NCBI GenBank assembly: GCA_020629005.1 | Contig: JAHDEE010000001.1 | Coordinates: 18,968-82,967 of the forward strand | Source of the DNA: Chitinophagales bacterium | GTDB lineage: Bacteria; Bacteroidota; Bacteroidia; Chitinophagales; UBA2359 | DNA length: 64,000 nt | Direction: 5' to 3' | In this document: positions 1-64,000 of the stretch, one piece after another | How positions within the stretch are numbered: position 1 is the stretch's first letter | How the letters are laid out: the number at the start of each line of letters is the position of its first letter | Made by a program: the position numbers and the translations under genes | Notes under the pieces: model-generated | Told to the model about the DNA's origin: nothing | Seen by the model: only the letters and a program-made list of their open reading frames with translations | Databases searched by the model: none

Positions 1-2
1 GC

Positions 3-1211
3 CTCTCAGCTCAGGAAACCGACAAGAAAGTCGAAACCCAGGAACACGAACACAAGCATGATCACGGTGATGGTCATCAGCATGAACACAAGGAGCATAA
101 GCATGATCACAAGGGACATGGACACGGGCATCATCATGGACATACTCATGGACATCATCCAGGACATGGACATGCGCATTCATATGGGAATACAGAGGGA
201 GGCTTGCCAGAGGGATCGCTGCTTTATCCGGAAGAAAAGCATTTCAAGAACATCAAGCAATTGTCTTTTGGCGGTGACAATGCGGAGGCATATTTCAGTT
301 CAGACGGGAGTCGTTTGGTTTTGCAAAGAGCAAACAAGAACGGGGATTTGCCTTGCGATCAGATTTATACTTTGGACCTTAAGAGTTTCAAGGGTGAAGA
401 GATATTTGAGCCGATCAGCAATGGCGATGGTAGAACGACCTGTTCGTACTTTATGCCGGGAGACTCAACAATTATCTACGCTTCGACACATCTAAGCAAT
501 GCCTCTTGTCCGCCTGAGCCGGACCGTGCGAAATTGAAGAAATATGTATGGCCAATTTACAGCAGCTTCGAAATCTTTGTGGCCAATGATAAGGGCGAGA
601 TTTTGCAGCAATTGACGGATAATGAGTATTACGATGCGGAAGCGACCGTATCTCCTGATGGAAAGAAAATTGTATTTACTTCCAATCGCTCGGGAGATTT
701 AGAGCTATATGTGATGAATGTAGATGGTACGGATCTAAAGCAGGTCACTTCCGACCTAGGTTATGATGGAGGTGCTTTTTTCTCTCCTGACAGCAAGCAG
801 CTTATTTTTAGAGCTTCAAGGCCAAAAACGGAGGAAGAAATCAAGACTTACAAAGATTTACTTGCTCAAGGGCTAGTGCAGCCTTCGGATATGGAATTGT
901 TTGTCGTAAATGTAGACGGAACAAATCTTCGTCAAATCACGGACCTTGGCGGTGCAAACTGGGCACCATTTTTTCATCCATCGGGAAAAAAGGTGATTTT
1001 CTGCTCCAATCACAAGTCTACTCGTGGCTTCCCTTTTAACCTATTCATGATAAATGTTGATGGTACTGGCTTAGAGCAAATCACGTACGATCAGACTTTT
1101 GATTCTTTCCCGATGTTTAGCCCGGATGGCACCAAGTTGGTTTTTTCCTCAAACAGAAATAACGGAGGCACAAGAGATACCAACATTTTCATCGTGGATT
1201 GGGTAGAATAA
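3..1211 (+). CDS. His-rich TolB/WD40-like beta-propeller protein, 5' truncated
   Basis: The reading frame is open from base 3, so the start and signal peptide lie outside the window; the first visible residues, LSAQ, look like the end of a signal peptide. Codons at 45-179 encode 45 residues of which 22 are histidine, interleaved with Gly, Asp, Glu and Lys. After this tract come repeated propeller blades of the TolB/PD40 type (motifs such as SPDGKKIVFTSNRSGD, VNVDGTNLRQITD and SPDGTKLVFSSNRN), filling the rest of the protein. Such propellers are usually periplasmic or exported binding or scaffold modules. The His tract could bind zinc, nickel or copper, but that is inference. The 3' end overlaps the longest form of the next ORF. 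The propeller call is strong; ligand and role are unknown. Confidence 0.85.
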   Translation, partial: LSAQETDKKVETQEHEHKHDHGDGHQHEHKEHKHDHKGHGHGHHHGHTHGHHPGHGHAHSYGNTEGGLPEGSLLYPEEKHFKNIKQLSFGGDNAEAYFSSDGSRLVLQRANKNGDLPCDQIYTLDLKSFKGEEIFEPISNGDGRTTCSYFMPGDSTIIYASTHLSNASCPPEPDRAKLKKYVWPIYSSFEIFVANDKGEILQQLTDNEYYDAEATVSPDGKKIVFTSNRSGDLELYVMNVDGTDLKQVTSDLGYDGGAFFSPDSKQLIFRASRPKTEEEIKTYKDLLAQGLVQPSDMELFVVNVDGTNLRQITDLGGANWAPFFHPSGKKVIFCSNHKSTRGFPFNLFMINVDGTGLEQITYDQTFDSFPMFSPDGTKLVFSSNRNNGGTRDTNIFIVDWVE

Positions 1212-1252
1212 AGTCCAGAGTAGCACAAGTTTCCAATTCAAAACGACATCCT

Positions 1253-3580
1253 GTGAGAGCCCATCTGTTTACCATAATCTGCCTTTTGCTAGGCGCTGCC
1301 TATTCGTATGCTCAGACTGAGCTTGAAGTCAAATCGATTCTTGATCTGTTAAACTGTAATGATGTATACGGATATGCAGATCAGGGTAGAGAGTACGCCA
1401 TAGTGGGGAGAGTAACTGGAACAAGCATCGTTGACTTGACGGATCCGTATAATCCTGTAGAGCTGTTCGATATTCCGGGTCCAGAAAGTACCTGGCGGGA
1501 CATGAAAACCTGGGATCACTACGCTTATGTTGTCAATGAAGAGGCGGAAGGGTTATTGATCATCGATTTGCAAAATCTGCCAGAGAGCATCGACACCTGG
1601 ATTTGGGATGCGGATGGTCTTTTTAGCACTGCTCACAATATCTTTATCGACGAAAAGGGTTTCGCCTATCTGGTGGGATACAATGACGAAGACAACTCCA
1701 TCAGCACAGACGACCGCGGAGCTCTTATGATAAATCTGGTAGACGAAGGACAGGGATTTGGACCAACTAATCCCAGAATTGTGGGCAGGTATAGTGAACG
1801 GTATATTCATGATGCCTATGTGCGAGGTGATACGATGTGGGCAGCTGAAATCTACGAAGGTACTTTGACTGCTGTAGATGTTTCAGATAAGCAAAATCCA
1901 CAAATTCTGGGCAGTCAGGCAACGCCGTCGGTATTCGCTCATGCATGCTGGCCAACAGATGACAGCAGTGTGATGTTTACTGCTGATGAAAAGGTTGACT
2001 CATACATTGCAGCATATGATGTAACAGATGTAAATGATATCAGGGAACTGGATCGCTACCAAAGCAGCCCGGGAGATAGTGTCATTCCGCACAATCTCCT
2101 GGTGCTCGATGAGTTACTTTATATCTCCTACTACACGGATGGTGTACGCGTACTAGATATTACTCGCCCGGACATAATGGTAGAAGTGGGTTACTACGAC
2201 ACTTCGCCGGAATATGAAGGGCCTGGATACCGTGGTTGCTGGGGTGTTTATCCTTATTTGCCCTCAGGCACCATTCTGGGCAGTGACAGACAAATGGGAC
2301 TGTATTGCCTGGCTAGTGATGGAATGCCTGAAGCAGCCTATCTAACAGGAACAGTTACCGACGCGCAGACCGGCGATCCCGTTAATAAGGCGAATATTAC
2401 TTTTGCCAATCCAACACTGGATTCTAACAATAGCAAGTCTCAGGCAAACGGAGGCTATAAAACTGGGGCACCTGGTTCAGGCACTTATGTGATCGAATAT
2501 TCTTGTCCCGGCTATATCAGTCAAAGCCATGCAGTGGAATTGTTGGCTGATGAAGAGGTGGTTTTTGATGTAGTGCTGGAGCAGGTTCCGATTGCACCGG
2601 AAGCAAATTTCACTGTTGGCGGCACGGTGATTTGTGATGGAGCGAATGTAAACTACACCGATCTGTCTACGAATTCTCCGAATGTGTGGGCATGGGCTTT
2701 TCCCGGTGGAAATCCATCCACCTCACAGTTGCAAAACCCTTCGGTCAAATATCCTGAAGCCGGAACGTTTGAGGTGATTTTGACCAGTAGCAACTTTGCG
2801 GGTTCAAGTACGTACGTCATGACGGTCGAGGTGGAGATTGACTTCGGCCCCGAATTGGTAGCTACACCTGTTGATTCCCCTTGTCCAGATGCAAATGCGG
2901 GAGGATTCAATTACTACGTGAATGAAGTCCTGGCTCCGGATGCTGATATCAATGTATTGCTCTATAATAGTTCGGGTACACTGATCAGCCCGACTGCACC
3001 CCTTAGCCCTGGGACTTATACCCTCAAAGTTGGCATTGACGATGGCTGCTTTGCTGAGCAGGTCTTCGAGGTCAGTGAGCCAGACGCATTTGAACTTGAA
3101 GTGACTGTTATTCAGCCAACAGGATTGGATGCAGGCTCCATTAGCCTTGGGGACATTTCCGGGGGCACCGGCCCTTATCTGATTAGCTGGAACGGAGAAA
3201 CACCCGGGCCTTCCTATAGCATTGAAGCAGCCGAGGCCGGCTTCTATGAGCTTACGGTTATAGACGCCGACTCTTGTCTTTACGAGGAGACATTTGAGAT
3301 TCTGGAGCACCCGGTGCTGATCGAGCATTCTGCTGAGCAAATTCTACAGATTTTTCCGCAACCTGCCGATGACCACTTAATTCTTAACACGGCCCTGGCT
3401 TCAGAACTAATGAGTTTCAGAATGTTTGATGCAGTGGGTCGAGAGATATCAGTACCAGTGCAAGATGCCGGCTTTGACAGCTATAACCTTCAAACCAGTC
3501 ATTTAGCTGAAGGACTGTACGTATTGCAAACAAAGAGTCCTTTGGGGACCTTCACATCCAAGATTCTGATTGCACATTAG
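1253..3580 (+). CDS. LVIVD-repeat (choice-of-anchor B) protein with PKD domain and T9SS type A sorting domain
   Basis: Secreted multi-domain protein. The frame is open back to a TTG at 1199, inside the previous gene, but the GTG at 1253 gives a clean signal peptide (MRAHLFTIICLLLGAAYSYAQ) and is preferred. The N-terminal half holds LVIVD-type repeats (GTSIVDLTDPYNPVELFDI, GLLIIDLQN, GVRVLDITRPDIMVEVGYY), the choice-of-anchor B architecture. A carboxypeptidase-regulatory-like segment follows (TGTVTDAQTGDPVNKANI), then a PKD domain (SPNVWAWAFPGGNPSTSQLQNP). The last ~75 residues are a type A T9SS C-terminal domain (IFPQPADDHLILN ... FTSKILIAH), which directs export across the outer membrane and cell-surface attachment. 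No catalytic residues are recognised, so an adhesive or scaffold role is inferred. Confidence 0.88.
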   Translation: MRAHLFTIICLLLGAAYSYAQTELEVKSILDLLNCNDVYGYADQGREYAIVGRVTGTSIVDLTDPYNPVELFDIPGPESTWRDMKTWDHYAYVVNEEAEGLLIIDLQNLPESIDTWIWDADGLFSTAHNIFIDEKGFAYLVGYNDEDNSISTDDRGALMINLVDEGQGFGPTNPRIVGRYSERYIHDAYVRGDTMWAAEIYEGTLTAVDVSDKQNPQILGSQATPSVFAHACWPTDDSSVMFTADEKVDSYIAAYDVTDVNDIRELDRYQSSPGDSVIPHNLLVLDELLYISYYTDGVRVLDITRPDIMVEVGYYDTSPEYEGPGYRGCWGVYPYLPSGTILGSDRQMGLYCLASDGMPEAAYLTGTVTDAQTGDPVNKANITFANPTLDSNNSKSQANGGYKTGAPGSGTYVIEYSCPGYISQSHAVELLADEEVVFDVVLEQVPIAPEANFTVGGTVICDGANVNYTDLSTNSPNVWAWAFPGGNPSTSQLQNPSVKYPEAGTFEVILTSSNFAGSSTYVMTVEVEIDFGPELVATPVDSPCPDANAGGFNYYVNEVLAPDADINVLLYNSSGTLISPTAPLSPGTYTLKVGIDDGCFAEQVFEVSEPDAFELEVTVIQPTGLDAGSISLGDISGGTGPYLISWNGETPGPSYSIEAAEAGFYELTVIDADSCLYEETFEILEHPVLIEHSAEQILQIFPQPADDHLILNTALASELMSFRMFDAVGREISVPVQDAGFDSYNLQTSHLAEGLYVLQTKSPLGTFTSKILIAH

Positions 3581-3612
3581 CTGGTGTAGATAGCAACTGG
3601 CTCCTCAATGTT

Positions 3613-3634
3613 CTGCCTTGCAGGGTCTTTTTTT
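3613..3634 (+). terminator. weak terminator-like hairpin with T7 tract
   Basis: A short stem CTGC/GCAG with a 3-nt loop is followed by GGTC and seven T residues, shortly after the LVIVD gene stop and before the convergent kinase gene. The stem is only 4 bp, so it is a weak candidate supported mainly by its T-run and position. Confidence 0.3.
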
Positions 3635-3644
3635 ACAGCTGGAA

Positions 3645-4307
3645 CTAGGCTAACTCTCCAAAATCTGCATGGCCGTATTCCTGAAGCATTTTGGTGATTG
3701 TTGCACAAATTTCATCCAGGTCCTCAGGACGGTCTGCAAAATTGAATTTGTCGACTTCCACCACCAGGAGTGGTCCGAGGTCATATGTCTTGATCCATTC
3801 TTCGTAATAGGTATTTAAACCTCGAAGGTAGTCGGTTCGAATACTTTCTTCGTATTCCCTACCTCGTTTTTGAATCTGATTAACCAGCGTATCAATGGAT
3901 GCCTTCAAATAAATCAGCAAATCAGGCGGATCAAACATGGAGCTAATGGTTTCGAACAAGGAATTGTAATTGCTGTAGTCCCTTGTTGTCATGAGCCCCA
4001 TTTCATGAAGGTTTGGGGCAAAGATCTTAGCGTCCTCAAAAATGGTTCGATCCTGGATCACCGTAGTTTCCCCCCTTTGGATTTCCAATATCTGCTTGAA
4101 GCGACTATTTAGGAAATAGATTTGAAGATTGAAAGACCAGCGCTGCATGTCTTGGTAAAAATCTTCCAGGTACGGATTGTTCGCCACGTCTTCATAGTGT
4201 ACCGTCCATGAAAAGCGATCTGCGAGAGATCGAGCCAGGGTTGTCTTCCCGGCTCCTATGTTTCCTGCAATAGCAATATGTTTGAGTTTCTTAGGTGTAA
4301 TCTCCAC
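3645..4307 (-). CDS. deoxynucleoside kinase (dNK family), paralog 1
   Basis: Cytoplasmic kinase of the deoxynucleoside kinase family, phosphorylating a deoxynucleoside to its 5'-monophosphate in nucleotide salvage. The N-terminus has a P-loop (AGNIGAGKTT). The substrate-site segment DRTIFEDAKIFA carries the Asp-Arg pair that corresponds to the (E/D)RS motif of the family, and the lid region is QKRGREYEESIRTDYL. The 220-aa length is normal. It lies 38 bp downstream of trpS on the same strand and may be cotranscribed. A paralog at 11417-12055 shares the lid but lacks the DR pair. The base preference (dA/dG versus dC) cannot be read from sequence. Confidence 0.9.
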   Translation of the reverse strand: MEITPKKLKHIAIAGNIGAGKTTLARSLADRFSWTVHYEDVANNPYLEDFYQDMQRWSFNLQIYFLNSRFKQILEIQRGETTVIQDRTIFEDAKIFAPNLHEMGLMTTRDYSNYNSLFETISSMFDPPDLLIYLKASIDTLVNQIQKRGREYEESIRTDYLRGLNTYYEEWIKTYDLGPLLVVEVDKFNFADRPEDLDEICATITKMLQEYGHADFGELA

Positions 4308-4345
4308 TTCAAATCCAGTTTAATCAAATAATGGCTATGGTGGGA

Positions 4346-5353
4346 TCACAGCCCGGTCAACCCAAACAACTCTTTGGCACCGTTTAGAGTGTCGTCTGCA
4401 CTTGCTCTGGCTTTTTCGCCTCCTTGCTTCACTACTTTCTTCAGGTAGTCTTCATCCGCAAGCAAGGCTTCGTACTTCGTTCTAATCGGACGAATGAAGT
4501 TAACCATATCTTCTGCTAATTGCGATTTCAGATCACCGTAGCGAATCTTGCATTGGTTGTATTGCTCATCAAAGTGTTTGATCACTTCATCAGAGCTAAC
4601 CAGGGCCATAAGGTCAAACACATTCTGAATGATTTCAGGTTTCTTTTGATTTTCCTCAGTAGGTCCTGAATCAGTTTTCGTCTTCTTTATTTTCTTAGTA
4701 ATGAGTTCATCCGAATCCGACAAGTATATAGCACTGTTCGGATTTGGGTTGGACTTTGACATTTTCCCTTCCCCATCTAGCGAAGGAACCTTTACGAGTT
4801 CTCCCCCATAATTAAATCCATGTGGCTCTGGGAAGTAATCCTCCCCTACCATATGATTAAATCGGTTGACAAAATTCCTGGCCATCTCAAGATGCGCTTC
4901 CTGATCCTTACCCACAGGCACCTTCAGTGCTTTGTGAATGATTATATCGACCGCCATCAGGACAGGATAGGTTAAAAGTCCGGCATTGATACTCTTTTTA
5001 GACTTCTGTTGTTCTCTTACTTTGTCTTTGAACGAAGGACACTTTTCCAACTCCCCCTTATAAGCCAACATATTGAACATTAAGTACAGCTCGGGAATCT
5101 GAGGCAAATGGCTTTGCACATACAGCGTCACCACATCGGGATCCAGCCCACAGGCCAAATAGCTTGCCAACACACCTTTGACCGAATCTCGCAATTCTTT
5201 GGCATCGGGATGTGTTGTAAGACTATGATAATCGGCTATAAAAAAGTAACAATCATACTCATGCTGCATCTTCACGAAGTTGACTGCAGCTCCAAAATAA
5301 TTTCCTAGATGCAGCCTTCCTGTAGGCCTCATGCCACTAACAACTCTTTCCAT
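4346..5353 (-). CDS. trpS: tryptophan--tRNA ligase
   Basis: Class Ic aminoacyl-tRNA synthetase that charges tRNA-Trp with tryptophan using ATP in the cytoplasm. The N-terminus shows the family start VVSGMRPTGRLHLGNYFGA, where HLGN is the HIGH-type signature, and the KMSKS loop is intact (DGEGKMSKSNPN). DQEAHLEMARNF and PVLMAVDII are also typical. The length of 335 aa matches bacterial TrpS. The ATG start gives a normal N-terminus with no extension. It precedes the deoxynucleoside kinase gene by 38 bp. A TAACTTTC sequence in the leader differs from the Bacteroidota -7 box at one base. Confidence 0.97.
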   Translation of the reverse strand: MERVVSGMRPTGRLHLGNYFGAAVNFVKMQHEYDCYFFIADYHSLTTHPDAKELRDSVKGVLASYLACGLDPDVVTLYVQSHLPQIPELYLMFNMLAYKGELEKCPSFKDKVREQQKSKKSINAGLLTYPVLMAVDIIIHKALKVPVGKDQEAHLEMARNFVNRFNHMVGEDYFPEPHGFNYGGELVKVPSLDGEGKMSKSNPNPNSAIYLSDSDELITKKIKKTKTDSGPTEENQKKPEIIQNVFDLMALVSSDEVIKHFDEQYNQCKIRYGDLKSQLAEDMVNFIRPIRTKYEALLADEDYLKKVVKQGGEKARASADDTLNGAKELFGLTGL

Positions 5354-5412
5354 AATGATACTTTTAGCTTGGCCGCAATTGCGCCGAAAGTTAGTTAAAT
5401 TATTGATTAAAT

Positions 5413-5550
5413 TTGAGCCTCAAACGATCGCATTTGAGCCTTAGAAACCAAAAAGCTTTAATCCTCAACGAGATAGGCTGGCAATTGGTTCCTAAGGAAA
5501 AAATCATAGCACTGGTACTCAGAATGAAATTGCAGCCGAATGAAGATTGA
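5413..5550 (+). CDS. possible 45-aa leader ORF ending inside the gatC start
   Basis: A TTG-initiated frame encodes a 45-residue Lys/Leu-rich peptide, containing for example NQKALILNEIGWQLVPKEK. Its TGA at 5548-5550 lies a few bases past the gatC ATG at 5540, an arrangement that could allow translational coupling. No family is recognised and the start is non-ATG, so this may be chance; it is recorded because it fills most of the trpS-gatC divergent gap. Confidence 0.15.
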   Translation: MSLKRSHLSLRNQKALILNEIGWQLVPKEKIIALVLRMKLQPNED

Positions 5551-5839
5551 TAACCAACTAGTAAGCAGATTATCGCAGTTAGCGAAGCTCGAATTTAGTG
5601 CGGAAGCTCAGGAACAAATCAAGTCGGATTTGGAAAACATCCTTGTTTTCTTCGAAAAAATAAATGAGCTACCAACGGAAGGGATAGAGCCACTAGTCTA
5701 TATGAATGAGCATCACAACGTGTTGCGCGCAGATTCCGTGAAACAACTTTCCGATCGCGACACTCTGCTGAAAAATGCTCCTTTTCAAGACGGTGAACAT
5801 ATATTGGTTCCCAAGGTAATTGATCAGGAGAAGTCCTGA
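5540..5839 (+). CDS. gatC: Asp/Glu-tRNA amidotransferase subunit C
   Basis: Small subunit of GatCAB, which converts Glu-tRNA(Gln) and/or Asp-tRNA(Asn) to the amidated forms; GatC wraps around and stabilises GatA. The 99-residue length and sequence fit the family: the N-terminal helix VSRLSQLAKLEFSAEAQEQI, the segment ILVFFEKINELPTEGIEPL and the C-terminal LRADSVKQ with KNAPFQDGEHILVPKVI (family NAP motif). gatA and gatB are not adjacent, which is common in Bacteroidota. The adenosyltransferase gene follows after 33 bp on the same strand and may be cotranscribed. Confidence 0.93.
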   Translation: MKIDNQLVSRLSQLAKLEFSAEAQEQIKSDLENILVFFEKINELPTEGIEPLVYMNEHHNVLRADSVKQLSDRDTLLKNAPFQDGEHILVPKVIDQEKS

Positions 5840-5872
5840 TGAGACGATTTTGCACTTGTAAAATAACTGTAT

Positions 5873-6415
5873 ATGAAGATTTACACCAAAGGGGGCGACA
5901 AAGGCACTACAATGCTGTTTGGCGGAGGACGGGTGCCAAAGCACCATATCCGTATTGAAGCATACGGCACAGTTGACGAATTGAATTCCTTTGTAGGCCT
6001 ACTGCGAGATCAGGATATCAAGGCCAGTCACAAAACGTTCCTAAAGAAGACTCAGGAAGATTTATTTACACTTGGAAGCATTCTGTCAGCCAACCCTGAG
6101 AAAAAGAATGTGAAACCTCCAAAGTGGAGAGCTGCGGCTGTGCGAGGTCTTGAAAGGAGAATCGACAAAATGCAGGCTTCCCTCCCAGCCCTTAGTTCTT
6201 TTATTCTACCGGGAGGACACACAATCGTATCGTATTGCCATTTGGCACGGTGTGTGTGCAGGAGGTGCGAGCGGCTCTGTGTACACCTTGATGAGCTTGA
6301 AAGCGTGCCTCCCTATGTCCTAACATTCTTGAACCGACTGTCTGATTATCTGTTTGTCCTTTCAAGAGCACTGGCACAAGATCTTGGTGCTGCAGAAATC
6401 TGCTGGAAAGCATAG
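5873..6415 (+). CDS. PduO-type ATP:cob(I)alamin adenosyltransferase
   Basis: Transfers the 5'-deoxyadenosyl group of ATP to cob(I)alamin, forming adenosylcobalamin in the cytoplasm. The N-terminal ATP-binding signature is clear (YTKGGDKGTTMLFGG) and is followed by RIEAYGTVDELNSFVGLLRD. The conserved C-terminal helices are present (LNRLSDYLFVLSRALAQD). The segment HTIVSYCHLARCVCRRCERLC replaces the usual 'AR.VCRRAER' and is unusually Cys-rich (four Cys in about 15 residues). The 180-aa length is normal. It indicates adenosylcobalamin use, probably by methylmalonyl-CoA mutase or a class II ribonucleotide reductase elsewhere in the genome. Confidence 0.93.
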   Translation: MKIYTKGGDKGTTMLFGGGRVPKHHIRIEAYGTVDELNSFVGLLRDQDIKASHKTFLKKTQEDLFTLGSILSANPEKKNVKPPKWRAAAVRGLERRIDKMQASLPALSSFILPGGHTIVSYCHLARCVCRRCERLCVHLDELESVPPYVLTFLNRLSDYLFVLSRALAQDLGAAEICWKA

Positions 6416-6679
6416 ATTTTCATTAAACCAGACTCGCCAGAAAGAAGTTAAAAGTTAGAGGACGATAAAAAGAAAGGAAAAGACAAGGAATTTCTTTTTT
6501 TCATCCTAAAAAATGATAAATTCGCCGAAAATTGAGGCATGAGAACGGCGCGAAAAAAAGTCGCTATATGTTTACATTTTTGTGTACCTTTTAAAGAGCA
6601 GCGAGTAAATTTAAACAAACAGTCGGCTTGCGTATGGAACGCAAATCGATAATTTTTCACTACAATTTCCTAGAGCCGT

Positions 6680-6901
6680 ATGTACTGGACATTAGAATTA
6701 GCATCTCACCTTGAGGACGCTCCATGGCCAGCAACCAAAGATGAATTGATCGATTACGCTATCAGGTCTGGTGGGCCAATAGAGGTGATTGAGAATCTTC
6801 AGGAGCTGGAGGACGAAGGAGAGTACTATGAAGGTATTGATGATATCTGGCCAGACTTTCCCCGTCACGACGATTTCTTCTTTAACGAAGATGAGTATTA
6901 A
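6680..6901 (+). CDS. DUF2795 family protein
   Basis: A 73-residue acidic protein whose start, MYWTLELASHLEDAPWPATKDELIDYAIRSG (split here by family blocks YWTLELASHLEDAPWPATK and ELIDYAIRSG), matches the DUF2795 family found throughout Bacteroidota. The C-terminus is strongly acidic and aromatic (YYEGIDDIWPDF, DDFFFNEDEY). There are no signal peptide or membrane segments. Function is not known. The 264-bp upstream gap contains a 6-bp hairpin (TTGCGT/ACGCAA, 6628-6644) in the probable leader. A strong terminator follows, so the gene is likely a single-gene transcript. Confidence 0.85.
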   Translation: MYWTLELASHLEDAPWPATKDELIDYAIRSGGPIEVIENLQELEDEGEYYEGIDDIWPDFPRHDDFFFNEDEY

Positions 6902-6932
6902 CAAGCCTTAAAGGTATTCCTAATTAAAAATC

Positions 6933-6968
6933 AAAACCCGGCAGCTCTTGCGAACTACCGGGTTTTTT
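6933..6968 (+). terminator. bidirectional intrinsic terminator
   Basis: AAAACCCGG pairs with CCGGGTTTT around a loop of about 16 nt and is followed by a T6 run on the + strand and by TTTTGATTTTT on the - strand. It sits between the convergent ends of the DUF2795 gene and queA and can serve both. Confidence 0.85.
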
Positions 6969-7010
6969 ATTTGCAGGTTTTTACTACTTATCTGGTACAA
7001 AAATTCTGGA

Positions 7011-8060
7011 TTAGACAATTAGCATAGCGTCACCATAGCTAAAGAATCTGTATTTCTTCTTAATTGCCTCTTTGTAGGCTCTCATTGTCAAATCATATCC
7101 AGCGAATGCGGCCACCATTATGATGAGACTGGTCTTTGGCAGATGGAAGTTAGTCACCATGCTATTCGCAATCATAAATTCGTGTGGTGGGTGGATGAAG
7201 AGATTCGTCCAGCCAGATGTTGGTTTCAGATAATAATCAGCAGAAACAGACGACTCCATGCTTCTCATTGAGGTAGTGCCTACTGCGCAAATTCGCTTCT
7301 TGGCTCGCTTAGAAGCATTGACCAAGTCAGCACTTTCCTGATCTATTGAATAATACTCAGCATCCATTTTGTGCTTTGACAGATCCTCTACTTCGATGTT
7401 TCTGAAGGTGCCTAGCCCAACATGCAATGTCAATTCTGCACGGCTTACTCCCTTAATCTCGAATCGCTTCAACAGCTCCTGGCTGAAGTGAAGTCCTGCA
7501 GTTGGGGCAGCAACAGCACCCTCTACTTTTGCATAGACGGTTTGATACCTTTCTTTATCCAATTCTTCAACCTCACGGTTGATGTATTTAGGAAGGGGAG
7601 TTTGCCCTAGCCTAGAGAGTTTTTCTTTGAAATCATTCTCATCACCTTCCGTGAGAAAGCGTATCGTTCTACCTCTTGAGGTGGTATTGTCAACTACTTC
7701 TGCAATGAGTTCGTTCTCCTCTCCAAAGTACAATTTATTACCGACCCGAATTTTTCTTGCCGGATCGACCAGCACGTCCCAAAGTTTCATCTCGACATTA
7801 AGTTGTCGAAGCAGAAAGACTTCGATCTTGGCACCGGTCTTTTCTTTTTTACCGTATAATCTTGCTGGAAAAACTTTTGTATTGTTTACAGCGATGCAAT
7901 CGGACTCATCAAAATACTCGATTATGTCTTTAAAGACCCGATGCTCGATGTCTCCAGTCTCACGATGCACAATCATGAGTTTAGATTCATCCCTATAAGC
8001 AGCCGGGTACTCTGCGACCAGTTTCGAGGGTAATTCAAAGTCAAATTCCGATAACTTCAT
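7011..8060 (-). CDS. queA: S-adenosylmethionine:tRNA ribosyltransferase-isomerase
   Basis: Penultimate enzyme of queuosine synthesis: transfers and isomerises the ribosyl part of SAM onto preQ1-modified tRNA (position 34) to make epoxyqueuosine. Family blocks are all present: [20 protein letters not shown] at the N-terminus, [49 protein letters not shown], and [13 protein letters not shown] near the C-terminus. Length (349 aa) is normal. It is monocistronic on the minus strand, divergent from the thioredoxin-like gene, and shares the bidirectional terminator at 6933-6968 with the DUF2795 gene. Confidence 0.97.
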
Positions 8061-8275
8061 AAATGCATTGATTTTGTGGTTTCTACATCTTAAGCAAAGC
8101 AGACAATACCCAATCAGTTCACCGGTTTTGCCCTATCCTGCGCAAATGAGGCCGCAAGATAGCTATTTTGACAAGAAAATTGCACAGCTACTCTCGGGAA
8201 GCTGGACTCGATTGAACTTTGTTCTTGTGCTTGGTGTCAATCTATCAGCAAAGCTTCATAAGCAGGTACAAAAGC

Positions 8276-8307
8276 TTGTCAGCCTGCAGAAAGAATCCTT
8301 ACTTTTG
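8276..8307 (+). promoter_or_regulatory. candidate Bacteroidota-type promoter (TTG-N21-TAnnTTTG)
   Basis: TTG at 8276-8278 and TACTTTTG at 8300-8307 are 21 bp apart, matching the Bacteroidota -33/-7 consensus. The box overlaps a GTG at 8307 that could start the following ORF, and therefore favours the downstream ATG at 8331 as the real start. Confidence 0.6.
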
Positions 8308-8330
8308 TGACGACCATATTAGATAATATC

Positions 8331-9734
8331 ATGCGCAGTATATCCTACTTTTTGCTGGTGCTTTTCAGCCTTATTTTGATGATCTCCTTTTCGGCCAGAA
8401 GTGGAGAAAGTGGCTATCGAATTCAATTGAAGATCGACGGAATTTCAGACAGTCTGTGTTATTTGGCCTATCACTACGGTGACAAACAATATATGGCCGA
8501 TACAGCCGAAGTCTCACCAAAGGGAGAAGTGGTTTTCCGTGGAGAGGAGCCTTTACCTGGAGGAATCTATCTCGTAGTAATGCCTAACAAGAAATACTTC
8601 GAGATTCTGATAAGTGAACAGCATTTTAGTCTTGAGACTAAGGCTGATGAGCCTGTTGCCCATATGAAGTTCAAAAATTCCCATGAAAATGACATCTTCT
8701 ACGAATTCATTCAATTTAGTAATCAGTTCAACGAGGACCGGGAAAGGCATAGCAAAAGCCTTAAAGCTCTTGAAGATGATACCGTTGCCACCAAGCAGAT
8801 AAGGGAAGAATTACAGATCATAGAAACTGAAGTGCTGGATCGAAAAAAGGAAATCATCCAAAAGTACCCGGACTCCTTTTATGCAAACCTTCTGAAGTGT
8901 ACCATTATCCCAGAATTGCCCAACCCGGAGCGCATGGAAACTGATTCTACCTATAAGTACGACTACTACAAAGCGCATTTTCTGGACAATATTGATTTCA
9001 CTGATCATCGGCTAATAAGAACGCCAGTGCTCAAAAGTCAACTGGACACTTATCTGGATAAGTACAACTATCCGATGCCGGACTCTTTAAGGCCTTCAAT
9101 AGATATGATTCTGGAAAAAGCATCCGTTAATGATGATATGTTCAAGTTTGCTGCAATACACATGGTGAACAAATATGCCAACAGCAAAATTATGGGACAG
9201 GACGAGCTTTATGTCTATCTGGTTGATGAAGTATATGGTGGTGGGAAAGCAGTATGGGCAGACTCAGCACAGTTAAAGAAAATGTCTGACCGATCTAAAG
9301 CAATCAAGCCTACCCTTATTGGCAAGATTGCTCCAAACATTATAGTTAAGGATGAAGAAGGTACAACTCATAACCTTCATAAGATTGAAGCAAAACGCAC
9401 CATATTGTACTTCTGGGATGCAAAGTGTGGACATTGTAAGAAATTCACTCCTAAGTTGGTGGAACTGTTCCGGAAATACGAGCAAAAGGATGTGGCAATG
9501 TTTTCCATGTGTACCAGTACAGAAAAAGACAAATGGATTGAGGCACGTGACAAGGTTGGAATTTATTGGCAAGACTTGACAGATATCTACAATCGATCGC
9601 GGTTTCGCCAGAATTATGACATAACCTCCACTCCTAGATTGTTCCTTCTTGATGAAGATAAACGAATCATTGCCAAGAGAATTGGCACAGAGCAGCTAGA
9701 GAAAATGCTTCAGCAAGCCTTTGAAGAAAATTAA
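8331..9734 (+). CDS. exported thioredoxin-like protein (DUF4369/DUF5106/TlpA type)
   Basis: Envelope thiol-disulfide oxidoreductase. The N-terminus is a hydrophobic export signal ([22 protein letters not shown]). The next ~100 residues resemble DUF4369 ([26 protein letters not shown], split by eye), the middle resembles DUF5106 ([26 protein letters not shown] motif), and the C-terminus is a thioredoxin fold with a CGHC active site at residues 366-369 ([11 protein letters not shown]) and a cis-proline segment [10 protein letters not shown]. The ATG at 8331 is chosen because a -7 box covers the earlier GTG. msrB follows after only 5 bp, so the two probably form an operon for repair or maintenance of envelope thiols; this electron-donor link is inference. 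Confidence 0.9.
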
Positions 9735-9739
9735 ATAAA

Positions 9740-10270
9740 ATGAAACACTCAAGCTTTTTTTTCCTTCGCCTTAGTGTCTACTTTGTCTTGGTTGCTGTCT
9801 CCTTGTCTTGTAGCCATAAGGCAGTGCAATCAAGTTCAGAAATCACTGCTTCGCAAAGCGATACAGCCTTCGAAAGGATCGAGAAGTCAGAAGCCGAATG
9901 GAAAAAACTGCTTAGTGAAGAAGAATTCCATATCACGCGGCAAAAAGGAACCGAACGCTCGTTTACGGGCGAATACTGGGACCACAAAGCAGAAGGGATT
10001 TATCATTGTCGATGCTGCGACCTTGCACTGTTTGAATCTGGCACAAAATTCAAGTCTGGTACAGGTTGGCCGAGCTTTTATGCTCCCGTTTTGCATGCCA
10101 ATGTCGGAGAAGTAGCAGACTATACCCACGGAATGAAAAGAGTAGAAGTGATCTGCAATCGCTGTGATGCGCACCTGGGTCATGTTTTCAATGATGGACC
10201 AAAGCCTACCGGTTTGCGATACTGTATTAATTCGGCCAGTCTGCAATTTCACGATAAGGAGGAGAAGTAA
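9740..10270 (+). CDS. msrB: lipoprotein peptide-methionine (R)-S-oxide reductase
   Basis: Reduces methionine-R-sulfoxide in proteins. A lipoprotein signal with lipobox VSLSC (Cys24) places it in the envelope. The mature part shows MsrB features in order: the zinc-site pairs YHCRCC and CNRCDAH, the substrate-site [20 protein letters not shown], and the catalytic Cys in [10 protein letters not shown]. The 176-aa length is a single MsrB domain plus lipoprotein signal, with no MsrA fusion. It follows the thioredoxin-like gene by 5 bp, which could supply reducing power. Its TAA overlaps the ATG of a Cys-rich small ORF by one base (TAATG). Confidence 0.96.
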
Positions 10271-10410
10271 TGCGATGCTGTGGTCTGAAACAGGTCTTGA
10301 GATGTGATTGCAAATGCCTTAGCGCAGACTTGCAAAAACGAAAGAAGGGACACAAACTCTGGGAGAAAGTGCCCCTTCACTCAATGGTGGAAAGAATCAT
10401 AGAGGATTAA
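10270..10410 (+). CDS. 46-aa Cys-rich small protein coupled to msrB
   Basis: The ATG shares one base with the msrB stop (TAATG), the classic geometry for translational coupling. The 46-residue product starts [17 protein letters not shown] and therefore has five Cys in the first 16 residues (3, 4, 12, 14, 16), followed by a basic stretch (KRKKGHK) and an ordinary helix-like tail ending MVERIIED. It has no signal peptide. No family is recognised. The CC and CxCxC arrangement suggests metal or thiol chemistry, in keeping with the redox operon, but this is inference; the coding status rests on coupling and composition. Confidence 0.5.
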   Translation: MRCCGLKQVLRCDCKCLSADLQKRKKGHKLWEKVPLHSMVERIIED

Positions 10411-10515
10411 CTCTACACACTTAGTGGTACGATAATCATGCCAACATCAATAGGAAAATCCGGATTCTGGAAATCAAGGGAGATGACAAATTTGGACAAT
10501 CAGTTACATACTAGT

Positions 10516-10526
10516 TTGATTATCAA
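10516..10526. promoter_or_regulatory. palindromic site 1, TTGATTATCAA
   Basis: 11-bp near-perfect palindrome (TTGAT-T-ATCAA). An identical copy lies 90 bp downstream and both are followed by TTATTTAGA- or TATTTAGA-like sequence, so the repeat extends beyond the palindrome. Candidate operator for an unknown regulator. Confidence 0.35.
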
Positions 10527-10605
10527 ATAGTTATTTAGATTGAGCTAGAATTCACTTCGGGTATAAGTAAATATTAGGAATCACTTCAAAAACCCTTATA
10601 TCACA

Positions 10606-10616
10606 TTGATTATCAA
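10606..10616. promoter_or_regulatory. palindromic site 2, TTGATTATCAA
   Basis: Second copy of the 11-bp palindrome, 90 bp from the first and followed by TTATTTAGA. It lies about 200 bp before the candidate promoter of the DUF6580 gene. Confidence 0.35.
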
Positions 10617-10842
10617 TTATTTAGAACCAGGATAGTCGGTTAGGCGCTTATTGAGAGTAAATTTGGGCTCTAAACAATCCAGCAATTGTCGGCAGGTCGT
10701 TTTGATGAACTATAGGCCATATATTTGGGCAGTTAGTTAATCGTTTGGCGCCTGGCAAGCAGACAAGTCGTGGTATTTTAAGGTCCTATTCTGTTTTTAT
10801 CTCCTTAATAATTTGCCTTATCTTCGCAGAAACAGACTGTAT

Positions 10843-11394
10843 ATGAATCAATCAAAGAAAGTTACTTTGGGCATTGTGTCGGTATTGATCCTGATGGCCA
10901 CATTGGGTAGAATTTTACCGCATCCTCCAAATTTCACACCTTTGGCAGCTGTCGCCCTATTTGGCGGATTCTACCTAAGTCAGAAACATTTGGGCTTGCT
11001 TTTGCCTTTGATTTGCCTGTTTTTCAGTGATTTGTTGTTGCAAGCAAGCTTCTATTTGGGCCTCAATCCCTTCCCCGGTTTCCATACTTCGATGGTTTTT
11101 GTCTATGGTGCATTCCTGTTAATCGCACTACTTGGGACCAAACTGAAAGGAAGGCTACAAGTGGGAAACTTATTGGGAGCAACAGCAGCCTCCTCTGTAC
11201 TTTTTTATCTCCTGACAAATTTTGGCGTTTGGATAGCCAGCGGGATGTATCCAAGAAGCATTGAAGGACTGCTCTCCTGCTACTCCATGGGATTACCATT
11301 TTTAGGAACTGGCTTTCTAGGAGATTTATGTTTTGTGACTGTGATCTTTGGCGCCTATTACTTCAGCCCAATAGTGAAGAGCGCCAAGGCATAG
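10843..11394 (+). CDS. DUF6580 family integral membrane protein
   Basis: Small hydrophobic protein with about five predicted membrane segments (TLGIVSVLILMATLGRIL, LGLLLPLICLFFSDLLLQA, FVYGAFLLIALLG, AATAASSVLFYLLTNFGVWI, FLGDLCFVTVIFGAYYF). The signature near the N-terminus, RILPHPPNFTPLAAVALFGG, followed by FFSDLLL and YLLTNFGVWI, matches the DUF6580 family, which resembles ECF-type S components; a transport role is possible but unproven. The ATG at 10843 is preferred over an earlier in-frame start at 10813, which would fall upstream of the -7-like TATCTTCG. It is convergent with the next kinase gene, 22 bp apart. Confidence 0.82.
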   Translation: MNQSKKVTLGIVSVLILMATLGRILPHPPNFTPLAAVALFGGFYLSQKHLGLLLPLICLFFSDLLLQASFYLGLNPFPGFHTSMVFVYGAFLLIALLGTKLKGRLQVGNLLGATAASSVLFYLLTNFGVWIASGMYPRSIEGLLSCYSMGLPFLGTGFLGDLCFVTVIFGAYYFSPIVKSAKA

Positions 11395-11416
11395 TGCTTA
11401 GTGGCCACCGCCAGGA

Positions 11417-12055
11417 TCAAAGGTGCATGATATGAGTTCCTGGTTCGTAATCCTTCGATACGATCTGCAATATCTTTTGAAAGTCTTCCGGATTGTGCAC
11501 AAAATCGATGTTCGTGGTGTTGAGCACCAGTACTCTTAGGTGAGGGTTTTGCTTGAAGTACTCGAAATAAATTTTCTCCACCGAGGCCAGGTATTCTGTT
11601 CGCACGCTTTGTTCAAATCCTCGACCACGCTTTTGAATATTTTTTACTAGCCGATCTACCTCGGAATGTACATAGATCAGCAGTTGCGGCTCCGGTATTT
11701 CAGCGTACATAATACGGAATAGTCTAGCGAAGAGCTGATATTCATCTTCTTCCAGGTTCACCTTCGCGTACAGAAGAGATTTGTTGAAAATGTAGTCGGT
11801 GAAATAGCGCTTATCCGGATTGAATATATCTCTCGTTTGCAGAAGTTGCTTTAGCTGATGGAATCGATCCGCCATGAAATAGAGCTCAGTGGTAAAAGCA
11901 TAACGTCCTGGTTCTTTGTAGAACTTGGGCAGGAAGGGATTGTCTACAAACTCCTCAAGAATCAATTCTCCACCGTACTCTTTGGCTAACATATTCGCCA
12001 GCGTAGTTTTGCCAGCTCCTGTATTTCCTTCTACTGTAATTAGGTTATACTTCAT
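11417..12055 (-). CDS. deoxynucleoside kinase family protein, paralog 2
   Basis: P-loop kinase of the dNK family. The N-terminus has EGNTGAGKTTLANML, followed by EEFVDNPFLPKFYKEPGRYA, and the lid is QKRGRGFEQSVRTEYL, very like paralog 1. The segment equivalent to the (E/D)RS motif reads FTDYIFNKSLLYA, with Asp but no Arg next to it. From memory of the family, this DY(I/F)F(N/D)KSL form is the one found fused to FolK (HPPK) in many Flavobacteriia; here it stands alone at 212 aa. Its substrate and even its activity as a dNK are less certain than for paralog 1. A -7-like TATCTTCG lies at 12072-12079 on the minus strand. Confidence 0.85.
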   Translation of the reverse strand: MKYNLITVEGNTGAGKTTLANMLAKEYGGELILEEFVDNPFLPKFYKEPGRYAFTTELYFMADRFHQLKQLLQTRDIFNPDKRYFTDYIFNKSLLYAKVNLEEDEYQLFARLFRIMYAEIPEPQLLIYVHSEVDRLVKNIQKRGRGFEQSVRTEYLASVEKIYFEYFKQNPHLRVLVLNTTNIDFVHNPEDFQKILQIVSKDYEPGTHIMHL

Positions 12056-12112
12056 CTGCTATTATCTGCCTCGAAGATAAACAAATTTGCAGCATTCTGA
12101 GCGTGGGAGATA

Positions 12113-12291
12113 GGTGCAAAATAGCCCCGGGCGCAGCGGTATAAGGTGTATAGGCAGCGTGGCGACTGCCGGCCAATGCTGGCTCCGACCTTAGGAGGAG
12201 ACGGCAGTGGCCGAGCAGGAGCAGCTGAATATATGCCGCATACAAGCGTAGCACGGGGAGCCCGGTTGAGCGTAGGAAATCGTATCGCTCC
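12113..12291 (-). repeat. ~180-bp GC-rich structured repeat, copy 1
   Basis: Read on the minus strand it starts GGAGCGATACG and ends CCGGGGCTATTTTGCACC, like three other copies in the window. Shared internal blocks are CCCCGTGCTACGCTTGT, CTCCTGCTCG, GAGCCAGCA, GCAGTCGCCACG and TACCGCTGCGCCCG. Arms at 12224-12243 and 12139-12158 can pair over 20 nt with 14 Watson-Crick pairs. It lies 168 bp after the hydrolase stop (sense to it) and 57 bp upstream of paralog 2 of the kinase. The rest of the gap up to 12459 shows nothing recognisable. Confidence 0.85.
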
Positions 12292-12459
12292 TAATTAATT
12301 TCAGTTGTTCATTAGGTCACTAAGGATCACAAAATGGCTTCTATTTCTATCACCCTGCCTTGCCCGGCGGTCATGTGGCTTTGGCTATACTCCCTGCTTG
12401 TGCCTTGGTTGGCAAAAGATAAGCTCACCTAACCTGTCAATCAATTAAGTCCCGAGGCA

Positions 12460-14349
12460 CTAAGGATATTGGACCAGCGGCATCCCAACTGAAGAAGCAT
12501 TTTTTTTATATAGATTATAATCTGCGACCGTTACCAGGCGATCCAGATTTAGATCTGCATCGAGGTATTGATAAATAGCAGAGGGATTATTCATGTACTT
12601 GTTAAAGTCGGCGAAGGTCATTGCACCATTTGAGTCAATATCTCCTGCCTTCAGCGCAAAGGCACCGCTGGGAGTGGCTACTTGCTGAGCGGTGCCGACA
12701 GCCTGAGAAAGACTGGTAGAAAAGTCGTAAGACACCAGTCCATTGCCGAGACTAACAAGGTTGCTGACCACTCCAAGATGCCCTCTGGATTTCAAGACGA
12801 TATGACAGTTTTGCGGAGCCGGAATCCCTCTAAATTCGAGTGTTGCGGACCCTGTGACATCTGTGATACTGCCATCTTTATTCAAAACAGCAGCACGGCT
12901 GGCCTGTACTACGTCGCTGGTATTGACCAGCTCCACGAGAATCCAATCTGTCATGTTGGCCGGCACGGTGTTTAGAGATTCTGAACCCGTATAATTCCAT
13001 GGCGATCGATTGAAAGGTTGTGTAAGTGGTATCAAGCCACCTGTGTTTAGTTCTGTTGTCATTTGCGTGCCGTTACCAAGGGGACCCTCCAACATGGCCG
13101 ATGCCTGAAGTTGACAAGCCCCCACGTTGACGTTCAAACTTACGAGGTCCCCTTCAACCACATTGCGATTGATTTCCCTTACGGAAACAGAGTAAGAACC
13201 GGCTGCGTCCCACTCCACAGTGATCGTATTTTGTTCTTGATCGGATGAGAGGATTTGCCCTCCACTGATATCCCAGCAGTAGGATGAACCTGTGCGATTT
13301 TGAACGGTGTAAGTAGCAACGAGATCAAGGCAGGCATCTGTAGGACCGGAAAGTGAGAGCGGGTCTGACTTCATCAGCTCGTAAAGAAAATCGGCTGTTT
13401 TCTCTTGCATTTCGGTGGCAATAGCATCGCTCAACCAAAGTTCATGGCCTTCTCCTGGATAAAGATTAAGCTCATTGACTACACCCAGGGCATTTAATTT
13501 GTCATGCATGGGAATGGAGCCATATAAGGTTGGAAAGAAAGGATAAGAAAAGGGCGTACCAGCATCTGGCAGTACGATGAGATCGTCTGCACCATGGAAG
13601 GAAATCATTGGCTGATCCATGCTGCTGCTAATGAAATCGAGATCTGAGATAGCTCCCCAGAAGTTTATGATGGCGGTTGCTTCACCGTTTGTGGTAAAGG
13701 CATTTCCTGTGCATTCCAAACAGCCGAGGTTAGGCCAATTGCCAAATACCCCGCCTCCATATACGTCGGCAAAAAGCGGCAGACCGAGTATTTCAGATTC
13801 TTCTACATAAGAGGCATGTATGGAAGCTATGGAGCCTGCACTGTTTCCACCGGTAAAGACCAGGCTAGTATCAATTTTATAATAAGAGGCACTGCCTTTG
13901 AAAAATCGGATGGCAGATTTGACGTCTTGTACTGCTCTGTAGACTGCTCGAATGGCGGTACCTTCTGTCAAATTGTGCCCAAGACGATAATCAATCGAAG
14001 CCACTACGTAACCACGGCGGGCCATCGCTCTACAGAAATCAACCAGTTGTGGTTGTTCTTTGAAACCCACGACAAAGGCTCCACCAAAGGCCATTATAAT
14101 CAAGGGTCTTTTTGTTAGCGTGTCACCAGTAGGCTGATACAGATCAAATCTTAAATCCTGATTGTAGGTCGTCGTTTCAGCAACGTAGGGCGGATAAACC
14201 AAGGCAGGTGATGTCCCAAAATCGATATTACTCTGTTCGGTAAGGGTAAAAATCTCTTGTAAGTACCTGTTATTGGTACAGGACTGAGCAGTTGCTTCAT
14301 ATGCGAAAAACACGCATAGAAGCAAGAAAGTTAGCAGAACCTTTCTCAT
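12460..14349 (-). CDS. secreted alpha/beta hydrolase with dockerin-like C-terminus
   Basis: Probable esterase/lipase. The ATG at 14349 starts a good signal peptide (MRKVLLTFLLLCVFFAYEATAQ); an in-frame ATG 21 bp earlier would only add a polar extension. The N-terminal half is an alpha/beta hydrolase: oxyanion region MAFGGAFVVGFKE, nucleophile elbow FTGGNSAGS, an Asp in SFHGADDLIV, and His in GEGHELW. Then comes a PKD-like segment (YCWDISGGQILSSD ... YSVSVREIN) and a further beta region. The end has two calcium-loop repeats of dockerin type (DIDSNGAMTFADFNKYM and DADLNLDRLVTVADYNLYKK). There is no T9SS sorting domain, so it may be secreted to the periplasm or anchored through the dockerin. The substrate is not known. 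Confidence 0.85.
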   Translation of the reverse strand: MRKVLLTFLLLCVFFAYEATAQSCTNNRYLQEIFTLTEQSNIDFGTSPALVYPPYVAETTTYNQDLRFDLYQPTGDTLTKRPLIIMAFGGAFVVGFKEQPQLVDFCRAMARRGYVVASIDYRLGHNLTEGTAIRAVYRAVQDVKSAIRFFKGSASYYKIDTSLVFTGGNSAGSIASIHASYVEESEILGLPLFADVYGGGVFGNWPNLGCLECTGNAFTTNGEATAIINFWGAISDLDFISSSMDQPMISFHGADDLIVLPDAGTPFSYPFFPTLYGSIPMHDKLNALGVVNELNLYPGEGHELWLSDAIATEMQEKTADFLYELMKSDPLSLSGPTDACLDLVATYTVQNRTGSSYCWDISGGQILSSDQEQNTITVEWDAAGSYSVSVREINRNVVEGDLVSLNVNVGACQLQASAMLEGPLGNGTQMTTELNTGGLIPLTQPFNRSPWNYTGSESLNTVPANMTDWILVELVNTSDVVQASRAAVLNKDGSITDVTGSATLEFRGIPAPQNCHIVLKSRGHLGVVSNLVSLGNGLVSYDFSTSLSQAVGTAQQVATPSGAFALKAGDIDSNGAMTFADFNKYMNNPSAIYQYLDADLNLDRLVTVADYNLYKKNASSVGMPLVQYP

Positions 14350-14521
14350 TGTTGTGCAGTTTTGATGCATTGAATATTGCGGCTACAATTGGTGTATAAA
14401 AATAATGATTATTCACCTGATAGCGAAATCCAAATGCTTGGGAAGGGACAATGGCCGGCGTGCAACTGGCACAGAAGAGAAACAGACTTTGTTTGTTGCG
14501 TATTAGCTCTGTCGGCAGTGC

Positions 14522-15619
14522 TTAGACATTGAATCGAAAGTGCATAACATCACCATCTTGAACCGTATACTCTTTTCCTTCAATATTAAGTTTTCCCGCA
14601 TCTCTAACCTGTGCTTCTGATCCGAGCTCTACATAATCATCATAATGGATCACCTCAGCCCTGATGAAGCCCTTTTCAAAATCTGTGTGGATGACCCCCG
14701 CAGCTTGTGGTGCATTAGTGCCTTTTTCGATGGTCCATGCCCTCACTTCTTTCTCTCCAGCAGTGAAGTATGTGATTAGATTTAGCAATGAATAAGCTGA
14801 TTGAATGAGCTTATTGACGCCTGGTTCAGAAAGGCCAAGATCCTGTATGAACTCCATTCGCTCCTCATAGCTGTCTAATTGGGCAATCTCGGCCTCGATT
14901 TCGGCGCAGATCACTAAGATCTCTGCATTTTCATTTTTGACGGCTTCCCGGAGTTTCTCAACATGCACATTTCCCTTGACGACACTGTCTTCGTCGACGT
15001 TACATACATACATGACTGGCTTGCAAGTGAGCAGGTCCAAATCTTCTATATATACTTTTTCCTCTTCCTCTACCGGACAGGAGCGAGCGGAATTTCCTTC
15101 ATTTAGGTGCGCAGAGTACTTTTTGAGTACTGTAAGCCCTCGGATGGCGTCTTTATCGTTGCCCTTGGCTTGTCTTTCCAGCTTTTGGATCTTCTTCTCG
15201 ATAGATTCCAGGTCCTTGAGTTGCAGCTCGGTATCAATTACATCTTTGTCTCTGACAGGATCGACTGAACCATCAACGTGTACAATATTATCATTTTCAA
15301 AACAACGAACGACATGAAGAATTGCGTCGGTCATCCTGATGTTGGCAAGGAATTGATTTCCAAGGCCCTCCCCTTTGCTGGCACCCTTAACCAAGCCGGC
15401 GATATCCACGATTTCCACTGTAGTTGGCAGCACTTTTTGAGGATCGACCAGCTGAGCCAGCTTTGCAAGCCTGTCATCAGGTACATTGATCACGCCCACA
15501 TTGGGTTCGATGGTACAAAAAGGGAAATTGGCTGATTGTGCTTTTGCATTGGTCAGAGCATTAAACAAGGTGGATTTGCCTACATTCGGCAATCCTACTA
15601 TTCCGCATTGAAGAGCCAT
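14522..15619 (-). CDS. ychF: redox-regulated ATPase YchF (OBG family)
   Basis: Ribosome-associated OBG-family ATPase. The G1 motif GLPNVGKSTLFNALT, the G3 region VDIAGLVKGASKGEGLGNQF and the C-terminal TGS domain (FFTAGEKEVRAWTI ... GFIRAEVIHYDDYVELG, DGDVMHFRFNV) are all present. The G4 position reads YVCNVDED, in line with the NxxE/D form that gives YchF its ATP preference. The ATG at 15619 (MALQCGIVGLPNV) is the usual start; the frame extends nine codons further upstream. The 365-aa length is typical. Confidence 0.96.
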   Translation of the reverse strand: MALQCGIVGLPNVGKSTLFNALTNAKAQSANFPFCTIEPNVGVINVPDDRLAKLAQLVDPQKVLPTTVEIVDIAGLVKGASKGEGLGNQFLANIRMTDAILHVVRCFENDNIVHVDGSVDPVRDKDVIDTELQLKDLESIEKKIQKLERQAKGNDKDAIRGLTVLKKYSAHLNEGNSARSCPVEEEEKVYIEDLDLLTCKPVMYVCNVDEDSVVKGNVHVEKLREAVKNENAEILVICAEIEAEIAQLDSYEERMEFIQDLGLSEPGVNKLIQSAYSLLNLITYFTAGEKEVRAWTIEKGTNAPQAAGVIHTDFEKGFIRAEVIHYDDYVELGSEAQVRDAGKLNIEGKEYTVQDGDVMHFRFNV

Positions 15620-15781
15620 TTGGAGATTCTTTTTTTGAGGCAGCAAATATACATGTCTTGCCTTGATATAGCTAGTTTACTTTCAATTTCCCAAAATTCT
15701 GGACAAGTATTTGCCCTTGCAGAGCCAGTCTGGAGGCATATTTTTTTCCTGACTAATCCATCCTGCATAAATACAGTCAAA

Positions 15782-15813
15782 TTCGGAAGGTGTGGATTAA
15801 TACACTATTTTTG
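15782..15813 (+). promoter_or_regulatory. candidate promoter for the M4 protease
   Basis: TATTTTTG at 15806-15813 is an exact TAnnTTTG box. TTC at 15782-15784 lies 21 bp upstream in the -33 position, one base off TTG. The ATG at 15860 is 46 bp downstream. Confidence 0.5.
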
Positions 15814-15859
15814 AAGTCATTGTTTCCCAGTTGGGACACTAGCCTAAAAGCAACACAAC

Positions 15860-18800
15860 ATGAAATCTTACCAAATTTACGTTCTGCTACTTACTGTGGG
15901 ACTAAGTGTTTGTTCCTTATTGCAAGCACAACAAGTAAATCCGTTTGATAGCAAGAAAAAGACCGAAATCGGCAGTCCCACTATAGATGTTCCTCTACTT
16001 GAGGTTAAGGGTTCTGATATAAGTAACAGTCCTTTTGTCAAGGAATATAATCCGCTACCATTCTTGGGAAGAGGAATGTCTGCTGCCCAGCGCCCCGGCA
16101 GCGAATTGAGTTTTGACGAAAACTCTTCCGTGCCGATTTTCGCTCGCGGACCGCACCTGGAATCCATGCCTGTATTGGAAAGTGATGAACAAGCCACAGC
16201 AATGGCATACGAGTACCTTGAAGAGATCAAAACTGATCTGGGTATCAAAGCACCTCTCGAAGAATTCGCGTTTAGGGAATCGATCCGGGATCAGAAAGGT
16301 AACCTGCACTTAAGGTTCCAGCAAATGTGTGGACAATATGAGGTACATGCCTCAGACATTGTTGTACACTTGTTGAGCGATGGGAAGAGAATGGTCAATG
16401 GCAGATTTCATCATAGCGCTACAGATCGTCAATTTGTAGCAGAATTGAGTGAAGCGGAAATTCAGGAAATTCTTCAGACAGATTTGGAGAGCCAGACAAA
16501 GGTTACTGAGCTTTGCGATCATGCAAAGGACATGATGCACTATCACGGCCCTGAAAGTAAATTGGTTGTCTACTATAAGAAGGGCTACGTTTCGGTGCCG
16601 ACACTGGCCTACTATGTGGTTGCCAGGCCAAATTTCCTGGAGAGATGGGAGTATATCGTTGATGCCGTAACTGGTGAAATTCTTCAGGAAATCAACAGTA
16701 CTTGCGAAGCTGGACCTACCACAGCTACGGACACCGACCTAAACGGGGACAGCAGAACACTGCAAGTGTACGAAGATGGCGGAACCTACATCATGCTTGA
16801 TGTAACCAAGGACATGTATTCGGGGCCTGGCGCTAGCCTTCCCGACTTGGGTGATGGCTTGATCCTCACCTATGATATGCAGAACAATTCTCCAAATTCC
16901 GGAGCAAACATACAGCCTGTAACCAGCAATAACAACAACTGGGATGCTAAGGAAGTATCTGCACACTGGAATGCCAGCAGGGCCTTCGACTACTTCAAGA
17001 ATACTTTCGGAAGAAACTCCATAGATGGTGATGGCGGAGATGTTTACTCCTTCATTAATGTTGCTGATCAGAATGGAAGTTCTATGGATAATGCCTTTTG
17101 GAACGGGGTGGGAATTTACTACGGTAACGGAGCACAGGCTTTTACTCCACTTGCAGGAGGCCTGGATGTTGCCGGCCATGAAATGTCGCATGGTGTAGTG
17201 GAGCACACAGCAAATCTTGAATATCAATATGAATCAGGAGCGCTCAACGAGTCCTTCGCCGATATTTTTGGTGCGATGATTGACCGTGACGATTGGAAGA
17301 TCGGAGAAGACATAGTCAACTCTAGTGTTTTCCCGTCGGGAGCAATGCGTGATATGCAAAACCCTCACAATGGTGGAACCAGCTTCAACAACTTTTACTA
17401 TCAACCTGAAAAGGTTTCGGAAAAATATACCGGATCACAGGATAATGGTGGTGTTCATTTAAACAGCGGTATCCCGAATCATGCCTTTTATCTATTTGCT
17501 ACCAATGTTGGCAAAGACAAAGCAGAGGACACCTTTTATAAAGCCTTGCAACAATATCTGACCAGATCTTCGCAATTCATTGACCTTCGTCTGGCAGTCT
17601 TACAATCTTGTGAAGACCTCTATGGTGCTGGTTCTTCAGAACTGAATGCCGCGATTAATGCATTTGATCAGGTGGAGATCTTTGGACCGAATACTGGAAA
17701 CGGCGGTGGATCTGGGGACGTTAGTGATCTGGAAGAAAATCCGGGTCAGGAATACATAGTATTCACAGATACAAACGGTAATGATCCAGTCACCATGTAT
17801 GTGACCAATGCTGAGGCTTCTGAATTCATACCAATTACACAAACCCCACATAGTCGTAGAATCAGTATGTCCGATGATGGGACGCTTGGGGTATTCGTTG
17901 ATGATGAGGGCCACATACGCTTGGTAAATATGAATCTGGATAATCCTCAAGAAACGGTGATCAGCACAGACGCAGAATGGGATAATGTAGCAATTTCAAA
18001 AGATGGGCGTTTAATAGCAGCAGTACCAAACTATGTTGATCCCAACATTTATGTGTATGATATTTCTGGAGAAACGGTTGTCGCTGCTTCATTTGAACTT
18101 AGTAACCCAACATCTGCTGAAGGAATCAGTACAGGGGAAGTAAAGTATGCAGATGCTATTGAATTTGATCACACTGGAGAATACGTAATGTATGATGCCT
18201 ACAACGAAATCAGTACTTCTCAATGGGATCAGAACCTCGATTTCTGGGATGTTGGCTGGCTTAAGGTCTGGGATAAAAACACTGGCAATTTTGCCGATGG
18301 CAATATCATAAAGCTATTCTCCGGATTGGAGGAAGGGGTAAGTCTGGGCAACGGCGTATTCTCCAAGAATTCACCATACATAATTGCCTTCGACTATTTC
18401 GATTTTGCAAATGATGTACAGGTCGTACTTGGAGCGAATATTGAAACAAGCGATATCCAGGAGATACACAATAATGATCGACTTGGCTACCCTAATTATT
18501 CAATTGATGACAGCCAGCTGCTATTCAACAGCAGTCAAGGCGGTGAGGATTATATCTTCAGAGTTGGACTACAGGACAACAAGATTCAAGCAACCGGAAG
18601 TCCGCAGACCTTTATCAATGCCGCTCAAAATGGTGTTTGGTTTGCCAACGGCACTAGAAATCTCGAAGTGGCCAATGAATCTTTGGCCAATGATTTTCCC
18701 GTTGAGGTCTTCCCCAATCCCTTTAGTAACAAGTTGACGCTAAACTTCTTACTAGAAAAAGCAGGTCCGGTCTCTATCAATGTAATGGACTTACAAGGAC

Positions 18801-18946
18801 GGATCGTCCTGGCTCAAGCCAGCGAGCAGTTAACGGGCCAGGTGCAATTCGATCTTCAGCTGGAAAATGTGCCGCATGGCATGTATATACTCGAATTACA
18901 AACAGCAGCTGGAAAGAATGCCAGGCTGATAACCAAAGTGCAGTAA
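15860..18946 (+). CDS. M4 (thermolysin-like) metallopeptidase with C-terminal propeller and T9SS type A domain
   Basis: Secreted zinc endopeptidase. A signal peptide (ends SLLQAQQ) precedes an FTP/PepSY propeptide (EYLEEIKTDLGIKAP ... RWEYIVDAVTGEILQ). The catalytic domain has HEMSH with His440, Glu441, His444, the third zinc ligand Glu464 (ALNESFADIFG) and the catalytic His533 (DNGGVHLNSGIPNHA). The 440-to-464 spacing equals that of thermolysin (142-166). From about residue 625 to 945 lies a WD40/TolB-like beta-propeller (GRLIAAVPNYVDPNIYVYD, GEYVMYDAYNEIS), unusual for M4 proteases. The last ~80 residues are a type A T9SS sorting domain (VFPNPFSNKLTLNF). A terminator-like hairpin follows. 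Confidence 0.95.
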   Translation: MKSYQIYVLLLTVGLSVCSLLQAQQVNPFDSKKKTEIGSPTIDVPLLEVKGSDISNSPFVKEYNPLPFLGRGMSAAQRPGSELSFDENSSVPIFARGPHLESMPVLESDEQATAMAYEYLEEIKTDLGIKAPLEEFAFRESIRDQKGNLHLRFQQMCGQYEVHASDIVVHLLSDGKRMVNGRFHHSATDRQFVAELSEAEIQEILQTDLESQTKVTELCDHAKDMMHYHGPESKLVVYYKKGYVSVPTLAYYVVARPNFLERWEYIVDAVTGEILQEINSTCEAGPTTATDTDLNGDSRTLQVYEDGGTYIMLDVTKDMYSGPGASLPDLGDGLILTYDMQNNSPNSGANIQPVTSNNNNWDAKEVSAHWNASRAFDYFKNTFGRNSIDGDGGDVYSFINVADQNGSSMDNAFWNGVGIYYGNGAQAFTPLAGGLDVAGHEMSHGVVEHTANLEYQYESGALNESFADIFGAMIDRDDWKIGEDIVNSSVFPSGAMRDMQNPHNGGTSFNNFYYQPEKVSEKYTGSQDNGGVHLNSGIPNHAFYLFATNVGKDKAEDTFYKALQQYLTRSSQFIDLRLAVLQSCEDLYGAGSSELNAAINAFDQVEIFGPNTGNGGGSGDVSDLEENPGQEYIVFTDTNGNDPVTMYVTNAEASEFIPITQTPHSRRISMSDDGTLGVFVDDEGHIRLVNMNLDNPQETVISTDAEWDNVAISKDGRLIAAVPNYVDPNIYVYDISGETVVAASFELSNPTSAEGISTGEVKYADAIEFDHTGEYVMYDAYNEISTSQWDQNLDFWDVGWLKVWDKNTGNFADGNIIKLFSGLEEGVSLGNGVFSKNSPYIIAFDYFDFANDVQVVLGANIETSDIQEIHNNDRLGYPNYSIDDSQLLFNSSQGGEDYIFRVGLQDNKIQATGSPQTFINAAQNGVWFANGTRNLEVANESLANDFPVEVFPNPFSNKLTLNFLLEKAGPVSINVMDLQGRIVLAQASEQLTGQVQFDLQLENVPHGMYILELQTAAGKNARLITKVQ

Positions 18947-18963
18947 AAAAGACTAGCAGCAAT

Positions 18964-18984
18964 GGGAGCCTCAGTGCTCCCTTT
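18964..18984 (+). terminator. terminator-like hairpin after the M4 protease
   Basis: Perfect 6-bp stem GGGAGC/GCTCCC with a 6-nt loop, followed by TTTGCTTC, 17 bp after the protease stop. The T tract is weak. Confidence 0.5.
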
Positions 18985-19018
18985 GCTTCACCCCTTTCAC
19001 CTCCACAACTAAGCCATT

Positions 19019-19648
19019 ATGAAGAATTTACTGGTCTGCACAATCATAACTCTTTTGCTATGCCTCAATCACCAAGATTGTAAAGCACAGGTCGTCAGTT
19101 TGACTGCAAACATGTACACCTTTGGTTTCGAAAACTTTGATGTAGACACCGACGATATGGATGTTAGTTTTGACACAAAGAGCAATATCTCCGGCAATCT
19201 TCGACTGTACACGAGAAAGCGATGGGCACTTCGACTTGGCGGAGGGATTGATCGCTTTGAATACACTGTAGGTGGACCTAGCATAGGGGAGCAATATGAT
19301 GCTCAACGAAGGGATGTTAAAGGATTGGTTGGATTAGAAAAGCATTTCCAGCTTGGCTCTTCACTTACCTTTTATCCGGGTGTTTTGATTCCTATTACTG
19401 TAGTTGGAGACGACGACATCGTTTCCAGCAATCTGGAGGATATTCAGAATGGACATACAAGAGCAGGACTCGGACTGGTGCTAGGGGCCAACTATGCACT
19501 GCTAAATCTACTCAGAGTGGGGTTTGAAGTGAATTACAACTACAACAACTTCCAGAACGATGTGTGGAGAAATCAAAACCAGCTCCAGTCGGTAAATTTG
19601 TCCGGTATGGACTTCGAATCTGCGCTGACGATTGGAATTGCTTTTTAA
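19019..19648 (+). CDS. outer-membrane beta-barrel-type protein
   Basis: 209-residue exported protein with a clear signal peptide (MKNLLVCTIITLLLCLNHQ ... CKAQ). The mature part alternates polar and aromatic/hydrophobic residues in strand-like segments (MYTFGFENFDVDTDD, GNLRLYTRKRWALRLGGG, GLGLVLGANYALLNLLRVGFE split by eye, FEVNYNYNNFQND) and ends ESALTIGIAF, a terminal strand with a final Phe as in outer-membrane barrels. Size suggests an eight-stranded barrel of the OmpA/OmpX size class. No specific family is recognised. The following gene is convergent, 7 bp away. Confidence 0.7.
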   Translation: MKNLLVCTIITLLLCLNHQDCKAQVVSLTANMYTFGFENFDVDTDDMDVSFDTKSNISGNLRLYTRKRWALRLGGGIDRFEYTVGGPSIGEQYDAQRRDVKGLVGLEKHFQLGSSLTFYPGVLIPITVVGDDDIVSSNLEDIQNGHTRAGLGLVLGANYALLNLLRVGFEVNYNYNNFQNDVWRNQNQLQSVNLSGMDFESALTIGIAF

Positions 19649-19655
19649 TCTTCGA

Positions 19656-21005
19656 TCAGCCCTCTACCAACAATCTGTCCAGAAGTTGAATGTCATTTAC
19701 GACGGTATAATCATACTGAAATAGCCCATCCTCTGCTATTACCAGGGCAATCTTTCTACCATTGATCTCGTAAAGCAGTATGTCCGAACCGATCACACTC
19801 TCCAAATTCTTTTGCAGGTTTTGCTCTAATGCGATAGCAGATTCTACATCAAAAAGGTGCAATCCCGAGTTTCGATCACAGACAAAAAGAAGATCTTCAT
19901 CTATGCCCAAACCGAGCGGTTCTTCCATGTCGTAGGAGCTGACCGGTTGTGGAGATTGCAGTGTGTCGATATTGAAAATTTGAAGTAAGCTGGTTGCTCC
20001 AGGGCAGCTACTTGTAGAAGTATTGTCACGGCTTGTAACATAGGCTCTGCTTTGATCAGCAACAACATTATCACAACCGGTGAAAGAACGGGTTTTGCCC
20101 TGAGAGAACAAGGAATACCCATTCAGCACTTCGTAAAAGAAAGTATTGCTTCCAGTCCCAGCCAGCAAATAATCCTTGTTTTGTCGCTCATAGGGAAGTA
20201 GTGACTTCAGTCCCCAGTCTACGAACGAAGAGTCTACTTTGGAAATATTTAGTGGATTGATGATCCTGTAGCTTGTTAAGTAACCTCCGTCAATGGCGAA
20301 GAGATATTCGTCGATAATCGTAAATTTCTCAGAACTGCCACTCAACATCGAAGGATCCCAGTTATCTTCACCCGTGAACGCGGCTAGCTGGTTTAGCCAG
20401 GTATCGACCTCCCATGGGTCCCAGTTCTCGTCTGCGGGATGGGGCGTGCTATCACATGGCAGCACTGCCACTCTTTCTACCTCTTCGAGATCAAGGATCA
20501 CTCCGAGTGTGGGGTCCAAAGGCTCCTCCAGTTTGTAGTCAGGGATAAAACTATAATCTCTTGCCGGAAAAACATTTTCAACTCTAGTCAGGTATTGGCA
20601 ATTGAAAGGATCGCCAATATTAAAAGTAACCAAATCTGTGAAGCTATCGGCAAAAAGAGTATTGCCTCTTATGCATAGATCCTTAGCGCCAGGGATATTA
20701 AGAAAACCAATCTTGTTGATCACATTGGGATCGCCTATGTAAATCACATGGACCCCCTGATTGCGCTCCACCATAAAAAGGTATTCACTCTTATTGATTA
20801 CCTTTCCAATGTTCTCGACGTTGCGTACCCCAAGAGCGGTTCCAGCTCCTTCTCTAAATTCGCCATAAGTCTGATATACAGGCTTAAGAACAGTATAGGT
20901 GTACACCTCCTCGCAGTTGTCTTTTGTGCAAGATTCTAACATTGTGATGACGAAAGAGGACACTGAGAGCAAGGCCAACAAGGAGAGGTAACTAAGCTTC
21001 CGCAT
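19656..21005 (-). CDS. LVIVD-repeat lipoprotein
   Basis: Lipoprotein signal with Cys26 (VITMLESC) followed by TKDNCEE. The mature protein is made of LVIVD/propeller-like repeats typical of Bacteroidota surface proteins: YLFMVERNQGVHVIYIGDP, KDLCIRGNTLFADSFTDLV, LLFVCDRNSGLHLFDVESA. It is related in fold to the first half of the T9SS cargo at 1253-3580 but lacks a sorting domain and is lipid-anchored instead. No catalytic motif is seen. Its function is unknown; a protein-binding or surface scaffold role is inferred. Confidence 0.82.
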   Translation of the reverse strand: MRKLSYLSLLALLSVSSFVITMLESCTKDNCEEVYTYTVLKPVYQTYGEFREGAGTALGVRNVENIGKVINKSEYLFMVERNQGVHVIYIGDPNVINKIGFLNIPGAKDLCIRGNTLFADSFTDLVTFNIGDPFNCQYLTRVENVFPARDYSFIPDYKLEEPLDPTLGVILDLEEVERVAVLPCDSTPHPADENWDPWEVDTWLNQLAAFTGEDNWDPSMLSGSSEKFTIIDEYLFAIDGGYLTSYRIINPLNISKVDSSFVDWGLKSLLPYERQNKDYLLAGTGSNTFFYEVLNGYSLFSQGKTRSFTGCDNVVADQSRAYVTSRDNTSTSSCPGATSLLQIFNIDTLQSPQPVSSYDMEEPLGLGIDEDLLFVCDRNSGLHLFDVESAIALEQNLQKNLESVIGSDILLYEINGRKIALVIAEDGLFQYDYTVVNDIQLLDRLLVEG

Positions 21006-21121
21006 AAGATTCTATTGACTTCTACTGAGAAACGCTGCAAACTGAGCAGCAGTTGCTTTCTTTTAACAGCAATTATCAAGCCTGTCATATGTGCGGTATG
21101 TAATCAGGGCCCAAAATAGAC

Positions 21122-21676
21122 CTAAAGGTCAGCTGGATTTATCAATGCGAAGCGGACATGGCCTTCCCAACGACCATTTATCTTTAGATAGGCCGGCGAA
21201 TAGCCTTCCTGTATGAAGCCCAGTTTCTCAACCACCCTGATTGAGGGTCCATTTGTAGGCACAATATTGGCTTCAATCCTGTGCAGTTTCATGTCATCAA
21301 AGGCATAAGCTACGGCCTGCTCAAGTGCCTCAGTCATATAGCCGTTTCCGGTGAAGTCTCTGCCAATCTTATATCCCACAAAGCAAGACTGTAGAGCACC
21401 TCTAACGATATTACTAAAGCTTATATCGCCAATCAGCTCAGAGCCCCCATGTCTGTGGAAAATCCAAAGTTTGAGATTCCTTCCTTCTTCCATAAGTCTC
21501 TGCTGATCCTCCATCAAGCTCCTGTGATATTCCACGGAAAAGAAATCAGCATCAAAAGAGGGCATCGAGTACCTAAAGTGGTCCTTGTTAGTACGATAAT
21601 ATTTCAGCACCTCTGGCGCTTCTTGCGCACGCAGGGTCCTAAGAATCAATCGCTTGGTGTTAATCAATGTTTGCAT
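21122..21676 (-). CDS. GNAT family N-acetyltransferase (RimJ/RimL type)
   Basis: 184-residue cytoplasmic acetyltransferase. The N-terminus TKRLILRTLRAQEAPEVLKYY is typical of the RimJ/RimL branch. The acetyl-CoA binding motif A region is seen in GYKIGRDFTGNGYMTEALEQAV, followed by HRIEANIVPTNGPSIRVVEKLGF and EGYSPAYLKINGRWEGHVRFAL. These match ribosomal-protein alanine acetyltransferase-like enzymes, but the branch also includes small-molecule and resistance acetyltransferases, so the substrate is left open. It is monocistronic, between two secreted-protein genes. Confidence 0.9.
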   Translation of the reverse strand: MQTLINTKRLILRTLRAQEAPEVLKYYRTNKDHFRYSMPSFDADFFSVEYHRSLMEDQQRLMEEGRNLKLWIFHRHGGSELIGDISFSNIVRGALQSCFVGYKIGRDFTGNGYMTEALEQAVAYAFDDMKLHRIEANIVPTNGPSIRVVEKLGFIQEGYSPAYLKINGRWEGHVRFALINPADL

Positions 21677-21786
21677 CGCCTCGCCAATATACTAACAAGG
21701 TTTCAGATTGTAGTACATTGAGTGGCATAAATACGTGCTCGCTGAGCATAGGCCTTATCCTGGTGCTCTAGCTACTATCGCCTTGC

Positions 21787-24339
21787 TTATTGGACAAAGA
21801 GCTTAGCAGATGCTTCGAGGCCTTTGATTCCGATGATATTTGCCAGATATACACCGGCCCGCAAATCGCTAACATCAAGGTCAATCGAGAGCAAGCCAGC
21901 TTCATCAAAGCTGTATTTCAGATTTTTCAGCGTTCGTCCCTGTAAGTCAATGAGCTCCAATTCATAAGATCCCGGTTTCTCACATTGCCATTCAATTGAT
22001 ACAGAATTCCCAGCAGCAGGGTTCGGAAAAGACTTTAGCCTCCCTTCTCTTCCGCAATTAAGCCAGTAAGAGCCCGTGGTTTCCTGGTATGGGTTCGAAC
22101 TATCGGTAACCGTAACATGATAAAAACCTTTGCTAAGACCAGTTAAATTCTGGTAGACTGAGCCATTAGACCATGAATAGAAATACGGTGGCAATCCTCC
22201 GGTAACTTGAATCATGATTGCCCCATTAGTATCGTCACAGGTATTTGGCGGAGCAAGAGTAAAGTCTGAGATATCAACTGTAGAATCTTGAACTCCGGAA
22301 TCGTTTGCCAAGACTAGTTCGCATCCTTCAGAATCAGTCACAGTTATCCACCATTGACTATCATCGCGGTAGAGCACGTTTGCCGTAGTCTCAGCTTCAT
22401 CCATCCGCATATAGCCAACACGTTCATGCGAGAAATCGTACGGAGGTGTGCCACCAGCCACTTCAATCAAAGCGCTGTTATAGTGAAAAACAGTTGTTGT
22501 TAGAGCGCCTTGATTATTGCTTTGCATGGTATATGTCAGCGGTGCTGCTGCGCCCCTAACAACAAAGATTCTATTTACCTGGCAACCCTGTGCATTGGTA
22601 ATCTCAACGGAATAAACTCCGCTACTCAAGTCGTAACGGTCTTCCGAAGTATCACCGTCTGACCAACTAAACGAAAATGGACCAGAACCCACAACATCCA
22701 GAATTATTGATCCTTCTGATTGATCGCAAGAATCGTGATTCGTTTCTGCGCTCACAATTGTCCCCTCGCAAGTTGAAATGCAAAAGCTTGATCTCGGATC
22801 CAATCCACCATAACCATCAACCATAATATAATACATGGTTCCTTCCTCTGCGAAAAAGCTAACTTGAGGGACCAGCAGGTTTTCATCATCTGAGCAAGCG
22901 ACCTCAGCACCAGCACAAGAAGCATATACCGCGATCTGCACATCACTATAGCTCAGACTGCCATCGCAGTCTCCTGCACTTATCACCACTTGTTCACCGT
23001 TTCCTGCATAGGAAAACCAGACTGAATTGGTCACTTGATCTGTAAAACAACTGGGATTACCCTCAGTCTCTCCCGCCACATGCGTGGCACAAAAGTTATT
23101 AAATGGACCATTAGATCCTACATTCAACATAATAGCATCAGAGCAGAAATCATTGACTGCCTTAATATTATTAACTGAGCAGTCACAGGCATGAAACTTT
23201 GAAACCTTACTAAGGGTGCAAGCAGTATCACCTTCATCCACAACAGTGATTTCAGGCTCTTGATCTGCGGTGTAAGGCCCAAAAGAATAAGTGCCTTCGG
23301 CTACTGGCCCTATAAGGTCTCCAAGACCGTCCGTAATCGTGTAGCTACCAGATCCTTCAACAACTACCGCTAATGAGAAGGACTCAGAAGAATCGCAGCT
23401 GTTGGCTATCTCGATCACAAGATCACATGATAAGCAATCTGGGCAGCTACCGCCGCAATCTACCTCTGTTTCATCCTGATTTAGGATGCCGTCTGCGCAG
23501 GAAGGTCCTGAAGCGCTAAAGCTACAATCGTAGTGGATCGGCACCTTACAGAGATCACCTTCCGCGTCTTCAAGAACCAGCGTGTCATGAAAATCACTTG
23601 ACAAGGGGCCGATGTTATATGCCCCCCCAGTTCCAGCATCAATCGTTGCTCCTCCACTTTCAAGTGAAAGGTAGTAGTTGGCACTTCCATTTCCCTCAAA
23701 GCTAAAATCGACATAGTATTGTTCACCTTCACAAGAATAGGACACCGATAAATTCTTTGCATCACACTTCGGGCAGAACTGCGAATATGCCGTAGAACCT
23801 TCAAATTCCTGGCTAATGGAGATTTCATTTCCGTCGCAATACGAAGCAACAACCCCGCTTAGCTTGATATCGTACTCATAGCATTCATCCGGCTCAAGCA
23901 ATAAAGCGCCGAATAAATCGTCAATTGTCATTATGCATCCCAAAGTCATTGTCTCGCCGCCACAACCGACCCCTCCGGAATCACTACTCATGCGAATTTC
24001 GACAGTTCCTTCCTGTCCAGCGATCGACAACGGAGTGATCTCAAAGTCGGAAAAACAGCTGTTTTTACTGCGCAAAACCAATCCTGGGCTGCTAAAGGAT
24101 CCAATACTAGAAGTGACCAGGAACCTCAGTTCACACAAATCTTCGATACAAGGAATAGCCTCGTCCTCAAAGACAATATCGTAGCTCATATCTAACTTGG
24201 TATCCGTATAGACATACTGTGTTGAATATCCTATCAACCGACCACAAGCGAAAGAAGAGTGGTGAAAAAACAGCAGCACAGCAAGCAAAGTGGAAACTCG
24301 AATAAATGTAGGCATAGCACTAAATTTGAAACGCTTCAC
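21787..24339 (-). CDS. Cys-rich secreted protein with SprB-type repeats and T9SS type A domain
   Basis: 850-residue T9SS cargo. A signal segment (TLLAVLLFFHHSSFACG) starts the protein; an ATG at 24315 would remove eight polar residues and is an alternative start. Domains in order: a Cys-rich beta region, the DETEVDCGGSCPDC motif, a PPC-like domain (VTNSVWFSYAGNGEQVVISAG ... GTMYYIMVDGYGG), two SprB-like repeats (NHDSCDQSEGSIILDVVGSG, NTCDDTNGAIMIQVTGGLPP) and a type A sorting domain (LKSFPNPAAGNSVSIEW ... ASAKLFVQ). SprB-type repeats are linked to gliding adhesins. No enzyme motif is present. An adhesin-like surface role is inferred. Confidence 0.85.
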   Translation of the reverse strand: MKRFKFSAMPTFIRVSTLLAVLLFFHHSSFACGRLIGYSTQYVYTDTKLDMSYDIVFEDEAIPCIEDLCELRFLVTSSIGSFSSPGLVLRSKNSCFSDFEITPLSIAGQEGTVEIRMSSDSGGVGCGGETMTLGCIMTIDDLFGALLLEPDECYEYDIKLSGVVASYCDGNEISISQEFEGSTAYSQFCPKCDAKNLSVSYSCEGEQYYVDFSFEGNGSANYYLSLESGGATIDAGTGGAYNIGPLSSDFHDTLVLEDAEGDLCKVPIHYDCSFSASGPSCADGILNQDETEVDCGGSCPDCLSCDLVIEIANSCDSSESFSLAVVVEGSGSYTITDGLGDLIGPVAEGTYSFGPYTADQEPEITVVDEGDTACTLSKVSKFHACDCSVNNIKAVNDFCSDAIMLNVGSNGPFNNFCATHVAGETEGNPSCFTDQVTNSVWFSYAGNGEQVVISAGDCDGSLSYSDVQIAVYASCAGAEVACSDDENLLVPQVSFFAEEGTMYYIMVDGYGGLDPRSSFCISTCEGTIVSAETNHDSCDQSEGSIILDVVGSGPFSFSWSDGDTSEDRYDLSSGVYSVEITNAQGCQVNRIFVVRGAAAPLTYTMQSNNQGALTTTVFHYNSALIEVAGGTPPYDFSHERVGYMRMDEAETTANVLYRDDSQWWITVTDSEGCELVLANDSGVQDSTVDISDFTLAPPNTCDDTNGAIMIQVTGGLPPYFYSWSNGSVYQNLTGLSKGFYHVTVTDSSNPYQETTGSYWLNCGREGRLKSFPNPAAGNSVSIEWQCEKPGSYELELIDLQGRTLKNLKYSFDEAGLLSIDLDVSDLRAGVYLANIIGIKGLEASAKLFVQ

Positions 24340-24719
24340 AAAATTTTCTCCCAGACCACAGAATTTCTATAATCGCTTCAAAGCAATGAAGATATCCGCG
24401 GCGGAATCAGATGTACAAACTTGTAGATTAGGAGTCGAAAAGTGGAGACGTTACTGCTGGTCTCACAAGATAGCTATATTAATCTACAGATACAACCGCT
24501 ATTTGATAATGGCTTCCAATGGCATGATAATCAGCTTTTTTGTCCAAATTTTACGAGTACGATAACTGTCGGAATCAGCATTTTTTATATCCTGCTTATA
24601 TTTGTGCATCTTCCAGCAACAAATCGAACACACTTCTAAGCAAAAAGAGCAGTTTGTGATCGGTCAATCTGGCCATTCATACAGATAAGTGACATGTTAG
24701 TCTGTGATTAGTCACAGAA
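24340..24719. other. 380-bp divergent intergenic region
   Basis: Lies between the divergent SprB-type cargo gene and the 482-aa protein gene and must hold both promoters. No exact TAnnTTTG box was found. It contains one clear palindrome at 24702-24717. Short ORFs here are AT-biased and show no family features. Confidence 0.4.
24702..24717. promoter_or_regulatory. palindrome CTGTGA-TTAG-TCACAG
   Basis: Perfect 6-bp inverted repeat with a 4-nt spacer, ending two bases before the ATG at 24720. The half-sites resemble those of Crp/Fnr regulators (TGTGA/TCACA), but the spacer is 4 rather than 6. It may be an operator or a leader hairpin. Confidence 0.35.
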
Positions 24720-26168
24720 ATGAGGCAAGCAATTCATCACATGTACAACAGCAAATTAATACGACTTATCCAGAGCATGTCCAAAGAGGAACTAAATTCC
24801 ATGGGCAAATTCCTGGTCTCTCCTATCTTCAATACAAACGAGAAGGCAACGCAGTTGTTCCATTTAATCAAGGCGCATCACCCTCGCTATGACTCACCGG
24901 ATCTGTCTAAAGACGAGGTATTTCGGGTAATTTTTCCCGAAAAAAAAGTAGCCGACTCCTCTCTTCGAGCGCTAATGTCACAACTCACTAATCTCGTTAG
25001 TAGCTTCTTTGCCTTCCAGGAATACAATAGCCGAAAATTCCTAAAAAATGAGCTGCTTGTCTTGTCGCTAATGGATCGAAACCTGGTAGACCTTCTGCGA
25101 AAATCCCTTCAATCTGCTCAACGTGAGCTAGATAAACATCATACTCGAAATACCGACATTTACTTTTCTATGTTCAGATTATCTGTCATTTCATTCGAAC
25201 ATGACATTGTTTACAAGAACAGAGAACCGGGACTTAGCCTTAAAAAGGTCGTAAATGATCTTGATACCTTCTTCATTAGCTCCAAGTTACGCTACAGTGC
25301 AGCTGCCTTAAACAGGCAATCCGTTATTGAAGAAGAGCTAAACCTCAGCCTTTTCGAAGAAATATTGGACCACGTACAGGAAAGCGATCTAAAGCAAGTA
25401 CCACTCATTAAGCTGTATTATTCCATGTGCCTGATGTTGCTGGGTCGCAACAGCGAGCAGCAGTTTTTTGAACTTAGGAGACTTACAAGAGAGCATAGAA
25501 CCAGCGTGGATAGGCTGGAACTAAGTCAGGTTTATACCGTTTTGGTAAACTATTGCCTTATGCGGCTCAAAGAAGGAAAAGAGGAATTCCTCAGAGAGAT
25601 GTTTAACCTTTATCAGGAGATGATCGAGTTTCAGCTGCTGAAAAGGAGTGTCAAGAATATGTCGCCACACATGTATCGCAACATTGCCATGGTGGCCATG
25701 CGACTCAAAGAGTTTGAATGGGTCGAGAACTTCATGGAATCCTATCGAAACAAGATAGAACAAGGCCATCGTAAAGATGTCTACCATTACCTGAAAGCGG
25801 CACTCAGCTTTGAAAAGGGAGATTATGATCGAACCAAGGAATATCTCATTGATTTCCAGCTCATAGATGCATTTTACCACTTACATTGGAAGATTCTGAT
25901 GATCAAGACCTCCTATGAACTCAACGAAACCTCCGCATTCGACTCTGCTATTGAGGCCCTAAGAATCTATCTCTTGCGAGAAAAATCAGTTTCCAGAAGC
26001 AACATCCAAAGCTGTCAGCGATTTGTTAGCCTGGTGAAAAAACTAAATCGAAGAAAGCACTCACCACAAGACAAAGACCTGGGGCCCTTAATCAAAGAGA
26101 TCGAGGAAAGTACCAACACTGCCGCCCTACCCTGGTTGCGGTGCAAAGTCGCTGAATTAAAGAAATAG
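24720..26168 (+). CDS. uncharacterised 482-aa helical protein
   Basis: No family recognised. The protein is rich in Leu, Arg, Lys and Glu and looks almost entirely alpha-helical, with TPR-like paired helices in the second half (KDVYHYLKAALSFEKGDYDRTKEYL split by eye; YDRTKEYLIDFQLIDAFYHL). There is no signal peptide or membrane segment, so it should be cytoplasmic. The ATG at 24741 (MYNSKLIRLIQSMSKEELN) may be the true start, since it begins a clean amphipathic helix and leaves the palindrome at 24702-24717 in the leader. The next gene has its own -7 box. A scaffold or regulatory role is possible. Confidence 0.8.
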   Translation: MRQAIHHMYNSKLIRLIQSMSKEELNSMGKFLVSPIFNTNEKATQLFHLIKAHHPRYDSPDLSKDEVFRVIFPEKKVADSSLRALMSQLTNLVSSFFAFQEYNSRKFLKNELLVLSLMDRNLVDLLRKSLQSAQRELDKHHTRNTDIYFSMFRLSVISFEHDIVYKNREPGLSLKKVVNDLDTFFISSKLRYSAAALNRQSVIEEELNLSLFEEILDHVQESDLKQVPLIKLYYSMCLMLLGRNSEQQFFELRRLTREHRTSVDRLELSQVYTVLVNYCLMRLKEGKEEFLREMFNLYQEMIEFQLLKRSVKNMSPHMYRNIAMVAMRLKEFEWVENFMESYRNKIEQGHRKDVYHYLKAALSFEKGDYDRTKEYLIDFQLIDAFYHLHWKILMIKTSYELNETSAFDSAIEALRIYLLREKSVSRSNIQSCQRFVSLVKKLNRRKHSPQDKDLGPLIKEIEESTNTAALPWLRCKVAELKK

Positions 26169-26180
26169 ACAAGGAAGCCT

Positions 26181-26188
26181 TACCTTTG
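26181..26188 (+). promoter_or_regulatory. exact -7 box TACCTTTG
   Basis: Exact TAnnTTTG match 15 bp before the ATG at 26204 and 12 bp after the preceding stop. The -33 position reads TTA instead of TTG. Confidence 0.5.
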
Positions 26189-26203
26189 CACAAAATTTGA
26201 CTT

Positions 26204-26776
26204 ATGCCAGCACTAGAGACTATACAAATTCCTCTGGGATTCCAAGCTCCCGAGTTCGAACTATTGGACGTAAGAACCGACTCGAACAAAACACTTAAAG
26301 AACTCAAAGGAGCGAAAGCGACCGTGATGATGTTCATCTGTAACCATTGTCCATATGTAAAGCATCTGCAGGAGGGACTGGTAAGTATTGCAAATGATTA
26401 CCAGGAAAAGGGTATTTCCTTTATCGCAATTTGTAGCAATGATGCGGTCAAATATCCTGACGATTCACCAGAAAAAATGAAGGAAGAAGCAGAAAAGTGG
26501 AATTATTCATTTCCGTATCTGTACGATGAATCTCAGGAAGTCGCCATTGCTTACAAGGCCGTCTGCACACCCGATTTCAGCATTTTCGATGCCGATCTAA
26601 AGTGTGTTTACCGCGGACAATTCGACGATTCACGACCTGGCAAAGACCTTGAAGTCACGGGAGAGGACATCCGCAATGCACTGGATAAAATGTTGGCCCA
26701 AGAGGCAGTTTCCGCTGCCCAAAAGCCAAGCATTGGCTGTAGCATCAAGTGGAAAAACGGCGATCCATATCAGTAG
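26204..26776 (+). CDS. thioredoxin-fold redoxin (AhpC/TSA-like)
   Basis: 190-residue cytoplasmic redoxin. After PLGFQAPEFELLDVRTDSNK comes the redox motif ICNHCPYVKHL with Cys46 and Cys49, then DYQEKGISFIAICSND and the family block EAEKWNYSFPYLYDESQEVA, followed by CTPDFSIFDADLKCVYRGQFDDSRPG. This is the thioredoxin-family group with an NHCPYVK signature common in Bacteroidota and cyanobacteria. It has no signal peptide. The DCC-family oxidoreductase gene follows after 49 bp. Substrate unknown; peroxide or disulfide reduction is inferred from the fold. Confidence 0.9.
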   Translation: MPALETIQIPLGFQAPEFELLDVRTDSNKTLKELKGAKATVMMFICNHCPYVKHLQEGLVSIANDYQEKGISFIAICSNDAVKYPDDSPEKMKEEAEKWNYSFPYLYDESQEVAIAYKAVCTPDFSIFDADLKCVYRGQFDDSRPGKDLEVTGEDIRNALDKMLAQEAVSAAQKPSIGCSIKWKNGDPYQ

Positions 26777-26825
26777 GCAAGGTGCATTTCTTTGAACTCT
26801 GTGCTGCCACATCTGTTTTAACATT

Positions 26826-27227
26826 ATGAGCGCTTCAAAGCCCATAGTGCTGTTCGACGGTGTCTGCAATTTATGCAATAGCACCGTTCAGTTCATCATC
26901 AAACATGATCCAGAGGCAAAGATTTTGTTCAGCAGCCTGCAAGGCAATTTTGGACAAAATACACTTCGCAAGCATGGTCTGCAAACTGATAACTTCGACA
27001 CTTTCCTCTTTATCAAAGAGGGACAAATTTATGATCGATCAAGCGCATTCCTACAAATGAGTGCTGAGCTTCAAAGACCATACAAATACCTGCAATTCCT
27101 GTCGTTCGTGCCCAAGCCAATCCGCGACGGAGTGTACAGTCTTATTTCAAAAAACCGATATCGATTGTTTGGCAAGTCAAAGGTTTGCATGATTCCTTCT
27201 AAGGAACTGAAGTCAAGATTTCTTTGA
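26826..27227 (+). CDS. DCC family thiol-disulfide oxidoreductase (DUF393)
   Basis: 133-residue protein beginning with the family signature IVLFDGVCNLCNSTVQFIIK, where the DxxCxxC Cys pair is the expected active site. FSSLQGNFGQNTLRKHGL and YDRSSAFLQMSAEL are the other DUF393 blocks, and the C-terminus (LSFVPKPIRDGVYSLISKNRYRLFGK) is typical. It is cytoplasmic and has no signal peptide. It likely functions with the redoxin gene just upstream, though the family is still poorly characterised. Its stop codon is 7 bp from copy 2 of the structured repeat, which would form its 3' UTR. Confidence 0.92.
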   Translation: MSASKPIVLFDGVCNLCNSTVQFIIKHDPEAKILFSSLQGNFGQNTLRKHGLQTDNFDTFLFIKEGQIYDRSSAFLQMSAELQRPYKYLQFLSFVPKPIRDGVYSLISKNRYRLFGKSKVCMIPSKELKSRFL

Positions 27228-27234
27228 TTTATTT

Positions 27235-27414
27235 GGAGCGAAGCGAACTTGGCCGTAGAAACGGGCTCCCCGTGCTTTGTTCCAATTCAGCCCCGCCCTG
27301 CTTGTTCATGGTCTGGCCCTGTGGTCTCTCCGCAGGCTACGAGCCCCCAAGGCCAGCCATTCACCACAGCAGTGCGAGGCTTCATTTCCTCGTCGCCCGG
27401 GGCTATTTTGCACC
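27235..27414 (+). repeat. ~180-bp GC-rich structured repeat, copy 2
   Basis: Begins GGAGCGAAGCGAAC and ends GCCCGGGGCTATTTTGCACC. It shares the termini and the blocks CGGGCTCCCCGTGCT and GAGCC with the other copies but is the most divergent inside. Local pairing includes the ACGGG-CTC-CCCGT hairpin and CTGTGGT/ACCACAG (27319-27325 with 27363-27369). It lies 7 bp after the DCC gene stop between convergent genes, so it cannot be a leader of rtcB. The rest of the 304-bp gap (27415-27531) has only a GCTTCT/AGAAGC hairpin at 27495-27511 near the rtcB end. Confidence 0.85.
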
Positions 27415-27531
27415 TTACTCTCTCGCATAAGCATTTCAAATCACAAATAGCACCAAGAAAATAATCTTTCGCCCACACTTTGCTAGACCAAGAGGCTTCT
27501 TCTTTAGAAGCAGAAAACGGAGCTGGCACCG

Positions 27532-28935
27532 CTAGGCATCATCCATGCGAACAATACGTGGCTGAAAGCTACCCAGGACATCAACCAGTTTTCGTTGCTG
27601 AGACATCACCAGATCAATATCCTTATAGGCCATTGGTGCTTCGTCCAGCCCCCCTCCTATCAGACTTACACCATGTGCCTTTAGCTGTTCCTTCAGTGCA
27701 TGACGAGTAATATTGTTTCTTGCTCTGCTTCTCGACATCGCTCTTCCGGCTCCATGGGAGGCAGAATTCAGTGATCTTGCAGAACCTTTGCCGCGCACTA
27801 TATATCCGGGATGCACCATAGAACCTGGAATGATACCTAAAACACCTTGAGCCGCAGGAGTAGCACCCTTTCTATGTACAATGGCCGTAGAGCCATCCGG
27901 CAGTTCCTCTTTCCAGGCAAAATTATGGTGGTTTTCCACCCTGACCAGAGGGCTTTCCCCCAATGCACGGGAAAGTTTACGATGAATCTCATCATGGCAA
28001 GCGGAAGCGTAGTCACCGGCTAGCGTCATTCCCAACCAGTATTCTTGTCCCTCCTGAGTATCCAAATCCAGCCATGCGAGATGTGAGGCCTGTCTCGGAA
28101 GTGGGCAAAGGCTTCTGGCCAAAGCAGCATAGTGGCCAGCAATGCTAGCACCGAGCCCTCGAGAACCGGAGTGGCTCAGCAAACCAACATAAGCACCTGG
28201 CTCCAGTCGCAGTTCCGGGCTAATCTCCTTGATTTCAACAGTGCCAAATTCTACGAAGTGATTTCCAGAACCTGAACTACCCAGCTGTCTTCGTGCTTTG
28301 TCACGGAGATTTCTCAACAATTCGATCTCGTCGAATTCCGAACGAGACAAGATTTCATGATCTCCCGGCTTCCTGAACTCGCTACCCATACCAAATCTGG
28401 TATGCTCATGCAACAAATTTTGCAACCGAGCCTTGTGTCCTTTGAGCAAGGAAGGATTTATGGCAAACACCGATAGGCTCATCCTGCAGCCGATGTCCAT
28501 ACCGACAGCATAGGGAATCACTGCATTTTCGGCTGCAAGCACTCCTCCAATCGGTAAACCATAACCTGCATGAGCATCAGGCATTAATGCTCCGGACTTA
28601 GCAACGGGTAGTTTCATGGCAATATCCATCTGAGCAAGTGCCTCATCTTGAATGTGCTTGCTGCCAAAAATGGCGTACTCCGTCACCTCTTCCTTTAAAG
28701 ATATCTCTGGCAATTCATCTTCGTCTGGCATCAAAGCTTCGGCCAACTTAGACCAGGTCTCATCTGCAAGAAAATCTTCCGGATTTGCCAGGATTGCTGC
28801 CAGCAAATCTAATTTATCTTCCTTGCTTTGTCGCTTCAAATTCCGTTCCGCCAGACCAAGGGCAATTGCCACCGCATTTGTTTTGGGGAATCCCATTTTT
28901 CTCAAATCCTTTCCCCGCACTGTATTCTTTCCCAT
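27532..28935 (-). CDS. rtcB: RtcB family RNA ligase
   Basis: GTP- and Mn-dependent RNA ligase joining 2',3'-cyclic-phosphate or 3'-phosphate ends to 5'-OH ends. Family motifs in order: DAHAGYGLPIGGVLA, the metal Cys in GMDIGCRMSL, GSGNHFVEFG, SHSGSRGLG, ENHHNFAW, GIIPGSM, and the guanylylated His in SHGAGRAMSRSRA. The 467-aa length is longer than E. coli RtcB because of an N-terminal segment of about 85 residues (start MGKNTVRGKDLRKMGF) resembling an added helical region. It stands alone; no rtcA or rtcR regulator is adjacent, so it may have a housekeeping or repair role not under the classic RtcR control. Confidence 0.94.
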   Translation of the reverse strand: MGKNTVRGKDLRKMGFPKTNAVAIALGLAERNLKRQSKEDKLDLLAAILANPEDFLADETWSKLAEALMPDEDELPEISLKEEVTEYAIFGSKHIQDEALAQMDIAMKLPVAKSGALMPDAHAGYGLPIGGVLAAENAVIPYAVGMDIGCRMSLSVFAINPSLLKGHKARLQNLLHEHTRFGMGSEFRKPGDHEILSRSEFDEIELLRNLRDKARRQLGSSGSGNHFVEFGTVEIKEISPELRLEPGAYVGLLSHSGSRGLGASIAGHYAALARSLCPLPRQASHLAWLDLDTQEGQEYWLGMTLAGDYASACHDEIHRKLSRALGESPLVRVENHHNFAWKEELPDGSTAIVHRKGATPAAQGVLGIIPGSMVHPGYIVRGKGSARSLNSASHGAGRAMSRSRARNNITRHALKEQLKAHGVSLIGGGLDEAPMAYKDIDLVMSQQRKLVDVLGSFQPRIVRMDDA

Positions 28936-29255
28936 AGTTTCTTTTCTTGCTTGTCAGCTGCTTACAATCTTCACTAAAAGGCCAATTACTCATAGGTCTT
29001 TCTATGTTGCAAACAGTGAAAGCTCAAACGACGCTTGCGTCCTAATAATTCCATCACATGAAGATTTTCTTGTGGTTCTTGGTACCAAATTAGTGGTGGA
29101 AACTATTGTAGCACATGCGACAAGGAGGAGAATACGAATACGGGTACCAGGCCGAAAGGTCTGCGCTAAGCACACAGCAACCCATCTCTGAGCTATGTCA
29201 GAGCAACGAAAAGTAAATTCCAGAAATCATCTCGTCTTTGCGGCAGAAAAGGCCA
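28936..29255. other. 320-bp intergenic region
   Basis: Lies upstream of rtcB and downstream of nothing on the plus strand (the GumN-type gene ends at 29256). I see no exact -7 box, RNA gene, repeat or convincing ORF here. Confidence 0.4.
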
Positions 29256-30149
29256 TTACTTTACAACGGCGGTTAGTGTATAACCGTCCTTACGAAGCAG
29301 GCTAATCACGCCTCCCTTACCACCTAAGTGGCCAGCTCCAACAGCAATGAAAGTGGGATCTTCGTTTACCAGCTTGTCTATGCGACTAATCCAATTCTTG
29401 TTTCGCTGACCCAGCAATTGCTTTTCAAACTTTTTGTACTCTTTGCTTTCATCGGAGATCATGCTGGACAAGCCTGCGATATCCTCATCGGTATAGAGCT
29501 TCACCATCTCATCAAATTCCCGGACCTGGCCGTCATAATCGTTTACTGTTTGCATAAGCATGGAGAGCTGATCGTCAAACGAAATTTGATCAACGTAATA
29601 AAGTTGCTCATCTACTGTTTCCAGTCCGTAGGTTTGCATACCTGCATCAGTTGCCATCCCTTGTAAGGTGGTCTCGTAACTTTTCACTGTTTCACCAATC
29701 ATTGCAGGATAGATATACGACTGTACAAACATCGGCTTCACCTTATTGTACATCAACTCGGGCATTCCTGCTTTTTCAGTCATAAAGGCTGTCAGTTTAC
29801 CGTAGTCTTCTACTGAAAGCATATCGCTGAGCGACTGATCGTTGGGCATGATCATCTTTTTTACCATGGTTTGCTGGACGCTGGGATCGTCCAGCTTCAC
29901 TTCCATGACAAGTCGTTTGGTTTCGGCAAAGGCATTTTTGACCTCTTCCCGCATCACAAAATCCGACTCCCCTATTGCGTGGATTGTACCGAAGAGGTAA
30001 GATGGCTGGTCAAGTCCTTTGCCAGAGATTTTCCATAGCAAAGAATTTTCGGTCGGCATGCGTTTGGAGTCAGAGGCTGCTGCGCAGGCCGCCAGTAAGG
30101 AAATAGCCGCCAAGAGTGTAAAGGCTCTTGTCAATTTTGCCAGATTCAT
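29256..30149 (-). CDS. TraB/GumN family lipoprotein
   Basis: Lipoprotein of the TraB/GumN (erythromycin-esterase-like, Tiki-related) fold. The ATG at 30149 starts the signal MNLAKLTRAFTLLAAISLLAAC with lipobox LAAC; the frame starts ten codons upstream but would add a polar tail. Family motifs: LLWKISGKGLDQPSYLFGTIHAIG, with the GTIH metal-site block; VMEVKLDD; the second block FIAVGAGHLGGKGGVISLLR, with the distal GxxH. Eukaryotic Tiki homologs are metalloproteases, but activity of bacterial members is mostly inferred. Copy 3 of the structured repeat lies between it and valS. Confidence 0.9.
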   Translation of the reverse strand: MNLAKLTRAFTLLAAISLLAACAAASDSKRMPTENSLLWKISGKGLDQPSYLFGTIHAIGESDFVMREEVKNAFAETKRLVMEVKLDDPSVQQTMVKKMIMPNDQSLSDMLSVEDYGKLTAFMTEKAGMPELMYNKVKPMFVQSYIYPAMIGETVKSYETTLQGMATDAGMQTYGLETVDEQLYYVDQISFDDQLSMLMQTVNDYDGQVREFDEMVKLYTDEDIAGLSSMISDESKEYKKFEKQLLGQRNKNWISRIDKLVNEDPTFIAVGAGHLGGKGGVISLLRKDGYTLTAVVK

Positions 30150-30229
30150 AGGTTTATTTTGGTTGTGCTCAATTCTCAATCTTTTACTGCACAGACTGCA
30201 CTTTCTGCTGACTGTAACGCGAAGGACCT

Positions 30230-30408
30230 GGTGTCAAAATAGCCCCGGGCGCAGCGGTAGAAGGCGGCTGCCATGCGTGGTGACTGCCGCCCAGCAGTGG
30301 CTCTACCATAGTAGAGACGCTGATGGGCGAGCAGGAACAGCATGGCAGCTGACTGCTACAAGCGTAGCACGGGAAGACCAGCGCTACGGCCGGGTCCCGT
30401 TTCGCTCC
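30230..30408 (-). repeat. ~180-bp GC-rich structured repeat, copy 3
   Basis: Read on the minus strand it starts GGAGCGAAACGGG and ends GGGGCTATTTTGACACC. Arms at 30340-30349 and 30267-30276 (GCTGCCATGC/GCATGGCAGC) pair perfectly over 10 bp. Inside are CTCTAC-TATG-GTAGAG and CGTAGC/GCTACG hairpins. It begins 11 bp after the valS stop codon (sense) and ends 80 bp upstream of the TraB/GumN gene start. Confidence 0.88.
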
Positions 30409-30419
30409 AAAAAATATTC

Positions 30420-33038
30420 TTAGCTAAGCTTTGCAATCGTGCTTTGAATAGTTTCCAGTTTTGACTCAGCATCAGCTAGTTTCTTCTTTTCTTTTCCCAC
30501 CACTGCCTCCGGTGCATTGTTGACGAATCGTTCGTTCGACAACTTCTTTCGCACTGAAGCAGCAAAACCTGTGAGGTATTCTTCTTCCTCCTTCAGTCTG
30601 GTTAACTCTGAAGCAACATCGACAGTCTGCCCCGTAATAACGTAAAAGCTGTCCTTTTCGATCATAAAGTTGACGGAATTCTCGACATTCTGTTCGGTTA
30701 CCTCAAAGCTCTTCAGGAAGGCTTTTCGCATGATGATGTCTCTGAATTCACCGTGGCTGTTGGCATTTGATTTATTGAAAAATACTTCGAGAGGCTCTCT
30801 TTGCTTAAGCCCTTGTTTGTTGCGAATATCTCTAATTTTTGATATCAGTTCTTTTGCCATTTCCCCGTTGTTAAGTGCCTGATCATCGTACGGAGCAGTC
30901 ATCGGGTAAGTGGCCAGGGCGATACAATCTCCTTCTGGTCTCTTTTCCAACTGTTGATAAATCTCCTCAGTAATGAAAGGCATCAAAGGGTGCATCAACT
31001 TCATCAATTCGCCGAAGAACCAAACGGTCTTCTCGTAGGTAAACTGATCAATTGGTTCACCAAAATCCGGTTTGATCATTTCCAGATACACGGAACAGAA
31101 GTCATTCCAGATGAAGGAATACAAATTTTTCAATAATTCAGATATTCGATAAGTTTCGTATTGATTATCAGTCTCTGCGATCACTTTGTACAGCTTATTC
31201 TCGAACCAATCCATGGCAGGAACATTGGATTCATTGCCGCCTGCTTTAACCTCCCAGCCCTTGATCAAGCGCAGTGCATTCCAGATCTTATTGCTGAAAT
31301 TTCGGCCTTGTTCGCAAAGCTTGTCGTCGAATAATAAATCACCTCCGGCGGGAGAAGCAAAGAGTAATCCGACACGAACCGCATCGGCGCCAAAGTCGGA
31401 AATCAGCTGCAAAGGATCGGGAGAATTGCCGAGGGACTTGGACATCTTCCTGCCCTTTTTGTCCCTTACCATTCCAGTGAAATAGACATCCGAAAAGGGT
31501 TTCTCGCCTTTAAACTCAATACCGGCCATTACCATGCGGGCAACCCAGAAGAAAATGATATCCCAACCTGTGACTAGCACATTGGTGGGGTAATAGTAGT
31601 TGAGTTCGGTATCGTCGTCGAAGCCATCAAACACGGAAATCGGCCAGAGCCAGGAGGAGAACCAGGTGTCTACAACATCTTCATCCTGTTTGATATCGCT
31701 AAGTTGCAAATCTGGATTATTGGTTTTTTCGCGAGCCAGACCAAGTGCCTCTTCTTCGTTTTCTGCTACTACATATTCGTCATCATTGATGTACCAAACA
31801 GGTATCTGCTGGCCCCACCAAAGCTGACGAGAGATACACCAATCGTGGATGCCTTCCATCCAGTGCTTGTAAAGGTTTTCGTAATTCTTAGGGAAGAAAC
31901 GAATGTCCTCGTCCAGCACCTGTTTAAGAGCAGGTTCAGCCAGTGACTTCATTTTAACGAACCATTGGCTCGTGAGTCGAGGCTCGATCACTACTTTTGT
32001 GCGCTCGCTGAATCCGACCTTATGCGAGATGTCCTCGACTTTCACCAAATGGCCAGCTTCTTCCAACATCTTGGCCACTTTCTTACGTGCGATTGCGCGA
32101 TCCTCTCCTATACAGAGTTGGGCCTTTTCATTTAGTGTTCCATCCTCGTTTAGAATATCGATCAGCTCCAGATTGTGCTTTTTCCCGAGCACGTAATCGT
32201 TGGGATCGTGGGCTGGAGTCACCTTAAGAGCTCCTGTACCAAATTCCATGTCAACATACTCATCATAGATAAATCCGATCGGACGATCGATGAGGGGAAT
32301 GATGGCCTTTTTCCCTTTTAGAGCGCTGTAACGTTCATCTTCCGGATGCAGGCAGATGGCAGTATCGCCCATGATGGTTTCTGGACGGGTCGTAGCGATG
32401 GTTACATATTCATCCTCTGTTCCCTCAATTTTGTATCGAATATGGTAGAGTCGGGCATTTCTTTCCTCATGGTAAACCTCTTCATCCATGATGGCAGTTT
32501 TGGCTGCTGGATCCCAGTTGGTCATTCGATGTCCCTTGTAGATCAGGCCCTTTTTGTGCAGCTCCACAAACACTTTGATTACTGCTTTGGAGAGTTTTGG
32601 TTCGAGGGTAAACCGCGTGCGATCCCAGTCGCAGGATGCGCCTAGCTTCTTGAGTTGTTGCAGGATGATTCCGCCATATTTGTCTTTCCAGGCAAAGGCA
32701 TGTTTCATGAATTCCTCTCTGCTGAGATCTTCTTTCTTAATTCCTTGCTCGGCAAGCATATTCACGACCTTCGCCTCGGTTGCGATACTGGCATGATCAG
32801 TTCCTGGCACCCAGCAGGCGTTGTAGCCTCGCATCCGTGCACGCCGGATGAGCAAATCCTGAATCGTATTATTGAGCATATGGCCCATGTGCAAAACACC
32901 TGTGACATTAGGAGGTGGAATGACGATAGTGTATGCTTCACGCTCATCCGGTGTGGATTTAAAGACCTCTTTTTCCAACCAGTACGCGTACCATTTATCT
33001 TCAACTTCCTGCGGACTATAGGTTTTTGCAATTTCCAT
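30420..33038 (-). CDS. valS: valine--tRNA ligase
   Basis: Class Ia synthetase charging tRNA-Val with valine, with editing of mischarged threonine. Signatures: PPPNVTGVLHMGHMLNNT (HIGH), GTDHASIATE, the CP1 editing segment (TTRPETIMGDTAICLHP), DVVDTWFSSWLWP, and the KMSKS loop (KGRKMSKSLGNSPDP). The C-terminus has the ValS coiled coil (ELTRLKEEEEYLTGF ... KKLADAESKLETIQS). The start is placed at the ATG 33038 (MEIAKTYSPQEVEDKWYAYW) rather than 33059, because the candidate -7 box at 33057-33064 covers the earlier start. Copy 3 of the repeat follows directly. Confidence 0.97.
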   Translation of the reverse strand: MEIAKTYSPQEVEDKWYAYWLEKEVFKSTPDEREAYTIVIPPPNVTGVLHMGHMLNNTIQDLLIRRARMRGYNACWVPGTDHASIATEAKVVNMLAEQGIKKEDLSREEFMKHAFAWKDKYGGIILQQLKKLGASCDWDRTRFTLEPKLSKAVIKVFVELHKKGLIYKGHRMTNWDPAAKTAIMDEEVYHEERNARLYHIRYKIEGTEDEYVTIATTRPETIMGDTAICLHPEDERYSALKGKKAIIPLIDRPIGFIYDEYVDMEFGTGALKVTPAHDPNDYVLGKKHNLELIDILNEDGTLNEKAQLCIGEDRAIARKKVAKMLEEAGHLVKVEDISHKVGFSERTKVVIEPRLTSQWFVKMKSLAEPALKQVLDEDIRFFPKNYENLYKHWMEGIHDWCISRQLWWGQQIPVWYINDDEYVVAENEEEALGLAREKTNNPDLQLSDIKQDEDVVDTWFSSWLWPISVFDGFDDDTELNYYYPTNVLVTGWDIIFFWVARMVMAGIEFKGEKPFSDVYFTGMVRDKKGRKMSKSLGNSPDPLQLISDFGADAVRVGLLFASPAGGDLLFDDKLCEQGRNFSNKIWNALRLIKGWEVKAGGNESNVPAMDWFENKLYKVIAETDNQYETYRISELLKNLYSFIWNDFCSVYLEMIKPDFGEPIDQFTYEKTVWFFGELMKLMHPLMPFITEEIYQQLEKRPEGDCIALATYPMTAPYDDQALNNGEMAKELISKIRDIRNKQGLKQREPLEVFFNKSNANSHGEFRDIIMRKAFLKSFEVTEQNVENSVNFMIEKDSFYVITGQTVDVASELTRLKEEEEYLTGFAASVRKKLSNERFVNNAPEAVVGKEKKKLADAESKLETIQSTIAKLS

Positions 33039-33056
33039 GGGATTCAAATTTTGGGG

Positions 33057-33064
33057 CAAAAATA
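33057..33064 (-). promoter_or_regulatory. exact -7 box TATTTTTG for valS
   Basis: On the minus strand TATTTTTG matches TAnnTTTG and lies 18 bp before the valS ATG at 33038. No TTG is seen at the -33 position. Confidence 0.45.
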
Positions 33065-33168
33065 AGTATTTATACCTTTACTGACAGCCTAAACTCTATT
33101 TATCAGTTTGCAATCATTAACAAGTGAGTATGGGCAAGAATAATTCCATTTAATCTGAATTTTGTCCT

Positions 33169-33831
33169 GTGCAGAGAAACCGCTTATCCTTATTGTATTG
33201 GCTGCTAGTGGCTGGATTGTGCCTCAGCATGTATTCCTGTAGTGATGATGAACCAGATCCGCAGGAAGAAATTGAGGTAGTCGATTATGCTCCTTATACT
33301 GCTGAGAACTTCTGGATTTATCAGATAATCACTGACGAGATTGACACAAGTTCAAAATTCATGTATATGACGCCAAATGACTCTATGATCCTGGGAAAGA
33401 GTTACCGGATCATGCAGGAAAATGGCACCAACAATCGCTTCTTTCAGCGAGTTGAGGATGGTCACTATTACGAGGTTTTGGAGACCCTTGACATGACTGA
33501 GCATTATGAATCGAATTTTCTGCGCACAGAAGTACAGGTCGGTGATAGCTGGGAAGAAGTGCTAGGGGATGCTGGACATACAAGGTTGCTACATGAGGTT
33601 TTGGCTGTAGATGAAGAACGCTTTGTGGGATCGGAGTACTTTCGGGAAATGATTCGGATAAAGACCACTTACGAGGCCAGGCAGGAGGATGGCAGCTTTG
33701 TGCAAGTGTACGAATCTGAGCGCTCCTACAGCAAAGGTATTGGACTGGTAGAATCAATTGATATTGCATTCGTTGCTGGTGTTGAGATCAGAGCTGTTCA
33801 AACGATTGAGGAATACGCTATAGTAGATTAA
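33169..33831 (+). CDS. putative surface-exposed lipoprotein
   Basis: 220 residues, no recognised domain. The GTG at 33169 gives an ideal lipoprotein signal (MQRNRLSLLYWLLVAGLCLS, then MYSC) and is the first possible start, since an in-frame TAA lies at 33151. The mature N-terminus is C-SDDEPD; Ser followed by acidic residues after the Cys matches the lipoprotein export signal that sends Bacteroidota lipoproteins to the cell surface. The body is beta-rich with YAPYTAENFWIYQI and YYEVLETLDMT. A -7-like GAATTTTG at 33157-33164 ends only 4 bp before the GTG, which would make the transcript nearly leaderless. trmH follows 4 bp later. Confidence 0.8.
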   Translation: MQRNRLSLLYWLLVAGLCLSMYSCSDDEPDPQEEIEVVDYAPYTAENFWIYQIITDEIDTSSKFMYMTPNDSMILGKSYRIMQENGTNNRFFQRVEDGHYYEVLETLDMTEHYESNFLRTEVQVGDSWEEVLGDAGHTRLLHEVLAVDEERFVGSEYFREMIRIKTTYEARQEDGSFVQVYESERSYSKGIGLVESIDIAFVAGVEIRAVQTIEEYAIVD

Positions 33832-33835
33832 AAGC

Positions 33836-34435
33836 ATGACACCAGAGAGAGAAGCAAGGATGCGGTCTGTGATTGAAAATCGGCAAACCAACTTAACCGT
33901 GATCATGGAAAATGTGCATGATCCTCATAATATTGCCGCTTGCCTCCGATCCTGCGATTCTGTCGGAATCTCTGAGGTGTTTATTCTCAACAGCGAAGAG
34001 CGAGTGAGAAAGAAGACCTTACAGTCCGGTGGAAAATTTGGAGCAAAAAGCTCTGCTAGCGCCTCCAAATGGCTGGATATTCATTACTTCGAAGATACAC
34101 AAAGGTGCTTCGAAGTGGTACGCAGCAGGTATGAGCAGATCTTTTCCACACATCTGTCGGCGGAGGCCAGTCCACTGCATAATATGGATTTTGCGCAGAG
34201 CTGTGCAGTGCTATTTGGCAATGAAAAAGATGGAGTTACAGACGAAGCCCTGGCGCTCTCAGATGGAAATTTCATCATTCCGCAATTTGGTATGATTCGA
34301 AGCCTAAACATATCAGTAGCTTGTGCCGTCACTCTTTATGAAGCACTGAGGCAAAAGATGGATGCAGGACATTTTCCCAGTGCTCGAACAGCAGCAGAAA
34401 AGGCGGCTACCCTGGAAGACTGGGCACGCCGGTAA
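33836..34435 (+). CDS. trmH: tRNA (guanosine-2'-O-)-methyltransferase (Gm18), SpoU family
   Basis: SPOUT-class enzyme that methylates the 2'-OH of G18 in tRNA using SAM. The sequence aligns well by eye with bacterial TrmH: RQTNLTVIMENVHDPHNIAAC, RSCDSVGISEVFIL, the knot motifs ILFGNEKDGVTDEALAL (here VLFGNEKDGVTDEALALS) and IIPQFGMIRSLNISVACAV with the SLNxSVA SAM-binding segment. The 199-aa length matches TrmH rather than the larger TrmB/RlmB types. It starts 4 bp after the lipoprotein gene, so the pair is likely cotranscribed even though the functions look unrelated. Confidence 0.92.
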   Translation: MTPEREARMRSVIENRQTNLTVIMENVHDPHNIAACLRSCDSVGISEVFILNSEERVRKKTLQSGGKFGAKSSASASKWLDIHYFEDTQRCFEVVRSRYEQIFSTHLSAEASPLHNMDFAQSCAVLFGNEKDGVTDEALALSDGNFIIPQFGMIRSLNISVACAVTLYEALRQKMDAGHFPSARTAAEKAATLEDWARR

Positions 34436-34465
34436 TACGGCACAATTGGGCCTGCCGATCTGGAC

Positions 34466-34957
34466 TTATCTAGCTTCAAGATCATTTAAGAATCCGACGG
34501 CTTTTTTGAGAATTTCCCCTCCCTTTTCATTCCGCCTTCTTTTAAGACAATCCTGCACAATCGATTTTTTGCTTCGGTAAGCCTCTACGATGGCAACTCG
34601 TTTGGCGTCCCGATCACTTTCCAGGCTGCGTATTTCATTATCTGAATGAGTATTGCGAAGCTGTTGATAAAGCGGTAGATAGATACATTCGCACTTAGCG
34701 CTACCTCCTTTGTCCCCTTCACAATTTGCCACCATCTTGGAAATCGGTCTTCTCAGCAAAGTAGCCTCAAAGCCGTCATTAACGGTTTCACGTAAATCCT
34801 TACCTGACCAAAGCGTGTATACGACCAGACCAAGCAATATGAAGGCGGCAAATCTAAATAGTTTTCTTGCTACCTTGAAAAAGATCATCACCAGAACGAT
34901 GATGGCCACCACCAGCAACAGCATGTTTTGGGGGCTAAGGGATGATAATATATCCAT
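34466..34957 (-). CDS. small membrane protein of unknown function
   Basis: 163 residues with two closely spaced N-terminal membrane segments (MLLLVVAIIVLVMIFF and FAAFILLGLVVYTLW) joined by a basic loop (KVARKLFR), then a soluble, charged, mostly helical C-terminal part with three Cys within NCEGDKGGSAKCECIYLP. No family is recognised. It starts 6 bp after the preceding 359-aa gene on the same strand, so the two probably form one operon of unknown role in the envelope. Confidence 0.7.
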   Translation of the reverse strand: MDILSSLSPQNMLLLVVAIIVLVMIFFKVARKLFRFAAFILLGLVVYTLWSGKDLRETVNDGFEATLLRRPISKMVANCEGDKGGSAKCECIYLPLYQQLRNTHSDNEIRSLESDRDAKRVAIVEAYRSKKSIVQDCLKRRRNEKGGEILKKAVGFLNDLEAR

Positions 34958-34963
34958 AGAGTT

Positions 34964-36040
34964 TTACTTTTTCTTCTTGTCCTTCTCTTGCATCAAATAC
35001 TTTGCCTTGAGTAAAGGTTCATTTCCCGCCCGCTTAAAAGAGCCATGAAATTCTTCAAGAATCACCAAATCTTCGCCACTGGTATACCTGCTAACAAAGA
35101 AATAGCTCTTGGTATTGGATAGCTTTTTGGATACAAGGTATTGTTTCCCTTCATATTCCCAGGGAATTCCAAATGCATGTTTGTCCGTCATGCTATAGAA
35201 GCCAGGCACATATTTATTGCCACCTTGATAGATCCATTTCACCTCATCCTGGGTTAGGAGCTGAAACTGCTTGCCATCGTAGAAGTGGAGATAAGCATCA
35301 CTGCTTTTGGTAAATTCATTTCGCAGATCAACGGGTTGGATATAGCCAAAACCTTCCATGATACCGCCAGATTCCTGGACAACTTCTACTGGTTGCCACT
35401 TGAGATTCTTCATGGGGTTGCTGTCGTTAAACAGATCGATCAGGTAGATGATTACACGAAGATCGCGACTCTCGTATTTTCCGGTGGCCTTAGCAGATTC
35501 GAGAAAATAAGGCCTGTCCTTCATCAATTGCTGCAGATCGCTCAATTCACTTACAATCTCTGTTGCGTAGTCTTTTCGATGGCCGACCATCACATAGCCA
35601 GGAATAAATTTATATTTTTCAGCAATCACGCGAGAATTGTCGTAAACTTCGATATCTCCTCTTCGCACTTGCCTGTATAGATCATCAAATCCATCCAACC
35701 ACTTGAACATAGTTGAGTCTTTGCGATCGACGACTCCTCGTTCGGCCCCAGCCAGCGTTATTTGATCAAACATGGTAATGTCGATCTTCTTTTTCCCGGG
35801 GTATTTGCTTTCTTTGACCAGAAAATAGGGCACGCCATTCTTGGGATTCTTGTACTTGAACTGCCCCTCCATCTTAAGCCCGGTCTTTAGCAATGCTTTG
35901 CCTTTGTACTTCTTGAAGCGAATTTTTGGAGCCTTTTGCTTAACCCCTTTAGGCTTAATCTTCTTGTTTTGTGCCGGAAGCGAGATGCAAATCAGCAATA
36001 CAGAGAAGAACAGAAGAAAGTACTTAATGATGCCGTTCAT
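34964..36040 (-). CDS. exported basic protein of unknown function
   Basis: The ATG at 36040 starts a signal peptide (MNGIIKYFLLFFSVLLICIS ... LPAQ); the longer frame back to 36163 would place a nonsense extension through the hairpin at 36128-36160. The first mature stretch is very basic (KKIKPKGVKQKAPKIRFKKYK), followed by a beta-rich body with repeated LLKTGLKMEGQFKYKN- and FLVKESKYPGKKK-type segments and a final EEFHGSFKRAGNEPLLKAKY. No family is recognised. A periplasmic or outer-membrane-associated location is expected. The next gene begins 6 bp downstream. Confidence 0.75.
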   Translation of the reverse strand: MNGIIKYFLLFFSVLLICISLPAQNKKIKPKGVKQKAPKIRFKKYKGKALLKTGLKMEGQFKYKNPKNGVPYFLVKESKYPGKKKIDITMFDQITLAGAERGVVDRKDSTMFKWLDGFDDLYRQVRRGDIEVYDNSRVIAEKYKFIPGYVMVGHRKDYATEIVSELSDLQQLMKDRPYFLESAKATGKYESRDLRVIIYLIDLFNDSNPMKNLKWQPVEVVQESGGIMEGFGYIQPVDLRNEFTKSSDAYLHFYDGKQFQLLTQDEVKWIYQGGNKYVPGFYSMTDKHAFGIPWEYEGKQYLVSKKLSNTKSYFFVSRYTSGEDLVILEEFHGSFKRAGNEPLLKAKYLMQEKDKKKK

Positions 36041-36127
36041 AACCTCACAAAAGTAGCAATTTGTTAGGATTTTTTCAGTCTCTATTTTACCGCGAAAGTC
36101 CCAATTGCCGGGTTTGACTATTAATAA

Positions 36128-36160
36128 GAACGCCGCTATTTGAGAAAAATAGCGGCGTTC
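36128..36160 (-). terminator. 14-bp perfect inverted repeat between porP-type gene and unknown operon
   Basis: GAACGCCGCTATTT pairs exactly with AAATAGCGGCGTTC around a 5-nt loop. It lies 36 bp after the PorP/SprF stop (minus strand). The downstream minus-strand sequence is TTATTAATAG, not a clean T-run, so it may be a terminator, a transcript stabiliser or an operator. Confidence 0.6.
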
Positions 36161-36195
36161 CACGATTGTATTTTCAAGCTAATTACAAGTAAAAA

Positions 36196-37155
36196 TTACT
36201 CATTTCGAAGCGGATCGTCAACATCCGCATCATCATAATCTCTAGCTGCAGGAGCGCTATAACCCCAGTCGAAATCAATACCAAAGCTAAGCTCATGGCT
36301 TCCGCTGCTATAATCATTGAGCTCTGAGGTCGTCATATCATAGGAGTAAGCAAGGTGATACATTTCTTCGAAAGTCACACCGGCAAGAATTGAGATCGCA
36401 TCTGCGGTTCTGTAAGAGAGACCCAACCAATACTGATCCTGGTAGATACCTCTGGCGCCAAGGTCGAACTGTGGATCAACTCCGCCAACAAACTTTCCAA
36501 AAACCATGGGTTCAACAGAAAAGTCCTCATTGATGTCAAACATGTAGCCAGCTGACAAGAAAAGGTGCCTGCTATTTTCCACTGTTTCCGCATCGTCCAA
36601 TTTGAATTTTGCGCCGATCAGTTGGTTCAAAGAAGCTCCTACATAGTAGCTTTCTCCTTGCAGGTATGCACCAAAATCAGCATCAAAACCCATTTTAGAT
36701 GCTTTTCTAGAACCAACAATAGGATCGTCAAAATCTCGTGCCTCGAGATCCGAAAAGTTGATTCGCTGTTGCATGACCGCTGCACCGATTCCCAACGAAA
36801 GTACATTCTCTCTGAGATCGTCCAGAGGAAGTTGATAAGCATAGACCAACTTAAGCCCAGACCTTGCTGTCGGACCAGTTTGGTCATTGTAAAAGACCGC
36901 TCCCACCCCAACGTTGTTGAATTGAGGCAGACTAGTATGCGCAGTGATAAATTGAGTAAAAGGGGAATCACCATCATCGAAACCCACCCATTGCTTCCGC
37001 AAATTGAGTCTTGCCTCGATCATATCGCTACTACCAGCAATTGCTGGATTGTAAACAAAATCATTCATACTGTATTGCGTCAGCTGATGAATTTGTTGAC
37101 CATTGGCAAAGCTATATAAGCATAGCGTAACTGCCAGTAAAAGTATATTTTTCAT
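36196..37155 (-). CDS. T9SS outer-membrane protein, PorP/SprF family
   Basis: 319-residue outer-membrane barrel. The signal peptide ends FANGQQ and is followed by the family start QLTQYSMNDFVYNPAIAGSS, EARLNLRKQWVGFDDGDSPFT and GVGAVFYNDQTGPTARSGLK. PorP/SprF proteins act with the type IX secretion machinery and, from known Flavobacterium work, SprF is needed for surface localisation of the type B cargo SprB encoded next to it. Here the neighbour is the giant C25/adhesin gene, which has a type B-like sorting domain and is 66 bp upstream. A terminator-like hairpin lies in that 66-bp gap, and no TAnnTTTG box is seen there, so expression probably relies on readthrough. Confidence 0.93.
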   Translation of the reverse strand: MKNILLLAVTLCLYSFANGQQIHQLTQYSMNDFVYNPAIAGSSDMIEARLNLRKQWVGFDDGDSPFTQFITAHTSLPQFNNVGVGAVFYNDQTGPTARSGLKLVYAYQLPLDDLRENVLSLGIGAAVMQQRINFSDLEARDFDDPIVGSRKASKMGFDADFGAYLQGESYYVGASLNQLIGAKFKLDDAETVENSRHLFLSAGYMFDINEDFSVEPMVFGKFVGGVDPQFDLGARGIYQDQYWLGLSYRTADAISILAGVTFEEMYHLAYSYDMTTSELNDYSSGSHELSFGIDFDWGYSAPAARDYDDADVDDPLRNE

Positions 37156-37180
37156 TGAATTTATTCCTTTGTGATTGGTG

Positions 37181-37212
37181 AAAAACAGGGTCCGAGGATC
37201 AAGCTCGGACCC
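37181..37212 (-). terminator. terminator/attenuator between giant C25 gene and PorP/SprF gene
   Basis: Perfect 9-bp stem GGGTCCGAG/CTCGGACCC with a 7-nt loop; on the minus strand it is followed by TG and five T residues. It sits 9 bp after the giant gene's stop and 26 bp before the PorP/SprF start, so it could trim transcription between cargo and partner. Confidence 0.75.
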
Positions 37213-37221
37213 TTGTTGTTC

Positions 37222-40200
37222 TTATTTAAGAATTGTAACGTTACCAGTAAGTGGCTCACTTCCGTCATTTTTGTCTATGACATAGTAGTAGGTAGCATCT
37301 GGTAAATCATCACCATCCTGATTGGTTCCTTCCCAATTATTAGGGTAATCACTGGCTTCGTAAACCAGCTGTCCCCAACGATTGAATATCTTGACCTGAT
37401 TGCCACTGTAGGCATCTATAAAGTCAATCACCCAAGCGTCGTTCTTCCCGTCATTATTGGGAGTAATCACATTAGGAACTTTCTCTTCAGGACAAACAGT
37501 GACATCAGTAGTAACAGTAATTGTTCCACCCTTAGAACAACCATCCTCATCGGTAATCAACACCTCATAGGTTGTATCTTCTGTAACTGTTGCGATTGGC
37601 GAGTCAGAAAATTCATCATCCAATCCATCACCCGTCCAGCTGTATTCAATTCCACCTGAGGCAAACAACTCGATTGGTTCGCCAGGGCAGATTGTAGAAT
37701 CAGGGCTCAACGTGATTGAAGGCAGCGCCTTGAAATCCAATTCAATTTCGGCTGTAGAAGAACAACCGTCCTTAACGCCCACGAGGGTGTAAATGTAGGT
37801 TCCAGAGCCAGGAGCGTCGATGACCGATTCTCCCGCTGCATCAGTCAATCCCCCACCATTCCAGGTATAAGAATCAGCGCCCTCCGCAGTCAGTACAACT
37901 TCGTCACCTTCGCAGTAGCTATTTTGGTCAGCACCCACAGAAAGCTGAGGCGCATCAAAAACATTAAGCAGTCCAACAACGGCATCCTCATCTGAAGTTG
38001 TGCCACAACCAAAGGTTAATAGCGTGACATCCCAGTCTCCAGCTTCCTCAAATATGAGTTCAGGTGCTTCTTGATCTGAGGTTAGTGTGGTGCCTGTTAC
38101 ATTGTTGTAGAAGGTCCAGCTGTATCCAGCAGCGTTAACACTTTCTTGTGTAAAGGAAGCTGTTTCACCCAGACAAACGCCAAATTGTTCTCCTGCGATA
38201 ATGGAAACTGGCGAAGAAGCTACATCCGCTTCAATTTCAATTAGCGCAGTACTTGTACAGCCTTCTACACTTTCGACAAAGAGACTGTAAGTCCCTGTTT
38301 GGGTTAAGGACAGTGTTGCTTCTGTGCCGATAACTCCTCCATCTGTGGCCCATTCGTAACTTACAAATCCATCTTCCGCAACCAATTCAATTTCCTCACC
38401 TTGACATAGTACAGTCGGTCCAGAAATTGAAGGCTCCGCTAAGTCCTGACTTCCTACCTCAACTTCAATTGAGGACTCACATCCTGCTTCATTCATAGCA
38501 GTGAATGTGTACATACCCGGATTAGATACTTCGAGCTCACCTTGTTCTGAGAGGAGATCACCTTCGCTATCATACCAACCAACACTTGTCAATCCATCTC
38601 CCACACCTTGCAGGGTCGTGACCTGTCCGTTACAAATGGTTGAAGCCCCTTCAAATCCGAGGTTTGGAACGTCGTTTATATTGACATCAAAAACAAGCGA
38701 TCCAGAACAACCTACAGCATCAACACCTGTCAACACATAAGTACCAGTTTGTTCAATAATCACTTCTGATTCAGTACTAAATGGATCTTCTGTATTTTCT
38801 GAATTTGCCCAGGAGAAGGTGACAAATTCATCACCAACTGCTGTAAGGGAAACTTCGTTTTCTCCACAAACATTGGTGATTCCATCCAGCAAAGGAGAGC
38901 TGGCCAATACTCCGTTAGCAACTGTAAATTCATTTGAAGCACTGCAACCCAGATCACTTTCGCAAACCAACTCGTAGACGCCCGTTTCAGTGATTGTGAC
39001 TTCTGATTCTGACCCGATCAACTCACCATCAAGAAACCAGTTACAAGTCTCTCCCTCAGGAGCAGACAGCGTTGTTGGACTATCTGCACAAACTGACAAT
39101 TCGCCCGTCACTTCCGGGCTTGTAACTACAGCCTGCAGAACAGAGAAAGTGGTTTGTGAGCCACATCCGGAATCGTCTTCACAAACCAGCTGGTATTCTC
39201 CTTCTTCCGATACCGTAATTTCAGAGCCTGTGCCTACAAGCTCACCCGCAAAGTACCAGGTGCAATTATATTCTGCCGGACCGTTCAAAGTGGTGGACCC
39301 GTCTTCACAGAATGCAAGATTTCCTTCAATGCTTGGCTCTGGTAATTGTCCAACAATAATACTGAACTCTCTTTCTCCCTGACAGCCCAAAGCATCAGAG
39401 CAAATCAAGGTATAATCACCTTGATCCGAGAGGTCGATACTGGTATCACCAGATATCAATTCACCATCCAGATACCAAGCGCAGCTCAATTCTTCAGGTG
39501 CTGTCAAAGTTGTGGAACTGCCTTCGCAAATAGAAAGAGCTCCGTCAATGGTAGGCTCTTCAAGCTCTCCTAGACCTACTTCAATAGAGTTGCTTCCCAT
39601 ACAGTCGGCATCTGTCATACCATTTAGGTTGTAAACACCTGCTTCTGTAATACTGATGTTCTGCTCTGTTCCAATTTCCTCGCCCTGAGCATTAGTCCAG
39701 GTCCATTGAGAATAAGGTCCGCTGGCACTCAGTTCCAGAGTGGATCCGGCACATAGTGTATTTCCTCCATCAATACCTGGTGATGGAGGTGTATCAAAGC
39801 TGACAGTGAATGAGAGAGATTCAGTACAACCAAACTGGTCAGTACCAAACACCTCGTAATCTCCGGCCTCATCTATCAACACAGATGGGCCAACACCAAC
39901 TGACAGATCATCACTATTCTTCCAATCGATCACTTGGTAATCTCCTATCACAGAAAGAATCGTTGACTCCTGGCTACAGAGTTGGGTATCTCCGTTCAAT
40001 TCAGGAGTGATTCCACCATTTTCTATCGTGACAGGTACGGAGGTTTCACAACCAATTGCCGAGATACCTACGAGCGTATACTCACCTGGGATACTTGTTG
40101 TAAGGCTGCTCTCGTTTGTCAGGATTATACCTTCTGAATCCAACCATCGGAAACTTTCAAAGCTATCCCCTTCTCCAGTCAGTGTCGTTTCACCGCCAGC

Positions 40201-43200
40201 ACATATCACTGGCGAACCTGCCAGAACAGGGTCAAACAGCTGTTGAACAGAAACAGTGAACACTTGCGATGTTCCTTGACATCCTGCTGCATCAGATCCA
40301 ACAACCGAGAATGTTCCACTCGTTGTTGCTTCATAACTGCTTGTGCCCGTTGCTACTTGCTCATTTCCTTGGTACCAGATGTAGTTTTCTTCAACGAAAT
40401 TGCCGCTTGCCTGAAGGATGGTACTGCCAGATTGACAAATCAGATCACTTCCTGTGATCTCCGGATTACTAGAGGCAACTCCAGTACCGACTACGAAAGT
40501 TTCAGTGCCTTCACAATCTGACAGAAGTGAAGTAGCAGAAACAGAATAGGTCCCTGGAGAATCAATTATAATCGATTGCCCAGAACCAATTTCAGATCCG
40601 CCCCCATCAAACCAGGTATAATTATCATAGTCTCCTGAGGCACTCAGAGTGGTTGAAGAATTACCACAAACAGACAAGACACCATCCACAATGGGAGGCT
40701 CGCCACCACCATAGATTTCGAAAGGCGTACAAAGTGTACAGCCAAGCGAGTTTTGTCCGCACAGTAGGTATTCCCCAGGATTGCTGGGAATCCAGGTAGG
40801 CCCAACTTGCTGAGCAACGCCAGCCGAGTTGGACCAGGTATATTCATTGTAATCTCCAACAGCAGTCAGGGCCGTATTACTTCCTAGACAGACAGAAAGT
40901 GAACCATCAACTTGTGGTGCAGCTATGTCCAGAAGCTCAACATCATAGTTTGCTGTGCTACTACATCCTCCTGTACTAATTACTGTCAGCTCGTAAGTGC
41001 CAGCTAATTCTTCTAGCGTTATTCCTTCCAAAAGTTCAGGATTGATCTCTATGTAGCTTTGAGACAGCGGAACCTGAATGATCTGACCAGCGAGCGTCCA
41101 TGAGTACGAAGCATAGCCTTGAGGACCGAAAAGTGTTAAAGTTTGACCGTTACAGATTTGATTTCCTCCAGTGCTTGTTGAGAAGCTCGGTGGATCTATA
41201 GCTGCTTCAAGTACTTCGACACTTACCTCTGTGGTACAGCCATTGGCAGCTGTCACACTAGCTGAGTAAGTTCCAACTTCGTTTACAATAATTGTTGCAT
41301 TTGGATCGTCATTGTCCCACAGAATTGAGTTTCCACCATCCGTTGATACAGACAGTTGAATGGATTCACCAGGACAAATCTCAAAATCATTTTGGTTCGA
41401 TACAATTGATGCGTTCACTTCGTAAGGAACAACAGAATAGGAATTAGTCGAAGAACAACCATCCAAGTCAACCGTGTTAATCGTATAGACTCCCGCAGTA
41501 TTTACAACATATTCCGGCGTAGACGGACCACCATCCCAAGAATAAGAACTAAAATCTCCCAATACTGTAAGAGTGATTTCGTCTCCATCGCATAATGTGC
41601 CTGATCCATTGGAAGGCACGATCGTCGGTGTAGTCCCGCCCGAAACGACAACAACCACGTTTTTTTGTTGTGTTGGACAATCATCACCAGAAGGAACAGC
41701 ATAACTCAAAGTGTAACCCCCAGGAGTAAGTCCTGTTGGATCAAAAGTACTTCCGGATACTCCGGCACCAGAAAAGTTTCCATTGCTTGGGAAGCCGGAA
41801 AGTGCAACTGGTCCTGAGTTAGCGCAGAATACCTGATTGTCTTCAATTCCACTGATGCTTAGATTAAGATCAGGACAATCGGAAGCAGTACAAATGATCG
41901 TGCTCGAAGTAGCCGAACCACAGTTTCCTAGTCCACTGGCTTGTACATAAAAGGACACCTCTTGTCCCGGAGTCAAACCATTTAGCGTGAACTGACCATC
42001 GTTGTCGAAAACCTGGCTTCCATTGTAATCCACTAAATAGTTCCCTACATTACTAGCTGTGTTCCAATCTATCGTTACAGAGTTAGAAGTCGAAGAGACA
42101 CAGTTAACAACCGGAGGTGTTATCTCATCCAGTACGGTAACCTGATATTCAGAAACAGAAGAACCACAATCCGGGTGTGTAACCGTAAGAGTTGCATTCT
42201 TTGTACCTGCAGTAGCATAGTTTACTGAATGAGGTCCAGCACCTGTAGCGATTGGCGTATCAGCTCCTACCCCAAAATTCCAGGAGTAACTGTAGCCAGC
42301 GGCTTGCGTTCCTGTATAACTAAAGACAACTTCCGAGTCGTCTAGACAAACAGTGTTTTGCTGCGCAGTAATTCCTCCAGTGCTAGGAGCTGGAATAACA
42401 GTCCACGTGCTTGAAGTCTCGCATGACGTACCGCTTGTGGTTCCCACATATTGGATGTTATAAGTACCAGGGCCAGTTGCTGGAACAAAAGTGTTAGTGA
42501 TTGTGCCGTTAACATAGAAAGTTCCTGAGTCACCAGTACCAGTCAAAGTAACCGGGCCTTCGGAAGAACAGTATGTTGTTTCAGTGTTTGATATTTGGAA
42601 ATTACCGCAGTTGCCAATTACAGGAATCACTATACTCTTAGAAGCCTCATTATTATCTGGACAGTCTTCCGTAATTGTTCCACCATTGTTAAGATTTACT
42701 GTGAATGTAGTATTTCCCGAAGGCAGTGTTGAGAGATCCACAGTATAGGTATACAGCGATGAACCCGTTGGAGGATTAGCCTCAGCAACATTCACAACTA
42801 CCTGGCTAAATCCGGCAGAAGGATTGTTTGCGGTGATCGAAATCGGAAGAGGAGAAAAGTCCACATCACCAGCATTGTTGACCGTTACGTAAATAGTCAA
42901 CTCTGTTGTCGAATCGGTGATGGTCTGTGGAGAGAAGCTGATATTGTTGCTTCCGTTTTCGAAATGGTATTCCGGGTTTTCATAGGCAATTAGGCTGATA
43001 GCCGGATCACCTGACCAAGTAAATTCCTCGATGGTTTTTCTCATCCCCTGATAAAAGATTGTTGTCGTTTCAGCAGCAGAAGCTACGTAGATTTCGTCGA
43101 TTGCGGACATTATGCAAGAACCAATAGGCTCACCGTACAAGTCTCCGGAAAATTTAGAGTGTACTGCCTCTACATAGTTGGACAAATATTCCGGGAAGCC

Positions 43201-45435
43201 GAAGTTCACTCCAGCAAGGAATCCTACCGAACCCCGATTAGGTGTAAGCGTCCAAAGCTCAGCCATAGATGGTGCATTCACGTTTACGTGAATATTACCC
43301 ACAAAACAGGAACCCGAGAAGATCATCGGATACTTACCTACTTCAAAGCTAGACGGATTGAAGTTCCAACCAGAACTCCAGGACCAGGTCGTGTAATCTT
43401 CCGCATCCGCGTGACCAAGGAAATTAATGATACCAATTCCTTCTTGTAAGTGATCCTTAAACTCCTGGAAGTCGGCTGATGAAGGAGAAGATCCTGGTGA
43501 GCCTCCAGAATATACATCTGAAATGTAGCTATAAGTCTCCACAACTTCACCTCGGTAGACATCATTTTCAATGTGTGTACCCCATTCTGCCAACATGCCC
43601 AGAAAACTCTCAGCCTGATCTGAAATGCCGTCGTTATTGTAATCAGGATTATAAGCACCTGAAAGATGTATCGCTCTTCTAGGACAATCGCGTTTTGCAA
43701 GATCATCACAATAGGTCACATTGGTCCAGGATTCATGCTCTACCACCTTGTCAAAATAATTCTTGACATCAGCTGGCGTATTTGCACTAATTCTACCAGT
43801 CGCAATTTGTGGCCTATAACTCACATTATTGCTTGCGCTAAGTAGGGGATCAGCTGCTGGGTTACCAAAAGAGGGCACCAGGTTTTGAGCAAATATCGGC
43901 CCACTAAAGAGACAAGATTTGTAATTCACTGACTTGCCCACCAGAAAGAGGAACTCCGGCTCAATGCTCCAGTTGTCATTCATATAATTGCAAAAGTTCC
44001 TAATCGCCAAGGGGTGTTTTCGAATCCCCCAGCTAAACATATCGTAGAGCATCTCAACGTCTACGGCTCTAGCAGTATATGAACCACCAGCTGGCGACTG
44101 ACGGTAACTCTCATAGGCATCGACCGGCTGCACTCCACCAAATGACTGGTTGAGCGACGGGTGATAAATCATCACATAGTTTCCTTGATTGTTGATCTGA
44201 GAAAAATTTGTGAATTGACGTGCATCCATCTCCTCCACCGTCTTAAAATAGCTGTTAGAGAAACTGTCAGTAGATCCGAAGAACAGTTCCATCTTTGGAC
44301 CATTTGCTGGATTTGCTTTTATCAAAATCTTGTACACTCCTCCAATAGAGGTAGGAGTATATCTCCTTTTGTTTGTCATGTCATAAAGCACGGGAGCGGA
44401 ACCTCCGTTAAAGCTCGAAATTTCTACATACTTATCACTGTCGTTATCCAAAGAGAACTGGAAACCCTTTTGATTGGCAAAATCAAATTCCCGCCCGTAG
44501 GTTAAAAAGGTGTAGGCAATCGAAAAGTCGTCATCACCAGCTGGATAGATGTCTCCAACAGCAAAATACACCACCTCCGTACGTTCATTTGGCAAAGTAT
44601 TCATCGAGCTAGGAGCTAGCTGCGCAGTAAAGTTCTTTACTGCATATCCTTCATAGGTATCGTCGATATAGACATCTCCTCCCACAGACACCTGTGTATG
44701 GTGATCAGGGTAATACTGAAACTCGTTAGACCTTCCCAATACCTTGCACTCCATTGTTGGCACTGGAGCACCGGGTCCCGTGTACAGTCCCGGCGTGCTT
44801 AGGTTTATGGTTTGAGAATTACTTGTGGAAAGCGAACTCTTGATTACTCCGGATACCCAGCCTTCAGCTTTATCAAATGAGCTATAGGTATTGTTCACGC
44901 CAGCAAATCGAAAAGGAACACCTCCATAGTACGTGTTTCTGTTCCATTTGATGGCAGTGTGAAGGAAGTGGCTTTCCGGGGCCGGAGGATTAGAAATGTC
45001 GTTCGCCTGATCCTGATACCTTGATTGGTTACCATTGTTGTCCCACGTTAAGAAATAGAAAATGGTGTCTGTAAACAATGTTCGCTGATCAGAGAGCTGC
45101 CAGGTACTCACCGGAAACAATGGAGTATCCATTTCTCCGTCATTTTGCTGACCCACAAATTCCACATAATCACCAGGCCCAAAGCTGGAGGTGTTGCTGA
45201 TGTGAACTGGAATCTGTTCTCCTTTCGCGTAAATTTTGAAATTTGAAGCATTGCTTAAAGATACACCCGCAGCACTTAACGTGCTGTAAGGAATTCGGTA
45301 TATCCCGTCGGAATAAACCGGAAACTTGTAGTAGGTCTTATCATAGCCAGAATCAGAAATCCACTCGTTATAATATTGTCCGAATAGATTTGCACTGACA
45401 AAAAGAACCCACAGAATGCATAATAGTCTTTTCAT
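37222..45435 (-). CDS. porU2: giant PorU2-like C25 peptidase with Ig-like repeat array and T9SS type B domain
   Basis: 2737 residues. The signal peptide ends NLFGQ and is followed by the PorU2-type start YYNEWISDSG, GIYRIPYSTLSAAGV. The gingipain (C25) domain has a His in LGHAD (His675) and Cys in SGSCFVGN (Cys710), 35 apart, close to the 33 of gingipain R, so the dyad looks intact. After a CARDB-like segment, a PKD and an FN3-like domain come 18 Ig-like units of about 75 aa (37480-41622), each opening like SVCxGSSTTLSAxG and containing W and a late GC. The end (37225-37479) is a gliding-motility/T9SS type B domain (VPNVITPNNDGKNDAW). It is probably surface-exposed. The peptidase and adhesin combination is unusual; PorU2 identity is by N-terminal resemblance. 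Confidence 0.9.
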   Translation of the reverse strand: MKRLLCILWVLFVSANLFGQYYNEWISDSGYDKTYYKFPVYSDGIYRIPYSTLSAAGVSLSNASNFKIYAKGEQIPVHISNTSSFGPGDYVEFVGQQNDGEMDTPLFPVSTWQLSDQRTLFTDTIFYFLTWDNNGNQSRYQDQANDISNPPAPESHFLHTAIKWNRNTYYGGVPFRFAGVNNTYSSFDKAEGWVSGVIKSSLSTSNSQTINLSTPGLYTGPGAPVPTMECKVLGRSNEFQYYPDHHTQVSVGGDVYIDDTYEGYAVKNFTAQLAPSSMNTLPNERTEVVYFAVGDIYPAGDDDFSIAYTFLTYGREFDFANQKGFQFSLDNDSDKYVEISSFNGGSAPVLYDMTNKRRYTPTSIGGVYKILIKANPANGPKMELFFGSTDSFSNSYFKTVEEMDARQFTNFSQINNQGNYVMIYHPSLNQSFGGVQPVDAYESYRQSPAGGSYTARAVDVEMLYDMFSWGIRKHPLAIRNFCNYMNDNWSIEPEFLFLVGKSVNYKSCLFSGPIFAQNLVPSFGNPAADPLLSASNNVSYRPQIATGRISANTPADVKNYFDKVVEHESWTNVTYCDDLAKRDCPRRAIHLSGAYNPDYNNDGISDQAESFLGMLAEWGTHIENDVYRGEVVETYSYISDVYSGGSPGSSPSSADFQEFKDHLQEGIGIINFLGHADAEDYTTWSWSSGWNFNPSSFEVGKYPMIFSGSCFVGNIHVNVNAPSMAELWTLTPNRGSVGFLAGVNFGFPEYLSNYVEAVHSKFSGDLYGEPIGSCIMSAIDEIYVASAAETTTIFYQGMRKTIEEFTWSGDPAISLIAYENPEYHFENGSNNISFSPQTITDSTTELTIYVTVNNAGDVDFSPLPISITANNPSAGFSQVVVNVAEANPPTGSSLYTYTVDLSTLPSGNTTFTVNLNNGGTITEDCPDNNEASKSIVIPVIGNCGNFQISNTETTYCSSEGPVTLTGTGDSGTFYVNGTITNTFVPATGPGTYNIQYVGTTSGTSCETSSTWTVIPAPSTGGITAQQNTVCLDDSEVVFSYTGTQAAGYSYSWNFGVGADTPIATGAGPHSVNYATAGTKNATLTVTHPDCGSSVSEYQVTVLDEITPPVVNCVSSTSNSVTIDWNTASNVGNYLVDYNGSQVFDNDGQFTLNGLTPGQEVSFYVQASGLGNCGSATSSTIICTASDCPDLNLSISGIEDNQVFCANSGPVALSGFPSNGNFSGAGVSGSTFDPTGLTPGGYTLSYAVPSGDDCPTQQKNVVVVVSGGTTPTIVPSNGSGTLCDGDEITLTVLGDFSSYSWDGGPSTPEYVVNTAGVYTINTVDLDGCSSTNSYSVVPYEVNASIVSNQNDFEICPGESIQLSVSTDGGNSILWDNDDPNATIIVNEVGTYSASVTAANGCTTEVSVEVLEAAIDPPSFSTSTGGNQICNGQTLTLFGPQGYASYSWTLAGQIIQVPLSQSYIEINPELLEGITLEELAGTYELTVISTGGCSSTANYDVELLDIAAPQVDGSLSVCLGSNTALTAVGDYNEYTWSNSAGVAQQVGPTWIPSNPGEYLLCGQNSLGCTLCTPFEIYGGGEPPIVDGVLSVCGNSSTTLSASGDYDNYTWFDGGGSEIGSGQSIIIDSPGTYSVSATSLLSDCEGTETFVVGTGVASSNPEITGSDLICQSGSTILQASGNFVEENYIWYQGNEQVATGTSSYEATTSGTFSVVGSDAAGCQGTSQVFTVSVQQLFDPVLAGSPVICAGGETTLTGEGDSFESFRWLDSEGIILTNESSLTTSIPGEYTLVGISAIGCETSVPVTIENGGITPELNGDTQLCSQESTILSVIGDYQVIDWKNSDDLSVGVGPSVLIDEAGDYEVFGTDQFGCTESLSFTVSFDTPPSPGIDGGNTLCAGSTLELSASGPYSQWTWTNAQGEEIGTEQNISITEAGVYNLNGMTDADCMGSNSIEVGLGELEEPTIDGALSICEGSSTTLTAPEELSCAWYLDGELISGDTSIDLSDQGDYTLICSDALGCQGEREFSIIVGQLPEPSIEGNLAFCEDGSTTLNGPAEYNCTWYFAGELVGTGSEITVSEEGEYQLVCEDDSGCGSQTTFSVLQAVVTSPEVTGELSVCADSPTTLSAPEGETCNWFLDGELIGSESEVTITETGVYELVCESDLGCSASNEFTVANGVLASSPLLDGITNVCGENEVSLTAVGDEFVTFSWANSENTEDPFSTESEVIIEQTGTYVLTGVDAVGCSGSLVFDVNINDVPNLGFEGASTICNGQVTTLQGVGDGLTSVGWYDSEGDLLSEQGELEVSNPGMYTFTAMNEAGCESSIEVEVGSQDLAEPSISGPTVLCQGEEIELVAEDGFVSYEWATDGGVIGTEATLSLTQTGTYSLFVESVEGCTSTALIEIEADVASSPVSIIAGEQFGVCLGETASFTQESVNAAGYSWTFYNNVTGTTLTSDQEAPELIFEEAGDWDVTLLTFGCGTTSDEDAVVGLLNVFDAPQLSVGADQNSYCEGDEVVLTAEGADSYTWNGGGLTDAAGESVIDAPGSGTYIYTLVGVKDGCSSTAEIELDFKALPSITLSPDSTICPGEPIELFASGGIEYSWTGDGLDDEFSDSPIATVTEDTTYEVLITDEDGCSKGGTITVTTDVTVCPEEKVPNVITPNNDGKNDAWVIDFIDAYSGNQVKIFNRWGQLVYEASDYPNNWEGTNQDGDDLPDATYYYVIDKNDGSEPLTGNVTILK

Positions 45436-45936
45436 TTCCGTGACAGGTTAAGTTTGTTGAAATTTTGCACAAAGTTACGAATTTATACCTGAGAATAACC
45501 AGACAATTGTTAATTCAAAACCTTGCTAACAAGGGCAACCAGCACTCGCAAACGGACATTTTCAATATATGAAACATTGTCATTTGCGCAGACTTGTACT
45601 CTGAGCACATGACTGATTACCAGATTATTATGAAATAAATTTTTGTAATACTCAAGGGACCAATGAATTGCAGGCGCAATGATTCCAAGAGCAAGTCAGA
45701 TAAGTTGTTTAATTAATGGTGTAAGTTGTCTATTGCCGGGCAAGCTCCAGCGGAACTCACAACACCAAATTACCCTTGCAAGACTGTGCAAATGAAATAT
45801 CCGCTGCATCTGCTGAGCAAAAAAAGTGCTGAACTACGAAATTATGGCTTATCACTTCCGGCTCATGTCCTCGCTACGATAGTTATCGGGAAATCTCAGA
45901 CAGAAAGGTGGATTGGAGAGTTGAAAAGAAAGGATT
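45436..45936. other. 501-bp intergenic region between the giant gene and tRNA-Leu
   Basis: Contains the -7 box above and a small CCTTG-CTAA-CAAGG stem at 45521-45534. No convincing ORF: the ORF at 45726-45992 runs through the tRNA and ends with the reverse-frame tRNA signature. No terminator was found for the tRNA transcript. Confidence 0.4.
45470..45477 (-). promoter_or_regulatory. exact -7 box TAACTTTG for the giant C25 gene
   Basis: On the minus strand TAACTTTG lies 34 bp before the ATG at 45435. A TTG occurs 26 bp upstream, longer than the usual spacing. Confidence 0.45.
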
Positions 45937-46025
45937 TGGTACCCAGGGTGGGACTTGAACCCACACGGGCATTACTGCCCACAGGATTTTAAGTCCTGCG
46001 TGTCTACCAATTCCACCACCTGGGC
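45937..46025 (-). tRNA. tRNA-Leu (anticodon UAA), CCA encoded
   Basis: The minus strand reads GCCCAGGTGGTGGAATTGG at the 5' end, the anticodon stem-loop is GGACTTAAAATCC with TAA, the long variable arm is GGGCAGTAATGCCC, and the T arm is GTGGGTTCAAGTCCCAC. The acceptor pairs GCCCAGG/CCTGGGT and is followed by discriminator A and an encoded CCA at 45937-45939. Confidence 0.97.
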
Positions 46026-46047
46026 GTGAAGGTAAGAAAAAAAAGAG

Positions 46048-46120
46048 AGCGAAAGACGAGATTCGAACTCGCGACCCCAACCTTGGCAAGGTTGTGCTCT
46101 ACCAGCTGAGCTACTTTCGC
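46048..46120 (-). tRNA. tRNA-Gly (anticodon GCC)
   Basis: The minus strand begins GCGAAAGTAGCTCAGCTGG, the anticodon loop is CTTGCCAAG with GCC, and the T arm is GCGAGTTCGAATCTCG. The acceptor pairs GCGAAAG/CTTTCGC with discriminator T, and CCA is not encoded (CTC follows). It lies 22 bp upstream of tRNA-Leu and shares its promoter. Confidence 0.97.
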
Positions 46121-46145
46121 TTGTGCTTTTCAGCAATTCGGTGCG

Positions 46146-46177
46146 CAAATATAGGATGACTTTCGAGATAATTGCAA
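46146..46177 (-). promoter_or_regulatory. tRNA operon promoter TTG-N21-TATATTTG
   Basis: On the minus strand TTG (46177-46175) and TATATTTG (46153-46146) are separated by 21 bp. The box is 25 bp from the tRNA-Gly 5' end. This is the clearest -33/-7 pair in the window. Confidence 0.8.
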
Positions 46178-46186
46178 CTAAAGAGC

Positions 46187-46207
46187 AAAAAAAATAGCAT
46201 TTTTTTT
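46187..46207 (-). terminator. A8-TAGCA-T8 inverted repeat, possible mutS terminator
   Basis: Eight A, TAGCA, eight T. Read on the minus strand it lies about 115 bp after the mutS stop and just upstream of the tRNA promoter. An all-A/T stem is weak, so this could equally be an AT-rich upstream promoter element. Confidence 0.35.
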
Positions 46208-46321
46208 CGCGCCATTCACAAGCCGTAGCAAATGCCTTGAATTTACCGCAAATAGTCACTTGCCTCTCTCGATACACCAATGATATGCTTAGCCTGCTAT
46301 ACAAGATCCGCCAACACAACA

Positions 46322-48940
46322 TCAACAAAGCTTTTTGAGTTCCTGCAATTTCAAGAGCGCCTCGATTGGGGTCATGCTGTTGAGATCCAGAGACATCAAT
46401 TGCTCTTGCAACTGCTTTAACAATGGGTCCATCTCAAATATACTCAGCTGCATATTACTTCTGACCGGCATCGTCTGCAAGTCCTGCCCTATTGCTCCTT
46501 CAATATTCTTTTTTTCCAACACCGCCAGAATCTCCGTAGCCCGCTGGACAAGTTCAGTGGGCATACCAGCCATCCTTGCTACATGGATTCCAAAACTGTG
46601 CTTGCTGCCCTCAGGGATCAACTTGCGAAGAAAGATCACTTTCTTGCCCACTTCTTTGGTCGACACACTGTAATTCTTGATCCGATCAAACTTTCCCGAC
46701 AGCTCTGTCAATTCGTGATAATGTGTGGCAAACAGAGTTTTTGCTTTTGCCGTTTTGTGCTCATGAATAAATTCGGCAAGAGCCCAGGCAATAGAAATGC
46801 CGTCATAGGTGCTTGTACCACGCCCAATCTCATCAAGGAGAACCAATGATCGCTTGGAGAGATTATTCATGATACTAGCAGTCTCATTCATTTCAACCAT
46901 AAAGGTCGACTCCCCCATCGAAAGATTGTCAGAGGCGCCCACCCTCGTAAAGATTTTATCGACCATGCCTATTTGTGCCTCTTGTGCTGGCACGAAACAG
47001 CCCATTTGCGCCATCAATGCAATCAGCGCCGTCTGCCTCAACAAAGCTGACTTACCAGACATATTCGGTCCGGTGATAATAATCAACTGCTGACTTGCAT
47101 CATCGAGATACAGGTCATTTGGCACATAAGATTCACCCAGCGCCAACTGTCGTTCGATCACTGGATGACGACCCTGTTTGATATCCAGCTCCAAACCGTC
47201 CGTCATATTGGGACGCTGATAATCATTCCTCGCAGATACCTCAGCAAATGACAAGAGACAATCCAGACGAGCTATTGTATGGGCATTATGCTGAATTGGC
47301 TTTATATACTCTCCTACCGCCTGAACCAATTCATCGAATAATCTGGCCTCCAGAAGCAAAATCTTATCCTCAGCTCCAAAAATCTTCTGTTCGTACTCCT
47401 TCAATTCCTCTGTGATATAGCGTTCCGCATTTACAAGTGTCTGCTTTCTTATCCAATCTTCCGGCGCTTTACCTTTGTACTTATTTGTGACTTCAAGGTA
47501 ATAACCAAAGACATTGTTGAACCCAATCTTTAGGCTGCTTATACCTGTATTCTCAATCTCCCGTAGCTTCAGCTTTTCGAGATAGTCCTTTCCACTATGA
47601 AGAATCGCTCGCAGTTCATCCAACTCCTCCGAGACTCCCGCAGCAATGACGGATCCTTTTGATACCTGTACCGGAACCTCTTCATTCAATTCTCTACTGA
47701 TTCGATCCTTGATGACCACACAGGGATTCAGCTGATCTCCAATCACTGTCAAGGGCTTCAGCCCTGAACTCAAGCAAAGTTCCTTGATAGGTCCAATAGC
47801 GATCAAGGCCTTTTTCAATTGCACTACCTCACGTGGATTTATTTTTCCTACTGGAACTCTTGCAATCAATCGCTCAATATCACCAATTTGTGCTATCGTC
47901 CGCCTCAGTTCACCTGCAAGCTCCTCCTTATCCTTCAGAAAACCAACCACATCCAGGCGCTCCTCAACCGCCGTTCGCTCCCGAAGAGGCAAAGCAATCC
48001 ACTTCTTTAGCAACCTGCTTCCCATAGCTGTCTTTGTACTATCAAGAATGCGCAGCAATGGTACACCATTCTCATTTGGACTATGCAACAACTCCAAATT
48101 GCGAATAGTAAAGTTATCCAGCCAAACATATTTATCCTGATGCAACCTTCGAAGGGAACTAATATGTTGCATTCCAGCTTTTGCCGTTTCTTGTATATAG
48201 TGAAGCGCCGCGCCAGCAGCTACTACCCCCACAGTCATGCCCTGTACTCCAAAACCTTTCAGATTCTTTGTCCCAAAGTGTTTCAGCAGTGTCTCTCTGG
48301 CAAAATCTTCTGAGAACACCCAATCTTCTAATCCGTAAGTATAGTAACGCTCCCCAAAATGCTCACTAATCTGCTTCTTGTCAGTCTTGCAAAAGATCAG
48401 CTCAGCAGGACTAAAGCTCTGCAACAACTTATCTATCTGAGACACGTTTCCTTCTGCAACAAGAAACTCACCTGTTGAGGCATCCAGAAAAGAAAGACCC
48501 ATTTGTTCCGACCTATAGCAGATCGAGCACAAATAATTATTGGACTTGTGATCCAATATCTTATCATTCAATGCCACCCCAGGTGTTACCAATTCTGTCA
48601 CACCCCTCTTCACCAGTTTTTTTGTGCTCTTGGGATCTTCCAGTTGCTCGCAAATCGCTGCCCGGTAACCTGCCTTCACAAGTTTAGGGAGATAAGTATC
48701 CAATGCATGGTGCGGAAAACCCGCCAACTCCACCTCATTGGCGGAGCCATTGCCTCGCTTTGTCAAAGTGATTCCGAGTACTGATGCTGCAGTGATAGCA
48801 TCTTTGCCAAATGTTTCGTAAAAATCTCCTACTCTAAACAACAATATGGCGTCAGGGTGAGTTGCTTTTATATTGTTGTATTGTACCATCAAAGGCGTTG
48901 CCTTTTTTTCCTTCTTCCTCTTCGCCAATTTTCCTTTCAA
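46322..48940 (-). CDS. mutS: DNA mismatch repair protein MutS
   Basis: Recognises mismatches and small loops and starts methyl-independent or MutL-directed repair. Family features: the mismatch-binding loop region HPDAILLFRVGDFYETFGKDA (GDFYE with Phe-x-Glu motif); Walker A TGPNMSGKSALLRQ; ABC signature region ASDNLSMGESTFMVEM; Walker B LVLLDEIGRGTSTYDG; and FATHYHELTEL. The 872-aa length fits MutS1. The start at 48940 adds a Lys-rich tail (KGKLAKRKKEKKATPL) seen in Bacteroidota homologs. The C-terminus ends in the MutL-interaction region. It is followed by the tRNA operon. Confidence 0.97.
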   Translation of the reverse strand: MKGKLAKRKKEKKATPLMVQYNNIKATHPDAILLFRVGDFYETFGKDAITAASVLGITLTKRGNGSANEVELAGFPHHALDTYLPKLVKAGYRAAICEQLEDPKSTKKLVKRGVTELVTPGVALNDKILDHKSNNYLCSICYRSEQMGLSFLDASTGEFLVAEGNVSQIDKLLQSFSPAELIFCKTDKKQISEHFGERYYTYGLEDWVFSEDFARETLLKHFGTKNLKGFGVQGMTVGVVAAGAALHYIQETAKAGMQHISSLRRLHQDKYVWLDNFTIRNLELLHSPNENGVPLLRILDSTKTAMGSRLLKKWIALPLRERTAVEERLDVVGFLKDKEELAGELRRTIAQIGDIERLIARVPVGKINPREVVQLKKALIAIGPIKELCLSSGLKPLTVIGDQLNPCVVIKDRISRELNEEVPVQVSKGSVIAAGVSEELDELRAILHSGKDYLEKLKLREIENTGISSLKIGFNNVFGYYLEVTNKYKGKAPEDWIRKQTLVNAERYITEELKEYEQKIFGAEDKILLLEARLFDELVQAVGEYIKPIQHNAHTIARLDCLLSFAEVSARNDYQRPNMTDGLELDIKQGRHPVIERQLALGESYVPNDLYLDDASQQLIIITGPNMSGKSALLRQTALIALMAQMGCFVPAQEAQIGMVDKIFTRVGASDNLSMGESTFMVEMNETASIMNNLSKRSLVLLDEIGRGTSTYDGISIAWALAEFIHEHKTAKAKTLFATHYHELTELSGKFDRIKNYSVSTKEVGKKVIFLRKLIPEGSKHSFGIHVARMAGMPTELVQRATEILAVLEKKNIEGAIGQDLQTMPVRSNMQLSIFEMDPLLKQLQEQLMSLDLNSMTPIEALLKLQELKKLC

Positions 48941-49061
48941 TTTAAGTTTTCAATAGCCTCTAAGATACCATGATTTTCTACCAATTTGACATTACTGTGA
49001 TATAGCTGATTTTCCTTTCACTTACAATTTGTGTAAATTTATTGTAAACAAATCCCTAAAA

Positions 49062-49757
49062 ATGGACCTAAGAATTCTATTGGTCGAAGATGAACCCAGT
49101 CTTCAGACTGCCATCAAAATGAACCTTGAACTGGAAGGCTATGAAGTCGTAGCTGCTGGAGATGGTCTGGAAGCCGTCAAGAAATTTGCCGAGCAGAGAT
49201 TCAACATTGCGATTTTAGATATCATGCTGCCCGAAATGGATGGTCTGGCCGTTTGCGAGCACATCCGACTAGAAAATCCAGACATTCCCATCCTCTTCCT
49301 CACTGCCAAAGATGATACCTCTGACAAGATTGAAGGACTGAAAAAAGGTGCAGATGACTATATGACCAAACCCTTCGACCTCGAAGAGTTTCTCCTGCGC
49401 GTTCGGGTTTTAGTCAAAAGAAGCATGCCGCTCGACGAAAAGAAAGAGCTGGAAACCTTCCAATTTGGTGGCAATCATGTGAACTTCCTCACCTTCGAAG
49501 CAAAGACAGAACAAGACCAATTCAACCTCACAAAGAAAGAAGCCAAGTTACTCAAGCTACTCATAGATCGCCGAAACGAAGTCGTGAGCCGAGAGCAGAT
49601 TCTACAATTCGTATGGGGTTATGATGTTTACCCTACCACACGAACGATAGACAACTTTATATTAAACTTCAGGAAATATTTCGAGCAGGACCCCAAAAAT
49701 CCCACCTTTTTTCAATCGGTTCGAGGAGTTGGCTACAAGTTTCTCCACGCAGGTTAA
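49062..49757 (+). CDS. OmpR/PhoB family response regulator
   Basis: DNA-binding response regulator. The ATG at 49062 (MDLRILLVEDEPSLQTA) is the natural start; an earlier in-frame start would add 11 residues. Receiver: acidic D10-E11 (VEDE), phospho-acceptor Asp53 (AILDIMLPEMDG), Thr81 and Lys103 (DDYMTKPFD). The C-terminal winged helix shows LTKKEAKLLKLLIDRRNEVVSREQIL, FVWGYDVYPTTRTIDNFILNFRKYFE (split by eye) and SVRGVGYKF. No histidine kinase is adjacent, so it is an orphan and its partner is elsewhere. Copy 4 of the repeat lies 71 bp after its stop. Confidence 0.93.
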   Translation: MDLRILLVEDEPSLQTAIKMNLELEGYEVVAAGDGLEAVKKFAEQRFNIAILDIMLPEMDGLAVCEHIRLENPDIPILFLTAKDDTSDKIEGLKKGADDYMTKPFDLEEFLLRVRVLVKRSMPLDEKKELETFQFGGNHVNFLTFEAKTEQDQFNLTKKEAKLLKLLIDRRNEVVSREQILQFVWGYDVYPTTRTIDNFILNFRKYFEQDPKNPTFFQSVRGVGYKFLHAG

Positions 49758-49828
49758 AGCCCTGGAAGATGGAGGTTGATTGTGCAAATATGGCAACTCT
49801 ATGCAAATCAGTTAAATAAGATTTTTTT

Positions 49829-50009
49829 GGAGCAAGAGGTAACTCAGTCGCGTTATCTGCTTGCCTGTGTTCCGCTCTTATGTGGCTGGCCGCCGCCTGT
49901 TCCTGCTTGCTGCCTGCTGTCTCTACGGCAAGCTCCGAGCCAGCATGCAGCAGCAGTCACCACGGCATCGACCAGCCACATACCGCTGCACCCAGGGCTA
50001 TTCTGCACC
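49829..50009 (+). repeat. ~180-bp GC-rich structured repeat, copy 4
   Basis: Starts TTTTTGGAGCAAG and ends CAGGGCTATTCTGCACC. Arms at 49879-49889 and 49972-49982 (TATGTGGCTGG/CCAGCCACATA) pair perfectly over 11 bp, in the same place as the copy 3 stem but with other bases. Shared blocks: CTGTTCCTGCT, GTCTCTAC, GAGCCAGCA, GCAGTCACCACG, TACCGCTGC. It lies 71 bp after the regulator gene stop (sense). The lepB promoter is downstream, so the element is not in the lepB leader. The rest of the 49758-50252 gap shows only that promoter. Confidence 0.87.
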
Positions 50010-50204
50010 GCCTTCCCACCGCGCCAAAAAAGCTTAGGAAAGGGCGGCCCAAGTAGCAAACGACAATGACCAATGCAAGCTGAAGCTACGAACCTGCCGC
50101 CTAGGAATTTCCACTAACATCACTTAAGACTCGGCAGCTAAAAATTGTTAAGCTTTTATTAGTGTACCCTCCGACCGTTTCTTGCGTTTCAATAAATGTC
50201 TAGT

Positions 50205-50238
50205 TTTGAGCTTTAGACGAGTGATTTCGTTATTTTTG
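50205..50238 (+). promoter_or_regulatory. candidate promoter TTTG-N22-TATTTTTG for lepB pair
   Basis: TTTG at 50205-50208 and TATTTTTG at 50231-50238 are 22 bp apart. The box overlaps an in-frame GTG at 50238 and thus supports the ATG at 50253 as start. Confidence 0.6.
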
Positions 50239-50252
50239 TGAAAAATTTCAGA

Positions 50253-51365
50253 ATGGCCAAGAGAAAGAAGGACAAAAAGAAAAAGTCCAGTATTCGGGAA
50301 TGGGGAGAAGCCCTGCTCTTTGCAGCAATCGTAGTCCCAATACTGAACATTTTTGTAATTCAGTCCTATGCTATTCCGACCTCTTCTATGGAAGGATCAA
50401 TGTTGGTGGGCGATAAATTGTTTGTAAGTAAACTTCACTATGGCCCTAGAATTCCAAATACACCTTTGGCCCTGCCCTTCATGCACAATACAATTCCATT
50501 CATTGGAGGTCGATCATTCTCAGAATTGATAAAACTGCCCTATTGGAGGCTACCGAGTTTTACCAGCATCAAAAACAATGATGTCGTAGTGTTCAACTAT
50601 CCTGACGATTTTAGAAGAGCCCTACCGGTCGATAAACGGGAAAACTACATCAAACGATGTCTGGGTATTCCCGGCGACTCACTGAGTGTAGTCGATAAAC
50701 AAGTATTTGTGAATTCAGCTCCGGTTGACAATCCAATACATCTGCAAGGCCAATACCTTGTTACAACAAACGGATTGAATTTTTCATCCGCACAGTTGAA
50801 AAATCTTGGGGTAAATATTCAGGAGTACAAGATGCGGAATCGTCAGGCAGGTAACAAGCAGCGACGAATGTTCCTTGATCCGGAAAAAGCAGAGCGACTG
50901 AAGACATTCTCAAATGTGGTAGATGTGCAACCAATAATTGCACAAGCAGGTACACCAGACAATTGTTATCCAAAGCAGAGCAAGGAATTCAATTGGAATA
51001 AAGACAACTACGGTCCAATCTATCTTCCGAAAAGAGGAGACAAGATTGAAATGAATAGAAAAAACTACCTGCTCTACGAGAAGAACATAAGAATTTACGA
51101 AAACAATCCTAGTCTCGCCTGGAAAAATGGCAAAGCGCAAATCGATGGCAAAGTTGTCAAGAACTACGAATTCAAGATGGACTACTACTGGATGATGGGC
51201 GACAACAGAGACAACTCGCTGGACTCAAGAATGTGGGGTATGGTTCCGGAAGATCATATTGTAGGGAAGCCCATCTTTGTTTGGATGTCAAATTGTAGCG
51301 ACTGCAGCTTTCCAAAGATTCGATGGGGACGATGTATGCGCACCGTTAGTTCTTTAGTGGAGTAA
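50253..51365 (+). CDS. lepB: signal peptidase I, copy 1
   Basis: Membrane protease removing signal peptides during Sec export. A Lys-rich cytoplasmic start (MAKRKKDKKKK) precedes one membrane segment (ALLFAAIVVPILNIFVIQ). The catalytic Ser45 is in AIPTSSMEGSM, and the general-base Lys is in ENYIKRCLGIPGDSL. The C-terminal block is MMGDNRDNSLDSRMWG. At 370 aa it is longer than E. coli LepB because of an insertion of about 110 residues between the Lys box and the GDN box, also present in the next gene. The second signal peptidase follows after 11 bp, indicating tandem duplication and cotranscription. Confidence 0.95.
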   Translation: MAKRKKDKKKKSSIREWGEALLFAAIVVPILNIFVIQSYAIPTSSMEGSMLVGDKLFVSKLHYGPRIPNTPLALPFMHNTIPFIGGRSFSELIKLPYWRLPSFTSIKNNDVVVFNYPDDFRRALPVDKRENYIKRCLGIPGDSLSVVDKQVFVNSAPVDNPIHLQGQYLVTTNGLNFSSAQLKNLGVNIQEYKMRNRQAGNKQRRMFLDPEKAERLKTFSNVVDVQPIIAQAGTPDNCYPKQSKEFNWNKDNYGPIYLPKRGDKIEMNRKNYLLYEKNIRIYENNPSLAWKNGKAQIDGKVVKNYEFKMDYYWMMGDNRDNSLDSRMWGMVPEDHIVGKPIFVWMSNCSDCSFPKIRWGRCMRTVSSLVE

Positions 51366-51376
51366 TCTGATTTTGT

Positions 51377-52462
51377 GTGAAGCCCAAGCCGAAAGCCAAA
51401 GGCAAATCCTTTCTCAGGGACCTGTTTGTCGCAACGATCATCGCCGTTGTTTTGGCATTGGTGCTTCAGCTTTTTGTCATCGGATTATACACAATCCCTT
51501 CCAGCTCGATGCAAAGAACGCTGATGATAGGAGATTATCTGCTGGTTTCAAAATTGCATTATGGGCCTCGATTACCGATTACACCACTAGCTTTCCCATT
51601 TGCTGATGATAAAATTCCTGGAACCGAAACCCAATCCTACTCAGGCAGAATCACCTGGCCCTACCTGCGCCTGCCAGGCATTGTAGGAGTAAATCGCAAT
51701 GATGTCGTCGTTTTCAATACCCCCATTGATCATTCGGTTCCAACGGACCGACGTACCGTTTTTGTAAAACGCTGCGTAGCACTTCCAGGAGACACCCTGG
51801 AAATCATCAATAGACAAATGCTGGTCAATGGACAGGCATCGGGCAACCTGGAAACTATGCAGTTCAACTATCTGATTAAAACCAATGGAGAGCCGATCAG
51901 TCGCCAATCTCTTGCAAAGCTGGAAATAACGGAGGGCGGAATGTTTCATGATGTCAATCACTACCAATATGCCTTAAGCACGACTCAATTGAAGACTTTG
52001 GCAGAATTTGAAAACGTAGTGACCGTAGACACCATCGTTCGCAGTAAGGGGGTAACAATGCAATACGAAGCCACTTTTCCGAACACACCTTCCCAGTTCC
52101 CCTGGAACCTGGACAACTATGGACCCTTGTACATTCCTAAGAAGGGGGACAGCATCCGCCTGCAGGCAAACACGCTTCCTCTGTATCGCAACCTAATTGA
52201 GCAATACGAAGCGCATGAACTTGCTTACGACGATGAGAATTTCTACATCGATGGGGAGAAAGCCGAATACTACGAAGTTGAAATGGACTACTACTTTATG
52301 GTGGGCGACAACCGGCACAACTCCAAAGACAGTCGTTTTTGGGGATTTGTTCCTGAAGATCATCTGATAGGCAAAGCCTGGTTCATTTGGATGAGCAGAG
52401 AAAGCAATAAACCCTTCTTCGAGGGCATTAGATGGGACCGCTGCTTCATTCCGATCAAATGA
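51377..52462 (+). CDS. lepB: signal peptidase I, copy 2
   Basis: Second S26 signal peptidase, clearly a duplicate of the upstream gene (both contain SKLHYGPR, with similar insertions). The GTG at 51377 is the only sensible start. Basic N-terminus, one membrane segment (VATIIAVVLALVLQLFVIGL), catalytic Ser44 in TIPSSSMQRTL, Lys in RTVFVKRCVALPGDTL, and final block MVGDNRHNSKDSRFWG. Both catalytic residues are intact, so both copies are expected to be active; different preferences (for example ordinary versus T9SS cargo signals) are possible but unproven. Its 3' end overlaps the convergent UbiD-type gene by 8 bp. Confidence 0.94.
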   Translation: MKPKPKAKGKSFLRDLFVATIIAVVLALVLQLFVIGLYTIPSSSMQRTLMIGDYLLVSKLHYGPRLPITPLAFPFADDKIPGTETQSYSGRITWPYLRLPGIVGVNRNDVVVFNTPIDHSVPTDRRTVFVKRCVALPGDTLEIINRQMLVNGQASGNLETMQFNYLIKTNGEPISRQSLAKLEITEGGMFHDVNHYQYALSTTQLKTLAEFENVVTVDTIVRSKGVTMQYEATFPNTPSQFPWNLDNYGPLYIPKKGDSIRLQANTLPLYRNLIEQYEAHELAYDDENFYIDGEKAEYYEVEMDYYFMVGDNRHNSKDSRFWGFVPEDHLIGKAWFIWMSRESNKPFFEGIRWDRCFIPIK

Positions 52463-54296
52463 TTCCTTCCAATGGGCCTCCCTTGGCTCCCAATGAATCA
52501 ACAGAAGCCTCGATCGCCGGATCCTCAAGAAGTGGCGGAGCATGAAAAGGCTTTATTCTCGCATCAATGATCAAGGAAGAACGACAACCCCAATGCTTGT
52601 GTTGAACGGCAGACTGCAGGCCATAGATATCGTGTGAGGGATTACTTCTTGTAAAGGTCACCCATAGGAAATTCGAAAAATTCCTGCCCAGAAAGTCGGC
52701 ATCGTCTGTAATCACAATTAATGGGAAGGCCTCCAACTCATCTATATATTTTCCTTCGAGATACTCGCTTAGATTTTCCATCTCCTGTGCAGCCTGCTGA
52801 TAATTCTGAAAGGGCCTAGCTTCAATCGCCAGAATTCCTGGGTGCACCAACTGTAGATTACTGAAGTTGTCTGGTAGCGAAAATTCAGATGGCCTACTGC
52901 TTCCAAGAGTTCTTATGATTGGACCAGCAGCCGCCATAACCACTTTGGATCCGACGTTCAATTCTTTACTTGAATAATCCAGGGTATCGATGCTGGTCTC
53001 AGTCTGGAAGTGCAAGTCTCTTCGCCAATCAATGCGCTGTAACATGTGAGTAAAGAACTCATCAATGTGATGAATATCCAATGCTGGATCATCTTCTTTT
53101 GCGACAATCAATAGGTATTTTGCCAGGGACATCTGACCAAAGCCAAGAATATGATTGGCAATAGTTAGCAATTCTTGTGGCCTGCGTTCTTCGGAATAAG
53201 GGGTATAACGTTCACTTCCAATCGCCAATAGCAGTGGGTGCACGCCTGCTTCATCGACAGCATTAACTGCATGCAATCCTGGTAGCTCAGAGGGAATAAC
53301 GGCTCCTGTGATTTCGTGAATCAGAGCTCCAAAACTAGTATCTTCCTGAGGTGGTCTCCCTACCACTGTAAAAGGCCATATTGCGTCTTTACGCGCATAG
53401 ACTTTATGCACCTGCATCACGGGAAAATCATGCACCAAACTATAGTATCCGAGATGATCGCCAAAGGGCCCTTCTGGCTTGGTATCCTTTGCATGTACTA
53501 AGCCTGTGATCACAAAATCAGCATCTGCCGCCAGTGTGTAGCCATCAGACTCAGTGAATCTAAATCCCCTTCCCGCCATCGCACCAGCAAATGCCACTTC
53601 TGGAAGCCCTTCAGGTAGCGGCATTACAGCGCTCAAAGTATGAGCAGGTGGCCCTCCAATGAAGATACTGACCTTAAGGGGTTTGCCTAAGGCATTGGTC
53701 CGGGATTGATGAACACCAATTCCTCGATGAATTTGATAATGCAGACCAATTTCGCGATCCTGAATGTATTGATTGCCGCCCATCTGAATGCGGTACATAC
53801 CCATATTTGACTTCATGACTCCAGGCTTATCGGGATCTTCGGTATACACTTGTGGCAGCGTTACAAAGGCTCCACCATCATCCGGCCAACTGTGAATTTG
53901 AGGCAAGTCCGAAATCTTTACTTCCTGAGCGAGCACAGGTTTCTTAAATCGTGCTCTTTTGGGCAGGGCATTGATGCCTACCAAGGGCATTCCCAGATAA
54001 GAAAAGGGACTTTTCATCAGAGCGGTAGGATCAGCCTTTAAAGCCACCAGACGCTTTACAGCAGCGATTGTGTCTCTAAAGATGAATCTACTCCTATCAA
54101 TGGTTCCAAAGAGATTAGAGACAGCAGGGAATCGGCTACCTTTTACATTTTCATACAAGATGGCGGGTCCCTGGTTTTGGTAGACCCTGCGTTGGATGGC
54201 AGCCATTTGCAAAAAAGGGTCTACCTCTTGTTTGATTCTTACCAAATGTCCATTCTTCTCCAGATCAAGTACACACTCTTTTGTCGACTTGTACAT
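52455..54296 (-). CDS. UbiD-family decarboxylase (menaquinone-biosynthesis type)
   Basis: Prenylated-FMN-dependent non-oxidative decarboxylase of the UbiD family. The ATG at 54296 (MYKSTKECVLDLEKNGHLVR) is the normal start; a TTG start adds three residues. Family blocks: PAILYENVKGSRFPAVSNLFG, SWPDDGGAFVTLPQ, NMGMYRIQMGGNQ, ADFVITGLV, and the active-site region KPEGPFGDHLGYYS, then FTVVGRPPQEDT. At about 613 aa it resembles the long homologs usually annotated for menaquinone synthesis, but UbiD sequence alone does not fix the substrate. A UbiX-type flavin prenyltransferase is not in the window. It is the last gene of the symporter-bshC run. Confidence 0.88.
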   Translation of the reverse strand: MYKSTKECVLDLEKNGHLVRIKQEVDPFLQMAAIQRRVYQNQGPAILYENVKGSRFPAVSNLFGTIDRSRFIFRDTIAAVKRLVALKADPTALMKSPFSYLGMPLVGINALPKRARFKKPVLAQEVKISDLPQIHSWPDDGGAFVTLPQVYTEDPDKPGVMKSNMGMYRIQMGGNQYIQDREIGLHYQIHRGIGVHQSRTNALGKPLKVSIFIGGPPAHTLSAVMPLPEGLPEVAFAGAMAGRGFRFTESDGYTLAADADFVITGLVHAKDTKPEGPFGDHLGYYSLVHDFPVMQVHKVYARKDAIWPFTVVGRPPQEDTSFGALIHEITGAVIPSELPGLHAVNAVDEAGVHPLLLAIGSERYTPYSEERRPQELLTIANHILGFGQMSLAKYLLIVAKEDDPALDIHHIDEFFTHMLQRIDWRRDLHFQTETSIDTLDYSSKELNVGSKVVMAAAGPIIRTLGSSRPSEFSLPDNFSNLQLVHPGILAIEARPFQNYQQAAQEMENLSEYLEGKYIDELEAFPLIVITDDADFLGRNFSNFLWVTFTRSNPSHDIYGLQSAVQHKHWGCRSSLIIDARIKPFHAPPLLEDPAIEASVDSLGAKGGPLEGII

Positions 54297-54353
54297 ATAG
54301 TTCAATTAGCTCACTAATACCGGACTATCCCATTTGAAGAAGAACCGATCAGA

Positions 54354-56123
54354 TCAGGATTTGTTTATGTCTACCTCTTGCAACACCTCGGGAGACTTTG
54401 CAGCAGGAGCTGAGAAAATTGCATTTAGCATTTTCAAGGTGATATAATAGGTCGGCAATACACCCGTAAGCCCCAGACTTCCCGAAGCCAGTGTACCACC
54501 AGAAACCAATGGATTATCCGAAGCGTAGTAGGCATATCGAAGAATGAGGCCATCTTGAATCACTTTTCGAACAGCAGTCGCTGCCTGTATGGCCTTTTGA
54601 TAATGAACCCCTTCCATTTCCAGTCCAATGGCTTTCCAGGAGGTGTTTTTAAAATAGCTGAGGACATCGCGGTTCTGTAGAGATGTTCCGAGCACAGTGA
54701 TCATTGGACCTTCAAAGACCCGTCCAGCATAATCTTTAAAGTTCTCGCTTGTAAACTCATTATTGATCGGATAGTTGTCTGCCGATCCTTCAAAAACATG
54801 CGCAGTTGGGATCATTATATCTCCCTTGTCTCCTACCAGAATCCCTGCCTTTCCCATGATGTTTACAGAGACAAGATTCATTTGCTTCTCTGCTTCCACA
54901 CCCATGAACGGGCGCAATAGCTCGTCCATCGTTTCATAAGCCTGTTCTCCAAATGCATAGTCCATCACCAAAATTACTGGCTTCTGCGACCAGACTTCAT
55001 CCTCTATTTTGAGCTCCGGTGAAAGTTTGCTTCGGTCTACCCTTGCAGTGTCTATGATCTGCACAGCTATATTGGTTCCTGACTCATCATTGATCACATA
55101 GAGCCCGTTCTCTTTTCCAAAGCTGGTGATAATGGGCATATATTTGTCAGGATTCTCCGAAATCACATTAGTGGCCAATTCAATTATTGACAAGTCATCA
55201 TCGATCTCTTTGCCTAAAGCCGGATAAGCGTAGATTGAATTCAGAACACTATGAAGATTCGCAGAAATCACATGCAATGGACGATCCAGCAGCCCCTGTT
55301 CAAACATGAATTGTTTGATGTTGGCAGCCCATCTACTTCCGTATATGTGTAGACCGATTCGCTCTCTCAATGTCGAGGTGAATGTGATTTCGCGAGCACC
55401 TTCTGCAGAGGCTTGTTCAGCGATAGCCAGCATGCCCATCCAGTACACCACATGGAACAAATCATTATTGGCTTCCGGCTCCTCGTTGAACCGACGATAG
55501 GCACGTTCCGTTTCCAGAAAAGTTCGACCCAGAATCGTACTTAAGTACGAGATTGTGACCTCTCGGTTCTTGTCCGTTATCTTGATTTTCCCTTCTATGA
55601 TCTCTCTGATCTTCTTCCAGACCCAGGTTTCCCTTCCATCCTCATCAATTGCCTTTTTCCTGATTTTTCTGGACTCAAGGAATAAGAAAGTCAGGTGTGT
55701 CAGTACATCATAGATTTCACTCCGCCCCCTGGTTACCTCAATAAACATTTGATCCGGATCGATGCGATAACAATTCCGACGTCTCTTCGAAGGTACCAGT
55801 ACCGGAAAATCTGATTCCCGATAACCCTCGTCTGAGGTCAACTTGATCAGCCGACACTCTTCAATTCCTTTAGGCAAACGGGTAATCACATAGACCAGGC
55901 CATCCAGCTCAACTTTTTCAGGATCGTTGATCGAACCGTAGATCTCCGGTTGAAGGGTTCGAAGAGATTCCACGATAGAAGTCCCTGATTTGCTTCCAGG
56001 TCTGTAATAACCTCTGTTAAAAAGATGCCGCATCGAGATGTACAAACGCTCGATAGCAGTCCTCGATTCTTGTGCTCTGGTTTTTCTGATAAGTTGCTTC
56101 AATTTCCCGGATTTATTCCGCAA
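54354..56123 (-). CDS. uncharacterised protein with nucleoside-phosphorylase-like C-terminal region
   Basis: 589 residues; I believe this is the Bacteroidota DUF6909 family, but that name is from memory. The start is TTG 56123, overlapping bshC by 11 bp. The N-terminal half is helical and basic (RLYISMRHLFNRGYYRPG). The C-terminal half has blocks like those of nucleoside phosphorylases: GKAGILVGDKGDIMIPT (compare GxxGGL..GDIVIPT), MITVLGTSLQNRD and GLEMEGVHYQKAIQAA (compare xMEGAA, the ribose-site Glu). A glycosidase- or phosphorylase-type activity, or loss of it, is inferred only. No signal peptide. It lies between bshC and the UbiD-type gene. Confidence 0.75.
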   Translation of the reverse strand: MRNKSGKLKQLIRKTRAQESRTAIERLYISMRHLFNRGYYRPGSKSGTSIVESLRTLQPEIYGSINDPEKVELDGLVYVITRLPKGIEECRLIKLTSDEGYRESDFPVLVPSKRRRNCYRIDPDQMFIEVTRGRSEIYDVLTHLTFLFLESRKIRKKAIDEDGRETWVWKKIREIIEGKIKITDKNREVTISYLSTILGRTFLETERAYRRFNEEPEANNDLFHVVYWMGMLAIAEQASAEGAREITFTSTLRERIGLHIYGSRWAANIKQFMFEQGLLDRPLHVISANLHSVLNSIYAYPALGKEIDDDLSIIELATNVISENPDKYMPIITSFGKENGLYVINDESGTNIAVQIIDTARVDRSKLSPELKIEDEVWSQKPVILVMDYAFGEQAYETMDELLRPFMGVEAEKQMNLVSVNIMGKAGILVGDKGDIMIPTAHVFEGSADNYPINNEFTSENFKDYAGRVFEGPMITVLGTSLQNRDVLSYFKNTSWKAIGLEMEGVHYQKAIQAATAVRKVIQDGLILRYAYYASDNPLVSGGTLASGSLGLTGVLPTYYITLKMLNAIFSAPAAKSPEVLQEVDINKS

Positions 56124-57711
56124 AAATAGTCACTTTCTGCTCCATAGGCTCTAATTCCTTGAGCAAAAGGTCAATAAAGTCTGGTCCATGATCGAGGAAG
56201 TAATGTAGGAAGTTGTAATGGCGCTCCTGCAACTTGCCGCCGGGAAACAGTCTGGACCTGGCAACCAAAGCTCGTTGAATATTTGTTTCGTGCTTTCTCT
56301 TCTCCGCTCTCCTTAGCTTTTGAGCAATCTTATTGAGCGATTTCAGATTCTTAGACTTTTCTGCAGCAAGGCTTTGTTCCAGTCCTTTGTCCACCTTGGA
56401 TATACGCTGAGAGAGGCGGTCAAAAAAAGCAGAGAGTTCTTGCTCCTCTTGATCCAAACTTAGGTCAACGTGGGTATCACGCTGAACTAGGAAGTTCGCG
56501 ATTTCATTTTCGTCTCTAAATAAATCGTCTATCTTCAACTGAGCCTTAGCTAATTTCTTCGCCGTAATTTCGTCAACAAAAATAGCACTGTCACGCAGCA
56601 TCAGGGCGGGCATAGGCAGACCAAAAGCCGTGAAGACGGGTTTTAATTGAAGCCAATAGGCTAGCTCTCCTCCTCCTCCTATGTAGGCAAGATTGGGAAA
56701 TAAGAACTCCTGATAAACAGGACGAAAAAGTACATTGGGGCTAAATCTCTCTGGCCTGTTTTCCAATTCACTCTCAATCTCTTCAGCCGTAAAGCTGATA
56801 TTACTATTCCGAACATTGAAGAGATCACCTTCTCTAACGATGCGCTCCCTAAAGCCCTGCTTCAAATAGAACAAGTTGATTTCCCTGGCATGTGCTTGCA
56901 CCTTATAACCAAGTTCTTTCAACTGCTTATCGCTGGTTTGGCAGGCTCCGAATACCTTTTGCTCAAACAACTCCTGCTTCATTAGGGGAACGAATGCCTT
57001 CTTTAAGGATGCGTCATCCTGGTCAATGACCAACAAACCATGTTGCCCAAACAAAGCGTTCAACAAGGCCCGCATTCCATCGGCTACGGAAGTTCTACCA
57101 AGAAAAGATTGTCGAAGCAGTTCCCTAACCTGCTGGAGGTATTGGCTTGATGCACCGAGGTCCTCGATCTCTTCAATCAGCCCCTCAAGTCCTTCGGGTG
57201 TATAACGACCAACTGCTCCCCCTTGATTAGCTGACCATTCGATTCGATTTTCTCTAATATAGATGTGATTAAGTTCCTCGAAATCATGATCCTCTGATCC
57301 AATCCAGAAAATCGGAATGAAGTTGTGTTCAGGAAAGTGCCTCGCAAGAAACCGAGCCTGCTTGATTGCAGAAACAGTCTTAAGTATAAAGTATAATGGC
57401 CCGGAAAACAGATTGCACTGATGAGCTGTAACTACTGTGTAGGTATTTTCATCCTTCAAGAGCGACAACTGTCGCTCCCAGGTATCCGAATTAGGGAGAC
57501 CCTGATATTGCTTTGCTATAACTTCAACCAATAAAGAACGAGGATAGCTGCTTGAGGAGCGATCATGGATTGCTTGCTGAAATCCTTGCTCTGATAATTC
57601 GTAAGCCTGCAACTGTTGAATCGCCTCCTTCTTGCCCAGGTAGTCGATCACTGTCGTGGAAAAAGCACTGGTCTTTGCTGGTTCAATCTTGCTCGTGGTA
57701 TTGAAGGGCAT
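56113..57711 (-). CDS. bshC: bacillithiol biosynthesis cysteine-adding enzyme
   Basis: Final step of bacillithiol synthesis, adding cysteine to GlcN-malate. Typical blocks: YTVVTAHQCNLFSGPLYFILK, IFWIGSEDHDFEELNHIYI, LGRTSVADGMRALLNALFG, FSPNVLFRPVYQEFLFPNLAYIGGGGELAYW (shown here as family markers VLFRPVYQEFLFPNLAYIGG) and the coiled-coil C-terminal part (KSLNKIAQKLRRAEKRK) ending FLDHGPDFIDLLLKEL. The 532-aa length is right. bshA and bshB are not in this window. Bacillithiol is the main low-molecular thiol in many Bacteroidota, fitting the thiol-redox genes elsewhere in the window. It is 20 bp after the symporter gene. Confidence 0.94.
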   Translation of the reverse strand: MPFNTTSKIEPAKTSAFSTTVIDYLGKKEAIQQLQAYELSEQGFQQAIHDRSSSSYPRSLLVEVIAKQYQGLPNSDTWERQLSLLKDENTYTVVTAHQCNLFSGPLYFILKTVSAIKQARFLARHFPEHNFIPIFWIGSEDHDFEELNHIYIRENRIEWSANQGGAVGRYTPEGLEGLIEEIEDLGASSQYLQQVRELLRQSFLGRTSVADGMRALLNALFGQHGLLVIDQDDASLKKAFVPLMKQELFEQKVFGACQTSDKQLKELGYKVQAHAREINLFYLKQGFRERIVREGDLFNVRNSNISFTAEEIESELENRPERFSPNVLFRPVYQEFLFPNLAYIGGGGELAYWLQLKPVFTAFGLPMPALMLRDSAIFVDEITAKKLAKAQLKIDDLFRDENEIANFLVQRDTHVDLSLDQEEQELSAFFDRLSQRISKVDKGLEQSLAAEKSKNLKSLNKIAQKLRRAEKRKHETNIQRALVARSRLFPGGKLQERHYNFLHYFLDHGPDFIDLLLKELEPMEQKVTIFAE

Positions 57712-57731
57712 CGTTTGTTTTACAATTATTA

Positions 57732-59492
57732 CTAAAGATCATCGCCCATTATCTTTGTGCGACGCATGGTTGTATTCAGAAGCATAAATGCGAAAAGGGC
57801 GATTGCAGTCCAGATGCCTGCTTCCGAATATTCCATAAACAGGACTTTGCCTATACCAAAAAGGATAGCGTACACCATCGTTATACCAGACAACCAGCAA
57901 ATCGCCAATTTGCCAAGTTGCGACGGCTTGCCTGCTTGATTTGTTAAAGAACTTATAGGCCCCCAGTTTCCTCCAGGTTTGACCTTAAGATAGAATTCTT
58001 TAAGATGTTCTTCATCCTGTTTCGGGCTAAAGTAGGTTACCGCCAACCAGACAATGGTAGTACATCCAACGGTAAAGAAGAAAGTATTAGGCGAATCTGG
58101 CAGGCCTTCAAAGCCAAGAGCATAGCGAGCAATTGGATAGGCCAAAAGCGGTGTGATCGTAGCAGCAATTTCGCTCCATGCATTTATCCTCCACCAATAC
58201 CAGCGCAAAATCAAAACGAGACCTAGTCCTGCTCCTATCTCGATCAAGAAACCCCAGACGCCGGAAATCGACTCTATACCATAAGCCGCAATCATGCCAA
58301 GCACCATGAGGCCCAGTGTAGTGATTCTTGAAGCAAGAACTAGTTGCTCATTCGTAGCTTCCGGTCTCAAGAACCTCTTGTAGAAGTCATTGACAACATA
58401 GCTTGCTCCCCAATTGAGTTGAGTGGAGATTGTACTCATGTAGGCTGCGAGAAAAGAAACAAGTAGCAAACCTTTCAAGCCTGCCGGAAGAAAGTCCACC
58501 ATCGCCTGGACGAAGCCATCCTTTGGGTCCATCTCTGGGTATAAAATCATGGCGCACAATGCCACAAGAATCCAGGGCCATGGCCTGATGCAGTAGTGTG
58601 CAACCTGAAAGAAAAGTGTGGCATAAACAGCATGCCTTTCGTCTTTTGCACTCATCATTCTTTGCGCCACATACCCTCCACCTCCTGGCTCTGCGCCAGG
58701 GTACCAACTGGCCCACCACTGCATTGTGAAGTAGGCCAAAAATGTGCCTATGCCAATAGTGAAAGCTTTTGCACCACCTTGGCTTGAAGCATCACCAATT
58801 CTGGGAAAGAACTCTAGCGCTGAGGGATCGATAGATTTCTTCAAGCCGCTAAGGCCCCCTATTTGTTCTGAACCGACAACAAAGTAAGCTAAGAGAATAC
58901 ATCCCACCATTGCTGTAACAAACTGCAGCACATCCGACATGGCCACCCCAAGAAGACCAGACATAGAGGCATAGATGGAGACTACCAGCATCGCAACAGC
59001 ACAAAAGGAGAAGGCTTCTTGATACGGCAAATCGAAAAAGACCTTTAGCAGCGTTATTAATGCCACATTCACCCAGCCAATTATCATGAGATTCATGAAA
59101 ACACCTAAATAGAGCGCTTTAAATCCTCTTAAACCAGCAGCAGGTAACCCACTGTACCTCAATTCGATAAACTCCACCTCCGTAAGCACCCCGGAACGTC
59201 TCCAAAGACTAGCAAAGAAGAAGGTCGTCAACATTCCTCCGGCCAAGAAGCTCCACCATAACCAGTTGCCCGATATGCCTTTACCCGCAACAATTTCGGC
59301 AACTGCTAAGGGGGTGTCAGCCGCAAAGGTGGTAGCCACCATGGAGATACCGGCGATATACCAGGGCAAGTTTCTGCCACCAAGGAAAAAACTGCCAAGA
59401 TCTTTTCCGGCACCCTTAGTAAAAGAGATTGCTATTCCAATGAAAAGCACCAGAAAAACAACGATCACAATCCAGTCAAGGGTGGCGAGCAT
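57732..59492 (-). CDS. sodium:solute symporter (SSS family)
   Basis: Inner-membrane Na+-coupled transporter with about 13 to 15 predicted membrane segments. The ATG at 59492 (MLATLDWIVIVVFLVLFIGI) is preferred to an upstream in-frame start because it begins directly with the first membrane helix. SSS marks: FFLGGRNLPWYIAGISMVAT, TPLAVAEIVAGKGISG, EFIELRYSG, YPGAEPGGGGYVAQRMMSAK and WGASYVVNDFYKRFLRP. Substrate unknown. It is the first gene of a tight minus-strand run (symporter, bshC, phosphorylase-like, UbiD) with gaps of 20, -11 and 57 bp, so transport and thiol synthesis may be coordinated. Confidence 0.93.
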   Translation of the reverse strand: MLATLDWIVIVVFLVLFIGIAISFTKGAGKDLGSFFLGGRNLPWYIAGISMVATTFAADTPLAVAEIVAGKGISGNWLWWSFLAGGMLTTFFFASLWRRSGVLTEVEFIELRYSGLPAAGLRGFKALYLGVFMNLMIIGWVNVALITLLKVFFDLPYQEAFSFCAVAMLVVSIYASMSGLLGVAMSDVLQFVTAMVGCILLAYFVVGSEQIGGLSGLKKSIDPSALEFFPRIGDASSQGGAKAFTIGIGTFLAYFTMQWWASWYPGAEPGGGGYVAQRMMSAKDERHAVYATLFFQVAHYCIRPWPWILVALCAMILYPEMDPKDGFVQAMVDFLPAGLKGLLLVSFLAAYMSTISTQLNWGASYVVNDFYKRFLRPEATNEQLVLASRITTLGLMVLGMIAAYGIESISGVWGFLIEIGAGLGLVLILRWYWWRINAWSEIAATITPLLAYPIARYALGFEGLPDSPNTFFFTVGCTTIVWLAVTYFSPKQDEEHLKEFYLKVKPGGNWGPISSLTNQAGKPSQLGKLAICWLSGITMVYAILFGIGKVLFMEYSEAGIWTAIALFAFMLLNTTMRRTKIMGDDL

Positions 59493-59613
59493 AGGCAATT
59501 TTGATAGTGGCGTTAATGATTTGGTAAAGGAATGCAATTTAACAAGAAAAACGGGATATGATGAATGTAACGAAACATGCAAATGGCGTCAACACTGAGT
59601 GAAGAAACGAGAT

Positions 59614-60063
59614 ATGCAAAAAATGATCGGTCCGATCATTGCGCTCATATTTGTAATTGTAGCCTATGCAACAGGAAACACACAGTGGCTGGGCAGAAAA
59701 GGGGGCGGTGGACACTACCAACAACAAAAAAAGAATACGACTGACAATCCGATTCCGCCAGGAATGAGTTTTGACGGTGCTTTGGAAGGCATGCAGGATG
59801 ATCGGCTGATTTATACCAAACATGCCAAGTGCAGAATGGGCTGCAGGCACATCGACAAGGACGAAATAAACGAGATCCTGGAAAACGGCAAAATCAACAA
59901 GAGAAAAAGCAATTTGGGTGATTCACCGTGTCCGACATTTGCAGTTGAAGGCGTCACCAGAGATAAACAAACTGTAAGAATTGTGTTTGCCGATTGTGGG
60001 CGAGAGACCAAGGTGATTACAGCTATTGACCTAAAGAATCACTACAAGTGCAATTGTCACTAA
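59614..60063 (+). CDS. membrane-anchored DUF4258 protein
   Basis: About 150 residues. The ATG at 59614 gives MQKMIGPIIALIFVIVAYATG, a signal anchor; a GTG at 59599 would add five residues (MKKRD). A Gly/Gln/Asn linker follows, then the DUF4258 domain: YTKHAKCRMGCRHIDKDEINEIL (the family's HAxxRMxxRxI block, here with two extra Cys), GDSPCPTFAVEG, RIVFADCGRETKVITAIDL, ending HYKCNCH. Six Cys in the mature part suggest disulfides or metal binding in the periplasm. DUF4258 resembles RelE/toxin-like or barrel folds in some analyses, but no partner antitoxin is seen here. It is divergent from the symporter. Confidence 0.8.
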   Translation: MQKMIGPIIALIFVIVAYATGNTQWLGRKGGGGHYQQQKKNTTDNPIPPGMSFDGALEGMQDDRLIYTKHAKCRMGCRHIDKDEINEILENGKINKRKSNLGDSPCPTFAVEGVTRDKQTVRIVFADCGRETKVITAIDLKNHYKCNCH

Positions 60064-60094
60064 ATCCTTGATTTCGCAGTTTCAAAAACGTAGA

Positions 60095-62572
60095 TTATCT
60101 TAACAGCGTAACATTGCCACTGCGATTTTCCTGAATCAGTTTTCCGTTGTCGTTTACCACAGCCTGAAGACTCCACACATAGGTTCCGATCGGCAATGCC
60201 TCACCATTAAAGTCGCCATCCCAGCCGTCAGTGCTACTGGTACTTCTAAACAATGTTTTACCCCAACGATCATGTACGGTCAGCTCGAATTCCTCAACTG
60301 AAGAGGTTATCACCCTGAACACATCATTCACCCCGTCGCCATTTGGACTAAAGGCATTTACTACTTGTATTCCCACCTGGCAGAGGGTTGAAACTTCCAT
60401 TTGTACTGTGGTGCTGCACTCAAATTCGTCAGTCACTTCAAGACTGTAAGATCCCGGCTGTGTCAATTGCAAGATGCGCTCTGTGCTTCCATCGCTCCAA
60501 AGGTATTGGTTAAAGTAGCCAGGGTCAATGTATTTGACCTGACCTTCACAAATGGTTTCAATCGTAGGAATCTCTGGTGACGGAGCCTCCCTGAAACCAA
60601 GGTAGATTTCATCCTCTGAGTTGCAACCATTGGCATCCAGCACCTGAAGATTATAGTAACCAGCTTCTACCAAATTCAGGCTTTGGGTACTTTCCTCATT
60701 GCTCCAACGGTATTCCACATAGCCATCCGGGGCCATGAAAGTTGCCGACTCTGCATTGCAAAAGTACTGGTCAGGTCCTAAGTCCAGGATTTCGCTTTCA
60801 ACGAAATTGAGCATTATTGTGAGCTGTTTTTCACAGTTTTCCTCATTCCATACTACCACATTTATTGCTCCTTCAACGTCGGTGGAAAAAGTGGTTGCAT
60901 TTGTTCCATCAGGCCAGAGTTGTGCGGAATAAAGTCCAGCGAGATCCAGCTGCAAAGTTTGCCCGGAACACAAGGTTGTATCAGAAGGGAAGTTGGGTTC
61001 CTGAAAAGAAGGGTGATCGAGAACGGTTAGCTGGTCTTCTTTAGGTCCGCAGGATGAAGATACCTGGAGTGTATATGTACCAGGATTCTTGAGCCAGATT
61101 CCGGGTGTTGTTTCTCCATTGTTCCATAGGTAGTCCTGAAACAGATCAGGAACTTCTACAAACACACTATCTCCTTCACAAAAGGAAAAGGGTTCATCCT
61201 GTAAATCCAGGATAGGTTCAGGATCTTCAGTGTAAAAACTATCAACCACTCCCAAACCTTGTGGGCTGGTACCGTTTTCTGCACCGTTATTCTCATTGAA
61301 GCAATTCGACGAAACGTTTACTTCCACCCCTGCCAGCCCCTGGGAAGCCAAGTTCAGTATTCCTTCCGGACTGCTGCTGGCATTTATCTTCAGGACTCCT
61401 GCACCTCCTCCGCCTCCTGGGCCAAAACAATCAAAGACAGCATACTGATCACCATCAACATTTCCGCCTTTGCCTCCATTTACTTTGAGCGTTAGCAGAC
61501 CAGCAAAAGAAGCAACTTCAAAAACTACCGTACCTCCGGCTCCACCGCCTCCGCCACCAGATGCCAAGGCTACCTGGTTTTGGTCTAGTCCAGCTGCTGA
61601 AATACTGTAGCTGTTTCCCTCCAAAACTCCCGCTTTAATAAAAATTAGTCCACCCCCATTGGTACCTGCAGTGGCCTGCGGATTTCCGTCGCTATCGAAA
61701 GCTTCAGCATGTCCTGCTCCTCCTCCGCCACCCATGAAGGCCTTCTTTTCAAAATCATCGAGTTGCCAGCCACCCATTCCTCCGACTTCCAGAATTGCAC
61801 ATTCTGCCGATTGAAAACCGCCGCTGCCTCCCGCACTAAAATTACTGCCTCCTCCCCCACCGGAATTAGACTTGTTGCCACCGCCGCCTGCATTCGCCTG
61901 AGCACCCATTCCATATTGCATCGAGGGGTCGGGGACAAATAGCCCCTCTCCCTTTTCAGAAGCAAGAGCCTGGGATTCGTCATACCACAGATCGAAAGCT
62001 TCGCAAGGGAAACCGGTATCAAACATGCGGGTCCCACCTCTGAAACCTGCACCATCTGCCAGTAGATTGCCATTGAGCACAAGTTCCTCAATTACATGAA
62101 TTGCCAGTATGCCACCTACGGTACCGTCCCATGGCTGCGCCAGCAGATCGCCTACTACAGTCGCCGATTCATAGACCGGTACTTTGACTATCTGAACTGC
62201 AAACGAAGTGTCATAGGAATTCGAGAGAATTGTTGTTGGTCGGAAAGTGTTGGTTGCGGTTTCTTCGACCGTCAAAAACTCATAGTTGCCTGCACTGCCA
62301 TAATCTTCGATCATCCCGTAATCATAACTGAGGTCAAGATTACAGCTAACTCCATTCATCTGGATTAGCAATAGTTTTTCCCCTGGAGCTAAACTATGTT
62401 CCTCAGCTGTACTGATCTCTGGCGGACACTGGCTCAGATCAATGTTCACTACTTCAAAGTATTCATTGACAATTCCAGCTATGTCTTCCTGAGCAGACAA
62501 AGTTACGGGCAGCAAAAGAACGACAAGGATATTGCAAAACCCGATCAGTTTATGCAAGGCTTTGATTTGCAT
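60095..62572 (-). CDS. glycine-rich secreted protein with Ig-like repeats and T9SS type B domain
   Basis: 825 residues. The signal peptide (LVVLLLPVTLSAQ) is followed by a beta region, a glycine-rich stretch around residues 215 to 395 (with GGGGNKSNSGGGGGSN and ASGGGGGGAGGT), as seen in adhesins with loose Gly-rich loops, and then Ig-like repeats with the pattern xxxCxGxxLxLxxxxxYxxxLWxxG (for example FCEGDSVFVEVPDLF, LCSGQTLQLDL). The last ~90 residues are a type B T9SS/gliding-motility domain (VNAFSPNGDGVNDVFRV ... RWGKTLFRST ... GNVTLLR). No PorP/SprF gene is adjacent, unlike the giant gene at 37 kb. An adhesive surface role is inferred. Confidence 0.87.
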   Translation of the reverse strand: MQIKALHKLIGFCNILVVLLLPVTLSAQEDIAGIVNEYFEVVNIDLSQCPPEISTAEEHSLAPGEKLLLIQMNGVSCNLDLSYDYGMIEDYGSAGNYEFLTVEETATNTFRPTTILSNSYDTSFAVQIVKVPVYESATVVGDLLAQPWDGTVGGILAIHVIEELVLNGNLLADGAGFRGGTRMFDTGFPCEAFDLWYDESQALASEKGEGLFVPDPSMQYGMGAQANAGGGGNKSNSGGGGGSNFSAGGSGGFQSAECAILEVGGMGGWQLDDFEKKAFMGGGGGAGHAEAFDSDGNPQATAGTNGGGLIFIKAGVLEGNSYSISAAGLDQNQVALASGGGGGGAGGTVVFEVASFAGLLTLKVNGGKGGNVDGDQYAVFDCFGPGGGGGAGVLKINASSSPEGILNLASQGLAGVEVNVSSNCFNENNGAENGTSPQGLGVVDSFYTEDPEPILDLQDEPFSFCEGDSVFVEVPDLFQDYLWNNGETTPGIWLKNPGTYTLQVSSSCGPKEDQLTVLDHPSFQEPNFPSDTTLCSGQTLQLDLAGLYSAQLWPDGTNATTFSTDVEGAINVVVWNEENCEKQLTIMLNFVESEILDLGPDQYFCNAESATFMAPDGYVEYRWSNEESTQSLNLVEAGYYNLQVLDANGCNSEDEIYLGFREAPSPEIPTIETICEGQVKYIDPGYFNQYLWSDGSTERILQLTQPGSYSLEVTDEFECSTTVQMEVSTLCQVGIQVVNAFSPNGDGVNDVFRVITSSVEEFELTVHDRWGKTLFRSTSSTDGWDGDFNGEALPIGTYVWSLQAVVNDNGKLIQENRSGNVTLLR

Positions 62573-62763
62573 GCTAGGTACTTAATGGAGTGGAGAAAGG
62601 CCTTTCTGTTACCTGCAAAAAATTGCAGAATTCATGCCAGAAAGGCAATCAGCACAATTTGATTCAGACTGATCGCAGACAAGCTAGACGATTGATAGAC
62701 AAAGTTAATGTGACAGCACAAGCACATCAACAAACAGCAGACAAACAGCTGTATTTTAAGTGC

Positions 62764-63789
62764 TTAGCCAGCAAAATGCAAAGAATCTAACACAGTGCAG
62801 ACCTTATCAAGCATCTCATCGTCAAAATCAAGATGTGTTGCAAAGCGCACAAGGCTTGAGTCCATATTGACGATTGCTATTTCTCTTTCCCGTAAAGCCG
62901 AGGTCAATTCGGAAGCATCAACCGAGTCAATTGTCTCAAAGATTACCAAATTCGTCTCGACAGGTCGAATCCCAGCAATATATGGTTGCTGTTCCAAACA
63001 TTGCCCTAGTACTTTTGCACGCTTATGATCATCCACAAGCCGGGCGATGTTATGTTCCAGTGCATAAATACCTGCTGCAGCTATGATCCCAGCTTGCCGC
63101 ATACCTCCGCCCAAGACCTTTCGAATCTTTCTTGCTTTTTTGATTAGTTTTCCGTCAGCCAATAGGAGGCTACCCACAGGAGCGCCAAGTCCCTTCGAAA
63201 GACAAATTGAGATGCTATCGAAGAGCTCGCCGATCTGAAGGCCTGTATATTTTTTTTCAACCATTGCATTGAAGAGTCGAGCGCCATCCAGATGAAGTTT
63301 CAGTCCTGCCTCTTGACAGGTTTTGGCGATTGCCTGAAGGTTGTCAAGTTCATAACAGGCACCTCCACCCTTATTGGTCGTATTTTCCAGGCAAACCAGA
63401 CTCGTGTTTGGGAACCAATCGTGATCTGGAAGTATGTTATTTGTCACATCTTCCGGTCTCAAAAACCCCTTTGGCCCATCACATAGTTTGACCGAGACTC
63501 CTGAATTGAAGGCAATTCCTCCAACTTCATAGTAATAGATGTGTGACAGCTTATGAATGATAAGTTCATCCAGGGGTTGGGTATGGGCTTTAACAGCAAT
63601 TTGGTTGGTCATGGTTCCGGAGGGGCAGAATAGCGCAGCCTCCATTCCAAACATTTCAGCCGCCATTTTTTCCAGCCGAATCACAGTTGTGTCTTCGGCA
63701 AAAACGTCATCGCCCAAAGGGGCATTCATCATGGCTTCTTTCATGGCCGCGGATGGGCGCGTGACCGTGTCACTTCGGAGATCTATCAT
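62764..63789 (-). CDS. ltaE: low-specificity L-threonine aldolase (GntG-type PLP enzyme)
   Basis: PLP-dependent aldolase splitting L-threonine/allo-threonine to glycine and acetaldehyde. The ATG at 63789 (MIDLRSDTVTRPSAAMKEAM) is the family start; the longer frame from 63804 overlaps the upstream gene. Landmarks: GDDVFAEDTTVIRLE, FCPSGTMTNQIAVKAH, LVCLENTTNKGGGACY, LHLDGARLFNA (cofactor Asp) and the PLP-binding Lys in SICLSKGLGAPVGS. Length (341 aa) is typical. It starts 4 bp after the rhomboid-like gene on the same strand and may be cotranscribed with it. Confidence 0.95.
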   Translation of the reverse strand: MIDLRSDTVTRPSAAMKEAMMNAPLGDDVFAEDTTVIRLEKMAAEMFGMEAALFCPSGTMTNQIAVKAHTQPLDELIIHKLSHIYYYEVGGIAFNSGVSVKLCDGPKGFLRPEDVTNNILPDHDWFPNTSLVCLENTTNKGGGACYELDNLQAIAKTCQEAGLKLHLDGARLFNAMVEKKYTGLQIGELFDSISICLSKGLGAPVGSLLLADGKLIKKARKIRKVLGGGMRQAGIIAAAGIYALEHNIARLVDDHKRAKVLGQCLEQQPYIAGIRPVETNLVIFETIDSVDASELTSALREREIAIVNMDSSLVRFATHLDFDDEMLDKVCTVLDSLHFAG

Positions 63790-63793
63790 ATTC

Positions 63794-64000
63794 TTATGTA
63801 GCAAAAGAGTTTAGTAATCTTGTTATGAGCCGAGGCTCCAGTGCAAAGGTGAATAAAATTCCGAAAATTGCACCGAAGAGATGCGCATCGTGATTAATAT
63901 TGTCCATCAAATATCTACCGGCAAAATAAGAGTAGAGTAAATAGGCAATAGCGATGTAAAGTGAATATATTTCGATGGGAAAGATCAAAGGTTGCAATAC
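63794..64000 (-). CDS. rhomboid-type intramembrane protease, C-terminal fragment
   Basis: The frame is open to the window edge, so only the last ~68 codons are seen. One membrane segment (YIAIAYLLYSYFAG) and a second start with INHDAHLFGAIFGILFTFAL, which matches the rhomboid catalytic-His helix (HxAHxxGxxxG). The Ser-containing helix is outside the window. The short gap to ltaE (4 bp) suggests cotranscription. Confidence 0.8.
   Translation of the reverse strand, partial: VLQPLIFPIEIYSLYIAIAYLLYSYFAGRYLMDNINHDAHLFGAIFGILFTFALEPRLITRLLNSFAT

Follow-up and report, generated by a model that had tools for sequence, protein, structure and literature searches.

Dispersed ~193-nt Structured Elements in a Chitinophagales Genome as a Probable Long Branch of the Flavo-1 Superfamily

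Results

Four Copies of the Element in the Window

The window, a 64,000-nucleotide stretch of a Chitinophagales genome (G000; 6.89 Mb in 456 contigs), carried four copies of a GC-rich dispersed element, whose positions, strands and scores are collected in Table 1. The four copies proposed by the sequence-only reading were present at the places and on the strands it gave, and they could be aligned end to end with conserved blocks. Two strands are distinguished below: the reading strand, on which that reading had drawn the element from GGAGC onward, and its complement, the F strand. According to the covariance model R1, which was built from 32 copies (alignment A2), the element extended on the reading strand from GGAGC to CGCG over 191–195 bp. 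The proposed GGAGC start was retained, whereas the right end had been set about 13 bases too early, and conservation continued past TTTTGCACC to CGCG. The R1 E values of the four copies were 1e-40 to 1e-48 at 164–195 bits, with three of the four included in the training set of the model. The similarity was not confined to the end blocks; its strongest signal was located in the middle of the element, far above chance. The G+C content of the copies was 0.60–0.64 against 0.45 for the window, no transposase was present inside them and no target-site duplication was visible, in keeping with the description from the letters.

Table 1. Coordinates in the window of the element copies, their flanking A/T tracts and two further features. 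The strand column gives the F strand for the copies. Fold values refer to the F strand.
Feature	Position	Strand	Reading strand	R1 score (bits)	Fold (kcal/mol; z)
Copy 1 of element	12100..12291	+	-	195	-88.8; z -4.66
Copy 2 of element	27235..27427	-	+	163.8	z -2.45
Copy 3 of element	30218..30408	+	-	178.9	-104.7; z -6.75
Copy 4 of element	49829..50023	-	+	173.4	z -2.73
A/T-tract flank of copy 1, adjoining the GCTCC 3' end (F strand), presumed target	12292..12298	+			
A/T-tract flank of copy 2	27228..27234	-			
A/T-tract flank of copy 3	30409..30415	+			
A/T-tract flank of copy 4	49822..49828	-			
Second dispersed repeat, ~130 bp	12333..12462	-			
Longest open frame of the window, 2737 codons	37222..45435	-			

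Another dispersed repeat, about 130 bp long, lay 41 bp from copy 1. Its copies were 73–84% identical in contigs L131, L135, L138, L151 and L157 of G001, a genome of the same genus, and partial copies were found in G000 (L026, L077). The repeat was open in one frame over about 30 codons, and a gene fragment is possible.

Copy Number and Distribution among Genomes

A search of G000 with R1 returned at least 150 copies, all scoring at least 153.8 bits, and BLAST with a single copy found at least 40 places. The density was one copy per ~12 kb over 442 kb of contigs that had been picked for carrying copies. From this density and the R1 search, the total for G000 was put at no fewer than 150 copies, with a few hundred being probable. 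The many further copies with the same ends that were expected of a genuine family thus exist, and the copy number and the model scores bear out the proposal that the element is mobilised or selectively kept and not a product of chance. G001 held at least 42 copies, and shorter relatives were detected with R1 in nine more genomes from the same family or order, often with at least 20 per genome. The same search detected zero copies in several genomes of the same family. Exact 18-mers searched against public genomes and viral contigs matched at chance level only, and the literature search found no paper describing a Saprospiria repeat of such a kind.

A second, shorter subfamily of 118–129 nt, covering about model positions 42–159, was observed inside G000 (L064:17185-17303, L070:2058-2176, L065:15765-15893, L061:17188-17308 and L030:1252-1380), and it resembled the copies that dominate G006, G011 and G015. 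Closely spaced inverted pairs of copies occurred in G001 (L159:10514-10934, L160:13333-13767 and L154:4355-4832) and in G000 (L061:17188-17602 and L011:1466-2097), often combining one member from each of the two subfamilies.

Fold and Folded Strand

The fold was evaluated on 65 copies (alignment A4), in which 36 base pairs of the model were scored. Standard pairs filled 95.5% of the pair cells, compared with 65.8 ± 0.7% when the partners were shuffled, and the covariation score was 0.708 against 0.168 after shuffling. Changes on both sides were found at 31 of the 36 pairs, and sliding the structure by 1–3 columns lowered the pairing to 29–41%. A part of the pairing excess is built in, as A4 was fitted to the model; an independent MAFFT alignment gave the same pairs and changes. 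The shape was one long interrupted hairpin with a CCCG/CGGG base followed by helices of variable sequence, an internal loop that was conserved (TGTTCC / CAGTCACCAC, reading strand) and a near-invariant tip (GTCTC/GAGCC). The F strand had in addition a short closing helix and the 3' end GCTCC.

The use of wobble pairs differed between the two strands. On the reading strand, A-C mismatches outnumbered G-U pairs in the model structure (42 vs 10), as they did in another count with a structure predicted on that strand (62 vs 32). The broken pair cells of this strand, mostly A-C and almost never G-U, become G-U pairs when read on the complement. On the F strand, with the structure predicted on it, 167 G-U pairs stood against 27 A-C mismatches. 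RNase P from 30 genomes, treated with the same pipeline as a control, gave 241 G-U and 41 A-C on its true strand, and 81 and 88, respectively, on the wrong one. Moreover, the F strand was the more stable in 63 of the 65 copies, with a mean difference of 13 kcal/mol. Hence, the wobble counts and the folding energies identify the folded strand as the complement of the strand drawn in the sequence-only reading, which had the places and orientations of the copies right. These results point to an active form that is a single strand with RNA-like wobble use. RNA is the most likely candidate on the basis of G-U use and stability, and single-stranded DNA with G-T pairs is possible.

The changes counted on the reading strand comprised 6 one-sided and 628 double ones. 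The scarcity of G-U intermediates was considered as a sign of arm correction at the DNA level, and this idea was dropped because the wrong strand of RNase P showed a like scarcity.

Genomic Setting

The copies were intergenic. Relative to the F strand, the upstream neighbour was in the opposite orientation in 22 of 35 cases and the downstream neighbour in 21 of 35, so that no significant orientation bias was found, and the copies had no common neighbour gene. Both results are evidence against a cis-regulatory role; a role as terminator, riboswitch or 3'-UTR was rejected on the absent orientation bias. An autonomous version with a common gene was also sought among the neighbours and none was present, the neighbour clusters being mostly translations of the element itself. 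The setting agrees with an element under selection for its own propagation and tolerated where the harm is slight.

Mobility and Insertion Target

Two copies on different contigs, L073:10908-11102 and L011:1466-1660, were 90% identical from GGAGC to CGCGCA, and their flanks were unrelated. No target duplication was found for this pair. At least one recent copying event has therefore taken place. Most copies were old, with a median identity of 58%. The comparison with G001 gave different results from site to site: the site orthologous to copy 3 held a copy in the same orientation (L145:19289-19481), the intergenic region orthologous to copy 4 held an oppositely oriented one (L154:19417-19609), and a partial copy, also reversed, lay near the site of copy 1. 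In a syntenic stretch, G000 and G001 each had one copy that was missing from the other. No exact empty site was readable against G001, the intergenic flanks of the two species being too diverged.

The bases before GGAG on the reading strand were A/T only in most copies, and the consensus over 58 copies was WTTWTTW|GGAG, with T at position -3 in 95% and at -2 in 97% of copies. The comparison of flanks revealed no A/T preference on the opposite side. Such a one-sided target is compatible with a DNA route like that of IS200/REP elements and with target-primed reverse transcription alike.

Low-complexity runs (for example, TTCAGTGCTTGGTG or GCAAAGAGCAAAGAG) adjoined the CGCG end of copies in L006, L005, L016, L022 and L030 of G000, and the run in L006 continued into masked N. 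Such runs may be either targets or products of insertion.

Relation to Flavo-1

The sequence-only reading had tied the element to no known feature class. This held for direct matches: Rfam gave no match in the window at the gathering cut-off, and the Flavo-1 model (RF01705) gave none up to E = 1 in seven loci of the window subfamily. It did not hold once intermediates were considered. Three of the shorter relatives found with R1, L039, L057 and L033, scored 40.8, 36.7 and 31.4 bits with the Flavo-1 model (E 1e-5 to 4e-3). These were near misses of its cut-off of 42 bits with a consistent base pattern, and they matched on the F strand. Since the window copies themselves do not match, Flavo-1 membership rests on these intermediates. 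The 5' block (A)TAGCCCYG, the 3'-side block AGCGGA-AGC-GGG and the end GCTCC were common to the window family, the intermediates and Flavo-1. Each of the four window copies showed the blocks of the basal helix, UAGCCCCG ... AGCGGA-AGC-GGG, as did the intermediates, and past GCTCC both the window family and Flavo-1 read (T/A)AA. An extra 3' segment of about 35 nt was present in the window family and the intermediates and absent from Flavo-1. Judged from these shared blocks and scores, the intermediate relatives probably link the family to Flavo-1, and the best reading is that it constitutes a branch of the same superfamily that is long, lineage-specific and covered by no model.

Flavo-1 was described by Weinberg et al. 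in 2010 (PMC2864571) and has been in Rfam since that year as an sRNA gene; the literature gives no function for it. In a transcriptome study, its matches occurred in either orientation, sense or antisense, and many fell outside transcribed regions (PMC9723704). At least 18 Flavo-1 copies were present in each genome sampled from one flavobacterial genus (g55); Flavo-1 is therefore a dispersed repeat as well, which suggests a spreading genomic element rather than an ordinary small RNA gene. At one flavobacterial site, Flavo-1 was present in some species, a different repeat or 26 bp took its place in others, and one species had a partial copy. At one flavobacterial site (L205:13090-13800 vs L198:5200-5470 and relatives), two different small ORFs were observed directly 5' of Flavo-1 in different species, and species without Flavo-1 also lacked the ORF. 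This cassette-like pattern comes from a single site only.

Discussion

A Probable Mobile Element with a Folded Single-Stranded Form

The four copies are probably (about 65%) members of a high-copy, non-coding and non-autonomous mobile element that acts as a structured single strand of about 193 nt and belongs to the Flavo-1 superfamily as a long branch. This reading builds on what was established above about the folding of the copies and the strand that folds, their number, their ends, their scattered insertion and their presence or absence between genomes. The folded strand would be recognised by a putative factor encoded elsewhere and acting in trans, which would let copies spread. This factor may join the folded strand at its GCTCC end to an A/T tract, and such joining would leave no target duplication. 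Selection on mobilisation would maintain the fold, and the compensatory changes would follow from it.

Other Explanations

The copies can alternatively be read as atypical REP elements, hairpins of single-stranded DNA that a REP-associated tyrosine transposase (Y1, HUH) would copy. "Atypical secondary structures" have been reported around the TnpA-REP genes of subclass 2.6 in Bacteroidetes (PMC6006769). The GGAG at the 5' foot of the reading strand, the one-sided target and the lack of target duplication agree with this proposal, as do the surroundings of all three Y1 genes of G000, each of which had a copy within 181–614 bp. Two of the three were above the NCBIfam REP_Tyr_transpos cut-off and carried motifs like those of subclass 2.6 (NHVH/NHLH and YIHKNP/YIHQNP). 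The probability of this proximity by chance was ~0.008, as estimated after the fact from the local copy density, and in G004 one Y1 gene lay 24 bp from a copy. The association failed elsewhere, however. Other genomes of the order had no element at any of 29 loci with RAYT homologues, and 18 RAYT loci in Flavo-1-bearing genomes had 2 Flavo-1 copies in 81 kb, which is about the background (3 per 120 kb, from just three copies in one genome). Where Flavo-1-bearing genomes had L081-type Y1 loci, these gave no match. Furthermore, G140 and G194, both 100% complete and with at least 18 Flavo-1 copies, had neither kind of Y1 gene, and the copy-rich G001 had no homologue of either kind, which is weaker evidence because that genome is a draft. 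REPs are also described as hairpins of only 21–65 nt with a tetranucleotide foot; the foot is present here as GGAG, and the length is not that of a REP. A RAYT/Y1 transposase as the general mover was thus promising in G000 and unsupported by four independent tests elsewhere, and the REP explanation is considered unlikely.

A more far-reaching and rather doubtful proposal is that Flavo-1 and the long branch together form a phylum-wide mobile noncoding RNA. The structured transcript itself would be transposed, and an enzyme provided in trans would join its GCTCC 3' end to A-rich targets, a life-style similar to that of eukaryotic SINEs.

The family might instead be a host RNA with a job, such as an sRNA family, a 3'-UTR stabiliser or a protein-binding site, which is occasionally duplicated and kept by host selection. 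Very strong compensatory change, wobble pairs used as in RNA, the conserved internal loops and the retention of some copies at orthologous sites in the other species would be expected of such an RNA. Nevertheless, the neighbours showed neither an orientation preference nor a common gene, the copy number differed greatly between related genomes and fell to zero detected copies in several genomes within the same family, the boundaries of the copies were sharp with unrelated flanks, and the reported distribution of Flavo-1 matches with respect to transcription also speaks against it. This explanation is accordingly held to be improbable. Hardly tenable is a conventional MITE, which would derive by deletion from a DDE transposon and have terminal inverted repeats and a target duplication: the F strand has short partial inverted ends (GCGAA...TTCGC) and the dispersal is intergenic, but the end pairing spans only ~5 bp, the recent L073/L011 pair lacks a target duplication, and internal compensatory changes with strand-specific wobble are unexpected in a double-stranded MITE.

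Implications and Comparison with Known Systems

If the element is mobile as preferred here, the Flavo-1 superfamily would be a dispersed mobile element whose active form is folded and specific to one strand. Its copies would number in the hundreds, and it would include a much longer branch without any model covering it. The old question of Flavo-1 becomes testable through transcription of the F strand and through what joins the F strand to A/T tracts. Annotation in many Bacteroidota genomes would be corrected. The case is also a warning that strong covariation and Rfam membership are insufficient to call a locus an sRNA gene.

Among known systems, Flavo-1 shares with the window family its occurrence in Bacteroidota, the same folded strand, the 5' and 3' blocks, the GCTCC end, high-copy dispersal and the lack of orientation preference. 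The Flavo-1 model has 76 positions, whereas that of the window family has 193, and unlike Flavo-1 the window family has a much longer interrupted arm, invariant internal loops, the 3' segment of ~35 nt and a closing helix; its members, unlike those of Flavo-1, score nothing with the Flavo-1 model. The REPs of RAYT subclass 2.6 (PMC6006769) are likewise intergenic, high-copy and hairpin-forming elements of Bacteroidota with a GGAG foot on one strand, and Y1 genes occur near copies in G000. However, the window element is 3 to 9 times longer, the gene association fails in other genomes, and Flavo-1-rich genomes without such Y1 genes exist. The enterobacterial RU-1/ERIC and RU-2 repeats (PMC2759123), compared by description, are mobile repeats as well; they measure 100–170 bp, lie in intergenic regions, are non-coding and carry no transposase. 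In contrast to these repeats, the compensatory change and the strand bias of the window family point to a folded single strand.

Follow-up and report, generated by a model that had tools for sequence, protein, structure and literature searches.

Do all type B substrates of the T9SS act as adhesins, or can this class of cargo also hold an enzyme at a distance from the cell? The type B CTD substrates described are known or predicted adhesins (PMC12618676), and the question is raised by a giant gene in a 64,000-nucleotide stretch of a Chitinophagales bacterium contig (the window). An ORF on the minus strand (37222-45435) starts with ATG and is translated into 2737 aa with 0 internal stops. The next largest ORF of the window encodes 1028 aa, and the original prediction had rightly singled out the gene as the largest by far. 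It had also described the product as a C25 peptidase followed by 18 Ig-like repeats and a type B sorting domain. The peptidase and the sorting domain were both recovered and the count of repeats had to be corrected, an HMM built from the protein itself finding 19 across the stalk. The general architecture was therefore well predicted, whereas the minus strand, the PorP/SprF gene downstream, the other PorU2 paralogs and the occurrence throughout a bacterial family had been missed.

Architecture of the giant protein

The features of the locus are collected in Table 1. With NF052324, the NCBIfam model for PorU2, the protein scored 573 bits against a curated cut-off of 450, and with the Pfam C25 model PF01364 it scored 151 bits (cut-off, 23). 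The C-terminal tail was matched by the type B model TIGR04131 (61.6 bits for a cut-off of 35) and by CHU_C, PF13585 (94.1 bits, E=6e-27). The score with the PorU sortase model NF033707 was 67.8 bits, below the cut-off of 420. Because the type B CTD replaces the FlgD-like tail, the protein is considered here as a PorU2-module protein and not as a canonical PorU2. An ortholog with the same architecture (2801 aa) is present in a congener and shares 79% identity with the window protein across the first 930 aa; this second occurrence within the genus shows that the ORF is neither a chance product nor an assembly artefact.

Table 1. Positions of the features of the stalked PorU2 locus in the window
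Feature	Residues	Position (strand)	Basis
Predicted Sec signal peptide, MKRLLCILWVLFVSANLFGQ	~1-20	45376..45435 (-)	By eye from the translation; N-termini of orthologs alike
PorU2 N-terminal module	5-929	42649..45423 (-)	NF052324, AF2 model, PDB match to PorU 6za2
C25 (gingipain-type) peptidase domain	420-815	42991..44178 (-)	Pfam PF01364, E=6.7e-44
Predicted catalytic His codon	675	43411..43413 (-)	Aligned with gingipain R His211; invariant in alignments A1 and A2
Predicted catalytic Cys codon	710	43306..43308 (-)	Aligned with gingipain R Cys244; invariant in alignments A1 and A2
Stalk: 19 Ig-like repeats with PKD-like and fn3-like stretches	952-2634	37534..42582 (-)	Internal HMM; Pfam Ig_7, PKD, fn3
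Uniform core: 12 Ig_7 repeats, each with a conserved Cys pair	1507-2396	38248..40917 (-)	Internal HMM, repeat alignment, AF2
Type B T9SS sorting domain (CHU_C)	2652-2735	37231..37482 (-)	TIGR04131, PF13585
G+C-rich hairpin, 10 bp, in the PorU2-PorP/SprF intergenic gap		37187..37213 (-)	Folding compared with shuffles and control gaps
PorP/SprF-family T9SS outer-membrane protein		36196..37155 (-)	TIGR03519, 258 bits; PF11751, 242 bits

Pfam places the PKD-like and fn3-like stretches of the stalk between the catalytic head and the Ig array. The same internal HMM delimits the 12 near-uniform copies, which follow one another at a spacing of ~74 aa. Stalk repeats were aligned as non-overlapping triplets, and an AF2 model of three repeats (pLDDT 90.7) consists of all-beta Ig-like domains. 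The solved structures closest to these repeats are fragments of the Aureispira protein GhpA (best PDB matches, E=6e-13), and a sequence match to GhpA also covers the repeats and the type B tail (E=7e-114). T9SS cargo often contains Ig_7 repeats; since they are so widespread, the match to GhpA indicates the nature of the stalk and does not imply a hook function. The number of Ig units differs between type B PorU2 proteins: most have 5-8, and the longest stalks have 11, 16, 19 (the window species) and 20 (its congener).

Fold of the catalytic head and retention of the dyad

A PDB search with the single N-terminal sequence of the window protein gave no matches, and a profile was needed. The profile, made from an alignment of 42 relatives (A2), matched gingipain R, PorU and Lys-gingipain with E-values down to 3e-13. 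In the profile alignment, the conserved His and Cys columns of A2 coincide with residues 211 and 244 of gingipain R, the known catalytic pair of that enzyme; the two positions named in the original prediction, His675 and Cys710, are correct in the translation and fall in these columns. An AlphaFold2 model of residues 20-930 reached a pLDDT of 87.5 and a pTM of 0.88, and Foldseek against the PDB placed PorU first (6za2, E=6e-26), followed by RgpB and Kgp; the match to 4ief had E=6e-18. The structural check that had been proposed for the head, run here on residues 20-930, thus returned PorU and gingipains as best matches and, with the NF052324 score, supported the assignment to a PorU2-like C25 module. 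In the numbering of the model, the His lies just after the strand 650-655 and the Cys at the end of the strand 685-691. This placement is consistent with the topology expected of a working dyad, the geometry being deduced from topology alone; close to the active site, residues 623-635 and 662-672 of the model have a pLDDT below 50. The position matching the acidic S1 residue of gingipain R is non-acidic in the family consensus, in a region where the local alignment is uncertain, and specificity for Arg is therefore unlikely for the predicted protease.

The original prediction had suggested examining whether homologs keep both the dyad and the repeat array. The type B relatives all combine the dyad with an Ig array and the type B tail, and the refuting outcome named in that prediction, loss of the His or Cys in most species, did not apply to them. 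Retention of the dyad depended on the tail: it was intact in 15/15 type B proteins and in 24/24 canonical PorU2, whereas only 11/33 type A paralogs had kept it and 22/33 had lost it. The difference between type B and type A proteins is significant when proteins are treated as phylogenetically independent (Fisher p=7e-6), and several subclades combine a dyad-bearing type B protein with a type A paralog devoid of the dyad (L062/L063, L050/L064 and the window protein/L013). The source genome encodes 8 PorU2 modules above the cut-off in all. Type A-tailed copies without the His and/or the Cys include three of its own (L012, L013, L015) and six from relatives (L051, L052, L060, L063, L064, L077), and such dyad-less paralogs are apparent pseudoproteases; the dyad is intact in L010 (two tandem copies), L011 and L014. 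Only dN was compared between the congeners, because dS is saturated over most of the gene. It was lowest in the catalytic region (0.13-0.14), the CTD (0.13) and the PorP (0.15), and the Ig core had the highest value (0.33).

Partner gene, intergenic hairpin and distribution of the pair

In Flavobacterium johnsoniae, type B cargo requires a cognate PorP/SprF, commonly encoded directly downstream (PMC12618676); type B cargo is probably left uncleaved (PMC12618676, PMC10202324). In the window, a PorP/SprF gene starts 66 nt downstream of the giant ORF; its product gave no match in the PDB. A PorP/SprF gene directly follows 12 of the 15 type B PorU2 genes whose products were aligned and 0 of the 60 other PorU2 genes, and a further pair was found beyond the 15 (L112/L212). 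Of the three unpaired type B copies, two are additional copies, each in a genome with a paired one, and the third lies at a contig end; L098 and L104 are type B copies with no adjoining PorP. The PorPs linked to PorU2 form a single clade (support 99/98). By its position and family, the downstream protein is the probable cognate shuttle or anchor of the stalked PorU2.

Mobile type B substrates belong to operons without a PorE-like gene (PMC12618676). No PorE-like gene was recognised beside the pair in the window, the next two downstream ORFs having no Pfam match, and because of this the arrangement may loosely resemble that of the mobile class. Of the T9SS, the source genome encodes a canonical PorU (1326 bits), 11 PorP/SprF proteins above the cut-off and 54 matches to the type B CTD; for gliding, GldB is above its cut-off and a GldJ-like protein is below its own. 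Other T9SS cargo is encoded in the window: an 825-aa protein (60095-62572, minus strand) in which Pfam finds nothing besides the type B CTD, an 'orphan' substrate with no PorP/SprF match within the 14 kb examined around it; a 1028-aa M4 thermolysin-type metallopeptidase with a type A T9SS tail (15860-18946, plus strand); and an 850-aa protein with an SprB-type repeat and a type A tail instead of a type B one (21787-24339, minus strand).

The gap between the two genes contains a hairpin. In each of the 12 PorU2/PorP gaps the fold is more stable than in shuffles (z -2.1 to -7.2), and these gaps differ from 133 control gaps of the same loci (median z -0.5; p=2e-5). The position of the hairpin is kept and the sequences are unrelated (window, L049, L050, L053, L062, L065, L067, L076, L093, L095, L097 and L103). 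An ordinary terminator would fit the window copy, which is followed by a U-run, and does not fit most of the others. As most copies have no such run, a role in RNA processing or stability between the giant gene and its shuttle is preferred to termination, and we offer it as a guess as to what the hairpin may do. Among the other type B/PorP gaps of the source genome, a hairpin was found in 1 of 2. Elsewhere in this genome (C180:28860-31344, L188), two PorP/SprF genes lie in tandem after a type B giant and are separated by a strong hairpin.

To place the pair among relatives, 31 genomes (the source genome and its relatives) were surveyed. PorU2 is expanded in the bacterial family of the source genome, while genomes from other families of the order typically carry a single PorU2 above the cut-off, in a frame of ~1650-1760 aa. 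In a sample of the phylum, the PorU2 cut-off was passed in 15/148 genomes, and no PorU2 frame listed outside the family exceeded ~2005 aa. Fourteen PorU2 proteins of other families, read to their ends, lacked a type B tail of the kind seen in the family, and the model of linked PorPs detected no PorP within the fetched stretch around them. Within the family, the type B tail is carried by the 15 aligned PorU2 proteins and by the later find mentioned above (L112/L212), and type B PorU2 is present in 9/9 sampled genomes with a completeness of 90% or more. In the genomes sampled, long-stalked PorU2 is thus confined to one family. Among named relatives, the nearest are MAGs that carry the label Chitinophagales, Sphingobacteriales or Bacteroidetes.

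A quick tree with a simple model rejected one common origin for the type B catalytic domains (p-AU 3e-69), and a single type B clade was still rejected on the same kind of tree upon removal of L050 (p=4e-4). As the linked PorPs nevertheless fall into one clade, it is more plausible that heads were exchanged or duplicated between paralogs than that the anchor pair arose repeatedly; most likely, the pair arose once and such events followed. L050 (G013, 2976-12698) encodes a 3241-aa type B PorU2 whose PorP belongs to the common clade and whose head groups with type A paralogs from another subclade, and is a likely head swap.

A putative stalked protease and its relation to known systems

Combined, these observations lead us to propose that the window protein is probably a T9SS-exported, surface-tethered and stalked cysteine protease that cuts external proteins at a distance from the cell. 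It would leave the cytoplasm by means of its Sec signal peptide. Judging from the biology of type B cargo, its type B CTD would then take it across the outer membrane by way of the T9SS, and it would be captured by the PorP/SprF encoded directly downstream and kept attached through the uncleaved CTD. Because an uncleaved CTD would stay bound to PorP/SprF, the C-terminus would lie at the membrane and the PorU2/C25 head would be outermost, carried on ~19 Ig domains that would extend over several tens of nanometres. At that distance it would most likely cut external proteins, be they those of neighbours, of the matrix or of surface cargo. A bolder version, which we put forward tentatively and consider unlikely, has the PorP/SprF shuttle move the C25 enzyme on its ~19-Ig stalk along the surface by means of the gliding machinery, sweeping prey, matrix and neighbours; if true, this would be a moving, tethered type B enzyme whose stalk length is tuned by gain and loss of Ig domains.

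Other functions may be considered for a C25 head in this position. It might work within the T9SS as a sortase or processing peptidase, trimming or transpeptidating surface cargo, with the stalk serving to reach neighbours on the same cell. Such a role is suggested by membership of NF052324 above the cut-off, a family that NCBI names 'putative sortase PorU2', by PorU being the top structural match and by the occurrence of about one canonical PorU2 per genome across the order, as for a component of the system. However, both a complete canonical PorU and a canonical PorU2 (L009) are already encoded in the source genome, and our samples show long stalks in one family only; moreover, as the window copy has a type B tail and a PorP partner instead of the FlgD-like tail, the PorV/PorQ/PorZ complex is not where it would be expected, and we regard this role as doubtful, if credible. 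That the protein is an adhesin, with a C25 head that binds a ligand without cutting and a fold kept for binding, would agree with the homology of stalk and CTD to the Aureispira grappling hook protein GhpA and with the frequency of dead enzymes among related type A paralogs. A pure binder would nevertheless be expected to lose the dyad as many of these paralogs did, whereas the dyad is invariant in all type B members and conservation along the protein is highest in the catalytic domain, which makes binding alone improbable.

Autoprocessing or latency is a feature of gingipains and of PorU, and the PorU structure 6za2 is a latent dimer, so that the head might also be a maturation device that cuts its own stalk or its neighbours and is then released, the fused form being transient. 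No cleavage site is marked in the sequence, and a long stalk with a varying number of domains suggests a persistent spacer; we hold release of this kind to be very improbable. The tethered protease is thus the reading that we retain.

Its parts are found in known systems. The C25 fold and the catalytic columns are common to PorU, RgpB and Kgp, and the whole N-terminal module and the catalytic His and Cys are shared with canonical PorU2 (NF052324). Unlike PorU, the window protein has no type A tail and scores far below the PorU cut-off, and the source genome encodes PorU separately; unlike canonical PorU2, which in this order is ~1650-1760 aa long with a FlgD-like tail and no adjoining PorP, it carries 19 Ig repeats and a type B tail. 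Like SprB and other type B cargo of F. johnsoniae paired with SprF, it has a signal peptide, long repeats, a type B CTD and a PorP/SprF encoded directly downstream; no PorE-like gene was recognised beside the pair, which may recall the mobile class of SprB-like proteins. It differs from SprB-like proteins by its intact peptidase head. Its Ig repeats and type B tail resemble those of GhpA from Aureispira sp. CCB-QB1 (PDB 9flp-9fly, 9g8b), a protein of 5898 aa in which no match to the C25 head was found.

The name 'PorU2' was not found in the open-access literature searched, nor was a function described there, and it is mainly for this reason, and because type B cargo is regarded as adhesive, that the finding is of interest. 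The parts being known, a conserved enzyme in a class of cargo so far described as adhesins appears to be new. What is new is the fixed combination in one bacterial family with the catalytic residues always kept, a variant of a PorU2 peptidase and an SprB-like protein and not a new system. If the proposal is correct, the type B route displays enzymes as well as adhesins at a distance from the cell. One catalytic module is then found on type A tails, where it is mostly decayed, in canonical PorU2, where it is intact, and on type B tails, where it is always intact, and this set for comparison makes the role of PorU2 testable.
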